Made by a program: the position numbers and the translations under genes
Part shown: one piece after another, positions 1-64,000 of the stretch
Layout: each line of letters begins with the position of its first letter
How positions within the stretch are numbered: the stretch's first letter is position 1
Notes under the pieces: model-generated
What the model was told of the DNA's origin: nothing
The model's database searches: none
The model's input: only the letters and a program-made list of their open reading frames with translations
Virus record (IMG/VR): IMGVR_UViG_3300020596_000014
Location: 62,001-126,000 of that record
Origin: a virus
Length of the DNA: 64,000 nucleotides
Reading direction: 5' to 3' (one strand)

Positions 1-2
1 CA

Positions 3-782
3 TCGAAGGCTTACAAGAAGATGTCGATCGTTCGAGCGATCGCGAAGCATGGTTCTGAGAACTTCATTAGAGAAGTGATCGAGAAGTGTTCCTCTTACGA
101 CGCGATGGACGTCGCCGAGATCGACTGGATTGCGAAGCTTGAGCTGACGAACCCGGACGTTGGTTACAACATCGCGAAGGGAGGCAACGCTCCGATGCGC
201 GGTCGAAAGCACACGGCGGCCTCAAAGGCTCTGATGCGTATGGCGAAGCTCAATCCGACGGACGAGACTCGAGCGTCGTTGAAGGCTGGGCAGGCGAGAG
301 CTAATGCCGATCCAGAGACAATACAGAGGAAGGTCGAAGCCGCGAAGCGGCGCGGTGTGCACTCGAAGCTTCTGGAAGGTCATGCTCGCTTCTTTGAGAA
401 CGGTATGCCGGAAGAGACGAAGCAGAAGTTGAGCGTCGCGATGTCAGGTGAGAAGAACGCGAACTACGGGAAGCCGGTACCTGCCGAGCGAAAGAAGAAG
501 CTTTCGGCTGCCCATCAAGGTAAAATCTTGTCAACTGAACACAAAGCAGCCATTGCTCGCGGAGTCGTCGGGAAGTGTTCGTCGCGCGGTCTCAACCGTC
601 GCCCTGTGCACGTTTACGAGAACGATGAGCACGTTGCTAGCTACCTCAGGCTAGAGTTCGTAGCTGAAGACATGGGCGTCAGCGTCAAAACGTTGCGAGC
701 TTGGTTGTGCTCTGGGAAGAAATTCGGCAACCGTCGCTACGTACAAGACGAAAGTACGATCAGCGCATTGCGCTCTAAGTAA
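3..782 (+). CDS. GIY-YIG homing endonuclease, 5' part outside window
   Basis: The frame is open to the left edge, so the N-terminal GIY and YIG strands lie upstream; the first internal ATG is at 21. What remains fits the second half of a GIY-YIG nuclease domain: a HGSENFIREVIEKC segment, then the conserved AEIDWIAKLE helix with its glutamate, then GYNIAKGGN. NUMOD3-like DNA-binding repeats follow (GRKHTAASK, NYGKPVPAERKKKLS, GKILSTEHKAAIA) and the end carries a NUMOD1-like helix-turn-helix (VAEDMGVSVKTLRAWL). Such enzymes cut a specific DNA site and copy their own gene into it. It lies directly before a structural gene, 9 bases away, as a free-standing mobile gene would. Family is firm; activity cannot be judged without the N-terminus. 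Confidence 0.8.
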   Translation, partial: SKAYKKMSIVRAIAKHGSENFIREVIEKCSSYDAMDVAEIDWIAKLELTNPDVGYNIAKGGNAPMRGRKHTAASKALMRMAKLNPTDETRASLKAGQARANADPETIQRKVEAAKRRGVHSKLLEGHARFFENGMPEETKQKLSVAMSGEKNANYGKPVPAERKKKLSAAHQGKILSTEHKAAIARGVVGKCSSRGLNRRPVHVYENDEHVASYLRLEFVAEDMGVSVKTLRAWLCSGKKFGNRRYVQDESTISALRSK

Positions 783-791
783 AGGATATCA

Positions 792-1508
792 ATGGGTTTC
801 TTGGATTCAAGCACGAACAATATTTTAGTTGACTGCGTTCTAACCGACTCTGGAAGACAATTCCTCGCCCGCAACGACGGGAGCTTCTCTCTCGTCAAGT
901 TTGCCCTTGGCGACGACGAGGTCGACTACTCGAACATCAAGAAGTACGGTCGCACGGTTGGCAAGGAGCGCATCGAGAAGCTCACGCCAGTGCTCGAGGC
1001 CCTGACCAACCAGTCATACGCGATGAAGTACAAACTTATCAGCGTGTCTAATCCAAACCTCGTCCGACTCCCGCGTCTGACCCTGTCCGGCGACTCTAGC
1101 GTCTCTAGCTCCACCAGCCTTGTCACGCTCGGTCGCACGACTCAGAAGACGTCCGTTGTCTCCATCGAGCAGACGATCCAGGGCGAGTCGACCATCGATG
1201 TTGAGCTGCGCGACCAGGTGTTTCAGGTCGAGATGAGTAATCTATTCCTGCAGATTCTGCAGGGCACGCCGGACGCCGTCGATGGACAGTCGCGCGCGAC
1301 CTATCTGATCCCGCGCTCGTCTAGCGAGAACAGTCAGGGAGGCTCTACCCTGCAGTTCACGCTCGCCGCCAAGTCGATCCCGGATGCACAGTTCACTGTC
1401 TACGGGTCGACTTCTAACAAGAACATCATCTCGACGTACGTACGCGTGACCGGTCTGCAGTCGGGCGCCGTCCTCGAGTACCGTGTTAACATCAACAAGA
1501 GTCTGTGA
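792..1508 (+). CDS. Virion structural protein (conserved, unnamed)
   Basis: A 238-residue protein with a good ribosome site (AAAGGA) before its ATG. The N-terminus (FLDSSTNNILVDCVLTDSG, then ARNDGSFSLVKFALGDDEVDY) resembles a protein family that recurs beside structural genes in large marine T4-like phages. The rest is Ser/Thr-rich and looks beta-structured, with no catalytic motif. It lies among fibre-like and LamG-like genes, so an outer virion or tail-tip role is likely. Family membership is from recall and the virion role from context. Confidence 0.6.
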   Translation: MGFLDSSTNNILVDCVLTDSGRQFLARNDGSFSLVKFALGDDEVDYSNIKKYGRTVGKERIEKLTPVLEALTNQSYAMKYKLISVSNPNLVRLPRLTLSGDSSVSSSTSLVTLGRTTQKTSVVSIEQTIQGESTIDVELRDQVFQVEMSNLFLQILQGTPDAVDGQSRATYLIPRSSSENSQGGSTLQFTLAAKSIPDAQFTVYGSTSNKNIISTYVRVTGLQSGAVLEYRVNINKSL

Positions 1509-1589
1509 CACCATCTCGGTTGCTTTCGACGGCCGGGCGGTGAGACGTGGCCTTTGCTCTTCAAGCCGGGACGTCTAGCTTCTTGCTGT

Positions 1590-1828
1590 GTGATCTACCG
1601 AGTCGACAACAGGGAGGCGGGCTTGACCTACGTCGGGCAGACCGTCCTGCCGCTCGAGGATCGTTGGAAGGCACACCGATGAAACGAAGAAAAGCTAGCA
1701 AACCGGTGAGACAACTCACGTCGCTTGGCGACGTTGTTGCTATCTTCGAGTCGTTGACAGCCGCGGCAAAGGCGAACGGGTACTCGAAAGGTGCCGTATG
1801 TAACAACATTCGGGACTCAGAGCGATGA
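1590..1828 (+). pseudogene. Decayed GIY-YIG homing endonuclease
   Basis: From a GTG at 1590 the first 30 codons read VIYRVDN, then TYVGQT, then DRWKAH: the GIY and YIG strands of a GIY-YIG nuclease. That frame stops at 1680-1682. An overlapping ATG at 1679 opens another frame whose 49 residues look like the C-terminal NUMOD1-type helix-turn-helix (FESLTAAAKANGYSKGAVCNNI). The central catalytic region and linker, normally over 100 residues, are missing. I read this as an internally deleted and frameshifted endonuclease gene between two structural genes. Confidence 0.7.
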
Positions 1829-1878
1829 CCGCTCAAGGACGTCAAGTTCGAGCACGTTACTACGTAAGGAACAAGTAA

Positions 1879-3114
1879 ATGGCAATCTACAAAGAGCTCA
1901 GCTCGGATAACTTAAAAACGGCACGCTCGTTTTTGTCACAGCTCGTTGAAGTCTTGCAGCAAGACATCTCTGGCTCCTCCACACGACGCAAGTATCAGCA
2001 CTTCGTCACCGGCGCTGGCGTAGCTCCCGGCGTGACTTCCTCGCTGTTCCAGACGGTGCACGACCAGGACTTCACGCTACAGACGACGAACCCGCAATTC
2101 GATGTCACGGTTGGTCTATTCGCGTCTGGCTCGATCGTCTCGACGACCAAATCCGGAACTGACTCCGCCGGCAAGCTGTTGTTCCCCTCAAACTCGCTGA
2201 TGATGCGCGAGAAGGTGGACATCTATCGGCAGTTCGCCCAGTTGCTGCTTGGCGACTCGACCGCGCAGTTTACCGCCCCGGCTGACTCCTCGACCAGCAC
2301 GGATCGCATCGACGCCCCGTTGTTCATCAGTTTTCGACGGCTGTTCTCGCGCGATAAGATCAAACGAGAGACATTCGCATTGAAGTTCTATAAGAACGCC
2401 AATGTCATCGCCAGTGCGCTCCATGTCGGCAACATCTCGACCGTCATCACCGGATCCGAGCTCACTAGCTCGTTCATCTACACGGACGTCGGCAGCGCGA
2501 ACAATCGTAACGTGGCCGTCGGCGGAGAGGTAGGCAGCATCGTCGAGTCCTCGAACACCGCTAACACCGTTGGTCTGCTATTCTACGATCACGGCGTCGC
2601 CATCCTCGATCTCGAGAAGATCATGAGCGGCAGTCAGCTCGTCTCAGGTTCAATCAGCTCGGTCGGCGCCACAGTGTCTGCCCACCTGTCGCGCGGCGCG
2701 CAGGCCATCGGCGGTCAGTTTGGTGACAACTCTCGGGCCAAGTTCATCCCCGACTTCCTTACGAGCGGCTCAATCGACAACATCGTCGACCACATCTGTG
2801 CGGTTCGCTTCCACACGGGCTCGATCACAGCCATCACGTTTCAGAATATCACAAACATCAACTCGACGCTTGTGTCCGTGCAGGCAGGGCCTGACGAGTT
2901 CAACTACTCGAGCAACCCAACGTTCCGCGACGCAGACGACAGAATCACAGTTATCGAGGCAGGCCAGGAAGATATTTCGCAGACGTTCGTTTTTGTCACG
3001 TCTGTCGGTCTTTTTGACGCTAACGACAATCTGCTTGCGGTTGCGAAGCTAAGCCGACCAGTTGAGAAGAGTCCGGAGCGTGGACTTAATCTTCGCGTGA
3101 GGTTGGATTATTGA
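1879..3114 (+). CDS. Virion structural protein, unknown role
   Basis: 411 residues with no enzyme motif. The N-terminal part is helical (YKELSSDNLKTARSFLSQLVEVLQQ), followed by a Ser/Thr/Gly-rich beta-like body. The MREKVDIYRQFAQLLLG segment is a helix that looks conserved in structural proteins of large T4-like phages. It lies in the same block as the fibre-like and LamG genes, so I infer a tail-tip or baseplate-peripheral part. It is preceded and followed by endonuclease remnants, which suggests this part of the block has been a repeated homing target. No named T4 counterpart recognised. Confidence 0.55.
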   Translation: MAIYKELSSDNLKTARSFLSQLVEVLQQDISGSSTRRKYQHFVTGAGVAPGVTSSLFQTVHDQDFTLQTTNPQFDVTVGLFASGSIVSTTKSGTDSAGKLLFPSNSLMMREKVDIYRQFAQLLLGDSTAQFTAPADSSTSTDRIDAPLFISFRRLFSRDKIKRETFALKFYKNANVIASALHVGNISTVITGSELTSSFIYTDVGSANNRNVAVGGEVGSIVESSNTANTVGLLFYDHGVAILDLEKIMSGSQLVSGSISSVGATVSAHLSRGAQAIGGQFGDNSRAKFIPDFLTSGSIDNIVDHICAVRFHTGSITAITFQNITNINSTLVSVQAGPDEFNYSSNPTFRDADDRITVIEAGQEDISQTFVFVTSVGLFDANDNLLAVAKLSRPVEKSPERGLNLRVRLDY

Positions 3115-3189
3115 ACCTGTTTTGAGGTTTTGATTCAACGACGAGTGGATACACTCGATGGACTTTAATTCCGACTGACACTCCTCTCC

Positions 3190-3483
3190 AGGGTTGGTCG
3201 CCAATTTCATCGTTCCTTTTATGAGCTTCGTTACTTCCGCATGTTCGACTTTGATTCTGATGTTATAAGAGTGAACCGTTCAAGATCCCGTATCTATGGG
3301 AAGAGTCTGTCAAATTACACGCTAGACGTCCTCGTTACACGTCATGATCACAAGTAGTTGATCGAGGTGAAGCCGGCAACTCTCGTAAACGATCCGAAGA
3401 ACATCGCGAAAGCAATCGTTTGGTGTTCGCAAAATGGAGTTGAGTACATTGTCGTCACCGAAAATGAACTCCCGATTATCTAG
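3190..3483 (+). pseudogene. Remnant of a TnsA-like homing endonuclease
   Basis: In one frame this stretch reads FHRSFYELRYFRMFDFDSDV, then YTLDVLV, an in-frame TAG near 3357, then LIEVKPATLVNDPKNIAKAI and VEYIVVTE. The order (RSxxEL, a hydrophobic-D strand, then an E-x-K catalytic strand) matches the C-terminal nuclease domain of the intact endonuclease at 28619-29461 and the gp4-like protein at 9113-9520. No start codon or N-terminal DNA-binding module is seen upstream back to 3115, and the stop breaks the domain. I call it a decayed endonuclease tail. It accounts for most of the otherwise gene-poor 3115-3492 stretch. Confidence 0.7.
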
Positions 3484-3492
3484 CTTCACCCT

Positions 3493-3675
3493 GTGTCTAT
3501 CAAGCGTTTATCCCCAGAGGCTATCGAGACCTTCACAATGGTACTTCACCCCAAGCGCCGCTACTCAGCGCGCGTGCCTCGCGTGCCTCGCGCCTTCGTC
3601 GTCAACGAGTTGCTGTTAGAAACGTCCGAGGTGTTGCTCACACAAGCCGGCGAAGATCTGTTGTTAGAGAGTTAA
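3493..3675 (+). CDS. Small protein, possible virion component
   Basis: A 60-codon frame from GTG 3493; an ATG at 3538 would give 45 residues. The product is basic at the start (HPKRRYSARVPRVPRAF) and ends in a pseudo-repeat LLLETSEVLLTQAGEDLLLE. Such leucine/glutamate repeats are seen in small phage structural proteins. It ends 6 bases before the fibre-like gene and could be translated with it. No family recognised, and the start is uncertain. Confidence 0.4.
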   Translation: MSIKRLSPEAIETFTMVLHPKRRYSARVPRVPRAFVVNELLLETSEVLLTQAGEDLLLES

Positions 3676-3681
3676 GCGAAC

Positions 3682-5409
3682 ATGGCAAAGAAAATCACAG
3701 AGCTCAACGCCGCGACTCTAGTCAAATCCTCCGACGTCGTGGTGTACGTTGACCTCGTCGCGGCGGAGACGAAGAAGGCAACCTGGGTTCAAGTCGTTGC
3801 GGGCATCAACGACCTTGTCGCCACCGTCTCCGGCTCGACCTTCACTGGTCCTGTGGTTGGCGCAAGCAACGGAGGCTTCACAGGCTCGCTCACTCGCTTA
3901 GCTGGCGGCGTTCTCCCGTTCATCACCGCTGTTGCCGGCAACGTTATCACGATCAGCACCGGCTCGCTCGGGCAGATTATCTTCTCCGGCTCGGGCGGCA
4001 CCGCTTCGGGAGGCGGTTCGTCAGGTGGCGGTGATCCGGGCGCTCAATACTTGGTCCTCGCATTTACAGCCTCCCTCCCCAACGAGCGCATCTTCACGCC
4101 AGGTACTGGACTCTTTTCCACAGACGCTGGCGCAGGCGCCGCTTATACGATCGGCGTAAACGATCGCTTCTTTGCTGGTTTGACAGGTTCGACCTTTAGT
4201 GGTCCGATCAGGGCGACCGGCGGGCTGAGCGGTTCACTTCAGAATCTTACGGATGGCACCTCTTTCCTCGTCGGCGTCGGAGGGATCACTATCACCTCTC
4301 AGTCGAACGGACAGATCTTCATTTCCGCTTCGGCTGGCGGCTCTGGTGGTAGCGGTACGGTGACGGCACAGTATCTCACTCTCGCCACCGACGCAACATT
4401 GACTGCTGAACGGGTCCTCGTACCGTCTACGGGTTTATTTTCTAGCGACACGGGGGCTAACGGCAACTTCACTATCGGCGTAAACGATCGCTTCTTTGCT
4501 GGTTTGACAGGTTCGACCTTTAGTGGTCCGATCGTGGGCACAAACGCTGGCGGGTTCACCGGCTCGCATACGCAACTTGTTGGAGGCGCTCCGTTTATTA
4601 CGGCTCTTGCCGGCAATGTCATCACGATTACGACCGGCTCGCTCGGGCAGATCATCCTCTCCGGCTCGGGCGGCGTCAATCAAGGCGCGCCACTTGGCGC
4701 GCAGTATCTCACGCTTACTAGTAATCCTGAGCTCACGGTTGAGCGCGTCTTCACGCCAGGTACTGGACTCTTTTCCACAGACGCTGGCGCAGGCGCCGCT
4801 TATACGATCGGCGTAAACGATCGCTTCTTTGCGGCGCTCACGGGATCTATTTTTACGGGCGTTGTCTCCTTCGACTCAGGCGCCGTCTCCGGTCTCACCA
4901 GGGGCACCGACGTCTTCGCATACTTCAGCGGCTCGTGTGGCCTGACCGGTTCGAGCGTCAACACGCCGGCGACCCGTAGGGCGGTGGTCTTCGCCGGCGA
5001 CATGATGCTGTCGGGCACGTTTCAGGAGCAGCGCCCGATCCAGTCTCCTAACGTCTACAAACACAACATCCTCACCCAGTCGGTGACAGCCGACGCGACG
5101 CCGCTGCTCGTCTACAGGTGGCAGATCGCCAATGGCTCGACGGTCGCGGACGTTCAGTTCCTCGCCACGCGCGCGAACTCCTCTCAGGCCTCGGTCATCG
5201 GTCAGAAGGCGCTCTTCCGCAACAACGCCGGCACCGTCACGCTTGTTGGCAGCGGCAGCATTAGCACCGGTCTCCTCTGTGACACAGGCCTCGCTTGGAG
5301 CGCCAACATCATCAACGCTGGTGCTGAGGGTCGAGTGTTCGTCACAGGTTCGGCGGCAATTACGATCACATGGGCCATCGACGGGACCATCACGACGGTG
5401 ACACCGTGA
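3682..5409 (+). CDS. Repeat-containing fibre or adhesin-like structural protein
   Basis: 575 residues. The N-terminus (MAKKITELNAATLVKSSDVVVYVD) resembles the virion-attachment start of many phage fibre proteins. The middle is built from about three modules of roughly 110 residues, each containing GAQYL, an ER(V/I)(F/L)xP element, TGLFS, IGVNDRFFAGLTGSTFSGP and VITI.TGSLGQI, joined by Gly/Ser linkers. Parts of the repeats are identical at DNA level, so duplication or gene conversion is recent. The C-terminal 150 residues are unique and may form the tip. It is followed with a 4-base overlap by a LamG-like gene. A host-adhesion role is inferred from the repeat architecture and neighbours. Confidence 0.65.
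   Translation: MAKKITELNAATLVKSSDVVVYVDLVAAETKKATWVQVVAGINDLVATVSGSTFTGPVVGASNGGFTGSLTRLAGGVLPFITAVAGNVITISTGSLGQIIFSGSGGTASGGGSSGGGDPGAQYLVLAFTASLPNERIFTPGTGLFSTDAGAGAAYTIGVNDRFFAGLTGSTFSGPIRATGGLSGSLQNLTDGTSFLVGVGGITITSQSNGQIFISASAGGSGGSGTVTAQYLTLATDATLTAERVLVPSTGLFSSDTGANGNFTIGVNDRFFAGLTGSTFSGPIVGTNAGGFTGSHTQLVGGAPFITALAGNVITITTGSLGQIILSGSGGVNQGAPLGAQYLTLTSNPELTVERVFTPGTGLFSTDAGAGAAYTIGVNDRFFAALTGSIFTGVVSFDSGAVSGLTRGTDVFAYFSGSCGLTGSSVNTPATRRAVVFAGDMMLSGTFQEQRPIQSPNVYKHNILTQSVTADATPLLVYRWQIANGSTVADVQFLATRANSSQASVIGQKALFRNNAGTVTLVGSGSISTGLLCDTGLAWSANIINAGAEGRVFVTGSAAITITWAIDGTITTVTP
4091..4175 (+). repeat. 85-bp direct repeat, copy 1
   Basis: This 85-base segment inside the fibre-like gene matches 4748-4832 with no difference that I can see. 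It encodes the FTPGTGLFSTDAGAGAAYT to NDRFFA part of the module. Identity at third codon positions points to recent duplication or gene conversion rather than protein-level selection alone. Confidence 0.85.
4150..4209 (+). repeat. 60-bp direct repeat, copy 1
   Basis: Matches 4474-4533 exactly by eye; encodes IGVNDRFFAGLTGSTFSGPI. It overlaps the end of the 85-bp repeat, so the third module shares only the first part and the second module only the second part. This mosaic pattern is expected from recombination between modules. Confidence 0.85.
4474..4533 (+). repeat. 60-bp direct repeat, copy 2
   Basis: Second copy of the 4150-4209 repeat, 324 bases downstream (in frame). The flanking codons differ between the copies, so the exact identity is confined to this segment. 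Confidence 0.85.
4748..4832 (+). repeat. 85-bp direct repeat, copy 2
   Basis: Second copy of the 4091-4175 repeat, in the same orientation and frame, 657 bases downstream. Recombination between the copies would delete or add whole protein modules without shifting the frame, because 657 is a multiple of three. Confidence 0.85.
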
Positions 5410-6200
5410 TTTTCCGCACCCGGCCACCCAGCGGCTTCAACACGATAAACCCAAAGGACATCCCCGGTTTGAAACTGTGGATCGACGCACATCTTGGCGT
5501 CACGGGCATCGTGAACGGCGTGCTCAATTCGATTGTCGACCAAAGTGACAGTAGCAACAATCTCTCTAATATCTCGGGCGTCAACAGGCCCATTTACGCC
5601 AATCAAGATCGCTACACAAATGGTATGAACATTTTCAGGCGCGGGCGTGCCGACGGGCGGGCCATCGACCTTGAAGGAGGCAACGACTGGCTCAGCTTGG
5701 ACGGCACGTCGAGCGGCCCGTTCATTGCCTTCGCAGCCGAAACCGCCACTATATGGCATGTTAGCAAGCATACCAGTAACAGAAGCACAGCTACAGAAAT
5801 CACTATCAATACGCCGCTCAATATTATCTGTCGAAACGACGGCTCAACGTACGGGCCGCAGGTCGGCTTCAGCAGTGGCAGACCGCAGTTCATCATCTAT
5901 GACGTGAGTTGGAACACCTACTCGGCCACGCGCACCAATTTGAACGACGGTCAACTCCACACAGTTTGTTGGACGATCAACAACACGACGCTCACTTGTT
6001 ACATCGACGGCGCACTAGACAGTGTAATCACAACCGTTGGAGCGATGAACACCGCCTTCGCCGGTGTCAACTCGATCGGCGGACACGCACTGAACGACGG
6101 CTTTCAGGGTTACATCGGTGAGGTGATGATCTGGGACAAGGTGCTCACCTCACAACAAGTTGTACTACTCCACACACGCGCTATGAACATTCACGCCTGA
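5406..6200 (+). CDS. LamG/concanavalin-like virion protein
   Basis: I start it at GTG 5406, which overlaps the previous stop as GTGA, giving 264 residues. The sequence PGLKLWIDAHLGV, then VDQSDSSNNL, is the typical start of a concanavalin/LamG-like domain on phage and bacterial surface proteins. The later LNDGQLHTVCWTI...YIDGALD...GYIGEVMIWDKVL strands, ending in a short helix, complete that fold. Such domains bind sugars or act as trimeric tip modules. Position after the repeat fibre and before another LamG-containing protein supports a receptor-binding or decoration role. Sugar specificity cannot be read from sequence. Confidence 0.7.
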   Translation: MIFRTRPPSGFNTINPKDIPGLKLWIDAHLGVTGIVNGVLNSIVDQSDSSNNLSNISGVNRPIYANQDRYTNGMNIFRRGRADGRAIDLEGGNDWLSLDGTSSGPFIAFAAETATIWHVSKHTSNRSTATEITINTPLNIICRNDGSTYGPQVGFSSGRPQFIIYDVSWNTYSATRTNLNDGQLHTVCWTINNTTLTCYIDGALDSVITTVGAMNTAFAGVNSIGGHALNDGFQGYIGEVMIWDKVLTSQQVVLLHTRAMNIHA

Positions 6201-6213
6201 TATGACAACCAGC

Positions 6214-6219
6214 TATAAT
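6214..6219 (+). promoter_or_regulatory. Possible promoter -10 element (TATAAT)
   Basis: A TATAAT hexamer sits in the short AT-rich gap between 6200 and 6238, 18 bases before the next ATG. I find no convincing -35 box. A lone TATAA-type element would fit T4-style late promoters, which need only a -10-like box, but it is not the T4 consensus TATAAATA. A similar element lies at 23344-23349. Weak evidence. Confidence 0.3.
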
Positions 6220-6237
6220 ATGCTAGCTGATACGTGA

Positions 6238-8538
6238 ATGCCTGAGTACATCGTCACCGGCTCGCTCAAGATCTTCGCGAACCCTTCTGCTCGGGAGAAG
6301 GACGCGTTTTCACCTTCGGTGTTCGTCGATCAGACGCGTAAGTCCGACACGTTGGACTCCATCTTACGCGCTCTGAGCGTCAAGGTCGCCGGCGGCCGGT
6401 CCAACATCTCAAACGCGATGCAGTCGTATATGGAGCGAGTCAACGCGATCCCCACTTCCGCCAAGAACTCGGCCGATATGGAGATCCTGCGTCACGCCCC
6501 CACGACGCAGTACACTATCAACACTGCTAAGAAACTGTTCGTACAGAACAGACTGATGCCTTACTACAGAGCCCACCGACCGAGTTGTCACTGGGCGTAC
6601 GTCAACTATCACACTGTCAACTTCTTCACGGGCGACTCGGTCCCGTCTGACGCCGCTTGGCTCTACCCGAACGTGCGAAACGACGCCTTCCCGAGCGGAT
6701 GCTACTCCCCGACCGGTAGCTTCACATTCGAGTTCTATGTCAACCCACGCTACTCAACGTCGCAGACGGGCTCGATCCATTTCAAGGCCGGCACCATCTT
6801 ACATCTGTCGTCAAGCTACGCGCTCTCGCTGGTCTCAGGGTCTTCCCGCGGTCGCGACGGCAACGCCGACGGTTTCCGCCTGCTTCTGCAACTCTCATCT
6901 AGTGCAGATGTCAAGCCGAGTCTAGTCACGCCTGGCTCCGGCGCCACGCCTGCTGCCTGGTTGTCGAACGACAACTCGCTGAGTCGCAACAAGTGGCATC
7001 ACGTCCTGGTCACGTGGGGCACTCACCGGAATGATCAAGGCACCGGCAGCTTCTACGTCGACGGCGTGCAGAAGGGCGTCTTCGTCTTCCCGTCGGCGTC
7101 CTGTCTGTCGCCCTTTGCGACAAACGACGTCCTCTGTCTCGGAAACTTCTACGAAGGCACAAACACCGACGCCTCGGTGCAGGCTCGCTTCTTTGCCGCC
7201 GACACCGCCGCGCGAGAAGGTGTCCACGCTCTCGACGGCGCCTCCGGGGTCAACTACCCCGTCTCGTTTTCTTTTAACCACCAACTGAACGCTGAGCTTC
7301 ATGACGTCAGTCTTCGCGAGGATTACCTGCCCTCGACGAAGGCGACAACACTAGGGTTGATGAACCCAAAGAAAGCTCCAAGGAGCGCAAACCCTTACCT
7401 CTTCTACGTTCCCCCATTCTTCGTCCCCGGCGCTCCGACGTTGACCGAGGTGAACGCGGCGGGCGGGTTGCTCATCACGCCGTTCCATGCGCTCGATGAA
7501 GGCAGCAAGCACCCGTTCTCGGCCCCCATGTCATTCGGCGTGGCTGGGCGCTACAACAGTCTCGAGAATTTCACGAGAGACTTCGCCACCAATCGTCACG
7601 CGCGGGTCCTGCACCTGACGGCAAGTCAGTTCCTTGATTCGACGCCGGGGGCGCTCGTTGCGAACGACTATCTCTACGCCACGGCTAGTGTTCGACTCCG
7701 TAACCTGAACGTCTTGCCTTGCGACGACGGCAACTTCCGCCCGAACTTCGAGCTCGCGTCGGCTCTCGATCTCGCAGACGACAAGCGTTTCGTCGACGAC
7801 ATCGGCAGCCCGTCGCCGGCCTTGATCTCGCTGCGTAACATGATCACCGGCTCGATCTATTCGAGTCTCTTCCACCAGACCGGAAGCATGTTCAACGACG
7901 TCGTCAAGATTGTTCCGGAGTCTAGCGCGCTGAACCCGACCGTTGTGCCGTCAGGGCTGTACGCTGTTCACCAACGGACGCAGGACGCGACCTCAAACGA
8001 GGTCATTATGTTCGACATCAGCAATTTGTTCTTCGGCGAGCGCATTCGACCGGGCTCGTTCGTCATCAGCGACCCAACGCTCAGTGGCTCGAACGGGCGC
8101 GTCACGATGCGTCTGCAAGACGACGGCAACGGAGGTTTGTTCCGGGCTGACGGTCTCACGCAACGTGCCGCGTGGAATCACGTCGGCAACGTCTTCTATG
8201 AGGAGGGTGTCATTCTCATCAAGAGCCCTGCTATCCCGTTCTTCGGGTCCGAAGGTTTCGACATCGAGTTCGAGGGCGAAAAGTCGGTTCACACTACGAA
8301 GCTCAATGTGCTTGTCGACGCGACGTCGTACAACACCTCGTCCAATCAGACTTGGAGCTCCACTATGTCGGCATCCTTCGACGCTAACCGCGACCCAGAG
8401 AACGAGAAGTTCGTCACGATCAGCGGGGTCAATTTCCACGACGAGAACCTGAACATCGTGATGAGAGCGCAACTGGCGCAGCCTATCGTGAAACGTCGTG
8501 GCGATCGTTATTTGATAAGAATTCGCCACGACTGGTAG
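6238..8538 (+). CDS. Large LamG-containing structural protein
   Basis: 766 residues. The N-terminus (PEYIVTGSLKIFANPSAREKDAF) is followed by a laminin-G-like beta sandwich at about residues 160-290 (SFTFEFYVNPRYS, then LSRNKWHHVLVTWG, then GSFYVDGVQKG, the standard LamG signature). The remaining 450 residues are beta-rich without a recognised domain. The gene closes the adhesion-like block that starts at 3682. Likely a peripheral virion or baseplate-associated protein; no enzymatic motif is visible. Confidence 0.65.
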   Translation: MPEYIVTGSLKIFANPSAREKDAFSPSVFVDQTRKSDTLDSILRALSVKVAGGRSNISNAMQSYMERVNAIPTSAKNSADMEILRHAPTTQYTINTAKKLFVQNRLMPYYRAHRPSCHWAYVNYHTVNFFTGDSVPSDAAWLYPNVRNDAFPSGCYSPTGSFTFEFYVNPRYSTSQTGSIHFKAGTILHLSSSYALSLVSGSSRGRDGNADGFRLLLQLSSSADVKPSLVTPGSGATPAAWLSNDNSLSRNKWHHVLVTWGTHRNDQGTGSFYVDGVQKGVFVFPSASCLSPFATNDVLCLGNFYEGTNTDASVQARFFAADTAAREGVHALDGASGVNYPVSFSFNHQLNAELHDVSLREDYLPSTKATTLGLMNPKKAPRSANPYLFYVPPFFVPGAPTLTEVNAAGGLLITPFHALDEGSKHPFSAPMSFGVAGRYNSLENFTRDFATNRHARVLHLTASQFLDSTPGALVANDYLYATASVRLRNLNVLPCDDGNFRPNFELASALDLADDKRFVDDIGSPSPALISLRNMITGSIYSSLFHQTGSMFNDVVKIVPESSALNPTVVPSGLYAVHQRTQDATSNEVIMFDISNLFFGERIRPGSFVISDPTLSGSNGRVTMRLQDDGNGGLFRADGLTQRAAWNHVGNVFYEEGVILIKSPAIPFFGSEGFDIEFEGEKSVHTTKLNVLVDATSYNTSSNQTWSSTMSASFDANRDPENEKFVTISGVNFHDENLNIVMRAQLAQPIVKRRGDRYLIRIRHDW

Positions 8539-8567
8539 GATCGTTGTATGTTCTCCTATCTATTCTC

Positions 8568-9113
8568 ATGTCTAAGACATCGTTGTCACAACTCGTCAAG
8601 CAGATCGTGATCGAACAGCTCGCCCGTGCCCAAGTTCGTGCACTTCTGGAAGCGGTCGAGATCACTGATCCAGCTGTCGTTGCGAACAAGATGAAGGATC
8701 TATACAACCAAATCTGGGACACCGACGTGTTCACCGTCGAGCAGGATGGAAGAAGCTTCACCGTCAAAGGCCCTAGGGCTGTGCCCGTGAACGGGAAGAC
8801 GCCGGACATTGGAAACAGTTCTAGTTTTGGTTCGCGTGATCCGAGCAAGCAAGGTCAAGAGTACCTGGACGACAACACACAGATCGTCAAGCTCAACAAA
8901 AACAAAGTCATGCAGACGTTGAAGTCGATGCTTCCCTCGACCATGAAGATGAAGATCGGAGGCGCCGACTCTATCGTGTTCTACGGTGAGAACACACGGG
9001 TTGTTTGGAATTGGTACATGGTCAGCAGCAACGAGATCTGGGGATTCGTCGAAGCAAACAAGAACGGAAGCTTGGCAGATTCTCCCGCACCTGCTAGCGT
9101 CATCAAGGTCTGA
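8568..9113 (+). CDS. Unknown protein with capsid-leader-like N-terminus
   Basis: 181 residues from ATG 8568; an in-frame TTG at 8544 would add eight. The start MSKTSLSQLVKQIVIE is a basic amphipathic helix ending in I-V-I-E, matching the leader shared by seven other proteins here. The body is mixed, with a DNTQIVKLNKNKVMQTLKSML segment and a C-terminal part rich in aromatics. No family recognised. If the leader works as in T4 internal proteins, this would be a head-packaged protein cut after residue 16. That role is inferred only from the N-terminal pattern. It overlaps the next gene by one base. Confidence 0.55.
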   Translation: MSKTSLSQLVKQIVIEQLARAQVRALLEAVEITDPAVVANKMKDLYNQIWDTDVFTVEQDGRSFTVKGPRAVPVNGKTPDIGNSSSFGSRDPSKQGQEYLDDNTQIVKLNKNKVMQTLKSMLPSTMKMKIGGADSIVFYGENTRVVWNWYMVSSNEIWGFVEANKNGSLADSPAPASVIKV

Positions 9114-9520
9114 TGCTTATTAAGCGGCTGCGAAAGAAACGTCGCAGCCGCCGAGCGAAGCGTGGCATTCACGTTTCACCCAAACATATTGACCCCTTCA
9201 ACTTCCGCTCTGGGTGGGAGCAGAAGTACGCGCTGTGGCTCGACGGCAACGTGAACGTTGTCTCATATCGCTACGAGCCGTACGCGGTCGAGTACCTCTC
9301 AAACGTGCGCACCGGCAAGATTCGCAAATATTACCCCGACTTCGAGGTGACGTGGGCAGACGGGAATAAGACGCTCGTCGAGATAAAGCCGAAGAAGAAA
9401 GTGACTGTTGCGAAGAACGTGAAGAAGTTCGCGGCCGCATCCATTTTTTGTCTTAAAAACGGGATGACTTTCGTTATCGTAACTGAAGTTGACTTGAAGA
9501 CTCTAGGCTTGCTTAAGTGA
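9113..9520 (+). CDS. gp4-like head-completion nuclease
   Basis: 135 residues of the TnsA-like PD-(D/E)xK fold: FRSGWEQKYALWLDGN (catalytic Glu in the first helix), YEPYAVEYL, RKYYPDFEVTW (catalytic Asp), LVEIKPKKK (E-x-K). T4-like phages carry this family as gp4, a head-completion protein added to filled heads. The N-terminus is strongly basic (RLRKKRRSRRAKR), consistent with DNA contact. The same nuclease core is the catalytic domain of the endonuclease at 28619 and of the remnant at 3190, so a homing origin is an alternative. Its short single-domain form and position before a resolvase favour the phage-assembly role. Confidence 0.65.
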   Translation: MLIKRLRKKRRSRRAKRGIHVSPKHIDPFNFRSGWEQKYALWLDGNVNVVSYRYEPYAVEYLSNVRTGKIRKYYPDFEVTWADGNKTLVEIKPKKKVTVAKNVKKFAAASIFCLKNGMTFVIVTEVDLKTLGLLK

Positions 9521-10062
9521 GAATATTAGGATTAGATTTAAGCACAAGTTGCGTCGGCTACTGTATTCTCGAGTCAACCGATCGCAGCATCGTCGAGCTC
9601 GGTCACATCTCACTGAAGAACGTCGAAGGCTTGTTCAACAAGATCGACGACATCGTCCCGAAGGTCGCTGCCCTTCTTGTCGGTCACAACATCTCGAAGT
9701 GCTTCATCGAAGAGCCAGTTCAGATGTTTACGATGGGCATGTCGTCGGCGCACACGATCCTCACGCTCGCCAAGTTCAACGCTCTCGTGTCTTATCACGT
9801 GCGCAACCAGCTCGGTGACGCCAATATTGCGTTCGTGAAGCCGAACGAAGCGCGGAAGTCTTGCGGAATCATTCTCACGACAAAGGCGAAAGCGGGTGGC
9901 GCTTCGCAAAAAGAGCAAACATTTTCTCAACTTACGGCCCCCAACGGGTTGCTGTCTCACATTAAGTGGGACATGACAAAGACCGGCAAGGTGAAGCCTG
10001 AATCGTATGATCGTGCGGATGCATATGTTGTGGCCATTTACGGCGCCGTAAAAACGAAATAA
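9517..10062 (+). CDS. RuvC-like Holliday junction resolvase
   Basis: 181 residues from GTG 9517, overlapping the previous stop as GTGA. The RNase H-like fold is clear: ILGLDLSTSCVGYCIL carries the first acidic residue on strand one, FIEEPV gives the glutamate after strand four, and SYDRADAYVVA near the end gives the final aspartates. RuvC-type enzymes cut four-way DNA junctions. In a T4-like phage this would resolve branched replication intermediates before packaging, the job T4 gives to the unrelated gp49. Its location before primase and gp47/46 fits DNA metabolism. Confidence 0.75.
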   Translation: MRILGLDLSTSCVGYCILESTDRSIVELGHISLKNVEGLFNKIDDIVPKVAALLVGHNISKCFIEEPVQMFTMGMSSAHTILTLAKFNALVSYHVRNQLGDANIAFVKPNEARKSCGIILTTKAKAGGASQKEQTFSQLTAPNGLLSHIKWDMTKTGKVKPESYDRADAYVVAIYGAVKTK

Positions 10063-10084
10063 CAGAGACCTAGCTTCTGGGACA

Positions 10085-11074
10085 GTGATAACCGTCTCAC
10101 AGAAGTACGAGCTCCTCGTGAAGCTTCTTGGTCCTGGAAACATCGACAATCGCGCAATCAACGCGCAATTTTGGTGTCCGTTCTGTAAACATCAAGACGG
10201 GAAGAAGCGAAAGCTCGCCGTACGTCTTGCCGACGGTGTGACCCATTGCTGGGTCTGTAACTGGTCCGCTAAGAGCCCGACGAAGCTCGTCTCTATTCTT
10301 GGAGCTCACCGTCTGCTCACGGATCTCGTTGCTGCCTTTGGAGACGGTGGACCTGTCGCCGAGGAAGAAATTATCGAGACAGTTGTCGAGGCAAAGCTCC
10401 CGACAGACTTCACTCTCGTTTGCGATGAGATCGACCGCGGCGTCTACAACCAAGACAAGATCGACGCGATCGCTTATCTCCAGAAGCGAGGAATCACGTA
10501 CAACACTGCTAAGTATTTCAGGCTTGGTGTCTCGTCCTCAGGTGCATTCAGACGTCGAGTCGTCTTCCCTTCGTTCGACGGCGAAGGTGCTCTTAACTTC
10601 GTCACAGCGCGCGCAATCGACGATGCCACCACATTCAAGTACTTCAACACTCAGAGACAGCGCTCTGAAATCGTGTTCAACGAAGTCGATGTAGCTTGGA
10701 ATCGTGAGTTGATTTTGGTCGAGGGTCCGTTTGACCTTACAGCATGTGTTGGCATGAATGCTGCCCCGATGCTCGGCTCATGGCTCGACGAGAACTATCT
10801 TCTCTTCAATCGCATCGTACTCAATCGTACACCTGTGTGCTTGGCATTTGACCCTGATGCTATTACAAAGCAAGCAAAGGTTGCGGCGCGACTGTTGCGT
10901 TATGAGATCCCTGTACGAGTTGTCGATTGGGCAGGACATCCAATGGATCATGACCCTTCAAAAGTCGGTCACGCAGGTTTTCGACAAATGGTGAAAGACG
11001 CGAAAGCATTTGACGAGACAAGCGTTTTTCGCTCAAGACTCACGAGAGCTTTAGATTCAATGAGGTTAACCTAG
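10085..11074 (+). CDS. DNA primase, T4 gp61-like
   Basis: 329 residues from GTG 10085. A zinc ribbon is at residues 36-60 (CPFCKH...CWVCNW). The Toprim core follows: LILVEGPFDLTACVGM holds the glutamate that binds metal, and VCLAFDPDA the D-x-D motif. A C-terminal P-x-DHDP-like segment (GHPMDHDPSKVG) also matches Toprim primases. It makes RNA primers for lagging-strand synthesis, working with the replicative helicase (not in this window). It ends immediately before the gp47 start, so the two are probably co-transcribed. Confidence 0.85.
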   Translation: MITVSQKYELLVKLLGPGNIDNRAINAQFWCPFCKHQDGKKRKLAVRLADGVTHCWVCNWSAKSPTKLVSILGAHRLLTDLVAAFGDGGPVAEEEIIETVVEAKLPTDFTLVCDEIDRGVYNQDKIDAIAYLQKRGITYNTAKYFRLGVSSSGAFRRRVVFPSFDGEGALNFVTARAIDDATTFKYFNTQRQRSEIVFNEVDVAWNRELILVEGPFDLTACVGMNAAPMLGSWLDENYLLFNRIVLNRTPVCLAFDPDAITKQAKVAARLLRYEIPVRVVDWAGHPMDHDPSKVGHAGFRQMVKDAKAFDETSVFRSRLTRALDSMRLT

Positions 11075-11674
11075 ATGCGCATAGGGCACTTAGCTGATAT
11101 TCACGTGCGCGGGCTATCGCGACACGACGAGATTCGAACCGTTATTACCGCGTTTTGTGAGGATGCTAAACAGCGGAAGCTTGATCATATTGTGATAGCA
11201 GGAGATATTTTCCACACAAAATGTTCAGGTATCACGCCCGAATCTATCGATCTGATGGCATGGATGTTTCGTGAACTTGCCAAGGTCGCGAAGCTTCACG
11301 TTACGCTTGGTAATCACGACGGCGCGCTCTCTAACTTCACACGACAGGATGCCATCTCACCCATCATCACGGCCATCGCAGACCCCAACATTGTTCTATA
11401 CAAACAGAGCGGCGTTTATCAGATGGAGTCTGGCGTCAACCTTTGCGTCTACAGCTTGTTTGATCGCGAGAGGTGGGACGCGGTGGCGGCGGTCGAGGGC
11501 GACTACAACATCGCTGTCTACCACGGCTCCGTTGCTGGAGCTGTCTCCGAAGACGGCTGGGTGTTGAAGTCCGAAGTCAGCGTGCAATGGTTCGAGGACA
11601 AGAAGTTCGATTTAGTTTTGCTTGGAGACATCCACAAGCAGCAGTACCTCGGGTACAGGGAGTATGAGGAGTGA
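11075..11674 (+). CDS. 47: gp47 (SbcD-like nuclease), N-terminal fragment of a split gene
   Basis: 199 residues holding the metallophosphatase core of the gp47/Mre11/SbcD nuclease: DIHVRG (D-x-H), AGDIFH (G-D), GNHDG, then YHGS and LGDIHKQQ. T4 gp47 is about 340 residues. This frame stops at YLGYREYEE, just where the protein should continue into a P-W-I-x-Y/F-A-G-S segment. That continuation begins the reading frame at 12752, in the same phase. The catalytic half is therefore complete but separated from its C-terminal part by a 1083-base insertion. Whether the two parts assemble as separate chains is unknown. Confidence 0.85.
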   Translation: MRIGHLADIHVRGLSRHDEIRTVITAFCEDAKQRKLDHIVIAGDIFHTKCSGITPESIDLMAWMFRELAKVAKLHVTLGNHDGALSNFTRQDAISPIITAIADPNIVLYKQSGVYQMESGVNLCVYSLFDRERWDAVAAVEGDYNIAVYHGSVAGAVSEDGWVLKSEVSVQWFEDKKFDLVLLGDIHKQQYLGYREYEE

Positions 11675-11880
11675 GACGCAAGTCAGAACGTCACGCGCTC
11701 TCTGGCGATGTCTGGCATTGCGAATACACACATCGTACCTGGATCATTGTTGGCAAAGGATCCGGGTACATGTTTGAAAAGGTATGGGCTGCACTTGACG
11801 TTGACACAGGCGAACTAATCCAGCGCGCCGCGTTCATCGACCTCAAATTCGGTCATGGATGGAAGAAGATCGCGCCTTGA
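11671..11880 (+). CDS. Small GxVW-family protein inside the inserted cassette
   Basis: 69 residues from GTG 11671, overlapping the gp47 fragment's stop as GTGA. The pattern SGDVWHCEY, a hydrophobic strand WIIVGKG, then ALDVDTGELIQ matches the tandem family at 58732-60058 (G-x-V-W, beta strand, L-D-x-G-E). Because it sits inside the segment that splits gp47, it seems to have travelled with the endonuclease. It looks like a small beta-rich domain; function unknown. Confidence 0.65.
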   Translation: MRRKSERHALSGDVWHCEYTHRTWIIVGKGSGYMFEKVWAALDVDTGELIQRAAFIDLKFGHGWKKIAP

Positions 11881-12754
11881 GAACATGTGCTCGATGTTCG
11901 CAACCGTTGCGCGGGAAGCAGAAAGTGTACTGCTCGCGTACATGTCAAGCGCGTCACTTAGGAGCTAAAGCGGCGTTTATTGCTGTTCGCAACTGCGCGA
12001 CCTGTAACGTTGAGCTCGTGATCCGCAACCGACGAACTGGACTTCATGAACGAGTGTATTGCTCCAAGAAATGCTACGGCATTCATTTGAGCGTTGCATA
12101 TCAGGGTGACGGTAACCCTGGAGTGAATCGTTCTCGTTCAGAAGAGGAAACCGAGAAACGTCGAGCCTCAATGAAGAAGAAATGGCAAGACAAACAGTAT
12201 TGCGAAAATGTGAAGATCGGGCAGCTTTCATTCGTTGAACAGAACGGGCATTGGGGAGGAATGGATGAAGAAAGTTTTGCGAAACGACGTTCTACTTGTC
12301 GTGTTCGTTTTGGTGTTGATCATCCATGGATGCTTTCTTTGATTCGCGAAAAATGCGAAACAACTTCGCTAGAACGTCACGGTAAACACTCGTGGCAGAT
12401 AGCGAAAGCCGCGATCCCAACATCAGACACTCGACCTGAGTTGCGTTTCGCGTCTATGTTGATAGACGCGAACGTGCCTTATCTTCATCCTTTTGACGTG
12501 TACTACTCAGAGACACGAAAATTTGAGTATGACTTCTACATGCCTGGTAAACGAGTTTTAGTCGAGGTAGACGGAGATTACTGGCATGCTCATCCGGACA
12601 AATATTCAACGCTAAACGAAACCCAAAAGCGTGTTCGTGTGCTTGATTTTCGAAAGAACGAACTTGCTGAACAACTTAGCTTGAAGCTAGTTCGAGTATG
12701 GGAATCTGATGTGATGAACAACAAATTGTCTAAGGTAATCGAGGACTTACAATG
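11672..12754 (+). mobile_element. Two-gene homing cassette splitting the gp47-gp46 gene
   Basis: The gp47 frame runs to codon GAG at 11669-11671 and resumes with AAA AAG at 12755 in the same phase. The 1083 bases between (361 codons' worth) are foreign to the gp47 family. They are fully occupied by a small GxVW-family gene and an EDxHD-type endonuclease gene, joined to the host gene by GTGA and ATGA overlaps. That leaves no room for a ribozyme core, so a group I intron is unlikely and a split gene is the simpler reading. Confidence 0.75.
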
Positions 12755-12755
12755 A
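11859..12755 (+). CDS. EDxHD (Vsr-like) homing endonuclease
   Basis: 298 residues. Two treble-clef zinc fingers come first (CARCSQPL...YCSRTC and CATCNVEL...YCSKKC, about residues 10-65). A basic linker follows. The C-terminal nuclease (about 185-290) shows RPELRFASML (E), FEYDFYMP (D), VEVDGDYWHAHP (x-D-x-x-W-H) and LDFRKNELAEQ...LVRVWESD. This is the layout of Vsr-like EDxHD homing enzymes such as phage I-Bth0305I. A TTG at 11877, overlapping the upstream stop, is an alternative start. Its stop overlaps the gp47C-gp46 ATG, so reinitiation could maintain translation of the downstream host gene. Confidence 0.85.
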   Translation: MEEDRALRTCARCSQPLRGKQKVYCSRTCQARHLGAKAAFIAVRNCATCNVELVIRNRRTGLHERVYCSKKCYGIHLSVAYQGDGNPGVNRSRSEEETEKRRASMKKKWQDKQYCENVKIGQLSFVEQNGHWGGMDEESFAKRRSTCRVRFGVDHPWMLSLIREKCETTSLERHGKHSWQIAKAAIPTSDTRPELRFASMLIDANVPYLHPFDVYYSETRKFEYDFYMPGKRVLVEVDGDYWHAHPDKYSTLNETQKRVRVLDFRKNELAEQLSLKLVRVWESDVMNNKLSKVIEDLQ

Positions 12756-15298
12756 AAAAGCTAGTGCCTTGGATCGGATTTGCCGGGTCGACTCTCCAAA
12801 ACACCTACGCCGAAGACCTTGAGCATGGGTACCTCGTCTGGGACGTAGACAAGAAGCAGCGCAAGCACACAGTTGAGTTCGTCGGCCTGCCCAACCCTCG
12901 TCCGTTCGTGACGGTTGATTGGCAAGGCGACGTCGAATCGACGTACGAGTCTGCCTCGACGTGGCCGCAGATGAGTCGCTTCCGCATCCGTTCCGCGTAC
13001 TCACTTCCGTCGTCCGACGCAGCCTCGCTCAGCGCGAAGCTTCGAAAGGAGAAGCAGGCAACCGAGATCATTTTCAAGTCTGACGATGAGGAGTCTGCAA
13101 AGAAGTTCGCCTCAGCCAGCCTCGGCGTCGACGTGCGTTCCCTCGACGCGGTCGAAAGCATGTTACGCGAGTACTACTCAAACGAGCCGCTGGACGATCA
13201 GACATGGGACGGGATGCACGACGCGCTGTCCTCGGCGCACTCGCGTGTGATGACTGAGGATGACACGGCTCGCGGAACTGTGTGGACCCTGAGAAGCCTG
13301 GAGTTCGAGAATCTGTTCGGCTACGGCGGGTCGAACCGCATCAACTTTGAGGACAAGTCTGGGATCGTCGGCATCTTCGGGCCGAACCGCATCGGCAAGT
13401 CCGGTATCGTTGGTGCCATCATGTATACCCTCTTCAACACGTCCGACCGCGGCGCAGGGAAGAACGCGCACATCGTCAACAAGCGTAAGAAGATCGGCAC
13501 CGCCCGGGCAGTTGTGAACGTGGTTGGCTCTGACTACGAGATCAAGCGACAGTCTGAGAAGGTCACCTCACGTGGGCTGCTCACGGCCAACACTTCGCTC
13601 GAGCTCAAGCAGTTGGACGGGGACGCTGTCAACCTGACCGGCGAACAACGGCCGGATACCGAGAAGAACGTTCGCAAGCTGATTGGGAACTACGAGGACT
13701 TCGTCGTGACCTGCGGATCGATGCAGGACGACGTCGCTCGCTTCCTTCGAGAAGGAGCCACACAACGGAAGGCCATCCTATCTCGCTTCCTCGGGATCGA
13801 CGTCTTTGAGAAGATCTATGCCCTGCTCAACAGCGAGCTCAGCGAAGTGAAGAGCAAGTTGAAGAACGTTGCTTCGCGTGACGATCTACTCACCGAGCTG
13901 ATGGAAGTTGAAAAGGATCAACAGATGCGTCGCGACACAGTCGCTTTCCTCGAGGAGAAGAAGCCGTCGCTTGACGAGGCACGCTCACAGGCCTACGTTG
14001 AAGTCCAGAACCTCGCAACAGCCGTCACCATTCGCAAGGCGACTGCTGCCAAAAACGACCTCATCAAGCAGTCAATGCAGACGATGTGTGAGTGCGAGGT
14101 CGTTATGATTCCGTTGCAGGCAAAGATCAACGAAGCAAGCGACGAGATCGTCGTCTTCGAAGCGCAGCTGAGTCAGTGCTTCACGTGGGACGAGATGGAC
14201 ACGCGACGCAGTCAAATCAGCGACGCGAAGCTGGCCGTGCAGGCGCTAAAGGCCGACGCTGACAAGCGAGCTGTTGAGCTCGCTCGTTCAAAAAAGGTGT
14301 CCCTGAAGTTGATTGACGTTCCATGCGGCGACGAGTTTCCTGGTTGCGTGTACATCAAAGACGCTCATGAGGAGAAGCGACGAATCCCGATGCTTGAACT
14401 GGAGTTTCAGGCTGCAGCAGTGAAGCACACGGAATCGTTGTCGACGATCACGCAGCTCGGTGAGGATGACCTCAACGCCGCGCGTGACATACGCAAGAGG
14501 CTCGAGACCTCGATCTCTGTCACGAAGGACGGCATTCGGGCGAACAAGCTTCGTTTGAAGACGCTTCAGGATAAGCACGACAAGGCGAAGGCCGACGCCG
14601 AGAAGTATGCGACCATCTTACTTGTTGAGAGTGATGTTGAGGAACGTCACGTATCTGCTGTGATCACTCACAAGATGCTGACCGACGAACTCGCCGCTCT
14701 CGAGTTGGAGCTCAAGCAGTGCGCAAACCAACTTGGACGATGCGAGGTGAACATCGCCGCGTTGCGCGAATCGCTTGAAACCCGAGTCATGCTCGAACGT
14801 CAGAGTCGCATCCGTGAACTGCTTGTGAACGCGTTCTCGCGTCGGGGCATCCCCAACATCGTGCTTGGCAAGCTGTTGCCTGCCGTGAACGACGAGATGA
14901 GCAAGATCTTGGACGGAATCACCAACTTCAACGTGACGCTCGTCGCCGAGGACGCTACCAATGCGCTCGAGATCTTCATCGACGATGGTGAGTCTGGTAA
15001 GGAGAGCATGCGACCGCTCGAGCTCGGGTCTGGTATGGAGAAGACGATGGCATCTCTCGCCTTGCGTGTCGCTTTGAGCAATCTCACGACGCTGCCTAAG
15101 ACCGACTTCATGATCATTGACGAGGGCTTCGGTTCGCTCGATGATGTGAACGCCGTCGCCTGCGTGTCCTTGTTGAAGTCGCTCAAGCGATGGTTCCGCT
15201 TCGTGCTTATTATCAGTCACGTGGACATCATTAAGGACGCCGTAGACTGTCACATCGACGTGGTCACTACGACCGACGGTGCGTTGGTGCTGTCGTGA
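12752..15298 (+). CDS. 46: Fused gp47 C-terminus and gp46 (SbcC/Rad50-like ATPase)
   Basis: 848 residues. Residues 1-170 are not gp46: PWIGFAGSTLQNTYAEDLEH and the VEFVGLPNPRPFVTVDW stretch are the C-terminal part of gp47, so gp47 and gp46 were one fused gene before the insertion. From about 176 the Rad50-type ATPase begins: Walker A GPNRIGKS near 210, long coiled coils, a hook-like CGDEFPGC near 524-531, signature LGSGMEK near 757 and Walker B FMIIDEGFGS near 785. With gp47 it processes DNA ends for recombination-dependent replication. The hook has C-x6-C spacing rather than the classic C-x2-C. Translation probably depends on ATGA coupling to the endonuclease. Confidence 0.85.
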   Translation: MKKLVPWIGFAGSTLQNTYAEDLEHGYLVWDVDKKQRKHTVEFVGLPNPRPFVTVDWQGDVESTYESASTWPQMSRFRIRSAYSLPSSDAASLSAKLRKEKQATEIIFKSDDEESAKKFASASLGVDVRSLDAVESMLREYYSNEPLDDQTWDGMHDALSSAHSRVMTEDDTARGTVWTLRSLEFENLFGYGGSNRINFEDKSGIVGIFGPNRIGKSGIVGAIMYTLFNTSDRGAGKNAHIVNKRKKIGTARAVVNVVGSDYEIKRQSEKVTSRGLLTANTSLELKQLDGDAVNLTGEQRPDTEKNVRKLIGNYEDFVVTCGSMQDDVARFLREGATQRKAILSRFLGIDVFEKIYALLNSELSEVKSKLKNVASRDDLLTELMEVEKDQQMRRDTVAFLEEKKPSLDEARSQAYVEVQNLATAVTIRKATAAKNDLIKQSMQTMCECEVVMIPLQAKINEASDEIVVFEAQLSQCFTWDEMDTRRSQISDAKLAVQALKADADKRAVELARSKKVSLKLIDVPCGDEFPGCVYIKDAHEEKRRIPMLELEFQAAAVKHTESLSTITQLGEDDLNAARDIRKRLETSISVTKDGIRANKLRLKTLQDKHDKAKADAEKYATILLVESDVEERHVSAVITHKMLTDELAALELELKQCANQLGRCEVNIAALRESLETRVMLERQSRIRELLVNAFSRRGIPNIVLGKLLPAVNDEMSKILDGITNFNVTLVAEDATNALEIFIDDGESGKESMRPLELGSGMEKTMASLALRVALSNLTTLPKTDFMIIDEGFGSLDDVNAVACVSLLKSLKRWFRFVLIISHVDIIKDAVDCHIDVVTTTDGALVLS

Positions 15299-15492
15299 GA
15301 CACTGGAAGCGCAAAGGTGACGCCTCAGGCCGACCGTCCTTATTTTGCCCAAAGTGTGATCGTTGCATGTCGTCGGTCGACGACGTTCGCTCACGTCAAG
15401 AACGTGGTTTTTGCCATCGTTGCTCAGAGAATGGCGCCGTGTCCGAGTTCCAGACGGACGATGTGATGATCGTTATCCGAGAAGACGCCTAA
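15295..15492 (+). CDS. Small zinc-ribbon protein
   Basis: 65 residues from GTG 15295, overlapping the gp46 stop as GTGA. Two cysteine pairs, CPKC near residue 18 and CHRC near 40, form a zinc ribbon, flanked by a basic start (RHWKRKGD) and an acidic tail. It may bind nucleic acid or a protein partner. Tight coupling to gp46 suggests a DNA-metabolism accessory, but no family is recognised. Confidence 0.6.
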   Translation: MRHWKRKGDASGRPSLFCPKCDRCMSSVDDVRSRQERGFCHRCSENGAVSEFQTDDVMIVIREDA

Positions 15493-15503
15493 CTATCAAG
15501 AAC

Positions 15504-15962
15504 ATGACTAGCAAGAACATCGACCTGAACGCCCTCGGACAGGCAATTGACACGTCGTTCACGCGGTCGAGTGCCTCGTCTGGCCCGGTTCTCTCGACAT
15601 ATTCGGTCAAGGCTGGCTTCGTTGCTGGTGATAAGCTCAAGATCAAGGTGGTCTATTCGACCATTGTGAACATGGTGCGTGATCGCGAGCTGCAGGAGTC
15701 GAAGGAACAGTACGAGAAGGAAGGCGACGCCTACATCGATGCTGCCACGAAGCAGATCGTTAAAGAGTACAAGGTGTGGGTCGCCCCGGGTGAGAACGAC
15801 GTCGATAAGCAAGCGTTCGACGATGACGATGATTTCTCTAAGAGTTCCATCAAACTCAAGCGGATCGACGTGACGACCAACATCGAGATCGTCAATCTCA
15901 ACATTTACAACAACAAACGAAGCGCGCTCTTCCGTCGAATCGCCTTGTTCGAAGTGAGCTGA
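15504..15962 (+). CDS. Unknown protein upstream of terminase
   Basis: 152 residues from ATG 15504; an earlier in-frame ATG at 15363 lies wholly within the zinc-ribbon gene and is unlikely. The sequence is charged: a beta-like first half (LSTYSVKAGFVAGDKLKIKVVYSTIVN), an acidic DDDDDFSKSS patch, then DVTTNIEIVNLNIYNNKRSALF. It occupies the place where T4 has the small terminase gene 16 and ends 3 bases before the large terminase. I see no helix-turn-helix or coiled coil typical of gp16, so I leave the function open. Confidence 0.55.
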   Translation: MTSKNIDLNALGQAIDTSFTRSSASSGPVLSTYSVKAGFVAGDKLKIKVVYSTIVNMVRDRELQESKEQYEKEGDAYIDAATKQIVKEYKVWVAPGENDVDKQAFDDDDDFSKSSIKLKRIDVTTNIEIVNLNIYNNKRSALFRRIALFEVS

Positions 15963-15965
15963 GCT

Positions 15966-17660
15966 TTGAGCGGATCCGCCTCGAGCCGTCGGCAAATCGT
16001 CCCGCGCGCGTCTCCTAGAGGGACGCAGTTAGACGAGCTCGTGAAGTGCGGGCGCGACCCATCATACTTCACGAATCAGTATTGCAAGATTCAGCACCCG
16101 AAGCGCGGCACTGTTCCATTCGTGACCTACCCGTTCCAGAACGATTGTCTGAAAGCGTTTCGGAAGCACGCTTTCAACATTGTGCTCAAGTCACGTCAGC
16201 TTGGTCTCTCGACCGTCACCGCGGCGTTCGCTGTCTGGACAGCTCTCTTCCGTCGGGACAAGAATATTCTTGTTATCGCGACCAAGCTATCGACCGCAAA
16301 GAATTTCATCAAAAAAGTCGTCAAGATCCTCGACAACCTGCCTCCATGGATGCGTCTGTGCAACTACGAGAAGAGTCAACAAGAGGTCAGATTCGAGAAC
16401 GGATCGCAGATCAAAGCGATCCCGACTACCGACGACGCCGGTCGTTCTGAGGCTCTCTCACTGCTCATCGTGGACGAGGCGGCGTTCGTTCGTAATTTCG
16501 AGGAGATCTGGTCTGCCTTGTTCCCAACACTGTCTGAGGGTGGGAGCGCCATCGTGCTGTCGACCCCGAACGGCGTCGGCGGACAGTATCACAACCTGTG
16601 GCTCGGCGCTGAAACGGAGGGTTTCGGCGAAGACTCTATGGGTGATAACGGGTTCCACCCGATCCGTCTCCCGTGGCAGGTTCACCCAGAGCACGGTGAA
16701 GAGTACTTTGACAAGATGTCAAAGAAGCTTGGCCCTCGCAAGACGGCGCAAGAGCTACTCTGTGACTTCCTCTCGTCTGGAGAGAACTTCATCAAGGCTG
16801 TCACCAGCATCTGGATCAATCAAGAACAACGTACGCCGATCTCAAGAGAAGGACCTGAGGGCGCCGTTTGGGTGTGGGAGACCCCGAAACTCGGGCACAA
16901 ATATCTCATTTCCGCCGACGTCGCGCGAGGTGACGCAAGCGACTGCACCACGTTTATTGGTATCAACATGACGACCGGTGAGCAGGCCTTTGAATATCAA
17001 GGGAAGATTTATCCAGACGTGCTCGCTGAGAATCTTGATTTCTACGGGCGGAAGTATAACAACGCGCTCGTCTCCGTCGAGGCGAACACATTTGGTAACC
17101 ACACACTTATCGATCTTAAGAAGTTCCGCTACCCCAATATCTTCTACCGCACGGCCCCGCGTCACTCGATTGAGAACTACTACCCGAGCGAGAAGGACAA
17201 GGCTGGCTTCGATACACAGACCGCGACCCGTCAGGACGCGCTCGCTCGCTTCGAGGACAGCATGCGTTGTCACGTCATCACACCGCGCTCGAGTCGCTTC
17301 TATGAAGAGATTCAATCGTTCGTCTGGATCAACGAGAAGCCTCAGGCGAAGAAGGGCAAGCATGATGACCTCATTATGGCGATGGCGATCGCCTCGTGGG
17401 TTTACCGAACGTATTTCGAAATTTACCGCCTCGGCTGCATGGGCCCAGATGGGCACCTCCGCTTGACGAGTGAGAAACCGCTCTTCATGTACATGTCAAA
17501 GACTTCTAAAACACTACTGGCTCCGATCAGCCCTGCATATCTTGTTAGTCGGGATGCCGGACCGTCTCGAGATCCAAACTTGGTTCGAGAGGAACGTCGG
17601 AGACAGCTTCCGTCTGGCGTCGCGCAGGACATAGAGGACAACAAGTGGTTGATCAGCTGA
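15966..17660 (+). CDS. 17: Terminase large subunit, gp17
   Basis: 564 residues from TTG 15966 (T4 gp17 is 610). Motor domain: FQNDCLKAF Q-motif-like segment, Walker A-type SRQLGLSTVTAAF near residue 75, Walker B LLIVDEAAFV near 166, coupling motif VLSTPNG. RNase H-like nuclease domain: YLISADVARGDASDCTTF near 315 (first Asp), VSVEANTFG (Glu) and GKHDDLIMAMAIA (final Asp). It cuts concatemeric DNA and pumps it into the prohead through the portal encoded downstream. Confidence 0.95.
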   Translation: MSGSASSRRQIVPRASPRGTQLDELVKCGRDPSYFTNQYCKIQHPKRGTVPFVTYPFQNDCLKAFRKHAFNIVLKSRQLGLSTVTAAFAVWTALFRRDKNILVIATKLSTAKNFIKKVVKILDNLPPWMRLCNYEKSQQEVRFENGSQIKAIPTTDDAGRSEALSLLIVDEAAFVRNFEEIWSALFPTLSEGGSAIVLSTPNGVGGQYHNLWLGAETEGFGEDSMGDNGFHPIRLPWQVHPEHGEEYFDKMSKKLGPRKTAQELLCDFLSSGENFIKAVTSIWINQEQRTPISREGPEGAVWVWETPKLGHKYLISADVARGDASDCTTFIGINMTTGEQAFEYQGKIYPDVLAENLDFYGRKYNNALVSVEANTFGNHTLIDLKKFRYPNIFYRTAPRHSIENYYPSEKDKAGFDTQTATRQDALARFEDSMRCHVITPRSSRFYEEIQSFVWINEKPQAKKGKHDDLIMAMAIASWVYRTYFEIYRLGCMGPDGHLRLTSEKPLFMYMSKTSKTLLAPISPAYLVSRDAGPSRDPNLVREERRRQLPSGVAQDIEDNKWLIS

Positions 17661-17691
17661 AAGTCGAATACTACCTACCGGAAGGGAAGCT

Positions 17692-18153
17692 ATGGCAAAC
17701 ACCGAAAAGCAAAACATGAACGAGCTCCGTCGTCAGATCCGCTCGATGATCCAGGAGACGATCGGTCTTGGAGCCCCGACGGGCCCGAGCGGCACGCCTA
17801 GGCCCGGCGGCGTTGGCGAGGTTATCGGCACATCCAACGCCGAAAAGAAGATGACGCTGAACGTGTCTGTCAAACCGGACGCGACCATCCAATCGTCTGT
17901 TGTAGATATCACCAAATCTGCTGCGTACGGTCTTGAGCGCCTCGAGCTGCTCAAGAAACGCGACTTCCCGACGCACAAGTCAGCGAACGCGGTCAGCACC
18001 GCTCTTGACGCGCTTGAGCTCATCTTCCAGGATATGCTCAAGAACCCAATGGGTTACCTCGATGAGGACCCGACCGAGAAGGTTGCTGAGTACGAGCAGT
18101 CGCTTGACTCCGAAGAGGCATTACTCTCTAAAGGTGCGCCGGCCACGTTCTGA
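17692..18153 (+). CDS. Unknown head-region protein with capsid-leader-like N-terminus
   Basis: 153 residues between terminase and portal. Near the start, NELRRQIRSMIQE fits the shared leader (basic helix ending I-Q-E). A Gly/Pro-rich linker (GAPTGPSGTPRPGG) follows, then a beta-like segment and a helical second half (LERLELLKKRDFPTHKSANA...LDALELIFQDML). No family recognised. Position within the head-assembly cluster supports an internal or head-associated role, which is inference. Confidence 0.55.
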   Translation: MANTEKQNMNELRRQIRSMIQETIGLGAPTGPSGTPRPGGVGEVIGTSNAEKKMTLNVSVKPDATIQSSVVDITKSAAYGLERLELLKKRDFPTHKSANAVSTALDALELIFQDMLKNPMGYLDEDPTEKVAEYEQSLDSEEALLSKGAPATF

Positions 18154-18177
18154 TTGGCGTATCTTCACTAGAGGAAT

Positions 18178-20760
18178 ATGGCCGAACGTAGAGGCAATCT
18201 TTTCGCGCAGCTGACTCGACTTTTCAGGTCAGGGCCCATCGTTAAACGGAAGATCAAGACCGTTGACACCCGAGTTGCGCGCGCAGACCCAGCCGGCTCG
18301 AGCAGTGTTCTCCTTTTGTCGAAGACACAAGGTGTTGGCCTCAACGCCTCGCTCAACGGTCAATATGGCCACCAGGAGCGCACTGGACGTCTGCAAGACT
18401 ACAACGAGATGGACGCGTACGCGCTCGTCAACGCGGCGCTCGACATCTATGCCGATGAGTCTGTCGCCCAGGATGCGAACGGCAAGACGATCCACATTCA
18501 TTCGGACAACCCAGCCATCAAGGAGAATCTCGAGGAGCTTCTCTACAACACACTCAATGCCGAGTTCAATCTACGCCCGTGGACACGTAATCTTTGTAAG
18601 TATGGCGACTTCACACTCTATATCGACGTCTCGCCACAATACGGCGTGATTAACGTCATCCCGATCGCTGTTGACGCCATCGCTCGCGAGGAAGGATATG
18701 ACCCCGAGGACCCGCTAGCGGTTCGCTTCCGCTGGACCACATTCGGCAACAAAGTACTTGAGAACTGGGAGGTCGCTCACTTTCGCCTTCTCGGTAACGA
18801 CGCGTTCCTTCCTTACGGCTCTTCTATGATCGACGGCGCCCGCCGCTCGTGGCGTCAGATCGTCATGGTTGAAGACGCGATGCTCGTTTATCGCATTACA
18901 CGAGCTGTCGACCGACGCGTCTTCTATGTCGACGTCGGGGGCGTGGCTCCAGATGAGATCGGCAACTACATGGAAGCCGCCAAGATGAACATCAAGAGTC
19001 AAGGCGTCGTCGACCGAGCAACCGGCAAGGTCGACCAACGCTACGCACCACTCCCGATCAGACGAGACACCCCTGTTCCACTTTTGGACGGACGAACGCT
19101 CACGATCGAGGAGATGGCAAAGGAGCACGAGGCCGGGAAAGTCAACTGGGTCTACTCTGTACAGGATGACACGTTGGAGACCGTACCAGGCAAAGTGATC
19201 TGGTGCGGAAAGAACTACACGGCCGACAGACTTACACGTGTGTGGCTCGACGATGGCAACTACGTTGACACGGCAGGTGAGCACCCGTTCGTCATGCGTG
19301 ATGGCACACATAAGCGAGCGGACGAGCTAAAGCCGGGCGAAGCGTTGATGTCCTTGTACAATGCCGTTGTCTCACGAGTAGAACTTGAGGAAGAGCAGCA
19401 TGTTGGTTACCTCAATCGCAAGGTCGATCGCGTTGAGTGGATAGAGGGAGATGACGTTTATTGTATGACCGTTGTAGGCTCGAATGGCGAAGAGGACCGT
19501 CACAATTTCGCCGTGAATGCTCGCAAACAGGATCAAACAATCGCAACTAACTCTATGATATTGTTGCGAAATTCGATCGAGGAAGACTACTGGGTTGCCA
19601 CACGCGGCGGCGAGACGGGCACCAAGATCGACACGCTCCCGGCTGGCACGAACGCTGCCAACGTCGAGGACGTCGAGTACATTAAGAGGCAACTCATCGC
19701 AGCTCTAAAGGTTCCTGCTGCTTACCTTGGCTACAACGACGCCATCCCGGGCTCGTCCGGACTCGCGCAGGTAGACATCCGCTTCTCACGAACCGTTAAC
19801 ATGGTTCAGCGAACAATCGTCAGTGAGCTCAATAAGATCGCGATGATTCACCTGTACGCTAGCGGCTTCCGTGGCGATGATCTCACTGACTTCGAGATCA
19901 GTCTCAGCAACCCTTCGACCATCGCACAGCAGCAAAAGCTCGAGTTGCTCCGCTCACGGTTTGAGATTGCAGGTACCATGCCGATGGTCGGTGAGTCTCC
20001 GCTGATGAGCGAGCGTTGGCTGTTCCGCAACGTCATAGGGTTGAACGATCAGGAGATCTTGCAGGTCCGACGCGAACGACTCGACGACGTGCGAGCGAAA
20101 GGCGCACTCGAAGCGGCCGGCGCGCTATCTGGCGGCGGAGAAGGTGCCGATGCTGGGGAAGCCCCCGCTGACGAAGACCTCGGAGGCGTTGATGCGGCCG
20201 CGCCGCCTGCTGAACCTGGACTTGAGACGGCTGCAGACGACAACCGCGGGCAAGGTGACGTTATCACCTCGGTTGGCGGTAACGGCGCTCGTTTGAGAGA
20301 AGCCGACGGCCCTGTCAAGATTGCCACTCATCTTAGAGTCGCGATGACGAACCGCCGTCGCAACCTTCGACGTCGCGGCAACGGGTTCCCTAAGATCGCT
20401 GACCGCGCCGTCACCGGCGCCACTGCCAAGCCGGCGTCGCCCACCGATGGTCTACATGAGGCATTCGAAGATCTCTACGAAGACGAGATCGAGCGTATGC
20501 ATGACGAGACCCCTGACAACAAGAACGAAAATAGAACGTCAGTCTCGCCGATGTTCGGAATGGTTGAGCTTCGCATGTTACACGGTCTCGCGAGTCACAA
20601 GAATATCGAAGAACCCAAAACCGACGATTGGAAGAAGAGTCGGACCATACGAACACTGTCTGAGAGTTACAAACCAAAGCAGCTTATGGTGGAACATGTG
20701 AGCGTAGAAGAGTTTGAGTTATACGACGACGAAGACGACGACAAGGAGCCGACTACTTAA
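18178..20760 (+). CDS. 20: Portal protein gp20, interrupted by an intein-like domain
   Basis: 860 residues, preceded by GAGGA. Portal features: YNEMDAYALVNAALDIYADE, GSSMIDGARRSWRQIVMVEDAM, the RITRAVDRRVFYVDVG motif typical of gp20, then SIEEDYWV and TLPAGTNAANVEDVEYIKRQL. Residues 293-465 are a 173-residue Hint (intein) domain; removing it rejoins RYAPL to SIEEDYW, matching gp20 relatives. The C-terminal 200 residues add an acidic, Ala/Gly-rich extension (EAPADEDLGGVDAAAPPAEP) and a charged tail not found in T4 gp20. The dodecameric portal is the DNA entry channel and head-tail connector. Confidence 0.9.
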   Translation: MAERRGNLFAQLTRLFRSGPIVKRKIKTVDTRVARADPAGSSSVLLLSKTQGVGLNASLNGQYGHQERTGRLQDYNEMDAYALVNAALDIYADESVAQDANGKTIHIHSDNPAIKENLEELLYNTLNAEFNLRPWTRNLCKYGDFTLYIDVSPQYGVINVIPIAVDAIAREEGYDPEDPLAVRFRWTTFGNKVLENWEVAHFRLLGNDAFLPYGSSMIDGARRSWRQIVMVEDAMLVYRITRAVDRRVFYVDVGGVAPDEIGNYMEAAKMNIKSQGVVDRATGKVDQRYAPLPIRRDTPVPLLDGRTLTIEEMAKEHEAGKVNWVYSVQDDTLETVPGKVIWCGKNYTADRLTRVWLDDGNYVDTAGEHPFVMRDGTHKRADELKPGEALMSLYNAVVSRVELEEEQHVGYLNRKVDRVEWIEGDDVYCMTVVGSNGEEDRHNFAVNARKQDQTIATNSMILLRNSIEEDYWVATRGGETGTKIDTLPAGTNAANVEDVEYIKRQLIAALKVPAAYLGYNDAIPGSSGLAQVDIRFSRTVNMVQRTIVSELNKIAMIHLYASGFRGDDLTDFEISLSNPSTIAQQQKLELLRSRFEIAGTMPMVGESPLMSERWLFRNVIGLNDQEILQVRRERLDDVRAKGALEAAGALSGGGEGADAGEAPADEDLGGVDAAAPPAEPGLETAADDNRGQGDVITSVGGNGARLREADGPVKIATHLRVAMTNRRRNLRRRGNGFPKIADRAVTGATAKPASPTDGLHEAFEDLYEDEIERMHDETPDNKNENRTSVSPMFGMVELRMLHGLASHKNIEEPKTDDWKKSRTIRTLSESYKPKQLMVEHVSVEEFELYDDEDDDKEPTT
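19054..19572 (+). other. Intein-like Hint domain in the portal, no endonuclease
   Basis: Residues 293-465. Block A reads DTPVPLLDGRTLTI and block B GEHPFVMRDG (His369), then ADELKPGEALMSLYN. Block F reads DDVYCMTV...RHNFAV (Cys429, His442), and the end is RN|S, with Asn465 and Ser466 as the +1 residue. Position 1, set by the D-T-P-V spacing and by alignment of the rejoined portal, is Pro293; no Cys or Ser lies nearby. The block B Thr is replaced by Ala and the penultimate His by Arg. At 173 residues it is a mini-intein with no LAGLIDADG or HNH part. It may splice by a non-canonical route through Cys429, or not splice. Confidence 0.75.
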
Positions 20761-21632
20761 TGGCTATGACAGCGCCGCGCCGCCCCAACAAGAAACGCAA
20801 CGCGTTGCTCGCGTTCGAATTCCTCACCAAGGAAGCGTCGCGTCGCGTTGTCGCGGGCGATACCTCTGGTGCTGAACGTGTCGTCGGTCTAATCAAGGAA
20901 TGCTTCGCCTCGGGCACCGAGCTTCACCGTGAACTTCGTCTGGCCCGCTCACTGTGCGTCACTCGTGTGTCCTCGCCGGCCGTGGCGGCGCACATTCTCA
21001 CTGAGGCACGTAACATCACACGCTCCATCGACGCGACGAAGGTGAACGCCGAGAAGACTAATCTTATCGTCCGTGTCGAGCGTGAGATCGATAAGAGCGG
21101 AATCGTATACGAGGAGTCGCTCCCAAACTACCGTCTATTGTCGACAATCGGCACACTCATCTCGGATTGGCGCACCGGCTCGGATGACCTGCAGCGCATC
21201 GCCACATACGAGGACCAACTGATGGAGCACCTCACAACAGCTGTTGTGACGGTTGAGCCCGTTGAGGACCCGGCCTCAGGCATGTCCGCGGGTGAACGTC
21301 GCGCTTTGATTGCGATCATGTCCCGTAAACTTGAGGATAAGTGGGGCTCGTCCCTAACCAAGGACCAGAAGTCCCTCCTCCGCGAGTACGTGCTCGCTAA
21401 GGAGCCAGCCTCTCTACTCGAGCGTCTGCGCGCCATCCAGACCTCTGCCTCCAAGTGTTTAGACGAATGTCGCGCCCTCCCTGAGAAGACCGACTACTTC
21501 GTCGAGCGCGTTGACGACTCGAAGCGCGCGGTCGCCTCACAGGTGATCGATGAAGTCAACGATGAGACGGTGGGCCTCGGCCTGCTGTATCTCAAACTCA
21601 TCGCCGAGACAACAGAAGAGGAATCGCGATGA
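20760..21632 (+). CDS. Helical head-assembly protein of unknown function
   Basis: 290 residues, starting one base into the portal stop codon. The sequence is almost wholly helical and charged (NALLAFEFLTKEASRRVVAGD, then ELHRELRLARSLC, then DECRALPEKTDYFVERVDDSKR), with no enzyme motif. It sits between portal and prohead protease, where T4 keeps its small prohead core genes 67 and 68, but it is much longer and I cannot claim homology. Likely a prohead core or portal-associated factor from position. Confidence 0.55.
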   Translation: MAMTAPRRPNKKRNALLAFEFLTKEASRRVVAGDTSGAERVVGLIKECFASGTELHRELRLARSLCVTRVSSPAVAAHILTEARNITRSIDATKVNAEKTNLIVRVEREIDKSGIVYEESLPNYRLLSTIGTLISDWRTGSDDLQRIATYEDQLMEHLTTAVVTVEPVEDPASGMSAGERRALIAIMSRKLEDKWGSSLTKDQKSLLREYVLAKEPASLLERLRAIQTSASKCLDECRALPEKTDYFVERVDDSKRAVASQVIDEVNDETVGLGLLYLKLIAETTEEESR

Positions 21633-22234
21633 ACGACAAGAAGCTTCTTACCAGCTTCCAACCTCTTGAGATCGACGTCGCGTCGCTCAAAGAGAATCGA
21701 GAGCTGAACGGCGGAAAGATCATCCTGCGTGGCATTATGCAACGTGCCGACGCCGTCAACCAAAACGGCCGCATCTACCCGCGTTTGATCCTCGAGCGCG
21801 AGGTCGAGAACTACCAAAAGTTCATCCGCGAGCGTCGCGCGCTCGGCGAGCTCGACCACCCCACGGCCAGCGTCGTGAACCTGCAGAACGCTTCTCACCT
21901 TGTCACCGAGGTCCGCTGGGAAGGCGACGCCGTCATGGGTGTTATCGAGCTGCTCAGCACACCCATGGGCAAGATCGCTCAGAGTCTCGTTGAGGACGGT
22001 GTCAAGCTTGGCATCTCGTCGCGCGGAGTCGGCTCTACGAAGCCGCACGGTGAGTACGACATGGTCGATGACGACTTCATGCTGCTATGTTTCGATTTGG
22101 TAAGTGAACCGTCGACTTCAGGAGCCTTTATGTTGAGGGAAAACAAGGTGTTAGACCCTCGAGCTCATCTTACTCGTACTGATCGCATTGACAGAGTTCT
22201 CACCGATATCCTTCGATCCAATTTTAAGACGTGA
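21629..22234 (+). CDS. 21: Prohead core protease gp21
   Basis: 201 residues, ATGA overlap with the previous gene. The herpes/T4-type serine protease motifs are present: GELDHPTASVVN carries the catalytic His, and GISSRGVGS the nucleophilic Ser. RGIMQRADAVNQNGRIYPR is the family's N-terminal signature. In T4 gp21 degrades the scaffold and trims capsid and internal proteins after Glu in [L/I]-x-E motifs, which makes it the likely enzyme for the leader peptides noted elsewhere. Length is close to T4 gp21 (212). Confidence 0.9.
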   Translation: MNDKKLLTSFQPLEIDVASLKENRELNGGKIILRGIMQRADAVNQNGRIYPRLILEREVENYQKFIRERRALGELDHPTASVVNLQNASHLVTEVRWEGDAVMGVIELLSTPMGKIAQSLVEDGVKLGISSRGVGSTKPHGEYDMVDDDFMLLCFDLVSEPSTSGAFMLRENKVLDPRAHLTRTDRIDRVLTDILRSNFKT

Positions 22235-22355
22235 GCGAAAACAGTTCGAAAACATTACACTCGAGCGTTACTTCACAAACTTTCGACCATCCGCGGACAG
22301 GCGCCGCTGAGGGCATGAATCTTTCCTAGAGACGCCTACGTAGACGACGAGGAAC

Positions 22356-22787
22356 ATGGCTCAGAACAACGTATGCCCCGGATTCAACGCAGCCGCCGAA
22401 TACACGGTCTCTGGCATCCCACATGTGGTGAGCGGCTCGGCTACGTCTACGCCAACCGTTATCGAGTTTCCGTTCGTGACGCGAGCGATCACGATCGCAA
22501 ATAATTCAGTTGTTGGCACGGTACTAGAAGTCGGATTCACGTTGAATGGCGTGAATCTTGCGAACCGTTTCCCGCTAGATGGCAAGCAGACGCAACGCTT
22601 CGAAGTTCGTGTTCGCGACCTGTGGTTGAGATCTGAATCGAATGTGACGGCTAGTTTCGGTGTGCTTGCCGAGCTCACCGCCATCGAGCGTAGACAGATG
22701 TTGCCGCTCACTGGGTCTGTCGACATGTTGACGTATGCTGGTCAGTTGGCCGCTACCGGCTCGATCGTTTGGCCAGGCGTTGGTTGA
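22356..22787 (+). CDS. Small beta-rich virion protein
   Basis: 143 residues, all apparently beta-strand (VVSGSATSTPTVIEFPFVTR, then TIANNSVVGTVLEVGFTLNG, then VRVRDLWLRSE). No enzyme motif. It resembles small capsid-decoration or adaptor-type beta-sandwich proteins in outline only. It lies between protease and scaffold genes, which supports a head role. The 121 bases before it (22235-22355) hold no gene that I can see. Confidence 0.5.
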   Translation: MAQNNVCPGFNAAAEYTVSGIPHVVSGSATSTPTVIEFPFVTRAITIANNSVVGTVLEVGFTLNGVNLANRFPLDGKQTQRFEVRVRDLWLRSESNVTASFGVLAELTAIERRQMLPLTGSVDMLTYAGQLAATGSIVWPGVG

Positions 22788-23244
22788 GCTCGTACGTCGT
22801 CCGGACCCTCGTCTGAAGCAATCTTGTCGCGAGGTAAATCAAAGAGACTTGCCTGAGTTGCGCGTCTTCATTGACCAGATGCTTGATATCATGTACACAT
22901 ACGAAGGCGTCGGTTTAGCCGCTCCGCAGGTCGGCTGGAACATTCGCGTGATTGTCGTCGATCCTTCAAACGGCGAAGATGACAAAGCATGTCGTGTGAT
23001 GATCAACCCATCGTTCGAGAGCGTCTCTCTCGAGAAAGAAGTGTGCATGGAGGGTTGTCTCTCGTTACCTGGGGAGTTTTACAACGTTGAGAGGTCAACG
23101 TCGATTCTCGCTCGCTGGCAGGACTTGGACGGCGCTTCTCACGAATCTTGGTTATATGCCGTGGAGGCTCGCATTGTGTTGCATGAGCTTGACCATCTGA
23201 CAGGCATACTTATTTCTGATCATGGATCGAAAAAACGTAAATAA
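22780..23244 (+). CDS. def: Peptide deformylase
   Basis: About 154 residues. All three signature motifs are intact: GVGLAAPQVG near residue 43, EGCLSLP (metal Cys93) and HELDHLTG (His135, Glu136, His139). The enzyme removes the formyl group from nascent proteins. I prefer TTG 22780, overlapping the upstream stop, because the family normally starts just before x-V-x-x-P-D-P-R-L-K; an ATG at 22735 would add 15 residues inside the upstream gene. The C-terminus is short, as in other phage and organellar-type deformylases. Its place in the head cluster suggests late expression. The 143 bases after it are AT-rich and empty. Confidence 0.9.
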   Translation: MVELVRRPDPRLKQSCREVNQRDLPELRVFIDQMLDIMYTYEGVGLAAPQVGWNIRVIVVDPSNGEDDKACRVMINPSFESVSLEKEVCMEGCLSLPGEFYNVERSTSILARWQDLDGASHESWLYAVEARIVLHELDHLTGILISDHGSKKRK

Positions 23245-23343
23245 CTTGGCATTTGTTATGATTTGGACAACGTAGTGAGTTGTTGCGTTACGCATAATCT
23301 CGTTCGAGGTAATCGATTTTCGCCAACTGAAATTACTTGGAAG

Positions 23344-23349
23344 TATAAT
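23344..23349 (+). promoter_or_regulatory. Possible promoter -10 element (TATAAT)
   Basis: TATAAT in the AT-rich gap between the deformylase and the next gene (start 23388), with no clear -35 box at the usual spacing. It resembles the element at 6214 (both read TATAATA). It could be a late-type promoter for the scaffold-capsid block. Weak evidence. Confidence 0.3.
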
Positions 23350-23387
23350 AGCAAGCATCAAACAATTGAGAGCTACACTTAAGCATT

Positions 23388-23900
23388 GTGAAGATCGGTA
23401 AACAGGCTCTCAAAGCCCTCATCAAAGAATGTCTCGTCGAGATCCTGGCCGAAGGCCTGGGCTCAAATCTGAGTGAGGCGGTCAAGACTGCCCCGAGGCA
23501 TGACTCGCGCAACCGCGACAGCGAGCCGCTGCCCGGGCACGCGCAACCTCGTCAGATCCAGTACGCGAAACCGCAGCGTCAGGCTCAGCATCTCGATGAG
23601 CGCGTAGCGTCTAGACGCATGACAACCGCTTCTATCCCGGCTGAGATCAGCGCGATCACTCGCGACCCTGTGATGGCCGCGATCTTCGCTGACACGGCGC
23701 AGACAACGTTACAAGAGCAGGCTCGCGGCGTGATGCCCGGTGATACCGCTGCTCAAGTCGCGGCTCGCGCCGCCCCTGAACAGATGTTCGACGAAGCGAC
23801 AATGGACAAATGGAATCAGGCAGCGTTTCAGTCTAGTCGACCCGGCCCGATCGGTTTGCCCACCGACTTCTTACAAGACTTACTCAAAGGCAATCGATGA
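23388..23900 (+). CDS. Unknown head protein with capsid-leader-like N-terminus
   Basis: 170 residues from GTG 23388. The start MKIGKQALKALIKECLVE fits the shared leader (basic helix, L-V-E). A polar, Gln/Arg-rich stretch follows (GHAQPRQIQYAKPQRQAQH), then a helical C-terminal half (VMAAIFADTAQTTLQEQA...FLQDLLKGN). No family recognised. It begins the run of genes leading to scaffold and capsid, so a prohead core or internal protein is plausible. Confidence 0.55.
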   Translation: MKIGKQALKALIKECLVEILAEGLGSNLSEAVKTAPRHDSRNRDSEPLPGHAQPRQIQYAKPQRQAQHLDERVASRRMTTASIPAEISAITRDPVMAAIFADTAQTTLQEQARGVMPGDTAAQVAARAAPEQMFDEATMDKWNQAAFQSSRPGPIGLPTDFLQDLLKGNR

Positions 23901-24058
23901 CGAAGGCTCCGTGGTTCCGTCACGGTCTTAAGAAAACTAAGCGATGGCTACGGTGGGCACGTCGCACTAGCAGCCCGATTCGACATGAGATCACAGAAGC
24001 GTTTGAGCGCTGTTTGCGCAAGAAACATAAACGCTCTTCCGAGCGTTTTGCTGACTGA
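23897..24058 (+). CDS. Small basic protein (53 residues)
   Basis: From ATG 23897, overlapping the previous stop as ATGA. It is very basic and Trp-rich at the start (WFRHGLKKTKRWLRWARR) and ends RCLRKKHKRSSERFAD. The ATGA overlap and lack of a competing frame support it, but length limits certainty. A DNA-binding head component would fit its charge and place. Confidence 0.45.
   Translation: MTKAPWFRHGLKKTKRWLRWARRTSSPIRHEITEAFERCLRKKHKRSSERFAD
24029..24048 (+). terminator. Hairpin at the end of the small basic gene
   Basis: AAACGCTC-TTCC-GAGCGTTT forms an 8-bp perfect stem with a 4-base loop and runs into TTTTG. A second, weaker 6-bp hairpin (CGTGCA-TGTT-TGCACG) lies at 24061-24076. Together they may attenuate transcription before the scaffold genes. 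The U-run is short, so this is not a strong terminator. Confidence 0.4.
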
Positions 24059-24111
24059 CGCGTGCATGTTTGCACGAGCCCAGTAGTTAACACGCGAGGC
24101 GCCACAAACTT

Positions 24112-24369
24112 ATGAAGATTCGTTACAGCAAGTTCAAGCAGATTGTCATCGAGGAGATGATCAACCTGGGCCTCCTGCCCGACCTTACCGAGGCTGACAA
24201 GGCCAAATTAAAGTCTGTCGAGGATGAGGAAGGCAAGGAGATCGAACCGGGTGACGAGGCAGACACCCTCGCAAAGAAGACCAACTTCCAGAAGGCTCTT
24301 AAAATCAAGGAAGCAAAGCTTCTGAAGGCGCTCGGCGAGACGCGTAATCAACTCAAGCGGATCCGCTGA
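24112..24369 (+). CDS. Small acidic prohead-core-like protein
   Basis: 85 residues, highly charged and helical. The start MKIRYSKFKQIVIEE fits the shared leader (V-I-E), followed by acidic stretches (VEDEEGKEIEPGDEAD) and a basic tail. In T4 the small acidic prohead core proteins (gp67) lie near the scaffold gene, as this one does. Homology is not shown; the suggestion rests on position and composition. Confidence 0.5.
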   Translation: MKIRYSKFKQIVIEEMINLGLLPDLTEADKAKLKSVEDEEGKEIEPGDEADTLAKKTNFQKALKIKEAKLLKALGETRNQLKRIR

Positions 24370-24404
24370 GCAACAAGCATCGAGACTGAAGAAGGGATAA
24401 CAAC

Positions 24405-24980
24405 ATGGCTGGCCAAGGCAAGTACACCAACTACGCACCCGTGCAGAAGGATCTCACCACCGGTGGGAGCACGCCTCCTACTATGGGTAAGGCGAACTAC
24501 CCCCTGCTTAACATGCTGTACGGAACGCGACCGGACGTGATCCCGCTGGACAACAGCCCGGCGTCGCTTAAGCCGATTACGGACCGCGGCAACGCTCTTC
24601 TCAGTCCCATCAAGGCGGAAGCGGACCCGATCTGGTTTCCCAAGGGAGTCTATCTCAACTTTCTGAATCCAGACCCTTCGTACTCGGCGCCGGACGTGCC
24701 AAATATCGACATGACCAAGATTGGACCGGGTGGACCCTCTTCCCCCTACTTCCCGAATCTCACGTCAACCGACCAGTCGGGCGCCGGCAGCATCGAGCCT
24801 GTCGTCGCAATCCCACTGGGTATCAACGAAGCGGACGGCACACAAGACGTCGTGCTCGGCTCGACCAACGGTACGGCTAACCCGGCTGTGACCTCTCTCA
24901 ACATGTATCTGGGCAACAAGCTTGGAGAGAGTTCTCTACTCCCCGGCTTCCGCCCCGGTAGAACGCTTCCGGAGTACTGA
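24405..24980 (+). CDS. Unknown protein upstream of scaffold
   Basis: 191 residues with an AAGGGA ribosome site. It is low in helix and rich in Pro, Gly, Asn and Ser (NSPASLKPITDRGNALLSPI, then IGPGGPSSPYFPN, then GFRPGRTLPEY), as expected for an extended or loop-rich structural protein. No motif. It ends 5 bases before the scaffold gene and is probably co-expressed. A head role is inferred from context. Confidence 0.5.
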   Translation: MAGQGKYTNYAPVQKDLTTGGSTPPTMGKANYPLLNMLYGTRPDVIPLDNSPASLKPITDRGNALLSPIKAEADPIWFPKGVYLNFLNPDPSYSAPDVPNIDMTKIGPGGPSSPYFPNLTSTDQSGAGSIEPVVAIPLGINEADGTQDVVLGSTNGTANPAVTSLNMYLGNKLGESSLLPGFRPGRTLPEY

Positions 24981-24985
24981 TTGAA

Positions 24986-26590
24986 ATGTCGAACAAACCG
25001 AAGACCGTTTTCGACGAGGCGATCGCCGACGTCAAGAAGCTGAAGGAGCTCGCGGAGTCGCGCGCTCGTGACGCTGTTCTCCAGAAGATTGAGCCGCAGC
25101 TCAAGCGCCTCGTCGAGCAACATCTGTTCAACGAAGGCGATGACCCTGAGGATTGCGATCACGACTACGAGGACGGTGGCGACATCTGCTCCAAGTGCGA
25201 CGCCATGGCCCCCATGGATGAGAACACGCTTGCGGCCGGCGGCGTTCAGGGCAGCATGGGCGGTCCCGGTCCGACCGAAGAGATCGACGAGCTGCAGTAC
25301 GAAGTCGCCGAAGGCGCCGAGGGAACTCTCGCGCAGCTCGCCGACTTTGCGCACCCTGTTACCGACGACCGCTTTGCGGTCGAAGTGTACCGGTTGCAAG
25401 AAGACATTCAACATCTTGTGGTCGCAGATCGCAAGGAAAAGCTGTCTAAGCCGTTCTCCAGCAAACTGGAAGAGGCAATCTCGAAACTTGAAGATATGTA
25501 CGCTTACCTCAGGGAGTCATATACCGGCACTGACCGGGACGCCATTGAGATCAAGCTGGAGAAAGGTTACGGCTTGGTAAACGCCGTCAAGGAGTCAACG
25601 ATGAAGATGCGTGATTTGCTCAACGAGGAAGATCTGACCGTGAAGATTAACAATCTTCCTGATGGGGTTGACCCCGACGCCATCACAATCGATGTCGTGT
25701 CCGACGAGACCGATGTCGATCCGATGGCAACCGATCCTGCGGCTCCGCCCGCGGCAACCGGCGCCCCCCCGATGCCCACTGCTGAAGGCGATGATGATGA
25801 CGACGAGGTTCTTGAGATCTCCGAAGCCGATCTGAGGGTAGAGCTATCTCGCCTCAAGGGTCTTCGTGAGGGCGACGCTGCTCCTCCGGCGACCAAGGGT
25901 AACGGCTTGGGCAACTCTAAGAAGTCGTTTGGCGACGCGCGCGACGAAGGCGATGCCTTCGAGAGCCCCGACTCTGAGCTCGACGGCATCGATGAGGCTG
26001 ACGGCGACGACGTCGTCGAGACCGACGAAGTGAAGATGGAGTCTGTCCGCAAGCGCCTCGCTCGTGCGGCCAAGCGCCTTTCCGAATCCCGCGGCTCTGA
26101 CCGTGAGAACTTCGCCCGCGCGATGTACCGTTCCGCCGTCAAGGCGTATCGCGGCACACGTCAGGCGATCAGCGAGTCCAAGACTCGCAATACTTTCGCT
26201 ACCGGTCGCATGAATGCGCCGGCTAGCAAGCAGCTCGCAGAGGCGAATGCCAAACTCGCGAAAGCGAATAAGGCTCTCGTCGAGGCGCAGCTTCTCAACG
26301 CCAAACTGATCCACGCGAATAAGCTCCTGAGGCTCGAGGGTCTCACCAAGGCACAACAGGCCATGGTGATCGACAGACTCGACGAGGCTCGGAACTTGCG
26401 AGAGGTGCGGCTCATCAGCGAGAACATCAAGGCTGTTCTCGTTGGCAGCAAGGGTTCGGTCAACGAATCCGCCTCGCGGCGCCCGTCGGGCTCCGCTTCC
26501 CGTCCGAGCCACTCCGGCGCGGCGTCTGCACAGCCCCTCACTGAGGGTCTCGAGACGGCACGTTGGGCGACGCTCGCCGGACTCAAGTGA
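24986..26590 (+). CDS. 22: Prohead scaffold protein, gp22-like
   Basis: 534 residues, acidic, largely coiled coil. The N-terminal helix (DVKKLKELAESRARDAVLQK) contains a run like that of T4-type scaffolds, and the C-terminal 170 residues are a long heptad-rich helix (KQLAEANAKLAKANKALVEA, then RLEGLTKAQQAMVIDRLDEA). A CDHDYEDGGDICSKC zinc-ribbon-like element and Asp/Ala/Pro-rich linkers lie between, making it about twice the length of T4 gp22 (269). It lies directly before the capsid gene, as gene 22 does in T4. Expected to form the prohead core and be destroyed by gp21. Confidence 0.75.
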   Translation: MSNKPKTVFDEAIADVKKLKELAESRARDAVLQKIEPQLKRLVEQHLFNEGDDPEDCDHDYEDGGDICSKCDAMAPMDENTLAAGGVQGSMGGPGPTEEIDELQYEVAEGAEGTLAQLADFAHPVTDDRFAVEVYRLQEDIQHLVVADRKEKLSKPFSSKLEEAISKLEDMYAYLRESYTGTDRDAIEIKLEKGYGLVNAVKESTMKMRDLLNEEDLTVKINNLPDGVDPDAITIDVVSDETDVDPMATDPAAPPAATGAPPMPTAEGDDDDDEVLEISEADLRVELSRLKGLREGDAAPPATKGNGLGNSKKSFGDARDEGDAFESPDSELDGIDEADGDDVVETDEVKMESVRKRLARAAKRLSESRGSDRENFARAMYRSAVKAYRGTRQAISESKTRNTFATGRMNAPASKQLAEANAKLAKANKALVEAQLLNAKLIHANKLLRLEGLTKAQQAMVIDRLDEARNLREVRLISENIKAVLVGSKGSVNESASRRPSGSASRPSHSGAASAQPLTEGLETARWATLAGLK

Positions 26591-26621
26591 TCAAGACACG
26601 TTGAACCAGGAATAATCAATC

Positions 26622-28532
26622 ATGAAGAATTTCAATAGCTCGCTCCTTTTCGAAGGTATTCGTGAGCGGCACATGGGCACCGAGCGCAAGCGCTTGGTCG
26701 AGAAGTGGATGAAGACCGGTCTGCTCCGCGGCCTCGACGGCCAGCGGCGCGAGGACATGTCGCAGCTCCTGGAGAACCAAGCTGCACAAGTTCTCCGTGA
26801 GTCGAACGCACTGTCCACGGGCGGCGGCGGGCTCACCTCGAGCGGTCAGATTCAAGGCTTCTCGACGATCGCTTTCCCGATCGTTCGTCGCGTGTTCGGT
26901 GGCCTCGTCGCCAACGAGCTCGTTTCGCTTCAGCCGATGAGCCTCCCCGCAGGTCTCATCTTCTATCTCGACTACACCTACGGCTCGAATACCGGCGGTA
27001 ACGCCGGCTTCGGGCTGAGCGACGCAGCGACGCAGTCCACGTACACGCGTGGGCAGTCGATCTACAACAACCCGGTCGGTAGGGGCATTCAGACGGGCTC
27101 TATCGAGTCCGGCGGCATGTATGACCTCGTCGGCAGAGGTTACTCGAAGGTTCACCAGGCTTCGAGCGCGGTCTCGATGAGTAACGACGCGATCGGCGCC
27201 TTCACCGGCGCGTCGAACGCTTGGCAGGTCGGCGGGCGCGTTCAGGCGGTGACTTCGTTCACCGGTTCGAATGCGCGCTTCGCAAACTTCGACCCGCAGG
27301 TTGAAGCTGACCTCTCGCAGAACGTTCTAGACTACCAGTACGTCCACGTCCCCGTCGCCGCGTTTACCACGTCGCTCGCGAACGCGGACATGCTCGCGGT
27401 CGATCAGATCGGCGTGTTCGGCTTCGGCGCTGGTCATGTCGGCGGCGCGGTCGCCTGGGGACAGCAGTACCAGGGCGGCACCGGCGTGCTCAACCTTCGT
27501 CGCGCGACCAAGCGCGGCAACTGGGACGGCGCGGTCTTCACGCCCGCCCCGGTCGGCGGCGACCACATCCAGTTCCTGCTTCGCCTGTCGAACAACGGCT
27601 CTACGGTGTCCGGCTCGGTTGCCGCGAACCTCAGACTGACCTGTTCTGTCCCGATCGTTGATAAGCTCACGGTCGACGGCACCACGGCAGCGACCCTCGT
27701 GCTCCCCACGTTCGAGACCGACTTCTCGGCTTCCGGTTCGCCGGCAATCCCCGAGATCGACATCAAGATCGAGTCCATCGCCATCACCGCTGAGAGTCGC
27801 AAGCTCAAGGCTCGATGGTCGCCGGAGCTCGCTCAGGATCTCAACGCGTACCACTCGATGGACGCCGAAGTTGAGCTCACGAGCATCCTTTCGCAGCAGA
27901 TCGCCCTCGAGATCGACCGCGAAGTCCTCGTCGACCTGCTCACGCAGGCCTCCGGCGCGAACCTCTACTGGAGCCGCGCTCCGGGCAAGTTCGTCAACAA
28001 GCTCACCGGCGACCCGGTGAATCTTGCCTCCAGCCTCTCTATCGGCCCTGCCTTCACCGGCACGGTTCGCGAGTGGTACGAGACTCTCGTCGAGACCGTC
28101 ATCGACGTTGCGAACACCATCCATCGCAAGACCCTTCGAGGCGCTGCAAACTTCATGGTGTGCGGTCCCGACGTCGCAACCATCCTCGAAGCTTCGGCGA
28201 TGTATCGCACGAAGGTCTCCATTGACAGCGATGGCCAGGCCGCGTCGGTCTTCTCCATCGGCTGCGAAGCGGTCGGTTCGCTCAGCAACCGCTTCACGGT
28301 CTACAAGGACCCCTACTTCCCGCGTTCCAAGGTACTTGTTGGTTTCAAGGGTGGCAGCTACCTCGAGACAGGGTACGTGTACGCTCCGTACGTCCCACTG
28401 ATTGTCACTCAGACCATCTACAACCCCGAGGACTTTAGCCCTCGTCGCGGCGTTATGACGCGATATGGGAAGAAAATGGTCCGATCTGACTTTTACGGGA
28501 CAGTGAGCCTTTTGGACATGTCAATTATCTGA
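26622..28532 (+). CDS. 23: Major capsid protein gp23
   Basis: 636 residues (T4 gp23: 521). The diagnostic gp23 core is clear: SRKLKARWSPELAQDLNAYH, then AEVELTSILSQQIALEIDRE. The N-terminus (residues 1-60) is helical, and LRE at 58-60 followed by SNALSTGGGG is the likely gp21 cut site, close to T4's site after residue 65. The extra 115 residues relative to T4 lie mostly in the middle (about 180-370). It has an HK97 fold and forms the capsid hexamers. A strong terminator follows, consistent with very high expression. Confidence 0.95.
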   Translation: MKNFNSSLLFEGIRERHMGTERKRLVEKWMKTGLLRGLDGQRREDMSQLLENQAAQVLRESNALSTGGGGLTSSGQIQGFSTIAFPIVRRVFGGLVANELVSLQPMSLPAGLIFYLDYTYGSNTGGNAGFGLSDAATQSTYTRGQSIYNNPVGRGIQTGSIESGGMYDLVGRGYSKVHQASSAVSMSNDAIGAFTGASNAWQVGGRVQAVTSFTGSNARFANFDPQVEADLSQNVLDYQYVHVPVAAFTTSLANADMLAVDQIGVFGFGAGHVGGAVAWGQQYQGGTGVLNLRRATKRGNWDGAVFTPAPVGGDHIQFLLRLSNNGSTVSGSVAANLRLTCSVPIVDKLTVDGTTAATLVLPTFETDFSASGSPAIPEIDIKIESIAITAESRKLKARWSPELAQDLNAYHSMDAEVELTSILSQQIALEIDREVLVDLLTQASGANLYWSRAPGKFVNKLTGDPVNLASSLSIGPAFTGTVREWYETLVETVIDVANTIHRKTLRGAANFMVCGPDVATILEASAMYRTKVSIDSDGQAASVFSIGCEAVGSLSNRFTVYKDPYFPRSKVLVGFKGGSYLETGYVYAPYVPLIVTQTIYNPEDFSPRRGVMTRYGKKMVRSDFYGTVSLLDMSII

Positions 28533-28559
28533 TAGATCAGGCACTTAGCCACGATTCGA

Positions 28560-28586
28560 GGGCCGCGAAAGCGGCCCTTGTCGTTT
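28560..28586 (+). terminator. Rho-independent terminator after the capsid gene
   Basis: GGGCCGC-GAAA-GCGGCCC forms a 7-bp GC stem with a stable GNRA tetraloop, followed by TTGTCGTTT. It lies 28 bases after the capsid stop and before an unrelated endonuclease gene, marking the end of the head operon. Confidence 0.85.
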
Positions 28587-28618
28587 AAACTGTACAAGTT
28601 AGGTAAGCATAGATTACT

Positions 28619-29461
28619 ATGGTAGTCATGCTCACCTGTCACGAATGCGCCTTCCAAGCCGAAAACGCCAAAGGTCTCTCATATCACGTTCGAGTGCGTC
28701 ATGATATGGCGTATCCGAACTACCTCGTCAAGCATGATTTGAACGGAATATGGCCAACCTGTAAGTGCGGATGCGGTAAACCAATACGTTTCCTCTGTGG
28801 TAAGTTTTGCGAATACGTGAACGGTCACCAATGGAAAGACAAGCCAAAAACGGTCGTCCACCGTGCTCGTCTTGGTGATGCTCAACGCGGCAGAGTGAAA
28901 ACGCCCGAGTCCAACGCCAAGCGATCCGCCTCGATGCTCGATTACCACTCGAAGCATGACAACGTACGTGACGCGGCCAAGAAGTACTTGTTTGGTTCCA
29001 AACGTTCCGAAGAATCTAAACGTAAGCAAGGCGAGACCCGAAAAGCAATGTTTGCCTCCGGTGACCTTGTCATCAATCGCGAAGCGATCTCCAAGTCCAT
29101 CACCAAACTCTACCTCGAAGGCGGCTTCCAATGGTGCGTCGGGGAGTACACCTCGACAAAAACGGGTGAGGTCATCTTCTACCGTTCATCGTGGGAGCTT
29201 GTGTACGCCGAGTTGCTCGACAACGATCCGACGGTTGTTACATGGGAGTATGAGCCATTCTCCATCGTGTATCGTCACGGCAACAAGATGAAAAACTATC
29301 TCCCCGATTTTCTTGTCACCTACGATGACGGTATCAAGGAGCTAGTCGAAGTGAAACCGAAACAACTTGAAACTTACGGCGTCAACGTGGCCAAACGTGA
29401 TGCAGCTTTGACGATATGTGTCGCAGAAGGCTGGCGTTATGCCGGGTGGAGCAATCAATGA
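28619..29461 (+). CDS. Homing endonuclease: zinc finger, CGCG module, TnsA-like nuclease
   Basis: 280 residues; ATG 28628 is an alternative start. Residues 5-30 are a C2H2-type finger (CHECAF...LSYHVRVRH). A CKCGCGKPIRF...YVNGH module comes next, then a basic NUMOD-like linker (GSKRSEESKRKQGETRKAMF). The C-terminal 90 residues are a TnsA-like nuclease: FYRSSWELVYAEL (Glu), YEPFSIVY, NYLPDFLVTY (Asp), LVEVKPKQL (E-x-K). The same N-terminal module heads the endonucleases at 54664 and 57111, which have a different nuclease. It sits just after the capsid gene. Confidence 0.8.
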   Translation: MVVMLTCHECAFQAENAKGLSYHVRVRHDMAYPNYLVKHDLNGIWPTCKCGCGKPIRFLCGKFCEYVNGHQWKDKPKTVVHRARLGDAQRGRVKTPESNAKRSASMLDYHSKHDNVRDAAKKYLFGSKRSEESKRKQGETRKAMFASGDLVINREAISKSITKLYLEGGFQWCVGEYTSTKTGEVIFYRSSWELVYAELLDNDPTVVTWEYEPFSIVYRHGNKMKNYLPDFLVTYDDGIKELVEVKPKQLETYGVNVAKRDAALTICVAEGWRYAGWSNQ

Positions 29462-29492
29462 GCGCGAACCTTGTTGAGATCTATTTACAATA

Positions 29493-30113
29493 GTGAGCAT
29501 CTCAAAGCTAAGACAGTGTGTTCGATTTATTTTATGTGAATATGTTGAAGAGGATCCTCGTTCGTACGTGGGTATAAAAGGGAAACCTTACCGTTTCACG
29601 GCTGGCACACCAAAAGCCGATATTCTTGAGCCAGACATTTTTCAAATGATCAGCAAAGCATACGAACCTATAGGTGGGCACGTTCGAATCACTTCGAGAG
29701 CTAACGTGGGTAACGAGTATCCTGAATGGGGGGTGGCTGATATAGACGAAGATCCTGAACCAGACGTCGTCATTGTTGGGAAACACTCTGACGCCGGTGG
29801 TATGAAGATTGGAGCAACAGCCACCGATGGGACGTTGCTTGCCAAGTCGTTCATGAACATTTACAAGAAAGAATTACTGACTAACGGAGGTTGGTGGGGT
29901 GAAGTATCTGGTGCGCCGGCGCACATTGCTATCAATAATTTAGGCATCGCTTATGTCAACGATAAAGCGCATGCGGAAAGGTTATTGAATCAAAAAGTAA
30001 AGTGGCACGGATCTCACCCTGATGGTAAATTCCGTGGTGTAGAAGGGTGGTATTCTCGTAACATCAATGGTCACGAGTATATCAAGATCATCGTGGGGGA
30101 TTTCCCGAATTAG
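29493..30113 (+). CDS. Unknown protein with leader-like N-terminus, possibly GNAT-like
   Basis: 206 residues from GTG 29493. The start MSISKLRQCVRFILCE fits the shared leader (L-C-E). The body has two halves: WGVADIDEDPEPDVVIVGK, then GMKIGATATDGT, and later GGWWGEVSGAPAHIAINNLG, then KVKWHG and GWYSRNINGHEYIKIIVG. The order of strands and the late G-x-Y-x-R-x-I-x-G motif resemble an N-acetyltransferase-like family seen in large phages; I am not certain of that match. If the leader is real, this would be an internal head protein delivered to the host. Confidence 0.5.
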   Translation: MSISKLRQCVRFILCEYVEEDPRSYVGIKGKPYRFTAGTPKADILEPDIFQMISKAYEPIGGHVRITSRANVGNEYPEWGVADIDEDPEPDVVIVGKHSDAGGMKIGATATDGTLLAKSFMNIYKKELLTNGGWWGEVSGAPAHIAINNLGIAYVNDKAHAERLLNQKVKWHGSHPDGKFRGVEGWYSRNINGHEYIKIIVGDFPN

Positions 30114-30170
30114 GAAGAATGAATCGGGATTGGTTCGGTTCTCATTGAGAATCTGCTAATATCTGAACCC

Positions 30171-31022
30171 ATGGAACGAATTTCAGTTTACTACACACCA
30201 AAGATGGTCGCTGAGTCTGAGTGCTTCTCACCGAGCGCTGCGAAGCCGGCGAAAGTGATCGCGTCTTGGCAGACGCAATTCCCGATTGATATTATCGAGC
30301 CCATGCCTGTCACACGGGCAGAGCTCGCTCGCGCTCATGACCCAACATGGGTGGATAAGATGCTAGCCGGTGAGACGAACAACGGCTTTGGCAATCGCTC
30401 TCTCGCCGTCGCGGAGTCGCTGCCATACACGTCCGGAGCAATGCTTTCGGCCGCACGCGCAGCGATGAAGAACGGCAAGGTCGCCGTGGCCCCATGTTCC
30501 GGCTTCCACCACGCCGAATACGCACATTCGATGGGCTTCTGTACGTTTAACGGGCTTATGGTGACGGCGCTTGCGCTGCGCGCCGACGGCGTCAAGAAGA
30601 TTGGCATTCTCGACCTCGACATGCACTACGGCAACGGCACGGATCAGATCTTGCAAGAGGTGGGCAACTTCGATCATTGGTGTGAGCACTTCACGGCCGG
30701 TCTCACCATTGAGTATCCGTCGCAGGTCAACGAGTTCTTCAATGAGTGGTTGCCGAAGGCTCTCAATGAGCTCGTCAAGTGTGACATCGTGCTCTACCAA
30801 GCCGGCGCTGACCCGCACATCATGGATCCGTACGGTGGTTGGATGGAGACGGACGAAATGCGTCGTCGTGACGCCATCGTGTTCGAGACGCTCGCGGCTC
30901 ACAAAGTGCCTGTCGTCTGGAATCTGGCCGGCGGCTACCAGATGCAGTCGGACGGATCCATCCCGAAAGTGCTCGAGATCCACGACAATACGATGCGAGA
31001 GTGCACCCGAGTGTACGGGTAG
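30171..31022 (+). CDS. Histone deacetylase-fold amidohydrolase
   Basis: 283 residues covering the arginase/deacetylase fold. Catalytic His-His dyad in SGFHHAEY (His113, His114), zinc ligands Asp150 and His152 in DLDMHYGNGT, Asp214 in YQAGADPH, and the transition-state Tyr256 in AGGYQM are all present. The family removes acetyl groups from lysines, polyamines or acetoin-type substrates. It is shorter than most bacterial members (about 310-370) and the usual N-terminal H-P-E-x-P-x-R motif is reduced to ESECFSPS, so the substrate loop differs. It stands alone between an unknown gene and sugar-transfer genes. Intact metal site suggests an active enzyme; substrate unknown. Confidence 0.85.
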   Translation: MERISVYYTPKMVAESECFSPSAAKPAKVIASWQTQFPIDIIEPMPVTRAELARAHDPTWVDKMLAGETNNGFGNRSLAVAESLPYTSGAMLSAARAAMKNGKVAVAPCSGFHHAEYAHSMGFCTFNGLMVTALALRADGVKKIGILDLDMHYGNGTDQILQEVGNFDHWCEHFTAGLTIEYPSQVNEFFNEWLPKALNELVKCDIVLYQAGADPHIMDPYGGWMETDEMRRRDAIVFETLAAHKVPVVWNLAGGYQMQSDGSIPKVLEIHDNTMRECTRVYG

Positions 31023-31048
31023 AAGTTCAAAGACATTATCTGTAGTTC

Positions 31049-31249
31049 ATGCGTTGTCGCACCTATGTCTTTCGACTAGACGATTTTGAACTCAGTTTCG
31101 GCACTTGCGCACCTGAAAACTACGTGATGTTACACGTTTTCTCAGAGGAGAGTTACATTGGGACGGTTCGTCTCGACGGATCTGTCACGTGCGATTTCAA
31201 GCGACTTAATGAGCTCGACATGATAAAATACTGGGACTGCTTCGAATGA
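31049..31249 (+). CDS. Small unknown protein
   Basis: 66 residues, beta-like (CRTYVFRLDDFELSFGT, then VMLHVFSEESYIGTVRLDG). Starts 26 bases after the deacetylase gene in the same direction. No family recognised. The frame is free of competing genes. Confidence 0.4.
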   Translation: MRCRTYVFRLDDFELSFGTCAPENYVMLHVFSEESYIGTVRLDGSVTCDFKRLNELDMIKYWDCFE

Positions 31250-31353
31250 AGCTTAAGCTCAAGGTGAGATTGCTCATTGAGACCCGCGCAATGAAATTCT
31301 TGTCGAGTCGGTATCGTGTGGATCGAGAATTGCTGTCGAGCTCATGTGTTTGA
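31246..31353 (+). CDS. Possible 35-residue protein
   Basis: From an ATG overlapping the previous stop as ATGA: MKLKLKVRLLIETRAMKFL, then SSRYRVDRELLSSS. Basic and helical. Only the overlap and composition support it; it ends 3 bases before the convergent glycosyltransferase stop. Confidence 0.25.
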   Translation: MKLKLKVRLLIETRAMKFLSSRYRVDRELLSSSCV

Positions 31354-31356
31354 CGG

Positions 31357-32661
31357 TCACACATTATCATGAGTCTTTTCAAGGATCGCGATGAACTGCT
31401 TCGCCACGTTCTCCCACGAGTTGTCTTTGACGTAAGCAAGCTGCGCGCTGACCTGCTTCTCCCACAGCACACAGTCGGAGAATAACATGTCAAGAGTAAC
31501 GGCTATCGCAATTGGCGTGTCAGCCTTGAGCGTGGGCACGTCTGAGAAGTGGTTCACACTGGTCGTCACGACCGGCACCGGCTTCGACATCGCAGTCCTC
31601 GCCGCGCCTGAGGCTCCAAACACCTCGTGTTGTGGATGAGAGACATATGGGAAGACGACGGCACGGTTCGTGCGCATGAAGCTGTCGAGCGACTCGTCGG
31701 ATTGAAAACCGCGAATGATAGCGATGTTATCTTCGACGTCGAGTTCCTTGACAAGCTTCATCAGGTCACCGTGATAAGATTCGTGTTCGGCCGCGCAGAA
31801 CGGAGACTCTGAAAAGAGACCGGTAAAGAACACATCGGGGTATTTCTTCTTGAGCTCGGCGACCGCGCGAATAGAGTTCTCCCATCCCTTGTAACGGAAC
31901 CCAAAGCCGAACTGCATGAACGTGTGTTCGGAACGGTAGACATTCCACAGTCTGTTCTTGTCAACACAGGGATCACAGCCGTGTGGGATGACATGAACGA
32001 TGCCAGGCACATGCTTGATGTTTTCGAGCACGTCTCGCGCGCCTTCAAGGTGGACGACGATCTCAGGGATCGCAGCTTCGTTGACGAGTTTGTCCATGTG
32101 TTTGTAGACCGAATGCAACGTGACGATGACACGCACATTCGACAGCTGACTCATGAGAGCCAGCCAATGTCTCGCGTTCGGCCAGATGCCGTACTCGTGC
32201 TGGATCCACACAACATCAGGCTGCCACTCACGAAGCTCGTTAACGAGGCTAACGAGCGACTGCCCACGCTCCCAACATTCAACGACACGCCCAGTATCAA
32301 ACTCAACGTCGTTCATGACGTTGAGAGGACCAGTGGGCTTCGCGTTATGCTCAGCAAAGATCTTCCAGTCTCCAACTTTACCGACGATATGAGACCACAG
32401 CTTCTCGGAGTAGGTTGAGATCCCGCAACGCATCTTCCAGTTGCCGACTAGAGCCACTCGAGTCTCGTTCGCTGACTTGCCTGAGCGATCACGCTTGATG
32501 AACTTATCATCGACGTACGTGTACCCGCTCATAAGAGCGTGAGCATGCAGCGACTCCAACTCCTTGGGGAGTTCGACGACTTTTCCTTCGCGTGTCGACA
32601 GCGTGGAACTGTCTGACACAACTCGGATCTGTCCACCACATATCACAACACACTTGCCCAT
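31357..32661 (-). CDS. Glycosyltransferase, GT-B/GT4-like
   Basis: 434 residues on the minus strand. N-terminal domain: RVALVGNWKMRCGISTYSEKLW, a typical GT4 start with the Gly-rich nucleotide-side loop, then PDVVWIQHEYGIWP. C-terminal domain: VIPHGCDP, GFGFRYKGWENSIRAVAELK (donor-side helix), NIAIIRGFQSDESL and the E-x7-E-like segment HEVFGASGAARTAMSKPVPV. It should move a sugar from a nucleotide donor to an acceptor, perhaps a cell-surface glycan. The first 80 residues are an extra domain without a match. It lies 21 bases after the pyruvyltransferase-like gene on the same strand, so they form an operon. Confidence 0.75.
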   Translation of the reverse strand: MGKCVVICGGQIRVVSDSSTLSTREGKVVELPKELESLHAHALMSGYTYVDDKFIKRDRSGKSANETRVALVGNWKMRCGISTYSEKLWSHIVGKVGDWKIFAEHNAKPTGPLNVMNDVEFDTGRVVECWERGQSLVSLVNELREWQPDVVWIQHEYGIWPNARHWLALMSQLSNVRVIVTLHSVYKHMDKLVNEAAIPEIVVHLEGARDVLENIKHVPGIVHVIPHGCDPCVDKNRLWNVYRSEHTFMQFGFGFRYKGWENSIRAVAELKKKYPDVFFTGLFSESPFCAAEHESYHGDLMKLVKELDVEDNIAIIRGFQSDESLDSFMRTNRAVVFPYVSHPQHEVFGASGAARTAMSKPVPVVTTSVNHFSDVPTLKADTPIAIAVTLDMLFSDCVLWEKQVSAQLAYVKDNSWENVAKQFIAILEKTHDNV

Positions 32662-32682
32662 GCATCTAAGAATGAGACGCGA

Positions 32683-33657
32683 TCATTCGTCGAGAGCAAT
32701 ATTGACGGCGTCGCGAACAATAATAAACAAGCCTGGATCCGTTGAATTTACAGGCACCTGAGCGTTCTTGATACCATCCAACAACAGATCCTTCTGCACT
32801 CCGTAGTACGGCACTTTCGTTGCTACGTCAGAGCCCAACTGCTTGAGTTTGTCGTGATGATGGATGATGACGCAGGGCGTTCCGGTCAACTGTGCGATGA
32901 CAGCACCATGAAACCTTTGAGTGAGCACGACAGATGCGTCAGCGAATATCTTAGAGATTGAGTCGAAGGATCCATCACCGATCCACTCCGGCGTCAGACA
33001 ACGGATCTTGGCTCGTCTCTCGCAGTTCGCCGTGATCTCAGCGCAAGCCCAGACATCACGTACAGCTGCGTCGTCACAGAACGGAGCCATGCTCACCGAC
33101 CAGCCATCACTGACGAGCGCGTCGATCGCTTGACACACTTCGCTCTTGAAGTACTCCCAGGCAGGTCGCTTGTAGCTCGGAGCCGAGCGATGCGGAAGCA
33201 CCTCGGAGTTCGGCACAAAAAGCAGTTTCTTTGCGCTCATTGGCATCTGATTGGTCACGCCGCTGAGACAGAGCGACAGATCCGGAAGCATGACAGCGTG
33301 CGGCGCTGCGGCCAAGAAGGCGGCCGATGGAGTCTTTGATCTAGTGAATGCCGCGATCGAACGCGAGAGTAAAGCGGCATGCTCGATATGAATGTCCGTC
33401 TCAGAACCGACTCCAACGTACACCACCGGCTTCATTGTAAGAGCGGTTTTGGCTTCAGTATCGCCGTGAAGCGGAGCGTACAGGAACGATCCACCGCCGA
33501 TCAGAATTACGTCTGCATCACGAACGTCGCTTACTTTAAAACGATCAACGAACTTGATATTGTGACCAACCAGAATATGTCGAAGTGCAGCTGCCATCAG
33601 CTCGTCGCCGACGTTTCGGTGCGCATACCATCCATACACTAAAATTCGTTTTCCCAT
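32683..33657 (-). CDS. Polysaccharide pyruvyl transferase family protein
   Basis: 324 residues if started at the ATG giving MGKRILVYGWYAHRNVGDEL; a GTG at 33696 would add 13. That start and VILIGGGSFLYAP are the family's two N-terminal signatures (N-x-G-D and G-G-G). The C-terminal part carries VVLTQRFHGAVIAQLTGTPC, the R-x-H-x-x-x-x-A motif seen in CsaB/WcaK-type enzymes. These add ketal-pyruvate to surface sugars or act as related transferases. With the downstream glycosyltransferase it suggests a small surface-glycan module, transcribed against the phage head and tail genes. Confidence 0.75.
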   Translation of the reverse strand: MGKRILVYGWYAHRNVGDELMAAALRHILVGHNIKFVDRFKVSDVRDADVILIGGGSFLYAPLHGDTEAKTALTMKPVVYVGVGSETDIHIEHAALLSRSIAAFTRSKTPSAAFLAAAPHAVMLPDLSLCLSGVTNQMPMSAKKLLFVPNSEVLPHRSAPSYKRPAWEYFKSEVCQAIDALVSDGWSVSMAPFCDDAAVRDVWACAEITANCERRAKIRCLTPEWIGDGSFDSISKIFADASVVLTQRFHGAVIAQLTGTPCVIIHHHDKLKQLGSDVATKVPYYGVQKDLLLDGIKNAQVPVNSTDPGLFIIVRDAVNIALDE

Positions 33658-33722
33658 ATTGTGACCAGAAGTATCGTGTGACAATATCTTCGGCACAACT
33701 AACCTAATTTTAGCTGCCTATA

Positions 33723-34031
33723 TCACCGACGGCAGACGGCCCAGAGAATCTTGCGCGGCCGCTGAACATCCCACACGATTTTGAGAGCGTATGTGTGCTT
33801 GGTGACTCTAACAATCATCCAATCAAGCTCATCCGGAAGGCCACCGCCACAGGGAGGAAGGACGCAGTTCTCGTCGTCTTCGAACGTCACGCTAAGCACG
33901 CTGCGATTGCGGCCAATGTCAATCACGACCTCGCCGGATCCGACCACGTCAAGCTCTCCGAAGAACATGTCGTGACCGAGCACGCCAAGGAAGCGAAGGA
34001 TCCTGTAGAGGCATGAGACGAGCCAGTTCAT
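33723..34031 (-). CDS. Small unknown protein
   Basis: 102 residues on the minus strand, probably the first gene of the minus-strand group at 31.4-34.0 kb. It has a hydrophobic start (NWLVSCLYRILRFLGVLGHD) and a beta-like remainder with FEDDENCVLPPCGGG and DELDWMIVRVTKHTY. An overlapping plus-strand frame of 73 codons looks less protein-like. No family recognised. Confidence 0.5.
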   Translation of the reverse strand: MNWLVSCLYRILRFLGVLGHDMFFGELDVVGSGEVVIDIGRNRSVLSVTFEDDENCVLPPCGGGLPDELDWMIVRVTKHTYALKIVWDVQRPRKILWAVCRR

Positions 34032-34088
34032 GACTGATAGGTAGCGACGAGAGATCGGATGTAGTCAAAGGAGCTGTACGATGAAGGC

Positions 34089-34346
34089 ATGTCCAGCAGA
34101 GTGATCGATTATTCTTTCTTTCTTATTTGCCTTATTTTGGCAAGTTTCGGCGTCTTCTCTCTCGTGAAGACATGCACAGTTGACGGTCGTATTGACTATT
34201 GCTACGTGGACACCATCCGCGGTGCGACCGGCGGATACGAAGTCATCGGTCACCGTCTGTGGCGCTCTGACGCTCACCTCGGTGTCGCTGAGAGCCCTGA
34301 CCGCGCCAACATCATCATGCAAAACAGTGTTTCTTGTCCAAAATGA
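34089..34346 (+). CDS. Small single-pass membrane or secreted protein
   Basis: 85 residues. Residues 7-26 are a hydrophobic helix (YSFFLICLILASFGVFSLV) after a short basic start, a membrane anchor or uncleaved signal. The outside part has cysteines at KTCTVDGRIDYC and NSVSCPK that could pair. It lies 6 bases before the nucleotidyltransferase gene. No family recognised. Confidence 0.5.
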   Translation: MSSRVIDYSFFLICLILASFGVFSLVKTCTVDGRIDYCYVDTIRGATGGYEVIGHRLWRSDAHLGVAESPDRANIIMQNSVSCPK

Positions 34347-34352
34347 GATCAC

Positions 34353-35303
34353 ATGGATACTCTTGAAAAAGTCCTCCCGCGAACCATCTTCCTTACTCAA
34401 CACGGAAGTCACGCGTACGGCACCAACATTGAAGGCAGCGACTACGACTTCAAGGGTGTCTGTATCCCGACGAAGGACTACTTCCTCGGCTTTAATAAGA
34501 AGTTCGAGCAGTTAGAGAGATCCGCAAACGCCGGCCATCCGCATGATCTCGTCATTATGTCGCTGAACAAGTTTACAGCACTCGCTGCAGAGTGCAACCC
34601 AAACATCATCGAGATCCTACATGTATCTGATGAGGACATCTGGCACATTGACGAGTTCGGAGAAGAACTGCGTTCGATGCGAGATGACTTCATCTCGACA
34701 AAGGCTCGACACACATTTTCAGGGTACGCTTACGCGCAACTTCATCGCATCAAGAAACATCGGTCATGGCTGCTCAGCCCTCCGAAGGAGAAACCGACTC
34801 GTTCGTCTTTTGGTCTCAGTGAGACGAGCAAAGTCTCTCGCTCTGAGCTCGGGGCATTCGACGCTCTCGTTGAGCAACAGATCGAAGTTGACCTGAACAA
34901 GGAGGTTCTCACTCTTTTCCTGCGCGAGAAACAGTACAACGCTGCCAAGACCCTCTGGGATCAGTACGAACAATGGAAGGTCAAGCGTAACGACAAGCGT
35001 GCCATCCTCGAAGCGCGGTTCGGGTACGATACGAAGCACGCAATGCACCTCGTCCGTCTGATGCGGATGTGTAAGGAGATCCTTTCGACAAGAAAGGTAA
35101 ACGTTCGTCGCGACGATTTCGAGGATCTTCTCGGGATCCGTTTCGGCAGATGGTCCTACGATCAGGTGATCGAGGAAGCCGAGAGACTTGATCGCGAGTG
35201 CGGCGAATTTTACAAGACGTCGAAGCTTCCGCACCACGCGGACCGCAATGTTATTGATGCGCGCGTCATCTCTATGACTGAGCGTTATCTCAGTCGAGCT
35301 TAG
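34353..35303 (+). CDS. RlaP-like nucleotidyltransferase
   Basis: 316 residues. HGSHAYGTNIEGSDYDFKGV near residue 18 is the G-S-x-A-x-G-x-x-x-x-x-S-D-x-D signature of minimal nucleotidyltransferases of the RlaP type, which bacteria often keep beside RNA ligases. Catalytic Asp residues are at SDYD, and the third acidic residue is probably in DLVIMSLNKF. The rest is a helical domain (YAQLHRIKKHRSWL, then HAMHLVRLMRMCKEIL). It may add or transfer nucleotides to RNA, for example in repair of tRNAs cleaved by host defences. No RNA ligase is visible in this window. Confidence 0.8.
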   Translation: MDTLEKVLPRTIFLTQHGSHAYGTNIEGSDYDFKGVCIPTKDYFLGFNKKFEQLERSANAGHPHDLVIMSLNKFTALAAECNPNIIEILHVSDEDIWHIDEFGEELRSMRDDFISTKARHTFSGYAYAQLHRIKKHRSWLLSPPKEKPTRSSFGLSETSKVSRSELGAFDALVEQQIEVDLNKEVLTLFLREKQYNAAKTLWDQYEQWKVKRNDKRAILEARFGYDTKHAMHLVRLMRMCKEILSTRKVNVRRDDFEDLLGIRFGRWSYDQVIEEAERLDRECGEFYKTSKLPHHADRNVIDARVISMTERYLSRA

Positions 35304-35377
35304 AGCTATTCTATTAACGGGCTCTGACCTATACGTTGCCCAAGACTAGCATTATGTGATCTTGTTACCTACTCTCA

Positions 35378-35884
35378 ATGAAGCAGGATGAGCTTAGACG
35401 TCTGATTCGATGTGTTCTCGTTGAGAATGTTTTGTCTACTGCAATCAGCGAGGAGACGATGTTCGCACTTGGCGAATTTATTAGCGCGAACGAGTCTCTA
35501 GATCTTCATCAACACATGTATGCTTTGAAACCGTATGTAAAAGTTTACACAAATCTTTACCGTGTGTGGATGCACCACGACTCAGATGTTTCGGTGGAAG
35601 AATTAGAAATCGAAGCAAAGCAACGTGAGTATCTGTCGAGCACATCGGATGTCAATGCCATCACACGTATGCTTGATGATTTGGGCTCGAACGAGGACGT
35701 TGCAATCACGAAGTTCGACGGCGAAGGTTTTGATCCGTATGTTGTTCTGGGTGATGGTCTCCAGCTACACCCTCACCACTCGGAGGCAGCATACTTGCGC
35801 GCAGCATTGAAACAATACGCTTATCAAAAAGAGATCGTTGTTCTGCATATTATCGGATCACAAGTAAAGATGAACAATCACTAG
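35378..35884 (+). CDS. Unknown protein with capsid-leader-like N-terminus
   Basis: 168 residues. The start MKQDELRRLIRCVLVE is one of the clearest copies of the shared leader (L-V-E). The rest is helical then beta (SEETMFALGEFISANESLDL, then DVAITKFDGEGFDPYVVLGD, then KEIVVLHIIGSQVKM), without motif. AT-rich bases (35304-35377) precede it and may hold a promoter. A head-packaged role is suggested only by the leader. Confidence 0.55.
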   Translation: MKQDELRRLIRCVLVENVLSTAISEETMFALGEFISANESLDLHQHMYALKPYVKVYTNLYRVWMHHDSDVSVEELEIEAKQREYLSSTSDVNAITRMLDDLGSNEDVAITKFDGEGFDPYVVLGDGLQLHPHHSEAAYLRAALKQYAYQKEIVVLHIIGSQVKMNNH

Positions 35885-35924
35885 AGAGAACTATTTCGAA
35901 TACCACCCAGATAAGATTGGTCTC

Positions 35925-36236
35925 ATGAACACGCTCGACGACCTGCAGGACGAGGTCAGCTGTCTGGCTGACAAGCTCACCCCGGAACTGTTGCCAGCGT
36001 TACTGGAGCGCATGCTGCAGCGAGATTGGATCATACCGTGTCATCGTCATCTGAATCTCTTATTACCGTACATTGAAGCGCAGATTACGCTTACTCACGC
36101 TAAGCGCGTCTACTTTGACGATCATTCCGATTGTTTGAGGATCGCCGAAAACTACCATTTTAGCCTGAAGCGACGCAACGAAATTCGAAAAACCTATCGA
36201 TCAACTCTGTGTACCTGCTGGGTACCGAAACACTGA
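35925..36236 (+). CDS. Small helical unknown protein
   Basis: 103 residues: TLDDLQDEVSCLADKLTPEL, then ERMLQRDWIIPCHRHLNLLL and a C-terminal STLCTCWVPKH. Mostly helical with scattered Cys/His and no clear domain. It precedes a coiled-coil protein by 10 bases. Confidence 0.45.
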   Translation: MNTLDDLQDEVSCLADKLTPELLPALLERMLQRDWIIPCHRHLNLLLPYIEAQITLTHAKRVYFDDHSDCLRIAENYHFSLKRRNEIRKTYRSTLCTCWVPKH

Positions 36237-36246
36237 AGAAATAACA

Positions 36247-36618
36247 ATGTCTGATCCGAACGAAACAAAAGATAGCAACGCAAAGAATCTTCTCGCGGAA
36301 GTTGCTGACAAGATCAAGGGTGCCGGCGATGACATCCGAAACCGTCTCGTCATGTCTATGGTCGAGAAAGAACTCGCAAGTCGCGTTGAGACACTCGACA
36401 AGGCCTTCCAGAAGCGCTACGAGCTGTTGATGAATCTCGGCAAAGTCAATCGCGCCGACGAAGTCAAGAAGGACGGTGACGGGAAGATTATCTTAGAGTC
36501 CTACTCTGACGCTCGTCGTGAGGAGATCAAGAAGGCGAAGGAGACTCTCGATAAGCATGAGAACGCGCTTGAGAAAGCGCTGACGACGAACGACTTCGCC
36601 AAGCTCAAGGGCGGATGA
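36247..36618 (+). CDS. Charged coiled-coil protein
   Basis: 123 residues, nearly all helix with many Lys/Glu pairs (NLLAEVADKIKGAGDDIRNR, then REEIKKAKETLDKHENALEK). No cysteines or catalytic motif. Its stop overlaps the next ATG as ATGA. Function unknown. Confidence 0.5.
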   Translation: MSDPNETKDSNAKNLLAEVADKIKGAGDDIRNRLVMSMVEKELASRVETLDKAFQKRYELLMNLGKVNRADEVKKDGDGKIILESYSDARREEIKKAKETLDKHENALEKALTTNDFAKLKGG

Positions 36619-37154
36619 TCATGAAGAAGACGTACACTCTCGCGCTCAACTGCGGATACGCGGAAAACGCATCGCTCTCCTTCACACCGTTTACTTCGCA
36701 TTTGAAGTACGCGAGTGCAAAGGACGCCTTACTTGATCTTGCAAACTTCTTCAAGGAGCAGTACGACGTCAAATTTGCAGCGCAAATCAAAACTTGCTGC
36801 AAGATAAACTTGTCTAAGAAGGATTCCGACGCGCAGTACTGCTCCAAGTGCGGGACCTTCCTATACGAAGAAGACACGTTTGATGACACCCTCGCGTTCG
36901 TTGAGTTTGTGAACGAGATCTGTCAAGCGGACTGCAACGCGTTTCACGGCGATTACATCGACTATGACGAGCAACATCGCTGGCAGCCAGAAGGTTTTGA
37001 GGAAGCTGTCGCGAACGGCTCGGTGCGTTTCGTTTACACGGCCGAGAAAGTCATGGCCGCTGCCATCGGTCAGACGCCCGATCACCGCGTGACCATCGAT
37101 CAGATCTTCAAAGAACGCACCGGCAAAGGCAGCAAGAGCTTCTCATTCTGGTGA
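36615..37154 (+). CDS. Unknown protein with zinc-binding cysteines
   Basis: 179 residues with ATGA overlap at the start. Centre: KTCCKINLSK and YCSKCGTFLYEEDTF supply two cysteine pairs, a probable zinc ribbon. The second half is acidic with HGDYIDYDEQHRW and ends in a basic RTGKGSKSFSFW. Similar proteins of unknown function occur in large phages. No enzymatic role is visible. Confidence 0.5.
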   Translation: MIMKKTYTLALNCGYAENASLSFTPFTSHLKYASAKDALLDLANFFKEQYDVKFAAQIKTCCKINLSKKDSDAQYCSKCGTFLYEEDTFDDTLAFVEFVNEICQADCNAFHGDYIDYDEQHRWQPEGFEEAVANGSVRFVYTAEKVMAAAIGQTPDHRVTIDQIFKERTGKGSKSFSFW

Positions 37155-37651
37155 TAGATAATAGCATGGTCACTATCCTCATCCTTGCTTGGACTCTCGT
37201 TCTAGGGAGCTTTGTCGGCTACTGGATCCATCGTGGTCTGCATCAATCGTGGTCGGGCCCGTTTCATCGTGGACATATGGAACATCATCTCGAGCTCTAC
37301 CCGACGACGAGACTCACGTCTGACATCTACGAGGTGAAGAAGTGGTATCACAGCGGTCCTGTCCTCTTCACTCCTGGTGCCGTTGTCTTGCTCGTCGTCG
37401 GCGCTATTTTAACGTGGCTGCTCGGCGCATCGTTCTGGAACTTCCTTGTCTTCAGCTTCGGCTTAATGAGTTTTGGCCTGTTGAACGATTATGTGCACGA
37501 CGCTTTCCACCTGCGTGTACATTGGCTACAAAAGTTACCGTTATTTCGTAAGCTTCGACGCCTTCACTTCCAACATCATTTCAACATGGAGAAGAACTTC
37601 GGCATCGTGTCTCTGCATTGGGACACAGTGTTCAAGACGAAGATGGACTGA
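37151..37651 (+). CDS. Fatty acid hydroxylase/sterol desaturase-like membrane enzyme
   Basis: 166 residues from GTG 37151 (GTGA overlap); ATG 37166 is an alternative. Histidine boxes of the di-iron membrane family are present: HRGLH near residue 27, HRGHMEHH near 39, HDAFH and HFQHH near the end. Two or three hydrophobic stretches (TILILAWTLVLGSFVGYWI, then AVVLLVVGAILTWLLGASF) place it in the membrane. The family hydroxylates or desaturates lipids with O2. It is a single compact domain, short but with all metal-binding boxes. A likely host-metabolism or membrane-modifying gene; substrate unknown. Confidence 0.8.
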   Translation: MIDNSMVTILILAWTLVLGSFVGYWIHRGLHQSWSGPFHRGHMEHHLELYPTTRLTSDIYEVKKWYHSGPVLFTPGAVVLLVVGAILTWLLGASFWNFLVFSFGLMSFGLLNDYVHDAFHLRVHWLQKLPLFRKLRRLHFQHHFNMEKNFGIVSLHWDTVFKTKMD

Positions 37652-37664
37652 GTATCTAGCCTTG

Positions 37665-38636
37665 ATGGAAATCAAGGATCTGCTTCGCAATGTCATCAAA
37701 GAGATGGTCGAGTCTCGCATCCGTGAGACTGACATCACAGACGGCTCACGTGTCCAATTTGGTTCGCAGGAGCACATCACTGATCTTGAAATGCGGATTA
37801 CTGATCTCGAGCGTTGGCGCGATCGTCAACGTCGTGGCAGCGAAGCTCGCGCGAACTACGCGCGATTGATTGGTCGTTTGCGCGCAGAATTGCGTTCAGC
37901 GAACCGCATCGCTAACCCAAACGCTTCTCCGTTGCCGATGATGGATGAGTCTGACGTAACTCTTGTTGGCGACAGTGGAAAAAAGAAGAAGAGGAAGACA
38001 CGACAGTGCACGTCATGCAAGAAGCCGTTTGTCGCCACGCCAGCCGATGACCTTGGGATGTGTCCCAAGTGCGGTGACGAGCCCGCCGCGTCGGCGAGAA
38101 TGAGTGAGTCATACCCCGGCGCTCAAGCCGGGATGTGGGTTGTGAAGCACAGATACGACGGTTACACCATCGGCTTCCCAACATCGGACTTCGACAAGGC
38201 ACAATCTGTCGCTGACACACGCAACGACGTCGCGATTAACGGTGCCTGGGGACGTAATAACCCAACAGCTGATCCTCCCTACAAGGTCGTGCCGTACGAG
38301 TCTGAGGCACTGGGTGAGTCCGTCAACATGAAAGACCCCGAGTACTCGTCTATCGAGACGTTCGTACAGTTCTTGCTCGACGACGAGCGCGACAGCTACA
38401 CACACGAGGAGCTGACAGCCCTCAATTTCCGTACACACATGCCTGTCAACATGATTCGCAAGGAACTAGAAGGATACGGCTTGACGCTCGCGAACCGCCC
38501 TAATGAGAAGAAAGTGCGCGGATTCAGCTCAAACAGCAACGACCGCTGGTTCGGGCCTGGCTCGATGGCCACGCATGGCGGCGCCGGCATCGATCCTCAA
38601 ACGGGTCGCGCTACGAGCGGTCGCGGTGACATCTGA
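37665..38636 (+). CDS. Unknown protein with leader-like start and zinc ribbon
   Basis: 323 residues from ATG 37665. Leader-like MEIKDLLRNVIKE, then a coiled coil (ITDLEMRITDLERWRDRQRR). A zinc ribbon follows near 115-135 (CTSCKKPF...MCPKCGD), then WVVKHRYDGYTIGFPTSDFD and a C-terminal domain with TALNFRTHMPVNMIRKELEG, a helix-turn-helix-like element, and RGFSSNSNDRWFG. The C-terminal part recalls hypothetical proteins of large phages. If the leader is processed, it would be a multi-domain head-internal protein. A longer reading from 37491 overlaps the previous gene and is unlikely. Confidence 0.55.
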   Translation: MEIKDLLRNVIKEMVESRIRETDITDGSRVQFGSQEHITDLEMRITDLERWRDRQRRGSEARANYARLIGRLRAELRSANRIANPNASPLPMMDESDVTLVGDSGKKKKRKTRQCTSCKKPFVATPADDLGMCPKCGDEPAASARMSESYPGAQAGMWVVKHRYDGYTIGFPTSDFDKAQSVADTRNDVAINGAWGRNNPTADPPYKVVPYESEALGESVNMKDPEYSSIETFVQFLLDDERDSYTHEELTALNFRTHMPVNMIRKELEGYGLTLANRPNEKKVRGFSSNSNDRWFGPGSMATHGGAGIDPQTGRATSGRGDI

Positions 38637-38730
38637 TGACGGTCCGTTCTTTAGTACTAAGCTGAGTACAAAATCCAGGTAAACAATCTAGACGTGCGAG
38701 CAGCTTTGAATTTCGCGCCGCGAAAGAAGT

Positions 38731-38934
38731 CTACTTCAAGAAACTAAACAGGCGCTTCACGTCGTGAATGACAAAGAGTGCAATCAGAGCAGTCAGAGCA
38801 AGCGTCGAAACGCCGGCGCCCAGTTCGCCCTTGCTGAACAGCACGACGGTCAGGATTAGACAGGCGATGACTGTGACGATCGTTGCAGCGGGTACCACGA
38901 CATTACGGATGATTTCAGTGAACTTCATGCTCAT
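38731..38934 (-). CDS. Small two-pass membrane protein
   Basis: 67 residues with two hydrophobic segments (VVVPAATIVTVIACLILTVV and GVSTLALTALIALFVIH) and a basic C-terminus. Ribosome site AAAGGG before ATG 38934, which overlaps the upstream gene's stop as ATGA. Size and topology resemble holins or small phage membrane proteins, but nothing specific identifies it. The 94 bases between 38636 and 38731 contain no other gene. Confidence 0.55.
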   Translation of the reverse strand: MSMKFTEIIRNVVVPAATIVTVIACLILTVVLFSKGELGAGVSTLALTALIALFVIHDVKRLFSFLK

Positions 38935-39110
38935 CCCTTTAGGACCGAGGTATGCTCGGTCAGCAGTCCGCGAGCCTTGGTGAGCTGCTTCGCGATGACT
39001 TGCTCCTCCTCGAGAAGCGTTTCGATGGGTTGGCCGGCGGCGGCGCAGATAGCGATCTTGGACTTGATGACGGTGAGTTGCTCTTGTAGAGCTTCGAGGC
39101 GGGCGGACAT
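38931..39110 (-). CDS. Small coiled-coil protein (59 residues)
   Basis: Minus strand from ATG 39110: SARLEALQEQLTVIKSKIAI, then GQPIETLLEEEQVIAKQLTK, then TEHTSVLKG. A clear helical heptad pattern and an ATGA overlap with the downstream membrane gene support a real two-gene minus-strand operon. A different minus-strand frame covering the same bases is Ser/Pro-rich and looks like a shadow. Function unknown. Confidence 0.6.
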   Translation of the reverse strand: MSARLEALQEQLTVIKSKIAICAAAGQPIETLLEEEQVIAKQLTKARGLLTEHTSVLKG

Positions 39111-39174
39111 GGTTCTAGATACGAGATTAGTGCCAAGACGACTAGATGATGCCTGAGAGGCATACGATTAAGAC

Positions 39175-39423
39175 ATGCAAAAGTTCTGGCGCACTCTCTC
39201 CATCGTCTCTGTCTTGACCCCGTTCGGTTTCGCCGTTCTGTACGGTCTCGCTATCCTCTTCGCTCTGATCGGTTCGCTCGTCGTTGTCGACTCAATGTTA
39301 CCGGTGACCATCTTGGTCTTCACGATCATTCTCTGGGCCTCCATCCGAATCATTCGTGAAGCGGTCGAGTCTGTCAAGTACCTCTCTGTCTTCATCAAGA
39401 CTACGTTCGGGGAGGATCCGTAG
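39175..39423 (+). CDS. Small membrane protein, divergent from the minus-strand pair
   Basis: 82 residues with two or three hydrophobic helices (SVLTPFGFAVLYGLAILFAL, then DSMLPVTILVFTIILWASI) and a charged tail. It starts 64 bases from the divergent 39110 gene, so the gap should hold promoters for both directions. Another inner-membrane protein of unknown function. Confidence 0.55.
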   Translation: MQKFWRTLSIVSVLTPFGFAVLYGLAILFALIGSLVVVDSMLPVTILVFTIILWASIRIIREAVESVKYLSVFIKTTFGEDP

Positions 39424-39440
39424 ACGAGTAGTTAGTCAGT

Positions 39441-39995
39441 GTGACAACACCGAAAGAGCAGCTTGAGATTGATCAGATAGGACCTGCTAGCAAGCTCCAA
39501 GTTGGTGATTTGTTTGTCTTCATTGATGGTAGCGACAGTAATCAGCACGAAGTGACACAGGATCTCGACTCACATTTTGAGTACGACGGGCGGGTCAACA
39601 AGAAGCTCACGAAGGACATGATGGTTCAACGCGTAGGCGCACCCAACCTGGGTGAACGCACAGCTCGCGCAGTCACCGCTCTCCAGACAGCCGTCAAGAG
39701 TCTGGAGCAGACGGGCAATGTACAGCAATGGGCAGTGATGATGTCAGACGTGATCTCCCGTGTCGGCGCGAGCGGCATGCACGACGCGGTCCTGCCGCTT
39801 GAGAAGCTCGCGAAGCAAGGCAGTGCGGTGTTCGCAAAGGTGAGGCAAGCGCACAGGAAGTTGGCAGTCGATCAGCTCGTCCCCATGGTTAGGAAACGCT
39901 GGGCAGCTGACGTGACGAGCGTGATTCAGATCATTCACAACTCTTTGATGGAAGACGTGCGACGGTTAGTCCGTGCCGTTCTCACGTCCCGCTAA
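39441..39995 (+). CDS. Helical unknown protein with a C-terminal leader-like peptide
   Basis: 184 residues from GTG 39441. The first 65 residues are beta-like (KLQVGDLFVFIDGSDSN), the rest helical (RAVTALQTAVKSLEQTGNV, then KLAKQGSAVFAKVRQAHRKL). The very end, MEDVRRLVRAVLTSR, resembles the N-terminal leader of other proteins here (compare DELRRLIRCVLVEN) but at the wrong end and without the final Glu. No family recognised. Confidence 0.5.
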   Translation: MTTPKEQLEIDQIGPASKLQVGDLFVFIDGSDSNQHEVTQDLDSHFEYDGRVNKKLTKDMMVQRVGAPNLGERTARAVTALQTAVKSLEQTGNVQQWAVMMSDVISRVGASGMHDAVLPLEKLAKQGSAVFAKVRQAHRKLAVDQLVPMVRKRWAADVTSVIQIIHNSLMEDVRRLVRAVLTSR

Positions 39996-40450
39996 CGCCA
40001 GGGGTTCTGACGGCATGCTGTGCAGTAAAAGACTTCCGAGTATTCGGTTCGCACGTCCTCATTGTATTCGTCGCACTTCTCACAGAATCGACCACGTTGC
40101 TGCTTGACTAACGCTCGAATGTGCAGGTCGGTGACGATCACATAATCTTCGTTCATGAATCGGCTTTCGATGGCGTACTCTGACATCATACGCTTGTTCA
40201 CCCGTCCTGTCGGAAGGACATGTTTCATGTCACCGCCTGTCACAAGCATCACACGCGAGCCCATCGCTTCACCGAGGATGCGCAGCTGTGCCACACTGTC
40301 ATAATCGACACAATCCGTCTTGACAGGCTTACCGTGCTTGGTTGCAACCTGCACGATATCACCGACGACAACGTCTAGCACCCTGATCGGCGTCGCGTCA
40401 ACTGTCTCACACAGGTCCGGAAAGAGATTCATACCAAGCATACCGAACAT
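39992..40450 (-). CDS. Unknown protein with C-terminal zinc ribbon
   Basis: 152 residues on the minus strand, convergent with the previous gene (4-base overlap). A beta-like start (RVLDVVVGDIVQVATKHGK) and helices follow, then a zinc ribbon FCEKCDEY...FYCTACRQN at residues 122-148. The start could be Met1, Met4 or Met7. No family recognised; it may be a nucleic-acid-binding regulator. Confidence 0.55.
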   Translation of the reverse strand: MFGMLGMNLFPDLCETVDATPIRVLDVVVGDIVQVATKHGKPVKTDCVDYDSVAQLRILGEAMGSRVMLVTGGDMKHVLPTGRVNKRMMSEYAIESRFMNEDYVIVTDLHIRALVKQQRGRFCEKCDEYNEDVRTEYSEVFYCTACRQNPWR

Positions 40451-40501
40451 GACTGGTCTCCGAGGCTTCTGCCCAAGATACGTAAGGGAGTTCGGAGAAC
40501 G

Positions 40502-41758
40502 ATGACCACGTCTTTCGCTTCCATCCCTAATCCTACGCCGTACGGGTTCTTCAACTCGGATCCAATCTTCCAGTGGGAGGCCGATGCCGCCTACACGTGG
40601 GTCCGACGTCGACTCGGCGACGACGTCATCACAGTTGAACTGACAAAGAAGCAGGTCTGGTCCGCGTTGGAGGAGTCATTTCTCGAGTACGGACGGCTCG
40701 TCGGCCAAAATCAGATCACGTCACAAATGGCCTCCTTGCTTGGCATCAATCAAGCCTTCTCAGGTAGCGTCGTCAACGGTCAACTCTCGTCGTCTTTCTC
40801 GATGACCGGTCTGTACCCTCAGACGTCGTTCGACTTTTTGATGCGTCAGGCTGACGCTTACGCTGCGTATGCGGGTCTCGGCGGCGTCTACGACAGCTAT
40901 CTCACGTACATCGACACTGAGGTCGGTCGACAGGATTACAATCTGTACACGGAGCTTCGTCGCGGCGACGGCCCACAGAGCGGATCTCTACTCATTGCCA
41001 CCGTTCCGAGCGCCTCGATGGACAGTAAGATTCGTGTCTACGAGATGTTCCACTTCGAGCCGCTCGCCGGTCTGAGCTACCTGCTCAACGGTGCCACGCT
41101 CCAAAACTACCTCGCGACCGAATTCAGCTACGAATCATTCACGAACCCATCCGTCTTCTACATGACACCCGTGTATGAGGATATTCTTAGGCGTGGCGCG
41201 GTCAAGACTGCCCACCGAGTTCGACGCTCGAACTACACGTACAAGATTCAGGGTCGCAACCTGCGCATCTTCCCCACACCGACCTACCAGAACGGCGCGA
41301 ATCGTGTTTGGATGCGCGTGGCGCTCAACTTCGACAACTACAGTTCTATCAATCCAGCAGAAGCTCCGTACGGTTACGGGACGAAGCTCGCCTCAAACGG
41401 GAAGATCGCGACTCCGGGCCAGGTCCCCATCACGATCGTGCCGCCGGCTTCAATCAACGAGGTAGGTCGTCAATGGGTTCGTCAGTACATGCTGGCGATT
41501 TGTAAAGAGACTCTCGGACGTGCGCGCAGCAAATTCGACACCATCCCCATCCCGGGTAGCGAGCTCAAGCTAGACGGCGAGAAGTTGATCGGTGAGGCTC
41601 GTGAGGACATGGAAAAGCTAAAGACAGCCTTCCTCGAGTTCCTTGGTGAGTTGACATACGACCAGGTAATCGAGCGTGAGGCTAATAAGGCTGAGGCTCT
41701 CGCTCGCATCATGAAGTTCATGCCGATGCCACTTGGCAAGGGTCTATCGATTCGGTGA
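40502..41758 (+). CDS. 13: Neck protein, gp13-like
   Basis: 418 residues (T4 gp13: 309). N-terminal FNSDPIFQWEADAAYTWVRR is a conserved neck-protein start. The C-terminal third, QYMLAICKETLGRARSKFDT, then DGEKLIGEAREDMEKLKTAF, matches the family pattern in which helix L-A-x-x-K-x-x-L-G-x-x-R-S-K is followed by E-x-R-E-D-x-E-K-L. With gp14 it seals the portal after packaging and provides the tail docking site. A gp14-like and a gp15-like gene follow. Confidence 0.75.
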   Translation: MTTSFASIPNPTPYGFFNSDPIFQWEADAAYTWVRRRLGDDVITVELTKKQVWSALEESFLEYGRLVGQNQITSQMASLLGINQAFSGSVVNGQLSSSFSMTGLYPQTSFDFLMRQADAYAAYAGLGGVYDSYLTYIDTEVGRQDYNLYTELRRGDGPQSGSLLIATVPSASMDSKIRVYEMFHFEPLAGLSYLLNGATLQNYLATEFSYESFTNPSVFYMTPVYEDILRRGAVKTAHRVRRSNYTYKIQGRNLRIFPTPTYQNGANRVWMRVALNFDNYSSINPAEAPYGYGTKLASNGKIATPGQVPITIVPPASINEVGRQWVRQYMLAICKETLGRARSKFDTIPIPGSELKLDGEKLIGEAREDMEKLKTAFLEFLGELTYDQVIEREANKAEALARIMKFMPMPLGKGLSIR

Positions 41759-41978
41759 CCTCGTAGATGGTCTCGTTCTCGATCAGTTTGAGAACGTCAT
41801 TTTCGTACATGACTCCGGTTTCCCCGATTGATAAGTGATCGCTGAAGCCACAAGACCAAACGATCTCAAAGGCGATGTTGCATTCATCGTGAGTCACTTT
41901 GAGATTCGCGAATCTCACAAACGCTATCTCCCCTTTATAGCCGATGCGAACGAAGAGCTTACCGTCATAATCGTTCAT
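41718..41978 (-). CDS. Small unknown protein
   Basis: 86 residues, minus strand, beta-rich (YDGKLFVRIGYKGEIAFVRF, then NIAFEIVWSCGFSDHLS). Its end overlaps the neck gene's end by 41 bases, and its start overlaps the upstream minus gene as ATGA. No family recognised. Confidence 0.5.
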   Translation of the reverse strand: MNDYDGKLFVRIGYKGEIAFVRFANLKVTHDECNIAFEIVWSCGFSDHLSIGETGVMYENDVLKLIENETIYEVTESIDPCQVASA

Positions 41979-42400
41979 CTTTTGACGCGAGTGAATCGCT
42001 CTCGCGTGCCGTCGGCGTGGTGGACGACGACTGTCTCGCGCATCGAATAAATCTCCCCAGATAATGAATCCTCGATGCTCTTCCCATAGATGGAAGGGGT
42101 AGACGTACCCTTATCGTTGCGCCAGATCGATGACCACCTGTCGCCGCAGCAATCGCAATCACGCCCTGTTGCGCAGCCGGCGAAGTAAACGCCGATTTTC
42201 TCGGCTCGCTGATTCGCTTCGTCGGCGGTGCGAGCGGCGATGATCACGTTCTCGCCGAAGTTGTCGTCAACGTGGAACACGCCGCGGCTGTTGTTTTGCC
42301 TGAACTCGTAGTACTTGACTTCACTAGTACCAAGCGGTAGAAGCGGGCTTTTGTCAAGCTTGCGCTCGATGATCAATGTTACAGACTTGGTGTTCGCCAC
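41975..42400 (-). CDS. Conserved unknown phage protein with cysteine motif
   Basis: 141 residues, minus strand. The segment ENVIIAARTADEANQRAEKI, then GVYFAGCATGRDCDCCGDRW, is a pattern I recognise from small proteins of large phages (domain of unknown function, with a C-x-C-C-x-x-R-W box). A beta-like first half precedes it. It is the middle gene of a three-gene minus-strand cluster inserted between gp13 and gp14-like genes. Function unknown. Confidence 0.6.
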   Translation of the reverse strand: MANTKSVTLIIERKLDKSPLLPLGTSEVKYYEFRQNNSRGVFHVDDNFGENVIIAARTADEANQRAEKIGVYFAGCATGRDCDCCGDRWSSIWRNDKGTSTPSIYGKSIEDSLSGEIYSMRETVVVHHADGTRERFTRVKR

Positions 42401-42666
42401 GGCGGGTCGCCTTTCTCAATGTACGGGGTCGGGTTGCAGAGGGTAGGAACGGAGATAACGAATGTCCCGCCGTCGAACTTGAAGATGACGGTGTCACGTC
42501 GCCGGACACATGGGCCACCACCGTACCCACCGCCACCGCCACCGTCCTCAACGGGAAGCTCACGATCATCCCAGACACTCGCGTCTTCGCGCTCGGTCTC
42601 AGACCCGTCAGTCGAGTCGCAGGCGACGAGTAAAGAAAAGAGTCCGATCGTGGTCCACGCTTTCAT
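42379..42666 (-). CDS. Predicted lipoprotein
   Basis: 95 residues from the ATG at 42666. MKAWTTIGLFSLLVACDS is a short lipoprotein signal with lipobox L-V-A-C, so Cys16 would be lipidated. The mature part is acidic, then Gly-rich (GGGGGGYGGG), with two further cysteines (GGPCVRR and PTLCNP). A longer form from 42714 would put residues before the signal and is unlikely. Lipoproteins encoded by phages often act at the host envelope, for example to block superinfection; that is inference here. Confidence 0.65.
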   Translation of the reverse strand: MKAWTTIGLFSLLVACDSTDGSETEREDASVWDDRELPVEDGGGGGGYGGGPCVRRRDTVIFKFDGGTFVISVPTLCNPTPYIEKGDPPWRTPSL

Positions 42667-42707
42667 ATGGTCGAAGCATAGTTCGCTCCACGTACTTAGA
42701 CGAGAAG

Positions 42708-43364
42708 ATGTCACGTTTTTTCATCACTCAACGAGAGCAGAATCTGATCTCGGACCTCACCAAAGAGATCTTCCGCGACATCGCGGGACAGGTGATCTAC
42801 TACTACGCGATCTCCGAGGTAAAGACGCGCGCTCATGAGGTCTACAACGAGTCGCCTGAGAAGGTTTGGGACACACCGATCGAACTGCCGGCTCTCGTTG
42901 GGTCGCCTGTGAGTGAGACGAAGACCGACATCTTCGGCCCGGGCGTGCTGCAGAAACTCGAGGTATTCCTCCATTACCGCGATTTGCTTGAGATCGGTCT
43001 CGAAGTGTGCGACGGTGATTTCATCCGCTACGGCGATACGCTGTACGAGATCACCAACATTGAGCGACTGAAGAATGTGTACGGTCACGCCGAGTCGCTC
43101 GACGGGTTAAAGTTGACATGCACCCAATCCCGCAAGGGTCAGATCGATGCGCCTCAGATCGGGCCGTCTGACATCATGTACTCCGACCCCAACGCGGTCA
43201 AGAAGGACTTCGAGCAGTCCCGCGGGAAGAAGATGCGCGACGACGAGCCGACCGGTGATAAGCGTGATCTGCAGGAGACTGGCGTACTAGAAGAGCCTAT
43301 CGCCGGTCCGGCAAAGATCGTTGAGGACCCAACCGGCTCTGACTTCTATGGAGACAAGTGGTGA
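42708..43364 (+). CDS. 14: Neck protein, gp14-like
   Basis: 218 residues from ATG 42708; a longer reading from 42510 is basic nonsense antisense to the lipoprotein. RFFITQREQNLISDLTKEIF, the late ISEVKTRAHEVYNESPEKVW, and YGDTLYEITNIERLKNVYGH resemble the neck/adaptor proteins between gp13 and gp15 in T4-like phages. The C-terminal 70 residues are charged and flexible. Assigned mainly from order (gp13-gp14-gp15-gp18). Confidence 0.55.
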   Translation: MSRFFITQREQNLISDLTKEIFRDIAGQVIYYYAISEVKTRAHEVYNESPEKVWDTPIELPALVGSPVSETKTDIFGPGVLQKLEVFLHYRDLLEIGLEVCDGDFIRYGDTLYEITNIERLKNVYGHAESLDGLKLTCTQSRKGQIDAPQIGPSDIMYSDPNAVKKDFEQSRGKKMRDDEPTGDKRDLQETGVLEEPIAGPAKIVEDPTGSDFYGDKW

Positions 43365-44572
43365 CAACTCGCTTCAACTCAGGTGACTCTCGAGGTGTTC
43401 CCTCGGGCTACGAAGGTAACGCCTCACCCGAGGACGTGCGCGTCCCGTCGTGCGGTCTCGAGGATCTCGACAAGGCTTTCTTTAAGGTCTTGCGCGACGG
43501 CGTCGCGTTCCAGATTGGCAATGACCCTTCGAAACAACAGAGGGTGCCCATCGTCTTCGCCGTCGGCGAGAAGTGGAGCATGCTGAAGTCCGGTCGTGCC
43601 CTTCGTGACAAGAACAAGACGCTGATCCTACCGCTCGTCACCGTTCGTCGCGTGGGCATCGAGCAAGGAAAGGAAGACATCACCGGTCGGGGCATGAATC
43701 AACAGGTTGGACAGTACACTGTCCGAACCAAGCTCGACCCGCGTGACCGAGCCTATCAGAATATTCTCAACAAGCTTGCCCTGCCCAACTCTGTCGATGC
43801 CCCTGGCGAGCGTGAGTTTGACGAAGAGGGATCGCTAACGACGACTCGCGACGGCACGCAGGCGAACGCCAACGATGCTGACGTTCGCTCCGGAGGCCTG
43901 CTTGCGCCCAAGCTTGGCGTCAATGTGTGGCAGATTGTTACGCTCCCAACTCCGCAGTTTTACACGGCGACCTTTGAGCTCACGATTTGGGCTCAATACA
44001 CACAACACATGAATCAGATGTTAGAGAGACTGATGGTGTCGTTCCTGCCCACCGGTCGACGCACCCTGCGGCTCGAGACCGACAAGGGTTACTGGTTCGT
44101 CGCCTACTTCGACGAAGGTTACTCCTCGGAGGACAATGCTGACTCGTCGACCGGCGAGGAACTCATTCGCAAGTACAAGTTGACTGTCAAGGTGCCGGGG
44201 TACATTGTCGAGTCCAACAGCCCAGGTACGCCTTCCGGCGTGCGAAAGTTTGTCTCGGCCCCGCAGATCTCGTTTGTGACCGGCGGAGAGCAGACTGACA
44301 CGTTCTTCTCGAATGGCATCCCAGCCGACTCCGACCCGTACGCCGCGGCTGACGATCCAGATCGTGAATATTTACTCAACGACCCGAGTCAACACCCACA
44401 AAATCGTGTCGATCAGCTAGTTGAGCGGGTCGTCGTGAACACGGTGGTCAACCCGTTTACAGGTCGACGCGAGCCCGAGTACGCTCGGGTTATCAGCAGA
44501 AACACCTCAACCGGCGAATCTGTGCTCGTCCCAGACGATGGGATCGGACTACGTATCTTGTCATCCAGATGA
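43358..44572 (+). CDS. 15: Tail completion/sheath stabiliser, gp15-like
   Basis: 404 residues; GTG 43358 or the adjacent GTG 43361 (overlapping the gp14-like stop). The core, RVPIVFAVGEKWSMLKSGRA, then RTKLDPRDRAYQNILNKL, then VWQIVTLPTPQFYTATFELT, then KYKLTVKVPGYIV, fits gp15, which caps the finished tail and joins it to the neck. The N-terminal 40 and C-terminal 120 residues are extensions relative to T4 (272). A 7-bp hairpin (CGTCTCT-CTCT-AGAGACG) follows at 44575-44592 but lacks a T-run. Confidence 0.75.
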   Translation: MVTTRFNSGDSRGVPSGYEGNASPEDVRVPSCGLEDLDKAFFKVLRDGVAFQIGNDPSKQQRVPIVFAVGEKWSMLKSGRALRDKNKTLILPLVTVRRVGIEQGKEDITGRGMNQQVGQYTVRTKLDPRDRAYQNILNKLALPNSVDAPGEREFDEEGSLTTTRDGTQANANDADVRSGGLLAPKLGVNVWQIVTLPTPQFYTATFELTIWAQYTQHMNQMLERLMVSFLPTGRRTLRLETDKGYWFVAYFDEGYSSEDNADSSTGEELIRKYKLTVKVPGYIVESNSPGTPSGVRKFVSAPQISFVTGGEQTDTFFSNGIPADSDPYAAADDPDREYLLNDPSQHPQNRVDQLVERVVVNTVVNPFTGRREPEYARVISRNTSTGESVLVPDDGIGLRILSSR

Positions 44573-44656
44573 TTCGTCTCTCTCTAGAGACGACTTCCTA
44601 CCTACCGTCGCGTAGTTACGTACGGCGTCTCACAAACGCACAGGAGACATCTAAGC

Positions 44657-47600
44657 ATGGCTGAGCAGACCTTTCGATCTCCCGGATTTTTCGATACTGA
44701 GACTGATCTCTCAGTACGACAGGAATTGGCCCCGGCCGGCGTCCCCGCTGGTCTCGTTGGAGCCTCTACACGAGGCCCTGCGTACGTGCCCGTCACCGTC
44801 CGTGACTTCGCTAACTTCAAGCAGATCTTCGGAGACCTCGATGTTCGATACCCCGCTCCGTACGCGGCAAACGAATTCCTCAAACATCGTAGCGCGCTGA
44901 CCTTCCTCAGGGTCCTTGGCGCCGGTGCACTTGACACCTCGGGCGACATCCTCCGCTTTCAATCAACTGGTCAATGTCGGAACGCCGGCTTCGTCGTGAC
45001 CGGCTCGACCGCAGCGAACGACTCCACCGGCCGCCACATGGGTGCTGTTCAGTTCCTCGTCGCGAAGCATACACTTCGCGCGAACGAAGCCTATGGCTTG
45101 CCGATGTTCACGAACAACTCCAGCTACGCAGGCTCGATCGCGAACCTCGTCCGCGGCGTTGTGTTCCTCGCCTCCGGCACTCGTATGATGGTACTCGACG
45201 GCAACCAGACTGCGCAGGGCGCCTTCAGTGCCGCGGGCCCCGACGACGTGGCCACGGTCACCAGCGGCAAGTTCAAGCTCATCCTCTCCTCCTCGAACGG
45301 TACCTCCTTCGGCGTCACTGACGGGAACGTCGGTCTCAAGATCTTTACCGCCTCGATGGACCCGTCGAGCTCTGACTATTTCGCGAAACTGCTCAACTCG
45401 GACCCCGAGAAGTTTGCGACCGAGCAACATCTCGTCTACGCCGACTACGCGGTCGACGACGAGCTCGCCACGGCCGCCGTCGTGGCTGTCGTGTCTGGCT
45501 CGAACAACACATCGGCCAACTCGGGCGACACCTCGAGGAAGTTCCGTGACATGTTCGGGCATTTCGACACGAAGTACCGCGCGCCTGCCTCGCCGGTCAT
45601 CATCTCGCAGCCCTTCGGCGCGACCGAGTACGACCTCTTCTCCGTCGAGGCGCTCGACGACGGGGAGTACGCAAATCAACTCTACAAGATCTCGATCTCT
45701 GACCTTAAGATCTCGAGCGATCCGGCCGACTCGTACGGCACATTTACACTGCTCGTCCGCGCTTTCGCCGACAACGACGCGACGCCCGACATCCTTGAGC
45801 AGTACTCGCAGTGCAGTCTGAACCCGGATTCCTCAAACTATATTGCTCGTAAGGTCGGCGACCGTAAGGTCACGTTCAACTTTGAGAGCGAGAATCTCAA
45901 CGAGCGTCGCCTGCTGGCTTCTGGTCGATACGCGAACCAGTCCCGTTTTATCCGCGTTGTCATGGCTGACCAGGTTGAACGCAAGCTCACGCCGGCCAAG
46001 GCCTTACCATTTGGTTTCCACGGTATGGAGGTTCTCAAGACCAATGATATGAACACGGATCGACCCGGCGCTGTCGGTCTCGTCCGCCTCTCGCACTTCG
46101 GCAACGCTTCGACAGACAGCGCGCTGCTCTCTGGTTCGATCGTCCCCCCGGTCCCCTATCGCTTCAAGGTGACCAAGGGTGAGGTTGCGACGTCTGGCTA
46201 CATCGGCAATCCCGGCCCCACCGAGCTCGCCTCGCCGAACTTCTACTGGGGCGTCAAGTTCGACCGGAACACCACACCACTCAACCCGAATGTTGTGACT
46301 GACAAGAACACGCTTATCGAGAGTCTCACGAAGTTCATGGGCATCCGTAAGCTTGACGCCGTCGTCACTGGGACGAACGCCGACCTGTTGAACAACAACA
46401 AGTTCACCTTGGCGCGCGTCGCCTTCTCGAACACGACGCTCGTCGACCTGACGGGCACGATCGATGCACACATGAAGGAAGCCGCTTACCTGCGCAACGG
46501 CACGGTCAACCCGTCCACGTACACAGTCAACGATGGCACCATCACCAACCGTCTCACGCTCGCAGCGCTCGTTGCAGCAACGTCAAGCGTTCAGTTCAAC
46601 CGCTTCTCGCCTTATGCGAAGTTCTCAACGTTCCTGCACGGCGGTTTCGACGGCGTGAACATTCTCGACCGCTCCGCTCGCCGGATGTCCGACAAGGCGG
46701 TGTCCTTCGACGCTCTTGGCGGCGCTGAGGCTACCTACGTTTCGCCCGGACTCGCACAAAACCAGGCCGGCACGGCGACGAGCAACAACACTGTCGTGGC
46801 GTACAAGACGGCCATCGACATCATGACCAATCAGTTCTACGTCAACACAAACATTTTGACGATCCCGGGTGTCCGTGAGTCGTACGTCACGAATTACGCA
46901 GCTCAGAAAACTAAGGAGTACGGCATGGCGATGTACCTCATGGACATCGCAGGCTACGACGACACCAACTCTCGCCTCTACGACGACTCGACGACTCGCC
47001 CTGACGTAACGAACACGGCGAAGGCGTTCGATGGTCGAGCGGTCGATAACGACTACTCGGCAACCTACTTTCCGGACGTCTTCGTCCAGGATGTGGTCAA
47101 CAAGCGCGTTGTCAAGGTCCCGGCTTCGGTTGCGGCGCTTGCGGCGCTTGCGTACAACGATCGGATTGCGTACCCCTGGTTCGCGCCCGCCGGCTTCAAT
47201 CGCGCTGCGCTCGACTTTGTCAAAAACATCGCCACGCGACTCAACTCCGCCGACCGCGACGCTCTCTACGACGTTCGCATCAACCCGATTGCGACTTTCC
47301 CCAAGCAGGGCTTCGTAATCTTTGGACAGAAGACGCTCAAGGCTTCTAAGAGCGCGCTCGACCGTGTCAATGTGCGTCGACTTCTACTTGAGGTCAAACG
47401 TGTCGTCGTCGACATTGCGCTCAAGCTGCCGTTCGAACAAAACACACCCGGCATTCGCGACCAGTTCGTCCGCGACGCTTCGACGCGTCTCGGCATCATT
47501 CAGACCCAGGCCGGTGTTGAGTCCTTCAACGTCGTCATGGACGACACCAACAACACCACGGCCGACAAAGAAGAGAACAAGCTCAACGGTCGCATCATGA

Positions 47601-47674
47601 TCGTACCCACTCGCACGATCGAGTTTATTAGCATTGATTTTGTGATCACAAACTCCGGCGTGGACTTTACCTAA
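44657..47674 (+). CDS. 18: Tail sheath protein gp18, first paralogue
   Basis: 1005 residues (T4 gp18: 659). N-terminal FRSPGFFDTETDLSVRQ and GLVGASTRGPAYVPVTVRDF are typical of sheath proteins. The C-terminal domain, RIAYPWFAPAGFNRAALDFV, then GFVIFGQKTLKASKSALDRV and NVRRLLLEVKRVV, is the most conserved gp18 region. About 350 extra residues sit in the middle, likely surface domains. It forms the contractile sheath. A second copy-type gene of nearly equal length lies at 48947, separated by an antisense endonuclease gene. Confidence 0.92.
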   Translation: MAEQTFRSPGFFDTETDLSVRQELAPAGVPAGLVGASTRGPAYVPVTVRDFANFKQIFGDLDVRYPAPYAANEFLKHRSALTFLRVLGAGALDTSGDILRFQSTGQCRNAGFVVTGSTAANDSTGRHMGAVQFLVAKHTLRANEAYGLPMFTNNSSYAGSIANLVRGVVFLASGTRMMVLDGNQTAQGAFSAAGPDDVATVTSGKFKLILSSSNGTSFGVTDGNVGLKIFTASMDPSSSDYFAKLLNSDPEKFATEQHLVYADYAVDDELATAAVVAVVSGSNNTSANSGDTSRKFRDMFGHFDTKYRAPASPVIISQPFGATEYDLFSVEALDDGEYANQLYKISISDLKISSDPADSYGTFTLLVRAFADNDATPDILEQYSQCSLNPDSSNYIARKVGDRKVTFNFESENLNERRLLASGRYANQSRFIRVVMADQVERKLTPAKALPFGFHGMEVLKTNDMNTDRPGAVGLVRLSHFGNASTDSALLSGSIVPPVPYRFKVTKGEVATSGYIGNPGPTELASPNFYWGVKFDRNTTPLNPNVVTDKNTLIESLTKFMGIRKLDAVVTGTNADLLNNNKFTLARVAFSNTTLVDLTGTIDAHMKEAAYLRNGTVNPSTYTVNDGTITNRLTLAALVAATSSVQFNRFSPYAKFSTFLHGGFDGVNILDRSARRMSDKAVSFDALGGAEATYVSPGLAQNQAGTATSNNTVVAYKTAIDIMTNQFYVNTNILTIPGVRESYVTNYAAQKTKEYGMAMYLMDIAGYDDTNSRLYDDSTTRPDVTNTAKAFDGRAVDNDYSATYFPDVFVQDVVNKRVVKVPASVAALAALAYNDRIAYPWFAPAGFNRAALDFVKNIATRLNSADRDALYDVRINPIATFPKQGFVIFGQKTLKASKSALDRVNVRRLLLEVKRVVVDIALKLPFEQNTPGIRDQFVRDASTRLGIIQTQAGVESFNVVMDDTNNTTADKEENKLNGRIMIVPTRTIEFISIDFVITNSGVDFT

Positions 47675-47693
47675 GTCTTTGACTTGATTAGAT

Positions 47694-48869
47694 TTACTCG
47701 TGCGGGTTTTTCTCTGAGAAGAGTAGACCCGCGCGGTAATCAAGCTCCCAGACGAACTTGAGCTCGTAACCGAGCTCGAGAATGCGTCGTTGTTGCTCGA
47801 GCGCTTCGAGGTAAAGACTACCCATACGGTGACCGTTCTTTGTGTTGAGCGTGTCAGGCGCGTGCTTGCGGGGGTCGCCGTGCCAGTAAGTGCCGAAGAA
47901 CTCGTAGACCACACGCTCAACCATTCCGTCGGCTCTCATTTGACTGCCGACGATGCGAACTTGACGATGCTCACTGTCGTCGGGAATGCCGATCGCGTTC
48001 AACCATTTTCGTTCGACTTTAGAGACATTGTCGGCGCATCGCATGCATCCTTGACCGACATTGATGTGTTTGAAAGGTCTTTGCCAAAACGAACCATGTG
48101 AGAAACACATGATTTTGACGGGTGTGGAGTTATTCACGTAAGTGACTTCGGAGTAGTCGTAACGCTCTCCGTGCACGTTCTTGGCGTCTATGACGAACTC
48201 GTCAAACGTGCGCTTGAATGATCCGTAACATTTGGGGCATCCGCTCATCTGGTGAATGTGAGTGTCGTAGCGCTGTTGAAAGGCTCCATGTACGTGACAT
48301 ATGATCGTGAACGGCGTTGACGAGTTGACGTAGACTTGCGATGGGTACTCGTACGTGTCGCCGTGAACCTGACGGGCTCGTGCGACGACCTCATCGAGCG
48401 ATGGAGTGTTCGTCGCTCTCACGCGTTCGATGGAGCATTCGGGGCAGCCGGTCTTGCTTCTAACGTGATCATTTGGAGACATCCAGAACGATCCATGCGT
48501 TGGACACAAGATTTTGCCAGGCGTCTTCATTTCAACATACTCAAAGGCGGTGTAGTCGAAGATTGTTGAGTGAGTCTGACGCATTCTATTGACGACAGCG
48601 TCTAGCGTGAGCTTGTTTGGAGGAGACCGTTGTACTTCGATCTGTTGCTGCATGACGCGTTGATGCACACACTTGGGACATCCGGAGCGATTGAAGAAGT
48701 GGTTACCATAGTTTTGAAAAAAGCTTCCGTGTTCACGACAGACGATCTCTCCTTTTATTCGTAGAGTCGTGTAGACGAACTTCGAGTAATCGTAAGTTTC
48801 ACCATGCACCGATCTCATGCGCGAGATGACAGTGTCTTGATCTAATCGAGGCGGTCCAGAACGTCTCAT
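47694..48869 (-). CDS. Homing endonuclease with four zinc-finger repeats, antisense between sheath genes
   Basis: 391 residues from the internal ATG giving MRRSGPPRLDQD; an upstream start at 48983 would run back into the sheath-2 gene. It has four repeats of about 65-75 residues of the form VHGxxYDYSxVxY...IxCxxHGxFxQ...H...GCPKC, a DUF723-like zinc module. The C-terminal nuclease shows VERVVYEFFGTYWHGDPRKH, then EQQRRILELGYELKFVWELD, matching the EDxHD/Vsr-like active site. It stands between two sheath genes on the opposite strand, so it is a free-standing homing gene. Confidence 0.8.
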   Translation of the reverse strand: MRRSGPPRLDQDTVISRMRSVHGETYDYSKFVYTTLRIKGEIVCREHGSFFQNYGNHFFNRSGCPKCVHQRVMQQQIEVQRSPPNKLTLDAVVNRMRQTHSTIFDYTAFEYVEMKTPGKILCPTHGSFWMSPNDHVRSKTGCPECSIERVRATNTPSLDEVVARARQVHGDTYEYPSQVYVNSSTPFTIICHVHGAFQQRYDTHIHQMSGCPKCYGSFKRTFDEFVIDAKNVHGERYDYSEVTYVNNSTPVKIMCFSHGSFWQRPFKHINVGQGCMRCADNVSKVERKWLNAIGIPDDSEHRQVRIVGSQMRADGMVERVVYEFFGTYWHGDPRKHAPDTLNTKNGHRMGSLYLEALEQQRRILELGYELKFVWELDYRAGLLFSEKNPHE

Positions 48870-48946
48870 TGCTACGATAGTAGCTACTGATGATTTATCA
48901 GCTCGATTCGAGAGCTGAAATTGAAGCGGTCGCTTAGTTACCAAAC

Positions 48947-51900
48947 ATGGCGAATGTGAAACTTGGTAGCGCTGGCGTAACATCGAGAGAAATTGACCTC
49001 TCTGGACCGATTAGCGTACAACCCATCGGAGTTGCGGCTGGAGTAATCGGTACTTCTTTGAAGGGTCCCGCTTTCGTGCCCGTCACGGTCGGTGTCATCA
49101 GCGATTACTACGCCAAGTTCGGCAAGACCGACGGGCGCAAGTTCGGCCCTTTGGCTGTGACTGAGTGGCTTCGTAACGCGTCGGCGGCCACGTATCTTCG
49201 AGTCCTCGGCGTCGGCACCGGTCTCAAGCGTGAGACCGGGACCAACTCAGGTCGTGTCGCCGGCGCAGGCTTCGTCGCCGGCGAGCAGCTGCCCAACGTG
49301 AACAGTGGCATTCTGGTGTCGAACCCCCACGCGAACTCGAACGGCCCGCTCGGCCGCGTGCACATGCTTGGTTGCTTCATGAGCGAATCGAACGGCTCGT
49401 CTATCTTCAGCTCCGCTAGCCTTCAAGGCGCCGGCTCGGTGACCCCAGGCGTTCAGACAGCTGTCCCGATCCTGCGCGGCGTCCTGATGGTGCCTAGCGG
49501 TGTCATGATGCGTCTCTCGTCTTCGTTCACCGCCTCGGCAGCGCCTGCTGGTAGCACCGTCGCCGGCTCGAGCGCAATGCCGGGCTCGCTGATCGGCACG
49601 GTCACGCTGAGTTCTGGTAAGCAGGAGTTCGTTCTCTTTCTCAACGGTCACAAGGGCGTCGACGTGGCGTATCCCAACATGTACACCGCCTCGTTCGACC
49701 CGACCGCGCCGAACTACTTCCGCAACGTCCTGAACCGTGATCCCTACAAGATCCAGGAGGCGGGTCACTATCTGCACGCGTCGTGGGACATCCACCCGTC
49801 GCTCGCGGTCGTGACCGGCACCAACCTGATCGTTTCCGGCGTCACCTCTGGGTGGAACGGCGGGCTCGAGTCCGCGGCGTTCATCACGACCGGCAGCATG
49901 ACCCGCGACACGGGCAGCTCGACCATCCCAAACTACGAGAACTTCGAGGACCGATTCGACCATGCGAAGTCGCCCTGGGTCCTGTCTCAGAAGTTCGGCG
50001 GCCAGCCCAAGAAGCTGTTCCGCTTCCACATGTTGGACGATGGCGCTGGCGTTTCTAGCAACGTCAAGATCTCGATCGAGAACATCGCCCCGTCGACGGA
50101 CAGTAAGAACCCGTACGGCACGTTCGACGTTGTCATCCGCGACTGGAACGACACAGACGCCAACCCACGCGCATACGAGCAGTATCGAGGTCTCTCACTG
50201 AACCCCTCGGCAGACCGCTACATCGCAAAGGCAATCGGTGACATGAATGTCTACTACGATTTTGACAAGACTCTCCAGTCGCAAAAACTTGTCGTCGACG
50301 GCAACTATTCGAATCGCTCCAACTATGTTCGCGTCGAGCTCGATGACCTCGTCATCAACGAGGAAGTGGACCCGACCGGCCTTCCGATCGCGTTTCGTGG
50401 ACCGGCTCATCTCGTGACCTCTGGCTCGGCGCCGCTAGCGTCAACGATCTCCGCTGACTTGCTCGTCCCGACTGCCATCAAGCGCGTCGTGCAGCCTCCG
50501 GTGCCTTATCGGATCAGTCTTCAAGAGGGTGAGGGCGTCAAGGCGCTTGTCAACCCGTCTCTGTATTGGGGTGTTCAGTTCGAGCAGGTGATCAGCATCA
50601 CCAATCCGAACGCGACCAGCGTCAAGAACGACTCACTCGCAAGCTACACACTCTACTGGCCCAACTTCCAGACGTCGAACCAGAACGTGCTTGAGGACGA
50701 CTCTGTAGGTGAGGCTGACACCAACGCCAATGGCATTCTCGACGCAGACCGATTCTGTCGCAATCTATTTACACTTGAGAACATCCGGGTCCTGACCGGC
50801 TCGGACACAAAGGCGGACTCGCAGAAGTGGGCGAGCGCCGTGTACGTTCGCGACGGTCAGATCACGACCGATTCGGCAAACAAGAGCCGAGCGTTGAACG
50901 TCACCGATTTCACGCAGCCGAACCGCAAGTACCTCAAATTCACCCTGTTTATGCAAGGTGGCTTCGACGGCACAAATATGTTTGATCGTGACGAGGCGAC
51001 GATGTCTAACGTGGCCGTCACAGCCGACATGAACGATGCCAACCGCGGTCAGTCCAACGGCCCCACGGCGGCGGCGTATCGGAAGGCTATCGATCTGATG
51101 ACCGAGCGCACCGATGTCGACATCATGCTTCTCGCTATCCCTGGCATCCGGCACTCGATCGTCACCGATAAGGCTCTCGAGGCCGTCGAGTCGCGCTTCG
51201 ACGCCATGTTCCTGATGGATGTTGAGGAATATGACACCAATGGCGGGCTCATCACGGGCAGCATCCAGGTGCCTAGCGTCACCAACACCGCGACCGAGTT
51301 CAGGGAGCGCGCTCTCAATAGCTCGTTTGGCGCCGCGTACTATCCTGACGTCGTCCTCACGGACCCGACCACAAAGAGCAACGTCATGGTGCCCCCATCC
51401 GTCGTCGTTCTCGGCGCGTTCGCACTGAACGACGCGATTGCGTACCCTTGGTTCGCGCCCGCCGGTTTCGCTCGCGGTGCGCTAGCCACGACGCTTGAGG
51501 CGAAGGTCAAACTGTCTAAGGACAGCATGGACACGCTCTACGACGCGAACATCAATCCGCTCGTCGCGTTCCCTGGCAACTCGCCGGCCGGCACACAGGC
51601 GCAGGGCGGCGTGGTCGTGTGGGGTCAGCGCACGCTGCAAGCGTTCGCCAGCTCGCTTGACCGGGTCAACGTGCGTCGTCTCATGATCGATCTGCGCCGT
51701 CAGGTGCGTGACATCGCTCTCACGTTCGTCTTCGAGCCGAACCGCGAGAGCACGCTCAACCGCTTCCAGGCCGCCGTCGAGCCTCGACTCTCTCGCGTTC
51801 AGAAACAGTTCGGACTTGAGAAATACAAGGTCCAGATCGACGCGTCGACGACCACACAGGCTGACGTCGAGAACAACACGATCCGCGGGAAGATTTGGGT

Positions 51901-51970
51901 GCAGCCAACGAGATCGATTGAATATGTTGCGCTCGACTTTGTCGTTTCAAACGCTGGCAGCCAGATCTAA
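48947..51970 (+). CDS. 18: Tail sheath protein gp18, second paralogue
   Basis: 1007 residues. It shares with the first sheath protein the start (VTSREIDLSGPISVQPIGVA, then GVIGTSLKGPAFVPVTVGVI) and the conserved end (AIAYPWFAPAGFARGALATT, then RTLQAFASSLDRVNVRRLMI). The middle is clearly diverged, so the duplication is old. The two may build different parts of the tail, form a mixed sheath, or be alternatives. The 77 bases before it (48870-48946) should hold promoters for both this gene and the antisense endonuclease. Confidence 0.92.
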   Translation: MANVKLGSAGVTSREIDLSGPISVQPIGVAAGVIGTSLKGPAFVPVTVGVISDYYAKFGKTDGRKFGPLAVTEWLRNASAATYLRVLGVGTGLKRETGTNSGRVAGAGFVAGEQLPNVNSGILVSNPHANSNGPLGRVHMLGCFMSESNGSSIFSSASLQGAGSVTPGVQTAVPILRGVLMVPSGVMMRLSSSFTASAAPAGSTVAGSSAMPGSLIGTVTLSSGKQEFVLFLNGHKGVDVAYPNMYTASFDPTAPNYFRNVLNRDPYKIQEAGHYLHASWDIHPSLAVVTGTNLIVSGVTSGWNGGLESAAFITTGSMTRDTGSSTIPNYENFEDRFDHAKSPWVLSQKFGGQPKKLFRFHMLDDGAGVSSNVKISIENIAPSTDSKNPYGTFDVVIRDWNDTDANPRAYEQYRGLSLNPSADRYIAKAIGDMNVYYDFDKTLQSQKLVVDGNYSNRSNYVRVELDDLVINEEVDPTGLPIAFRGPAHLVTSGSAPLASTISADLLVPTAIKRVVQPPVPYRISLQEGEGVKALVNPSLYWGVQFEQVISITNPNATSVKNDSLASYTLYWPNFQTSNQNVLEDDSVGEADTNANGILDADRFCRNLFTLENIRVLTGSDTKADSQKWASAVYVRDGQITTDSANKSRALNVTDFTQPNRKYLKFTLFMQGGFDGTNMFDRDEATMSNVAVTADMNDANRGQSNGPTAAAYRKAIDLMTERTDVDIMLLAIPGIRHSIVTDKALEAVESRFDAMFLMDVEEYDTNGGLITGSIQVPSVTNTATEFRERALNSSFGAAYYPDVVLTDPTTKSNVMVPPSVVVLGAFALNDAIAYPWFAPAGFARGALATTLEAKVKLSKDSMDTLYDANINPLVAFPGNSPAGTQAQGGVVVWGQRTLQAFASSLDRVNVRRLMIDLRRQVRDIALTFVFEPNRESTLNRFQAAVEPRLSRVQKQFGLEKYKVQIDASTTTQADVENNTIRGKIWVQPTRSIEYVALDFVVSNAGSQI

Positions 51971-51982
51971 AAGGCGTATATA

Positions 51983-53065
51983 ATGAACATTATCAACGCT
52001 ATTAGTCAGATCGTGAAGGAAACTTTCGCACAGACCAAGTTTCCTCGCAAGACTGGTGAGATCGAGGGGAAAACAGCTTCTGAGAAACGTCGTGCCAAAG
52101 TCGAGAAGGATAAGCGTTCCAGGATCGGGAAACAGAAGTCTGGCTTTGTGAAAGAGAGCGATATGTTAAGAGACTTCGACCCACATCGCATCGCTTCTGA
52201 GTGGCACTCTGGTCAAGGCAGTGCGCTTTACGCGTACTCCTCCACCGATCGCATCCCGACTGAGGAGTTCAAGGAACGTCTTGTGTCGGAGATTGAGCAT
52301 TCGATGGCCGGCGCAAACGATGACGGTCTTGACGAGCTTGAGTATCTGCTCATGCACGTCGAGGAGCAGCACCCCGACCAGTTCCCTGACTCGAGCATGC
52401 GTGAAGCTTGGGGTACTGTCAACAAACGCGGAGAAGAGCAGTGGAGCGACGATGACGACGCAGATATTCGCGATCTTTATCTAAGCCCTGAGGCCTTCAA
52501 CGACAGCCCGCGCGGCGCACCCTTGAAGGACGACATGATTGTCGCCCGACCCAAGGCAAAGCGTGAAGAAGATGCGTTTTGCGAGATCTGCGGCGGCAAC
52601 GAAGGCGTATGCGAATGCGCGATGACCGAAGAAGACGAGCCGTCGTCTGAAGACTTCAAAAAGTACAGTGCAGCCGTGCGACGCGGACAAATTGCAAACA
52701 AGACAAATTTCTCCTTGGATAACCCGCCGTCAGCTGCTTCCTTCCGCACAATGGGCAAAGCTGGTCCGACAGACAAGCCGCCGCCGAAATGGGTTCATCC
52801 TGATCATCGACGAGTAAAGGAGAGCGTTCAGGAGAGTTCGTTGCGGTTAGTCATCAGTCGTATCCTCGGTGAGATGAAGCTCAGTGTTGCTGGCGGCGGC
52901 CATTTCAACTGGGACGCGAAGGATGAGCCCAGCGATTCTGACGACGACGAACTTGCCACATTCTTGCTCAAGAAGAAGAAGGATGAATCCGAACCCGAGG
53001 AGAATAAGTCGAGCGAGAAGCTGGGCACATCTAAGAAGCGCGGCAAGAGTAGCCAGTTCCGCTGA
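51983..53065 (+). CDS. Charged unknown protein with two leader-like peptides
   Basis: 360 residues, AAAGG ribosome site. It starts MNIINAISQIVKE (leader pattern, V-K-E) and has a second, stronger copy inside near residue 285-298 (SSLRLVISRILGE, L-G-E). The centre is acidic with a CEICGGNEGVCEC zinc-like cluster near residue 195; the C-terminus is Lys/Glu-rich and disordered-looking. An internal leader-like copy suggests fusion of two leader-bearing proteins, or two cleavage sites. Function unknown. Confidence 0.55.
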   Translation: MNIINAISQIVKETFAQTKFPRKTGEIEGKTASEKRRAKVEKDKRSRIGKQKSGFVKESDMLRDFDPHRIASEWHSGQGSALYAYSSTDRIPTEEFKERLVSEIEHSMAGANDDGLDELEYLLMHVEEQHPDQFPDSSMREAWGTVNKRGEEQWSDDDDADIRDLYLSPEAFNDSPRGAPLKDDMIVARPKAKREEDAFCEICGGNEGVCECAMTEEDEPSSEDFKKYSAAVRRGQIANKTNFSLDNPPSAASFRTMGKAGPTDKPPPKWVHPDHRRVKESVQESSLRLVISRILGEMKLSVAGGGHFNWDAKDEPSDSDDDELATFLLKKKKDESEPEENKSSEKLGTSKKRGKSSQFR

Positions 53066-53075
53066 GAGCATTAGC

Positions 53076-53393
53076 ATGCTCAGGATGGGTATGCTCCGAA
53101 TCGCGCTTAGCACGTTGGTCTCTCGCACTCGTACCGGGTTGGACGGTCTAGCGGCTACTTCTCTCCTCCAAGAGGCGTTTGAGACGCTCACACGCGTCAA
53201 AGCAGCGCACTGGTGTGGCTCGTCCATTGCTGACGTGCCTGAGATGATCCAGGAGCTCGCGCGAGACAGAGATGACTACAAGCGAATGGCCGAGTCGTAT
53301 CGTGTGGACCTCGCGAAAGCGGAGGCCAAGATTCAAGACTGGAGGTCTCCTGCAAACGGCTCGTGGCAATACGAACGCGGGAGCAAGGATTGA
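53076..53393 (+). CDS. Small helical unknown protein
   Basis: 105 residues from ATG 53076; the longer reading from 52884 is a shadow of the previous gene. It has an amphipathic basic start (LRMGMLRIALSTLVSRTRTG) and a coiled coil (VPEMIQELARDRDDYKRMAE, then RVDLAKAEAKIQDW). The stop overlaps the next TTG start as TTGA. No family recognised. Confidence 0.5.
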   Translation: MLRMGMLRIALSTLVSRTRTGLDGLAATSLLQEAFETLTRVKAAHWCGSSIADVPEMIQELARDRDDYKRMAESYRVDLAKAEAKIQDWRSPANGSWQYERGSKD

Positions 53394-53620
53394 ACGACGT
53401 TCTAGCCATGCTTGGCGCGTTCACGTTGGGAAGCATCGCCTCATTCTTTCTTATGCGACACACCATCGGCTCCCACAGGTGGCGTGACGGTTACCTGTAC
53501 GGCTTCAATCACGCTTGGGACGAGAAGACGAAGGTCGAAGAAGCAGTTCATCGTGATCGAATGAAGAAACTTCGTAAGACTGGAGCTAAACTAATCGTTG
53601 TCAAAGAGGAGAAGTCGTGA
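53390..53620 (+). CDS. Small single-pass membrane protein
   Basis: 76 residues from TTG 53390, chosen because it overlaps the previous stop and places the hydrophobic helix (VLAMLGAFTLGSIASFFLM) at the very N-terminus. The rest is cytoplasmic and basic (DEKTKVEEAVHRDRMKKLRK). An ATG at 53363 is possible but sits inside the upstream gene. Membrane anchor of unknown function. Confidence 0.5.
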   Translation: MNDVLAMLGAFTLGSIASFFLMRHTIGSHRWRDGYLYGFNHAWDEKTKVEEAVHRDRMKKLRKTGAKLIVVKEEKS

Positions 53621-53829
53621 AGTACATTGTTCGACAGGGTAAGAAGAAAGGACGTGGGTATTACCTGACGTTGTGCCCGTTTGGCGCCTTCAACAATGGA
53701 TTCTATCATTATACAAAGCAACAACGTAAAGCGTACAGGTTCGACACAATCGCTGCGGCGATGAAAACCGCAAAAGGGTGCACACACATTGCTGTGTATC
53801 GTGTTATTCAACTCGTCAAAAAGCCATGA
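53617..53829 (+). CDS. Small basic unknown protein
   Basis: 70 residues from GTG 53617 (GTGA overlap). Basic and aromatic: YIVRQGKKKGRGYYLTLCPF, then NNGFYHYTKQQRKAYRFDTI, ending AVYRVIQLVKKP. Coupled at both ends by 4-base overlaps in a run of small genes. No family recognised. Confidence 0.5.
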   Translation: MKYIVRQGKKKGRGYYLTLCPFGAFNNGFYHYTKQQRKAYRFDTIAAAMKTAKGCTHIAVYRVIQLVKKP

Positions 53830-54065
53830 TACCGATATACAACCGCGGCGACGTGCTGATGGATGACCACCGTCTCTATGTTGTTCTGAGTTCTTCAGCG
53901 ACAAAGGTCGGCTCCGACGAAGCCATCTATCGCGTGCTTGTTTTGGCTGTCTTTAAGGAAAGTGACACTTTCCGTGGCGAGTATGCTGGTATGCATTACT
54001 GGTGGGGCAGCGGCGTCGAGCTCGACACGCATCTCGGCAAAACCGCGTTGCCTGCTACTTTATAA
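53826..54065 (+). CDS. Small beta-rich protein, possible distant GxVW relative
   Basis: 79 residues from ATG 53826 (ATGA overlap). NRGDVLMDDHRLYVVLSSS is similar in outline to the G-x-V-W plus hydrophobic strand that begins the small family at 58732-60058, but the Trp is missing and the second half differs (YAGMHYWWGSGVELDTHLG). Relationship uncertain. Confidence 0.45.
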   Translation: MIPIYNRGDVLMDDHRLYVVLSSSATKVGSDEAIYRVLVLAVFKESDTFRGEYAGMHYWWGSGVELDTHLGKTALPATL

Positions 54066-54069
54066 TCTG

Positions 54070-54453
54070 ATGTCTCCTGAAAACTTTACCTTTTGGCTCA
54101 ACGGTTACTTCGAAATCCTTGCTTTAAGCAAGACCCCTAACGCTGAGCTCACGTTGCAGCAGATTGTCTGCATCAAGGATCACCTCGCTCTCGTCTTCCA
54201 GAAGGTGACGCCGAAGCGTGATCGTGTCGAGAAGCGTCGCGTCAAGCGAAAGGCCTACGAGACGCCGAAAGAGGACATCTCTGACATACTCCAGTTGGAC
54301 CCGGCCTTCAATCTTGATCTCATATGCACGCCAATGAAGCACGTCGACATCGAGGAGTCTATTAAGAAGCATCTCGACAAGCCAAAGACCGGCGCCGAAT
54401 ACTGGGTGGAACGCACGACGCCTACGCGTCGGTCTTCACAAAAGATATGTTGA
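54070..54453 (+). CDS. Conserved small phage protein of unknown function
   Basis: 127 residues from ATG 54070. SPENFTFWLNGYFEILALSK, then LTLQQIVCIKDHLALVFQKV, is a pattern I recognise as a recurrent small protein of large phages (a helical domain with F-x-x-W-L-x-G-x-F-E and K-x-H-L). The basic C-terminal half is less conserved. Function unknown to me. Confidence 0.6.
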   Translation: MSPENFTFWLNGYFEILALSKTPNAELTLQQIVCIKDHLALVFQKVTPKRDRVEKRRVKRKAYETPKEDISDILQLDPAFNLDLICTPMKHVDIEESIKKHLDKPKTGAEYWVERTTPTRRSSQKIC

Positions 54454-54478
54454 CGTACAAGGTCAAGTGTGAGCTGTT

Positions 54479-54667
54479 GTGAAGGTTGTGCGAGTCGGAC
54501 AGGTGTGGGAGATGAACGACGTTCTCGTCGTCGTTGTGACTAAGCTCTTTTATCCCAAGTGCGCCGATCAGAATTGGTGGATGTTGTTAGATCTGGAGAC
54601 AGGATTCACTTTTCACTTCGGCGACCGTGCGTTTAACAAGAACGACGTGCTTTTATATGTGGCTTAG
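54479..54667 (+). CDS. Small GxVW-family protein beside an endonuclease
   Basis: 62 residues from GTG 54479. VRVGQVWEMNDVLVVVVTKL, then WWMLLDLETGFTFHFGDRAF, matches the family pattern G-x-V-W, hydrophobic strand, L-D-x-x-T-G. Its end overlaps the antisense homing endonuclease (54664-56454) by 4 bases. This is one of three sites where the family lies next to an endonuclease. Function unknown. Confidence 0.6.
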   Translation: MKVVRVGQVWEMNDVLVVVVTKLFYPKCADQNWWMLLDLETGFTFHFGDRAFNKNDVLLYVA

Positions 54668-56454
54668 ATGTCGAGCATGAATAGCATGTTTGAGCACCCG
54701 AAGATCTTCACGACCTTGTGTTTCGCTGCAACCTCAACTTCGGTCATCCCGTTGGTGGATCGATACTTGAAACGGTTAAAACGATCGCGATAGTTGGTCC
54801 ACCACCATCTCGGTTCGGTGATTTTGGTCAGCGTCCAACCGCATCGCGTCCACGAAGCCGCGACCGATCCGAAACGCGAGTCAACGTAGGTCATTAGCTT
54901 CGTGAAACCCGCGTCTACAGCATGTAATTTTGCCACCTTTGTGAGTCGAGATACGCCACCACGAACATTGGTGTTGAGCGCCGAACACAGACGAGCGACT
55001 TCCAAAACATCGTGGTATCGTTGATGAAACGGTTTCCGAAGTGAGATGGCGGCGATAAGTTCGTCGTCATGAAACAACCCGAATGCGGTTTGCGTTTTGA
55101 CGTCACCGTCGATGTGATTGTTGACAAAAAACTCACGTCGTTCTTTGCTTGTTAAGGTTTTCACGACACAATCGCGAGCGTTCACTTTCCTCGTCGTGAA
55201 ACCCATCCTGTGTGACATCATTGACTCAACGATGAGACGTTTGTCGCGCCATTCATCTTCAAAGATGTGAAACAACGACACACCGTTGCTGCTAGCGCTT
55301 ACACTTTTGCTTTCGTGGTAAATGGAACTCTTGTTGGTTACGCTGTGCCAGTATAACCCGTTGTACTCGATCGCGAAATTTGTCCTTGACACGTACACGT
55401 CTAACTCTTTACCAGACAAAGTTATACGGTCGTTCACGACCGCCTGAGGCTCGCGAGCAAAGATCCAGTCGGAAATTTGGGATTGGGCGGCGCTTCCCAT
55501 AGGGTCGCAACGGAAACATCTCGCCGTCTCCAAGCGTCGAACCTTCTCCGTCCAGTCAAACTGACACTTCACACAACGCACAAAAACACAGGGCGTCAGG
55601 TAGTTCTTGTAGTCGCCTTCGACACGTATGAATTCAATGAGCCCGCTGCGTTCTGAGAGCTCGCGAATCTCGTCAATCGAAAACCTCTTCGCAGAGTCGA
55701 GATGTTTGCGTAGTTCCTTGTTACGGTGCGTTGTCGCGACCTTCGCTGCCATGTCGGAGACGCGAACGTCTGTCTCCTTCGTGAGCCCTTTCGCCCAGGG
55801 TGTGATCGATCCGTTGGCAAACAGTTTGGACAGGTTGTCAGCAGCAACTTTCACTCGTTCATCAGTGTTCTTGGTCAACCCTTTCGACCAAGCGGTTATC
55901 TCGCCTTCGACGAAGGCTTTCTTACGCCCGACCGACGTCGCAATACCTCTGAGGCGAACCCGCTCGTCGATCTCCTTCGTGAGCCCTTTTGACCACCCTA
56001 CGCTCTCACCTGAAGCAAAGCTTTCACGTAAGGCGTTGAGTCTAACCGTCTTAGCATTATCGCTTTCCACTCGCACGTTGTGACCGATGACAAACGCGCT
56101 GTAACCCGTCCACCACCCGGTCCACGTCACCGGTTCGGAGCAACCACAGCCGCAACGCGGAGGCGCGTCGAGCTTGTGCTTCAGAAGCCACAACCGTGAC
56201 ACGGTGAGACCGTGCGTCGTCGCATGACTCTCCAACACGATCTGCCCTTTAGCAGTCCTGGAAGCCTTGAAGACATCTTCGCATACGGGGCAGCTGTCTA
56301 CCCTGGCGTTCGCCTTTCCGACGTTGCTTCTGTTACAAGAAGCACAGACCTTGCGATGGTTTTCGGCGAAACGACATTTGTCTTTCGTTTTGTGAACCAC
56401 GTCGAGCCCGCACTGTGAGCACACTCTCACCCAACCACTTTCAATCTGCCTCAC
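54664..56454 (-). CDS. Large homing endonuclease with NUMOD3-like repeats and Vsr-like nuclease
   Basis: 596 residues, minus strand, GTG start. N-terminus: two cysteine clusters (CSQCGLDV...CASCNRSN), then CPVCEDVFK...HATTHG and CGCGCSEPVTW...FVIGHN. Next come three NUMOD3-like repeats, each W-x-K-G-L-T-K-x-x-D-x-R-V (about residues 155-235). A zinc region (CVKCQFDW...CFRCDP) precedes the nuclease, ELDVYVSRTNFAIEYNGLYW followed by His. The C-terminal 200 residues form a conserved domain (HIDGDVKTQTAFGLFHDDEL, then VRGGVSRLTKV, then LMTYVDSRF) common in such phage enzymes. An extended -10-like TGCTATAAT lies just upstream of the start (56461-56469, minus). Confidence 0.8.
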   Translation of the reverse strand: MRQIESGWVRVCSQCGLDVVHKTKDKCRFAENHRKVCASCNRSNVGKANARVDSCPVCEDVFKASRTAKGQIVLESHATTHGLTVSRLWLLKHKLDAPPRCGCGCSEPVTWTGWWTGYSAFVIGHNVRVESDNAKTVRLNALRESFASGESVGWSKGLTKEIDERVRLRGIATSVGRKKAFVEGEITAWSKGLTKNTDERVKVAADNLSKLFANGSITPWAKGLTKETDVRVSDMAAKVATTHRNKELRKHLDSAKRFSIDEIRELSERSGLIEFIRVEGDYKNYLTPCVFVRCVKCQFDWTEKVRRLETARCFRCDPMGSAAQSQISDWIFAREPQAVVNDRITLSGKELDVYVSRTNFAIEYNGLYWHSVTNKSSIYHESKSVSASSNGVSLFHIFEDEWRDKRLIVESMMSHRMGFTTRKVNARDCVVKTLTSKERREFFVNNHIDGDVKTQTAFGLFHDDELIAAISLRKPFHQRYHDVLEVARLCSALNTNVRGGVSRLTKVAKLHAVDAGFTKLMTYVDSRFGSVAASWTRCGWTLTKITEPRWWWTNYRDRFNRFKYRSTNGMTEVEVAAKHKVVKIFGCSNMLFMLDI

Positions 56455-56573
56455 ATAACCATTATAGCACCTAGATGATAACGAGAAAATAAGTCATTTT
56501 CTTTGGAGAGAAATAATTTGCGAGCTCGATATCTACATCTTGAAGCCAGCAAAGGCTGAAAGGACAGTGAATT

Positions 56574-57062
56574 TTGGCCGAGGTACTTGACGTTAGTAGT
56601 TTGCTTCCCAATCGATTCGAGCCAAAACGCAAGAATCGATGGGTCCTCCAGATCGAGGGCGTTGATGCCTTTCTCTGTAAGACCGCCTCCCGTCCCACCA
56701 TCACGACAGAGGAGATCGAGATGCCATTCGTCAACTCCGTGAGATACCTCGCGGCGAAGACGCGATTCAACAAGATCAACGTCGTCCTGCAGGACGCGAT
56801 TGCCCCGAGCGGCTCGCAGCAGGTCATGGAGTGGATCCGTCTGTGTTTCGAGTCGGTGTCCGGGCGAGCCGGCTACGCGGATTTCTACAAGCGCGACGTC
56901 CAGCTCAAGATGATCGACCCTGTTGGAACTGTAGTTGAATTGTGGGATATCAAGGGAGCCTTCATCACCAGCGCAAACTTCGGCGAGCTCTCGTACGATG
57001 ATCACGCTGCGATGGAAATTGCTCTCGAAATTCGCTATGACCAGGCTGTTTTGCAGTACTGA
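56574..57062 (+). CDS. 19: Tail tube protein gp19
   Basis: 162 residues from TTG 56574 (T4 gp19: 163). LPNRFEPKRKNRWVLQIEGV, then AFLCKTASRPTI, is the gp19 N-terminal signature; AKTRFNKINVVLQDAIAPSG, then SVSGRAGYADFYKRDVQLKM and ALEIRYDQAVLQY follow the family closely. It forms the inner tube inside the sheath. In T4 gene 19 directly follows gene 18; here several small genes and a large antisense endonuclease intervene. Confidence 0.9.
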   Translation: MAEVLDVSSLLPNRFEPKRKNRWVLQIEGVDAFLCKTASRPTITTEEIEMPFVNSVRYLAAKTRFNKINVVLQDAIAPSGSQQVMEWIRLCFESVSGRAGYADFYKRDVQLKMIDPVGTVVELWDIKGAFITSANFGELSYDDHAAMEIALEIRYDQAVLQY

Positions 57063-57110
57063 TTCATAAACAGTTCATTCGGGTCTACATTGTTAGACTA
57101 GAGTGAATGT

Positions 57111-58688
57111 ATGGAAGATGCGTTATACAAGTGCCCTCGTTGTGAGGTCGTTAAGACCCTTCGAGGGCTTTCTTGTCACGTCACCAAGACACACAGGATG
57201 TCGTCTCGCGATCTCCATGTTGCGGTTCTGCATAATGGAACTCCACCACTTTGTGCTTGCGGTTGCGGGAAAGAGACGAACTGGTTGCAACGCCGATTCG
57301 GGACTTACGCGTCGCGAGGATGCAACGGCTTCTCCAATGATGCCCGCGCCAAAGCTTTAGAGGTTCGCGCTGAGAAGAGTTCACGTGGCGAGCAATCTTC
57401 ATGGAACGCCGGACTTACAAAAGAGACCGACAAACGGGTCGCCGCGATAGCGTTGAAGATTTCCGAAGCCATGAATGGGGCCGACATATCCAGGCTGTTA
57501 GCCGCGCGATCCGACGAGGAAAAAGAGACACAACGTGTAAGAATGTCTAAGGCGAAGGCGGGATCCGTCCCCTGGAACGTTGGTCTGACCAAAGAAACGT
57601 CCGCAAGCCTTACATCTGTATCAAGAAAGAACAGTCAGCACGCTCGACGTCGCTTCAACTGGAAAGACAAACCAACGTTGATTGAGAATGCTGCTTTAGT
57701 GAGAAGCGATCAGTTGACGTTGATCGATCACGGTGCATACGAAAATAAGCATTCGTCTTTGTTGTTTGAATGTGCGAAATGCAACGCGCGGTTACGACGA
57801 TCCTTGCATGTTTTGCGGTATAGCCCTAGTTGTCCCGTCTGCACAGGAGGAGATTCCAAGCCGCAACTTGAAATTTTCGAGTATGTGCGTTCCATCTCCA
57901 ATGACGCGATGTCTTCTGACAAGACCTGCATTTCACCTTTGGAACTTGATGTATACGTTCCGTCGAAAGATTTTGCTGTTGAGTATAACGGTCTGTACTG
58001 GCACTGTGAGAAGAACAAAGATCGTTCGTATCATCAGGGAAAAACCAACAAGGCGTTACAGAACGATATCCAACTTCTGCACATTTACGCAGATGATTGG
58101 GAGCATAAACGTCCGATCGTCGAATCCATGATCCGTTACCGACTCAATGCAACAAGCGTGAAGATATCTGCTCGTAAATGCGAGCTCGTTGAACTGATTG
58201 CCACGGAACGTCGTCAATTCCTTAATGAATGCCATCTCGATGGGGATGTGTCTGCAAAGACAGCATTTGGACTACGTTTCAACGGTGAATTGGTCGCTGT
58301 TTTATCGTTGAGAACCCCATTCCACAAGACATGGCGCGATCACATAGAGGTGGCTAGATTTGCAACGAAGCTGAACACTTCAGTTGCTGGTGGTTTGTCA
58401 AGATTAGTCAAGGCTGCTTCTGACTGGGCAAAACAACGCAAATACAAAGGCATGCTGTCTTACGTTGATGGACGTGTGGGAGTAGGCAATGGTTATATCA
58501 GAGCTGGTTTTGGTGTTCATGGCAAAACTCCTCCGACATTCTGGTGGACCGATTACAAACAACGGTTTAATCGTTTCAACTATCGAGCCGACAAAGAACG
58601 AAACATGTCAGAAAGAGAGGTTGCTGACGAGGCCGGTGTTGTGCGCATCTATGGATGTGAGAATTTTGTCATGGTTCTTAACCTGTGA
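57111..58688 (+). CDS. Homing endonuclease: zinc finger, CGCG module, NUMOD3-like repeats, Vsr-like nuclease
   Basis: 525 residues. N-terminal C2H2-like finger (CPRCEVVKT...LSCHVTKTH) and CACGCGKETNW module are shared with the enzymes at 28619 and 54664. Two W-N-x-G-L-T-K-E-T repeats follow (near residues 97 and 155), then a zinc region (CAKCNARL...CPVCTGGD). The nuclease has LELDVYVPSKDFAVEYNGLY, W-H and LLHIYADDW. The C-terminal domain, HLDGDVSAKTAFGLRFNGEL, then SVAGGLSRLVKA, matches that of 54664. By eye the gene is more A/T-rich than its neighbours, which fits transfer. It sits after the tube gene. Confidence 0.82.
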   Translation: MEDALYKCPRCEVVKTLRGLSCHVTKTHRMSSRDLHVAVLHNGTPPLCACGCGKETNWLQRRFGTYASRGCNGFSNDARAKALEVRAEKSSRGEQSSWNAGLTKETDKRVAAIALKISEAMNGADISRLLAARSDEEKETQRVRMSKAKAGSVPWNVGLTKETSASLTSVSRKNSQHARRRFNWKDKPTLIENAALVRSDQLTLIDHGAYENKHSSLLFECAKCNARLRRSLHVLRYSPSCPVCTGGDSKPQLEIFEYVRSISNDAMSSDKTCISPLELDVYVPSKDFAVEYNGLYWHCEKNKDRSYHQGKTNKALQNDIQLLHIYADDWEHKRPIVESMIRYRLNATSVKISARKCELVELIATERRQFLNECHLDGDVSAKTAFGLRFNGELVAVLSLRTPFHKTWRDHIEVARFATKLNTSVAGGLSRLVKAASDWAKQRKYKGMLSYVDGRVGVGNGYIRAGFGVHGKTPPTFWWTDYKQRFNRFNYRADKERNMSEREVADEAGVVRIYGCENFVMVLNL

Positions 58689-58731
58689 AAGGAGAGCGCT
58701 GTCATCCGTTCGGGAGCTGTAGTCTGAGGTT

Positions 58732-58929
58732 GTGAACCCCTACAATGTGTCGAGCGGCGAGGTCTGGCAGAGCGCTCACGGCATGTTGTTCGTCTTGTTG
58801 GATGGATACGAGACTGTCGGCGTCAGTGGAAACACACGGTATCGACAAGCTATCAATCTAGACACAGGCAAGCTGTTCCCGTTCGGTGATAACTCCTTGG
58901 TCGCGAAGTTCTCAAAGAGGTTTGCGTGA
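58732..58929 (+). CDS. GxVW-family small protein, array unit 1
   Basis: 65 residues from GTG 58732. Starts NPYNVSSGEVWQSAHGMLFV, then LLDGYE, then AINLDTGKLFPFGDNSLVAK. First unit of a tandem array with the plan [P-Y/F-x-x-P/S-x-G-x-V-W]-[hydrophobic strand + L-D]-[x-L-x-x-G-x]-[short charged end ...S-x-x-F]. Probably a small SH3-like or similar beta barrel. Its stop overlaps the next start as GTGA. Unknown function; six copies suggest selection for dosage or diversity. Confidence 0.6.
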   Translation: MNPYNVSSGEVWQSAHGMLFVLLDGYETVGVSGNTRYRQAINLDTGKLFPFGDNSLVAKFSKRFA

Positions 58930-59147
58930 AGCCGTTTAACGCCCCAACTGGTACGGTTTGGCTGTTCCATCCAAAACAAAAACATGATAACATTGACGTC
59001 TTTGTCATTTTGGACGGGTACATGAAAGATAACGACTTAATGTGTCGGCGTGTGTTAGTCATGCATAGCGATCTTGGTAGCGAATTGGGCGAGCTGTCCT
59101 TCTCAGAAGACTCGCCATACAACGACAAATCGGAGAGGTTTGTGTGA
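58926..59147 (+). CDS. GxVW-family small protein, array unit 2
   Basis: 73 residues, GTG with GTGA overlap. KPFNAPTGTVWLFHPKQKHD, then VFVILDGYMKDND, then SELGELSFSEDSPYNDKSER. It is longer in the first loop than unit 1 and clearly diverged, so the array is not a recent simple duplication. Confidence 0.6.
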   Translation: MKPFNAPTGTVWLFHPKQKHDNIDVFVILDGYMKDNDLMCRRVLVMHSDLGSELGELSFSEDSPYNDKSERFV

Positions 59148-59338
59148 CACCTTACGATGCCCCGATCGGAACCGTGTGGGACTTCGAGGGAGAGTTGTTT
59201 GTTATGCTCGACGAGTACATGCGCGACGACGAATGTCACGGTGATCTGTACAGACGATATCTCGGCCTTGTCGATGGTAAGATCCAATGGATGGGTCAAT
59301 ACTCGCTTCGTGATGACGATAGCAAGATGTTTACATGA
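59144..59338 (+). CDS. GxVW-family small protein, array unit 3
   Basis: 64 residues, GTG with GTGA overlap. TPYDAPIGTVWDFEGELFVM, then LDEYMRDDE, then LGLVDGKIQWMGQYSLRDDD. The shortest first loop of the array; the strand-plus-L-D element is conserved (LFVMLDEYM). Confidence 0.6.
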   Translation: MTPYDAPIGTVWDFEGELFVMLDEYMRDDECHGDLYRRYLGLVDGKIQWMGQYSLRDDDSKMFT

Positions 59339-59535
59339 GCGCTTACCATGCACCCGCAGGCACCGTCTTCGACTGGTCCTGGTCCAAGATTGACATCATC
59401 TTTGTTGTGCTCGACAGTCACATACAGTACGGTTCGATCTACCACATGCGGCAGGCGTTCAACTTGAGTACCGGCGAACTAATCTATTTTGAAAAAAATT
59501 CAGCTTGGGATCTCACATCGAAACAGATCTCATGA
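59335..59535 (+). CDS. GxVW-family small protein, array unit 4
   Basis: 66 residues, ATG with ATGA overlap. SAYHAPAGTVFDWSWSKIDI, then IFVVLDSHIQYG, then AFNLSTGELIYFEKNSAWDL. The usual V-W is V-F here, but Trp residues follow two and four positions later. Confidence 0.6.
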   Translation: MSAYHAPAGTVFDWSWSKIDIIFVVLDSHIQYGSIYHMRQAFNLSTGELIYFEKNSAWDLTSKQIS

Positions 59536-59612
59536 AGCTACTCTTTTCTCCTAATGGAACTGTATGAGAGTACATCGACGCGCACACAAACGATGTCTAT
59601 ATTGTTTACGTG
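59532..59612 (+). pseudogene. GxVW-family array unit 5, broken by an in-frame stop
   Basis: Starts at ATG 59532 (ATGA overlap) as KLLFSPNGTV, then TGA at 59565-59567 exactly where the family has Trp, then EYIDAHTNDVYIVYV in the same frame. The unit ends after its first strand and runs in frame into unit 6. A TGG-to-TGA change plus loss of the second half, as if two units were joined by unequal recombination. Confidence 0.6.
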
Positions 59613-59864
59613 AGTTCCGCGTATACGTCGAAGACAGGCACCATTTGGCAATGTAAGATAGAAAGCTTTGAGCTCATCTTTCTGATCCTCGACGGTTTCA
59701 CCGAAGACATGGCTTCACCTCTTATGAGCGAGAAGCGAAAGGGGAGGTCGCTAACGCGTCACGTTATGGTCCCCTTTCGAAACTATTTCGACCTTTCAAA
59801 CGGAGAGATCGCCCACTTTTCACGTGACTCACTGATAAACAAGTTAGCAAGACGATTTAAATGA
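59610..59864 (+). CDS. GxVW-family small protein, array unit 6
   Basis: 84 residues from GTG 59610, in frame with the broken unit 5. SKTGTIWQCKIESFELIFLI, then LDGFTEDMASP, an insert of about 20 residues (LMSEKRKGRSLTRH), then YFDLSNGEIAHFSRDSLINK. The start is uncertain because the usual N-terminal P-Y-x-x-P is replaced by SSAYTSK. Confidence 0.55.
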   Translation: MSSAYTSKTGTIWQCKIESFELIFLILDGFTEDMASPLMSEKRKGRSLTRHVMVPFRNYFDLSNGEIAHFSRDSLINKLARRFK

Positions 59865-60058
59865 CCCCGTTCGACTCTCCTGAGGGAACTGTGTGGGAGT
59901 ACACCGACGTGCGGAGGAAATACGACATACTCGTCGTGTACGGCAAATCCCAACACGGATTCAGGCCGTACTTCAACCTCGTCTCGGGCGAGATTGGTAG
60001 CCTTTATAAGGACTCGCTCTACAACAGATATTCCACCATTTTTGCGGAGACTACGTAA
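59861..60058 (+). CDS. GxVW-family small protein, array unit 7
   Basis: 65 residues, ATG with ATGA overlap. TPFDSPEGTVWEYTDVRRKY, then DILVVYGKSQ, then YFNLVSGEIGSLYKDSLYNR. A canonical member; last unit of the array. Counting the broken unit 5, there are seven positions of which six look intact. Confidence 0.6.
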   Translation: MTPFDSPEGTVWEYTDVRRKYDILVVYGKSQHGFRPYFNLVSGEIGSLYKDSLYNRYSTIFAETT

Positions 60059-60062
60059 CCAA

Positions 60063-60305
60063 GTGTCATCTTTCGCCTGTGCACCGCTACCACTGTTCGA
60101 GGAACGTCTGCGCTCGCTGTGGCAACACGTGAAACCTCGACCAATTTTACACGGAGAAATTGCGCTCGAAAATTCGTGTAGTCTTTCGCAAGTAGAACGC
60201 GAAATGACGATGCTTATCGATCAAGGAAAGTGGCGACGTCTCTCTAAGAAAGAGCTTACTGAGATGAAGAAGGATGATCGTCTGATTGCATATCTTGAAG
60301 TCTAA
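60063..60305 (+). CDS. Small winged-helix-like protein
   Basis: 80 residues from GTG 60063, 4 bases after the array; a longer reading from 59994 lies in unit 7. LFEERLRSLWQHVKPRPILH, then ENSCSLSQVEREMTMLIDQG, then KWRRLSKKE fits a winged helix: a Ser-x-x-x-V-x-x-x-x recognition helix and a W-R-R-L wing. It could be a DNA-binding regulator of the adjacent array. No family match claimed. Confidence 0.5.
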   Translation: MSSFACAPLPLFEERLRSLWQHVKPRPILHGEIALENSCSLSQVEREMTMLIDQGKWRRLSKKELTEMKKDDRLIAYLEV

Positions 60306-60339
60306 GATCGCGTTCAATAGCAAATTGCTTCCTTGCTGT

Positions 60340-60702
60340 TTAGACGAGATACGCTTTCCCGAACCCACCAGCGATGAGTTGCTCGCTCAATTTCAACGTG
60401 ACACCTTGTGCATCGACATAGAAGATGTCAGCCAGGTATCGCCCATACTTGTCTTTTCCGCTCTTGTATGTGCGAGTGAAGACGACACCACCTGCTTCAC
60501 GCAGCAACATGTTCTCGTTCGCGGCCTTCGCAGCCAAGCCCGCATCTCGAGTGATACCCGCGATCTCAGGTGTGTTGACGCCGTACACGCGACACACGAG
60601 CTCAGCCTCGAACTTGAAGCCAAGATCGATCTTTAGCACCACAGTGTCTCCGTCTATCACTCGAACCACTCTCGCATTGTATTCGTAAGTCGGCGTCATC
60701 AT
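60340..60702 (-). CDS. Staphylococcal-nuclease-like (thermonuclease) protein
   Basis: 120 residues, minus strand. ARVVRVIDGDTVVLKIDLGF (Asp metal ligand), CRVYGVNTPEI (catalytic Arg and Glu) and TYKSGKDKYGRYLADIFY (second Arg) give all active-site elements of the SNase fold. It ends with the typical LSEQLIAGGFGKAYL helix. There is no signal peptide, so it acts inside the cell or virion. It stands alone on the minus strand between array and baseplate genes; likely degrades or processes nucleic acid. Confidence 0.85.
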   Translation of the reverse strand: MMTPTYEYNARVVRVIDGDTVVLKIDLGFKFEAELVCRVYGVNTPEIAGITRDAGLAAKAANENMLLREAGGVVFTRTYKSGKDKYGRYLADIFYVDAQGVTLKLSEQLIAGGFGKAYLV

Positions 60703-60793
60703 CGGTTACGTAGTCAACTTTCCTCTTGACGTGGACCTTTGGGCGGCATTTTCAAGCTGCGCGCTAAGGTATCTCTGATAGAGGAATATCAAA

Positions 60794-61672
60794 GTGAGCG
60801 AAAAGCGAGAGCATAAGAATCAAGTTTTCAGTGAAGGCCGTCCGTCCACGATGGAGACTGCCCAGGGCATCAAAAAGATGTCCGCCGCCGAGCGCATGAA
60901 GCAGGAGTTTGGTATCATCGTGCCGGCTGAGCTCGTGATGCTCCCTTCAAAGGGTGTGCTTTATTCTCACGAAAGCGGGTTACACCAATGCACGCAGCTT
61001 GAGATCAAAGCGATGACAACGCGCGAGGAGGACATTCTCACCAGTCGAGCCCTCATTAAGAAGGGAACCGTCATCACCGAGCTCATCAAGTCTTGCATCG
61101 TGAACAAAGAGGTCGACGTCGACTCGTTCATCTCCGGCGATCGCAACGCGCTGATGATCGCCGTCCGATGCACTGGCTACGGCGCGAGCTACAAACCTGA
61201 GATGGAGTGTCCAGCTTGTAAGATGAAGCAGGTGAAGGACTTCGACCTCAGTCAGCTCGCGATCAAGGAGCTCGAGGTCGAGCCCATCTCGCCCGGAGTC
61301 AATGAGTTCTCGTTCACACTCCCTGTCACTAAAGCGGTGGTCACGTTCAAGATGCTCACTGGCAGAGACGAGGAAGAGCTAGTCACCTCACAAGAGCGCA
61401 GGAAGAAACTCGTCGCTTCGTCTGTCGACACGCTCGTATCCGATCAACTGAAGGCTTCGCTGCTTAGCGTCAAGGAGATCCGTGATCGAGCCAAGCTGTC
61501 GTTCTTCGTCGACAACATGCCGGGTCGCGATTCGCTAGCCCTTCGCGACTACATGCGAACTATCCAGCCGGGTATCGATATGACACAGCATTTCGCGTGC
61601 GAGTTCTGCGATCATGCTGAGGAGGTGCAGATCCCGATCGGGGTCGAATTCTTTTGGCCTTCAGCCAAGTGA
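60794..61672 (+). CDS. 26: Baseplate hub protein, gp26-like
   Basis: 292 residues from GTG 60794, ribosome site GAGGA. ELVMLPSKGVLYSHESGLHQ, then EIKAMTTREEDILTSRALIK, then TELIKSCIVN, GDRNALMIAVRCTGYGASY and the zinc ribbon CPACKM...CEFCDH mark the phage hub-assembly family related to T4 gp26. It helps build the central baseplate hub. The following frame overlaps its end. Confidence 0.75.
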   Translation: MSEKREHKNQVFSEGRPSTMETAQGIKKMSAAERMKQEFGIIVPAELVMLPSKGVLYSHESGLHQCTQLEIKAMTTREEDILTSRALIKKGTVITELIKSCIVNKEVDVDSFISGDRNALMIAVRCTGYGASYKPEMECPACKMKQVKDFDLSQLAIKELEVEPISPGVNEFSFTLPVTKAVVTFKMLTGRDEEELVTSQERRKKLVASSVDTLVSDQLKASLLSVKEIRDRAKLSFFVDNMPGRDSLALRDYMRTIQPGIDMTQHFACEFCDHAEEVQIPIGVEFFWPSAK

Positions 61673-61907
61673 TAAAGAAGCCGTCATCCTCGAGCCCTGG
61701 TTCCTTATGAAGCTACACGGCAACGTTAGCTGGGACGAGATGTACGACATGCCAGTCGTGTACAAAGATTGGTTCCTTAAGCGGTTGGCAAAGGAGATGA
61801 AGGCACAAGGCGAAAACGATGTGCCTCTTGCTGGCAACATGACTCCGCAGCGTCGCATCAACTTCCAGCAGCTTCAACAAGCGTTCAGCGACAAGTCGGA
61901 CCGGTAG
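61614..61907 (+). CDS. Small baseplate-hub-associated protein, start uncertain
   Basis: The segment EPWFLMKLHGNVSWDEMYDM, then PVVYKDWFLKRLAKEMK, matches a small protein that regularly follows gp26-like genes in phages (pattern F-x-x-M-x-x-H-x-x-W-x-x-x-x-x-x-P-V-x-x-R/K-x-W). It has no good start: ATG 61614 lies 59 bases inside the upstream gene, and ATG 61707 would remove the conserved EPWFL. Translation may begin at 61614, or arise by frameshift near the upstream stop (61670-61672). Confidence 0.55.
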   Translation: MLRRCRSRSGSNSFGLQPSDKEAVILEPWFLMKLHGNVSWDEMYDMPVVYKDWFLKRLAKEMKAQGENDVPLAGNMTPQRRINFQQLQQAFSDKSDR

Positions 61908-61916
61908 TTACTAGAC

Positions 61917-62225
61917 ATGCTTAGCAAGGATGAAGTGCGCGCCGTTCTCACGCGTAATGGGTGGGATGTGCGTGACGCTAAGTTCGCGGATGAAGAGTGG
62001 GCGCTCCACGGCGAGCGACTGTTGAACACGATCTCGGTAAGCGTCGACGTGAAAGGCCAGCCCGATGGCTCAGCCGAAGTTTGGGGTTGGTTCGAGACTG
62101 ACCAGCTAGATCTTGACTTAGACGAAGAAGTCGACGACATCGGTGATTTGATCTACTTGCTTCATTATTATAACATTGTCGCTAAAGATAAAGCGAAGTT
62201 TTCCGCTAAGGCCCCGGATCGTTGA
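61917..62225 (+). CDS. Small unknown protein
   Basis: 102 residues: SKDEVRAVLTRNGWDVRDAK, then TISVSVDVKGQPDGSAEVWG, then DLDLDEEVDDIGDLIYLLHY. An acidic alpha/beta protein with no motif. It lies between the hub genes and tape measure, so a baseplate or tail-assembly role is possible. The stop overlaps the next TTG. Confidence 0.5.
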   Translation: MLSKDEVRAVLTRNGWDVRDAKFADEEWALHGERLLNTISVSVDVKGQPDGSAEVWGWFETDQLDLDLDEEVDDIGDLIYLLHYYNIVAKDKAKFSAKAPDR

Positions 62226-62497
62226 ACAGGTTACTTACACACATGGAACTCACCTGCATCGCCAAGATCATTCGCCGTTTCGCAGCACAAGCCGTGCTGA
62301 CGGGCAGGCTCCCGTGCGACGTCTACGGCGCGCCTCGACAGCTCGAGGCGTTCTCAGCCGCGTTCTACGCCACGCGCGAGTTCGACAGGATCCTTGACGA
62401 GAGTCAAGACCTCGAGACGGTCACGAAGGCGTTGACGGTGAAGCGCGCAGCCGCCGCGCGCTTCAAGCGTGAGTTCGGCGTGCGTTGGCCGGCCTGA
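62222..62497 (+). CDS. Small basic helical protein
   Basis: 91 residues from TTG 62222 (TTGA overlap); ATG 62243 is an alternative. Helical and basic (CIAKIIRRFAAQAVLTGRLP, then VTKALTVKRAAAARFKREFG). It ends 8 bases before the tape-measure gene and may be a tail-assembly chaperone by position only. Confidence 0.45.
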   Translation: MNRLLTHMELTCIAKIIRRFAAQAVLTGRLPCDVYGAPRQLEAFSAAFYATREFDRILDESQDLETVTKALTVKRAAAARFKREFGVRWPA

Positions 62498-62505
62498 GGG
62501 TCTAG

Positions 62506-64000
62506 ATGGCGCGTAACGTCGACAGCATCGGCGTCCAGAAGCAGCTCAACCAGATGTTTGAGCAGCGTGTGGAGCTCGAGAACCGTGTCCTTGCCGCGAT
62601 GCAGCAAGAACTGAAGATCGCCATGCAGCTGCAAGCTGTTATGCAAGGCTTGACCGCCGACCAGCTTGTCGAGAGGTTGAACGAGGCGAATCAGGCAATG
62701 GCTGACCTTGCCGCGAAGGCGACCGAGACCGGCGACATCGGTAATCAGGCGATGGCCAGCATCGGCGAGGCAGCGAAAGAGGTCTCTACGAGCGGCGGGA
62801 TGATGTCGAAAACATTCACGGGCATCAGTAAGGTCATGGGCGGTCTGCAGAGCGTAGCTCTAGGCATCGTCGGCTCGTTGTTCAAGATGGGCAAGTCTTT
62901 GCTCTCGATTCCGTTAGGCATCTTCAAGAGTCTCATGGCCGACGCCGCAGCGTTCAGCGGCGATACGTCGTTTATGGAGGCTTTGGAGAAAATCAGAGGT
63001 GAATTCGGTTCCTTCAAGGAGGAAACATCGAAGAACATCACAGGTGCGTATCAAACTGTGAACACGCAACTACAAGCGATGTCAGGCCTCAGCGTGTGGC
63101 AGGTGTTTAAGACGCCTGCTGACCAGCTCAAGTACCTGCATGACATCGCCACGAAAGCCGGCCCGCAGATCCACCAGTTCGGCAATGAACTCGCCAAGTC
63201 TGCCGGTCTCATCTCCATATACGACAAGGGCATGAACATCGGCGCCGAGAACATGAAGAGTTTCATGAATCGCGCAACGGTCATGGGCACGACGCTCAGC
63301 GTACAGCTCAAGGACACCGCGAACTACGCCTTGCAGCTCGGCAAAGACTTCAACATCTCGTCGAAGACCATCTCTAAAGACGTCGGTATGATGATGAAGG
63401 ACGTCAAGAACTTCGGGTCGCTGACTCAGAAGGAGATGACGGTCGCGTCTGTGTACACGAAGAAGCTTGGCCTCGAGATGAAGGATATCCTCGGCGTCGT
63501 TGAGAAGTTCGATAACTTCGACAAGGCGGCCGAGAGCGCCGCGATGCTCGGGCAGGCATTCGGGGCAAACGTCGACGCGTTCAAGCTGATGAACGAGCAG
63601 GATCCAGCGAAGCGGGTCGACGAACTACGCAAGTCGATGGCCGCGGCTGGTAAGACCTCTGAGAACATGACGAGGCAAGAGCTGAACTTGCTCGCCTCTA
63701 CGAGCGGTCTCACCGCTGAAGCTGCGAAACTCGCGTTTTCGCAGAAGAACCAAGGCGTCTCGTATCAGGACATCGAAAAGAAAGCCGCCAAGGCCGAGAA
63801 CGCGCAGATGAAGCAAGCCGACGCCATGAAGGGTTTGTCAGACAACATCGAACGCGTCGTCCACGCAGGGAGTCAGATCGCCGGCTTCTGGAAGAACTTC
63901 GTCGAGGGTTTCAAGATCGGTTTCAAGATGACTTCGGAATACCGCGGTCTTATGCTCACGTTAAAGAGCGCCATGTGGCAGTTCAATCTCGCAGGCAGAG
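62506..64000 (+). CDS. Tail tape-measure-like protein, 3' end outside window
   Basis: From ATG 62506 the frame stays open to the window end (498 residues so far). Coiled-coil start (SIGVQKQLNQMFEQRVELEN), then a Gly/Met-rich hydrophobic stretch (SVALGIVGSLFKMGKSLLSI), then long helices (KEMTVASVYTKKLGLEMKDI, then ESAAMLGQAFGANVDAFKLM). This alternation of helices and membrane-like segments is typical of tape-measure proteins of large myophages, which fix tail length and line the tube. Placement after baseplate genes agrees. Total length unknown. Confidence 0.75.
   Translation, partial: MARNVDSIGVQKQLNQMFEQRVELENRVLAAMQQELKIAMQLQAVMQGLTADQLVERLNEANQAMADLAAKATETGDIGNQAMASIGEAAKEVSTSGGMMSKTFTGISKVMGGLQSVALGIVGSLFKMGKSLLSIPLGIFKSLMADAAAFSGDTSFMEALEKIRGEFGSFKEETSKNITGAYQTVNTQLQAMSGLSVWQVFKTPADQLKYLHDIATKAGPQIHQFGNELAKSAGLISIYDKGMNIGAENMKSFMNRATVMGTTLSVQLKDTANYALQLGKDFNISSKTISKDVGMMMKDVKNFGSLTQKEMTVASVYTKKLGLEMKDILGVVEKFDNFDKAAESAAMLGQAFGANVDAFKLMNEQDPAKRVDELRKSMAAAGKTSENMTRQELNLLASTSGLTAEAAKLAFSQKNQGVSYQDIEKKAAKAENAQMKQADAMKGLSDNIERVVHAGSQIAGFWKNFVEGFKIGFKMTSEYRGLMLTLKSAMWQFNLAGR

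Follow-up and report, generated by a model that had tools for sequence, protein, structure and literature searches.

A leader peptide that is constrained as protein and ends at [L/I]-x-E was found to be common to hundreds of otherwise unrelated phage proteins. The leader accompanies a head module with an S77 prohead protease and a Gp23 capsid protein, and is borne by conserved proteins of that module. We consider it likely (probability about 0.83) that the leaders act as a capsid-targeting sequence (CTS) which is specific to this lineage and is removed by the S77 protease. The packaging, cleavage and injection of the tagged proteins are inferred, because virion proteomics is absent for every carrier. 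The analysis started from a 64,000-nucleotide stretch of a viral record (hereafter the window), for which a first-pass annotation had proposed that eight unrelated proteins begin with a common leader ending in [I/L/V]-x-E, and that this leader is a capsid-targeting signal. The positions of all eight genes and their N-termini were correct, the common leader on unrelated bodies was confirmed and extends far outside the window, and the capsid-targeting reading was supported.

Leaders in the window

A position-specific matrix (PSSM) was trained on five related phage contigs only, with the phage of the window held out. This held-out profile backed six of the eight claimed leaders: those at 23388, 35378, 37665, 17692, 29493 and 8568 outscored all 797 internal windows of the phage. 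The leaders at 24112 and 51983 were weak when taken alone, each with an empirical p of about 0.009, as expected from 1% false positives. All features of the window described here are on the plus strand.

Leader MKQDELRRLIRCVLVE (35378-35425, PSSM 22.0) begins a 168-aa protein (35378-35884) in which LYR, YLSSTS and QKEIVVL resemble, by eye, the R-S-E motifs of ADP-ribosyltransferases. The protein showed no Pfam or PDB sequence match; since its single-sequence AlphaFold model was uninformative (pLDDT 51), this reading is a by-eye lead only. Neither the IMG/VR pattern scan nor INPHARED nor one related contig yielded any relatives of it. Leader MEIKDLLRNVIKEMVE (37665-37712, PSSM 16.4) belongs to a 323-aa zinc-ribbon protein (37665-38636) with homologues at L130:12214 and L121:18769, and leader MSKTSLSQLVKQIVIE (8568-8615, PSSM 10.6) to an unknown 181-aa protein (8568-9113). 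Leader MSISKLRQCVRFILCE (29493-29540, PSSM 10.9) begins a 206-aa GNAT-like protein (29493-30113), whose homologues (27-39% identical) retain L14-x-E16. A low-confidence model (52) of this protein gave weak matches to GNAT folds (best E 6e-3), and the predicted assignment is possible and suggestive only.

The weak leader MNIINAISQIVKE (51983-52021, PSSM 6.8, p 0.009) of a 360-aa protein (51983-53065) remains uncertain; no homologue of the protein was found among the related contigs, and chance could still account for the match. An internal copy had also been claimed in this protein, and the peptide concerned (LRLVISRILGE, 52841-52873) scored weakly (5.0). A C-terminal look-alike had been claimed in the protein at 39441; this copy, VRRLVRAVLTSR (39957-39992) in a 184-aa protein (39441-39995), was the top-scoring C-terminus of the phage (p 0.0018), with L-M-E before it. 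Searches of Pfam and PHROGs gave no secure name for any of the eight bodies. Outside the window, the same 132.5-kb contig encodes three further leader proteins, a kinase-like protein at L002:11044 and those at L002:16134-16991 (minus strand) and L004:19344.

The leader family in related contigs

Related contigs contained 447 leader proteins with 289 unrelated body clusters, and the consensus leader was MKITKxQLRxII[K/R]EE[L/I/V]xx[V/L]LxE or LLREYVRxLLxE. When 102 unrelated proteins were aligned without guidance, only MKxxxxxLRxIIxEExxxxLxE was kept. Information in the leader dropped to about zero past position +14/+15, and conservation ended at [L/I]-x-E. Of the leader tails, 75% contained the motif [LIVM]xE, compared with 16% of the 12-mers from bodies. 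The motif peaked at fixed distances and occurred in 218 leader tails compared with 126 ± 8 when the tails were shuffled. The proposed basic amphipathic helix held for the family (mean hydrophobic moment of 289 leaders 0.457, against 0.301 ± 0.009 for shuffled sequences) and was individually significant in only three of the eight leaders of the window. Codon entropy in the leaders was near that of the bodies, indicating that the constraint acts on the protein; a DNA-level constraint was rejected by the mixed codon use.

The held-out profile, a scrambled peptide and control contigs exclude chance as the source of the family. N-termini scoring above 12 belonged to 9.1% of genes in the relatives and to 0.56% of those in control phage contigs; among internal windows, the fraction above this score was 0.13%. 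T4 gave three false positives among 94 genes. In IMG/VR, QLRxIIKEE was found in at least 120 stretches compared with 5 for the scrambled peptide, and a start codon lay no more than 25 residues upstream in 91 of 95 distinct cases.

Some of the body clusters, with 33, 17 and 11 members, represent true families. Leader genes also occur in tandem arrays (L204, L246 and L261), and many tagged genes are far from the head genes. Each contig has 9 to 31 tagged proteins at a score above 10, far more than T4's known handful, an observation that stands against the main reading.

The leader strings were not found in the literature searched, and no cultured phage tested bears the leader strongly. In tblastn with the consensus leader, the sole match was the metagenomic LR756508.1, with no cultured carrier. 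Tenacibaculum phage pT24 has a homologue of the 29493 protein, S77 (31.9 bits) and Gp23, and is not a clear carrier because only three of its 283 genes have N-termini scoring above 12. In cellular genomes the peptide was rare (50 stretches in the 257 billion bases searched), and clear MKITK-type cases were confined to a few MAGs. S77 was present in three of the six MAGs tested, in one of them on the same 305,838-bp contig; thus, these are likely phage contigs in MAG bins.

The head module and its tagged proteins

The first-pass annotation had placed a gp21 homologue at 21629, and this claim held (PF03420, E 3e-26). The prohead protease (Peptidase_S77, T4 gp21 type; 21629-22234) matched PF03420 with an E-value of 3.2e-26 (92.5 bits against a curated cut-off of 27) and phrog_207 with 1e-51, and keeps the conserved His and Ser motifs as GELDHP and SSRGVGS (GELNHP and SSRGLGS in T4). 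The module also includes a portal protein Gp20 with an intein (18178-20760; PF07230, E 1e-63; PF14890), a scaffold-like protein (24986-26590) that was recognized from alignments and precedes gp23, and a major capsid protein of the Gp23 family (26622-28532; PF07068, E 4e-76). In relatives, the scaffold-like protein carries TPRIRDLIExELLxE close to its N-terminus.

In the capsid protein, an invariant L58-[K/R]59-E60 (26793-26801) was identified by alignment as the predicted gp23-type maturation cleavage site; with 77 relatives and the window's protein aligned, L was kept in 97% and E in 100%. The terminal [L/I]-x-E of the leader is the motif kept at this predicted site. MAFFT did not place the cleavage Glu of T4 gp23 in the same column as E60, and the comparison of the two sites relies on their similar distance to a shared VRR motif.

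Three conserved proteins of the module bear leaders. Leader MANTEKQNMNELRRQIRSMIQE (17692-17757, PSSM 15.6) begins a 153-aa protein (17692-18153) encoded between the large terminase and the portal, and homologues with leaders occupy the same position in 10 other loci. Leader MKIGKQALKALIKECLVE (23388-23441, PSSM 23.3), which has a second site ILAE|G, begins a 170-aa protein (23388-23900) encoded between the protease and the scaffold. Its cluster comprises 33 loci, in which the leader is the best-kept part, and the protein is a possible candidate for a prohead core protein. Leader MKIRYSKFKQIVIE (24112-24153, PSSM 6.7, p 0.009) of an 85-aa protein (24112-24369) was weak alone and was rescued because homologues in 17 relatives have a clear leader, MKLTSxLLKKII[E/A]EEVxKFG, in the same place.

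Association of the leader with the S77 protease

Forty records were chosen solely by the leader peptide and 30 by control peptides. S77 was present in 24 of the former and in one of the latter, and in 10 of the 11 leader-selected records of at least 100 kb; Gp23 was found in 23 of the 40. The capsid-targeting reading would have been refuted if the peptide were equally common in the absence of a gp21-type protease; the outcome favours the reading, as S77 was strongly enriched. Most of the S77-less records are fragments, and none of the 16 had an HK97-type capsid gene. In one leader-bearing record of 117 kb (G053), neither S77 nor Gp23 was found. Searching the records that lack S77 for PHROG proteases yielded no match anywhere, which proves nothing. 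S77 phages without this leader exist, namely T4 and, almost, pT24. The association may in part reflect common descent.

Cargo bodies, C-terminal leaders and polyproteins

The bodies behind the leaders have unrelated folds, including NUDIX, HD, Zeta/AAA, PolyA_pol, Acb1, PAP2, DUF192 and Fe/Mn superoxide dismutase. In proteins of two relatives, not in the window, the anti-CBASS protein Acb1 directly follows the leader (PF23474, 36.8 and 40.3 bits against a cut-off of 27). These proteins have H-x-T/S motifs in common with T4 57B in the alignment, and Acb1 homologues without the leader align from residue 31.

The leader can occupy either end or the module joints of a fused protein. For one body, the end that bears the leader (N-terminus or C-terminus) differs between phages, and in polyproteins [VIM]NE sites or copies of the leader lie where modules join. 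Examples are a 923-residue polyprotein (DUF192-PolyA polymerase-GNAT-PAP2) and a chain of 941 residues in which [ILVM]NE occurs eleven times. The leaders on head-gene proteins, on Acb1, at either terminus and at polyprotein joints are new here.

Discussion

In the mechanism that we propose, a newly made protein would dock through its basic amphipathic helix on the core or the scaffold of the prohead. The phage's S77 protease would then cleave on the C-terminal side of Glu in the terminal [L/I]-x-E, as inferred from the motif and the gene content, and the cargo would thereby be freed inside the head. By analogy to T4 Alt and IPI-III, some of the cargo may be injected with the DNA and act early, for example against CBASS.

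The alternative that survives best, unlikely in our view, is that the leader is a docking peptide which directs proteins elsewhere in the virion or the cell (tail, membrane or replication compartment), without cleavage by the prohead protease. The amphipathic and basic helix, the diverse enzymes among the bodies and the distance of many tagged genes from the head genes would fit this. Against it, conservation of the leader stops at [L/I]-x-E with none beyond, the major capsid protein keeps L-[K/R]-E, the peptide accompanies S77, and three tagged proteins lie inside the head module. Far less plausible is a DNA- or translation-level element, for instance a conserved 5' coding segment that serves gene expression or the exchange of cassettes and gives the peptide as a by-product. 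The tandem arrays are what exchangeable cassettes would give; however, codons are almost as mixed at the conserved positions as in the bodies, and leaders also occur at C-termini and within polyproteins. Common ancestry of a single diverged family keeping only its N-terminus can be practically dismissed: some clusters are true families, but the folds are unrelated and the leader switches ends on one body. Equally remote is chance with selective picking among common helical starts rich in Lys, Arg, Leu, Ile and Glu, which is favoured by the near-noise scores of 24112 and 51983 and the false positives in T4 and contradicted by the controls above.

Beyond the capsid-targeting reading, it is nearly as plausible as not that an uncultured T4-like lineage both loads its heads with tens of effectors via a position-independent tag (N-terminal, C-terminal or internal) and packages polyproteins that are cut by the prohead protease inside the head. 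If true, this would be the viral polyprotein strategy applied to injected cargo.

Phage-injected proteins are known for few phages because virion proteomics is needed, and a tag readable in sequence makes finding probably injected proteins a search. On this basis about 290 protein families, most without a known function, become candidates for effectors that are packaged in the virion and probably injected. The leader would also provide a new peptide with which proteins could be targeted to phage heads. The nominees include two anti-CBASS proteins, and the tag should enrich for early-acting anti-defence proteins. How cargo is selected through a short peptide and a prohead protease also becomes a testable question.

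The closest known system is that of T4 IPI-III and Alt, in which, like here, unrelated bodies carry a short N-terminal leader ending in [L/I]-x-E (the CTS cut by gp21), a gp21 (S77) protease accompanies a Gp23 capsid, and anti-defence proteins are among the cargo. About ten T-even IPs have a common signal and are injected (PMC9026906, PMC3012670, PMC12373910), and the anti-defence and enzyme bodies behind the leaders here resemble T4's injected proteins. The T4 CTS is MKTYQEFIAE, whereas the leader here has about 13-22 residues and an LRxxIR core. T4 ipI, ipII, ipIII and alt scored -3.6 to -8.6 in the leader profile; sequence homology to the T4 CTS was not found, and the link is therefore one of layout only. 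The leader thus resembles the CTS in its inferred working, and descent from T4's was not shown. Unlike T4, the phages here have tens of tagged genes per contig and C-terminal and internal leaders, and the carriers are almost all uncultured.

In the giant phages phiKZ and SPN3US, a gp21 relative cleaves many head proteins behind Glu, and these proteins are ejected (PMC5694885, PMC9026906). Unlike the short leader here, most of their propeptides exceed 100 residues and the motif is A/S-x-E, and a short leader common to hundreds of bodies has not been described there. Polyvalent proteins, known from phages and conjugative elements (Iyer et al. 2017), bear multiple effector domains per chain, ARTs and GNATs included, and are thought to be packaged and injected (PMC5512222). 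No common leader was found in the sections of PMC5512222 that bear on it, and their processing was proposed to occur via their own peptidase domains. In contrast, the module joints of the proteins described here are marked by [VIM]NE sites or copies of the leader, and the prohead protease is the candidate enzyme.

Leaders of the window phage

The window, bases 62001-126000 of a 132,549-base IMG/VR virus record, contains a T4-type head module consisting of the large terminase (15966, PF03237), the portal protein Gp20 (18178-20760, PF07230 and PF14890), the S77 prohead protease (21629, PF03420, 92.5 bits, cut-off 27; its GELDHP and SSRGVGS motifs correspond to those of T4 gp21), a scaffold-like protein (24986) and the major capsid protein Gp23 (26622, PF07068, E 4e-76). 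The portal protein carries an intein splicing domain, and a protein that looked peptide-deformylase-like by eye (22735-23244) lies inside the module. The capsid protein shares less than 60% identity with those of all INPHARED phages, and the closest relatives are environmental contigs.

The first-pass annotation had claimed that eight unrelated window proteins share an N-terminal basic amphipathic helix that ends in [I/L/V]-x-E, and the eight genes and their leaders were confirmed as stated. It had also proposed that the helix is a T4-like capsid-targeting sequence (CTS) and that a gp21 homologue at 21629 cuts it; the S77 protease was confirmed there, and the cutting itself is inferred. The leaders were scored with a 14-column matrix trained on N-termini from five large contigs of related phages (140-309 kb), the window phage being held out against circularity; a pattern served to seed the matrix, and gene calls were mechanical. 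Nine N-termini of the window phage outscored all 797 internal windows. Six of the eight listed leaders did so (23388, 35378, 37665, 17692, 29493 and 8568), and three further top-scoring leaders were found outside the window (L002:11044, L002:16134-16991 on the minus strand, and L004:19344), the first belonging to a kinase-like protein (L002:11044-12024) with an HGDLHTGNF motif and a weak ABC1/APH match. The leaders of 24112 and 51983 were only in the 1% tail, which is weak alone; 24112 was rescued by 17 relatives showing clear leaders at the equivalent place, and 51983 was not rescued. When the other five contigs were each held out in turn, 6 to 22 N-termini exceeded all of their own internal windows. 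The C-terminal look-alike noted in 39441 was the top-scoring C-terminus of the window phage (copy at 39957-39992).

The leader terminates at a gp21-type site

Column information was computed with one sequence per body cluster. The leader core (0 to +7 from the core Leu) held 1.5-3.4 bits per column; information rose again at L(+12)-x-E(+14) and was about zero from +16. Of the leader tails, 75% contained the motif [LIVM]-x-E, versus 16% of body 12-mers; it was observed in 218 tails, and in 126 ± 8 (maximum 153) when each tail was shuffled. The known gp21 motif is L/I-x-E (PMC9026906). In 77 relatives of the major capsid protein, L58-[K/R]59-E60 was kept (E 100%, L 97%), about 29 residues ahead of a shared VRR motif, and the T4 scissile E65 is about 34 ahead; the T4 distance was read from sequence and the column alignment is inexact. 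Since L-[K/R]-E is kept in the capsid protein, L/I-x-E specificity is expected of the protease of the window phage. These results show, as a motif, that the leader terminates at a gp21-type protease site; cleavage there is inferred. Furthermore, codon use at conserved leader positions was almost as mixed as in bodies, and therefore selection acts on the peptide.

Spread and association with the protease

Prevalence was counted with a matrix trained without the window phage (N-terminal score >12). This score was reached by 9.1% of genes in the neighbourhood of capsid-protein relatives, 22% of those in loci selected by the peptide QLRxIIKEE, 0.56% of control phage-locus genes and 0.13% of internal windows. 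QLRxIIKEE occurred in at least 120 stretches in IMG/VR, and a scrambled peptide of equal degeneracy in five in the entire collection. A start codon lay no more than 25 residues upstream in 91 of 95 distinct cases, mostly exactly six residues (MKITKxQLRxIIKEE). We collected 447 leader proteins, whose bodies formed 289 clusters at a BLAST cut-off of 1e-3, on which this number depends; the clusters include a few false positives (about 0.5% of control phage genes and 3 of 94 T4 genes pass the score). Unguided alignment of 102 leader proteins gave the consensus MKxxxxxLRxIIxEExxxxLxE and almost nothing beyond. Two styles recurred, MKITKxQLRxII[K/R]EE... and LLREYVRxLLxE. Small leader genes whose bodies are unrelated were also observed in tandem, in arrays reminiscent of cassette loci (L204:28-9975, L246:7363-12771 and L261:1374-8072). 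The leader strings were not found in the literature searched, and among 50,697 INPHARED records a consensus leader matched only the metagenomic genome LR756508.1.

The link between the leader and a gp21-type protease, which the first-pass annotation had named as the point where its reading might be refuted, was checked, and the outcome favoured the CTS reading. S77 was detected in 24 and Gp23 in 23 of 40 records selected by the leader peptide, S77 being present in 10 of the 11 that were at least 100 kb, and S77 was found in 1 of 30 records selected by control peptides. Because these records are mutually related, the counts do not represent independent events. No HK97-type capsid gene was found in any of the 16 S77-less leader records, most of which are fragments. 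The sole troubling one is G053 (locus L219, 117,229 bases), which has a leader gene but neither detectable S77 nor Gp23.

Carriers of the leader

Three conserved head-module genes bear the leader. Of these, 17692 lies between the terminase and portal genes and was found at 11 loci, 23388 lies between the protease and scaffold genes (33 loci), and 24112 was found at 17 loci. All three make good candidate prohead core proteins. Many variable proteins also bear it; Pfam families among 102 representatives included NUDIX, HD, Zeta/AAA, PolyA polymerase, Fe/Mn superoxide dismutase, L,D-transpeptidase, GNAT, RNase T and PAP2. 29493 is possibly GNAT-like, on weak fold hits only, and the motifs of 35378 recall, by eye only, an R-S-E ADP-ribosyltransferase, the class to which T4 Alt belongs. 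In two anti-CBASS Acb1 proteins (L076:11564-12115, 36.8 bits; L044:5851-6384, 40.3 bits; cut-off 27), an LLREY[I/M] leader immediately precedes the Acb1 domain. Homologues without a leader in other phages align from residue 31 onward only, and 57B, the Acb1 homologue of T4 itself, begins without one. This arrangement suggests packaged counter-defence, the packaging being inferred.

At the sequence level, the leader is a detachable module. L14-x-E16 was kept in the 29493 family although members are only 27-39% identical to 29493, and one member, in L151, has the other leader style. A kinase-like body (by eye) carries the leader N-terminally in L126:2859 and L195:6521 and C-terminally in L034:13671 and L032:13883, and a nucleotidyltransferase-like family carries it C-terminally (L122:5973, L130:8055 and L237:863). 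Glu tends to precede C-terminal copies (VGE, LQE, TTE, LME); T4 Alt and gp21 also undergo C-terminal processing (PMC9026906).

In some long proteins, leader copies were located at the joints of modules that also exist elsewhere as leader proteins in their own right. L180:6998-9769 (923 residues) comprises DUF192, a leader, PolyA polymerase, a GNAT-like part, a leader-like stretch and PAP2. The third module of L174:3522-4709 shares 65% identity with L144:11058, a separate leader protein, and L180:9696-12245 has an inner leader ahead of a body that stands alone at L180:13245. L246:4536-7361 (941 residues) contains eleven [ILVM]-N-E sites versus 0.86 expected by shuffling (maximum 6 in 5000), and L-N-E also occurs among the leader tails of its contig. 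L151:2528-3508 is a further candidate for this group, whose module joints bear leader copies or recurring [VIM]NE sites. Some inner copies may be gene-fusion relics. The natural reading, inferred from sequence alone, is that the polyproteins are cargo chains which the prohead protease would cut.

Proposed function and comparison with T4

Taken together, the leader is a shared, modular, protein-level element that ends in a gp21-type site and is associated with S77/Gp23 phages and with head genes. It most likely acts as a capsid-targeting sequence; docking, cleavage, packaging and injection are inferred, without virion experiments. In this view, the leader helix would bind the prohead core or scaffold and then be cut after its Glu by the S77 protease, and the cargo would remain in the head with the DNA, part of it entering the next cell.

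In the ten-residue CTS of T4, residues 4 and 7 govern targeting, and 8 and 10 processing (PMC9026906); the core and the L-x-E tail of the present leader are likewise separable conservation blocks. The two are presumed to work alike, but without sequence resemblance: T4 ipII and ipIII start with MKTYQEFIAE and scored negatively with the leader matrix. By eye, residues TIDLIKEEKIAIARNFLIEG of the T4 prohead core protein gp67 (L448:4282-4524) appeared leader-like. About ten tagged proteins are reported for T-even phages (PMC12373910), whereas the carrier contigs each have 9 to 31 N-termini scoring >10. CTS-type tagging is already known from T4, and the newest parts here are the use of the leader at either end and in polyproteins, whose cleavage is inferred.
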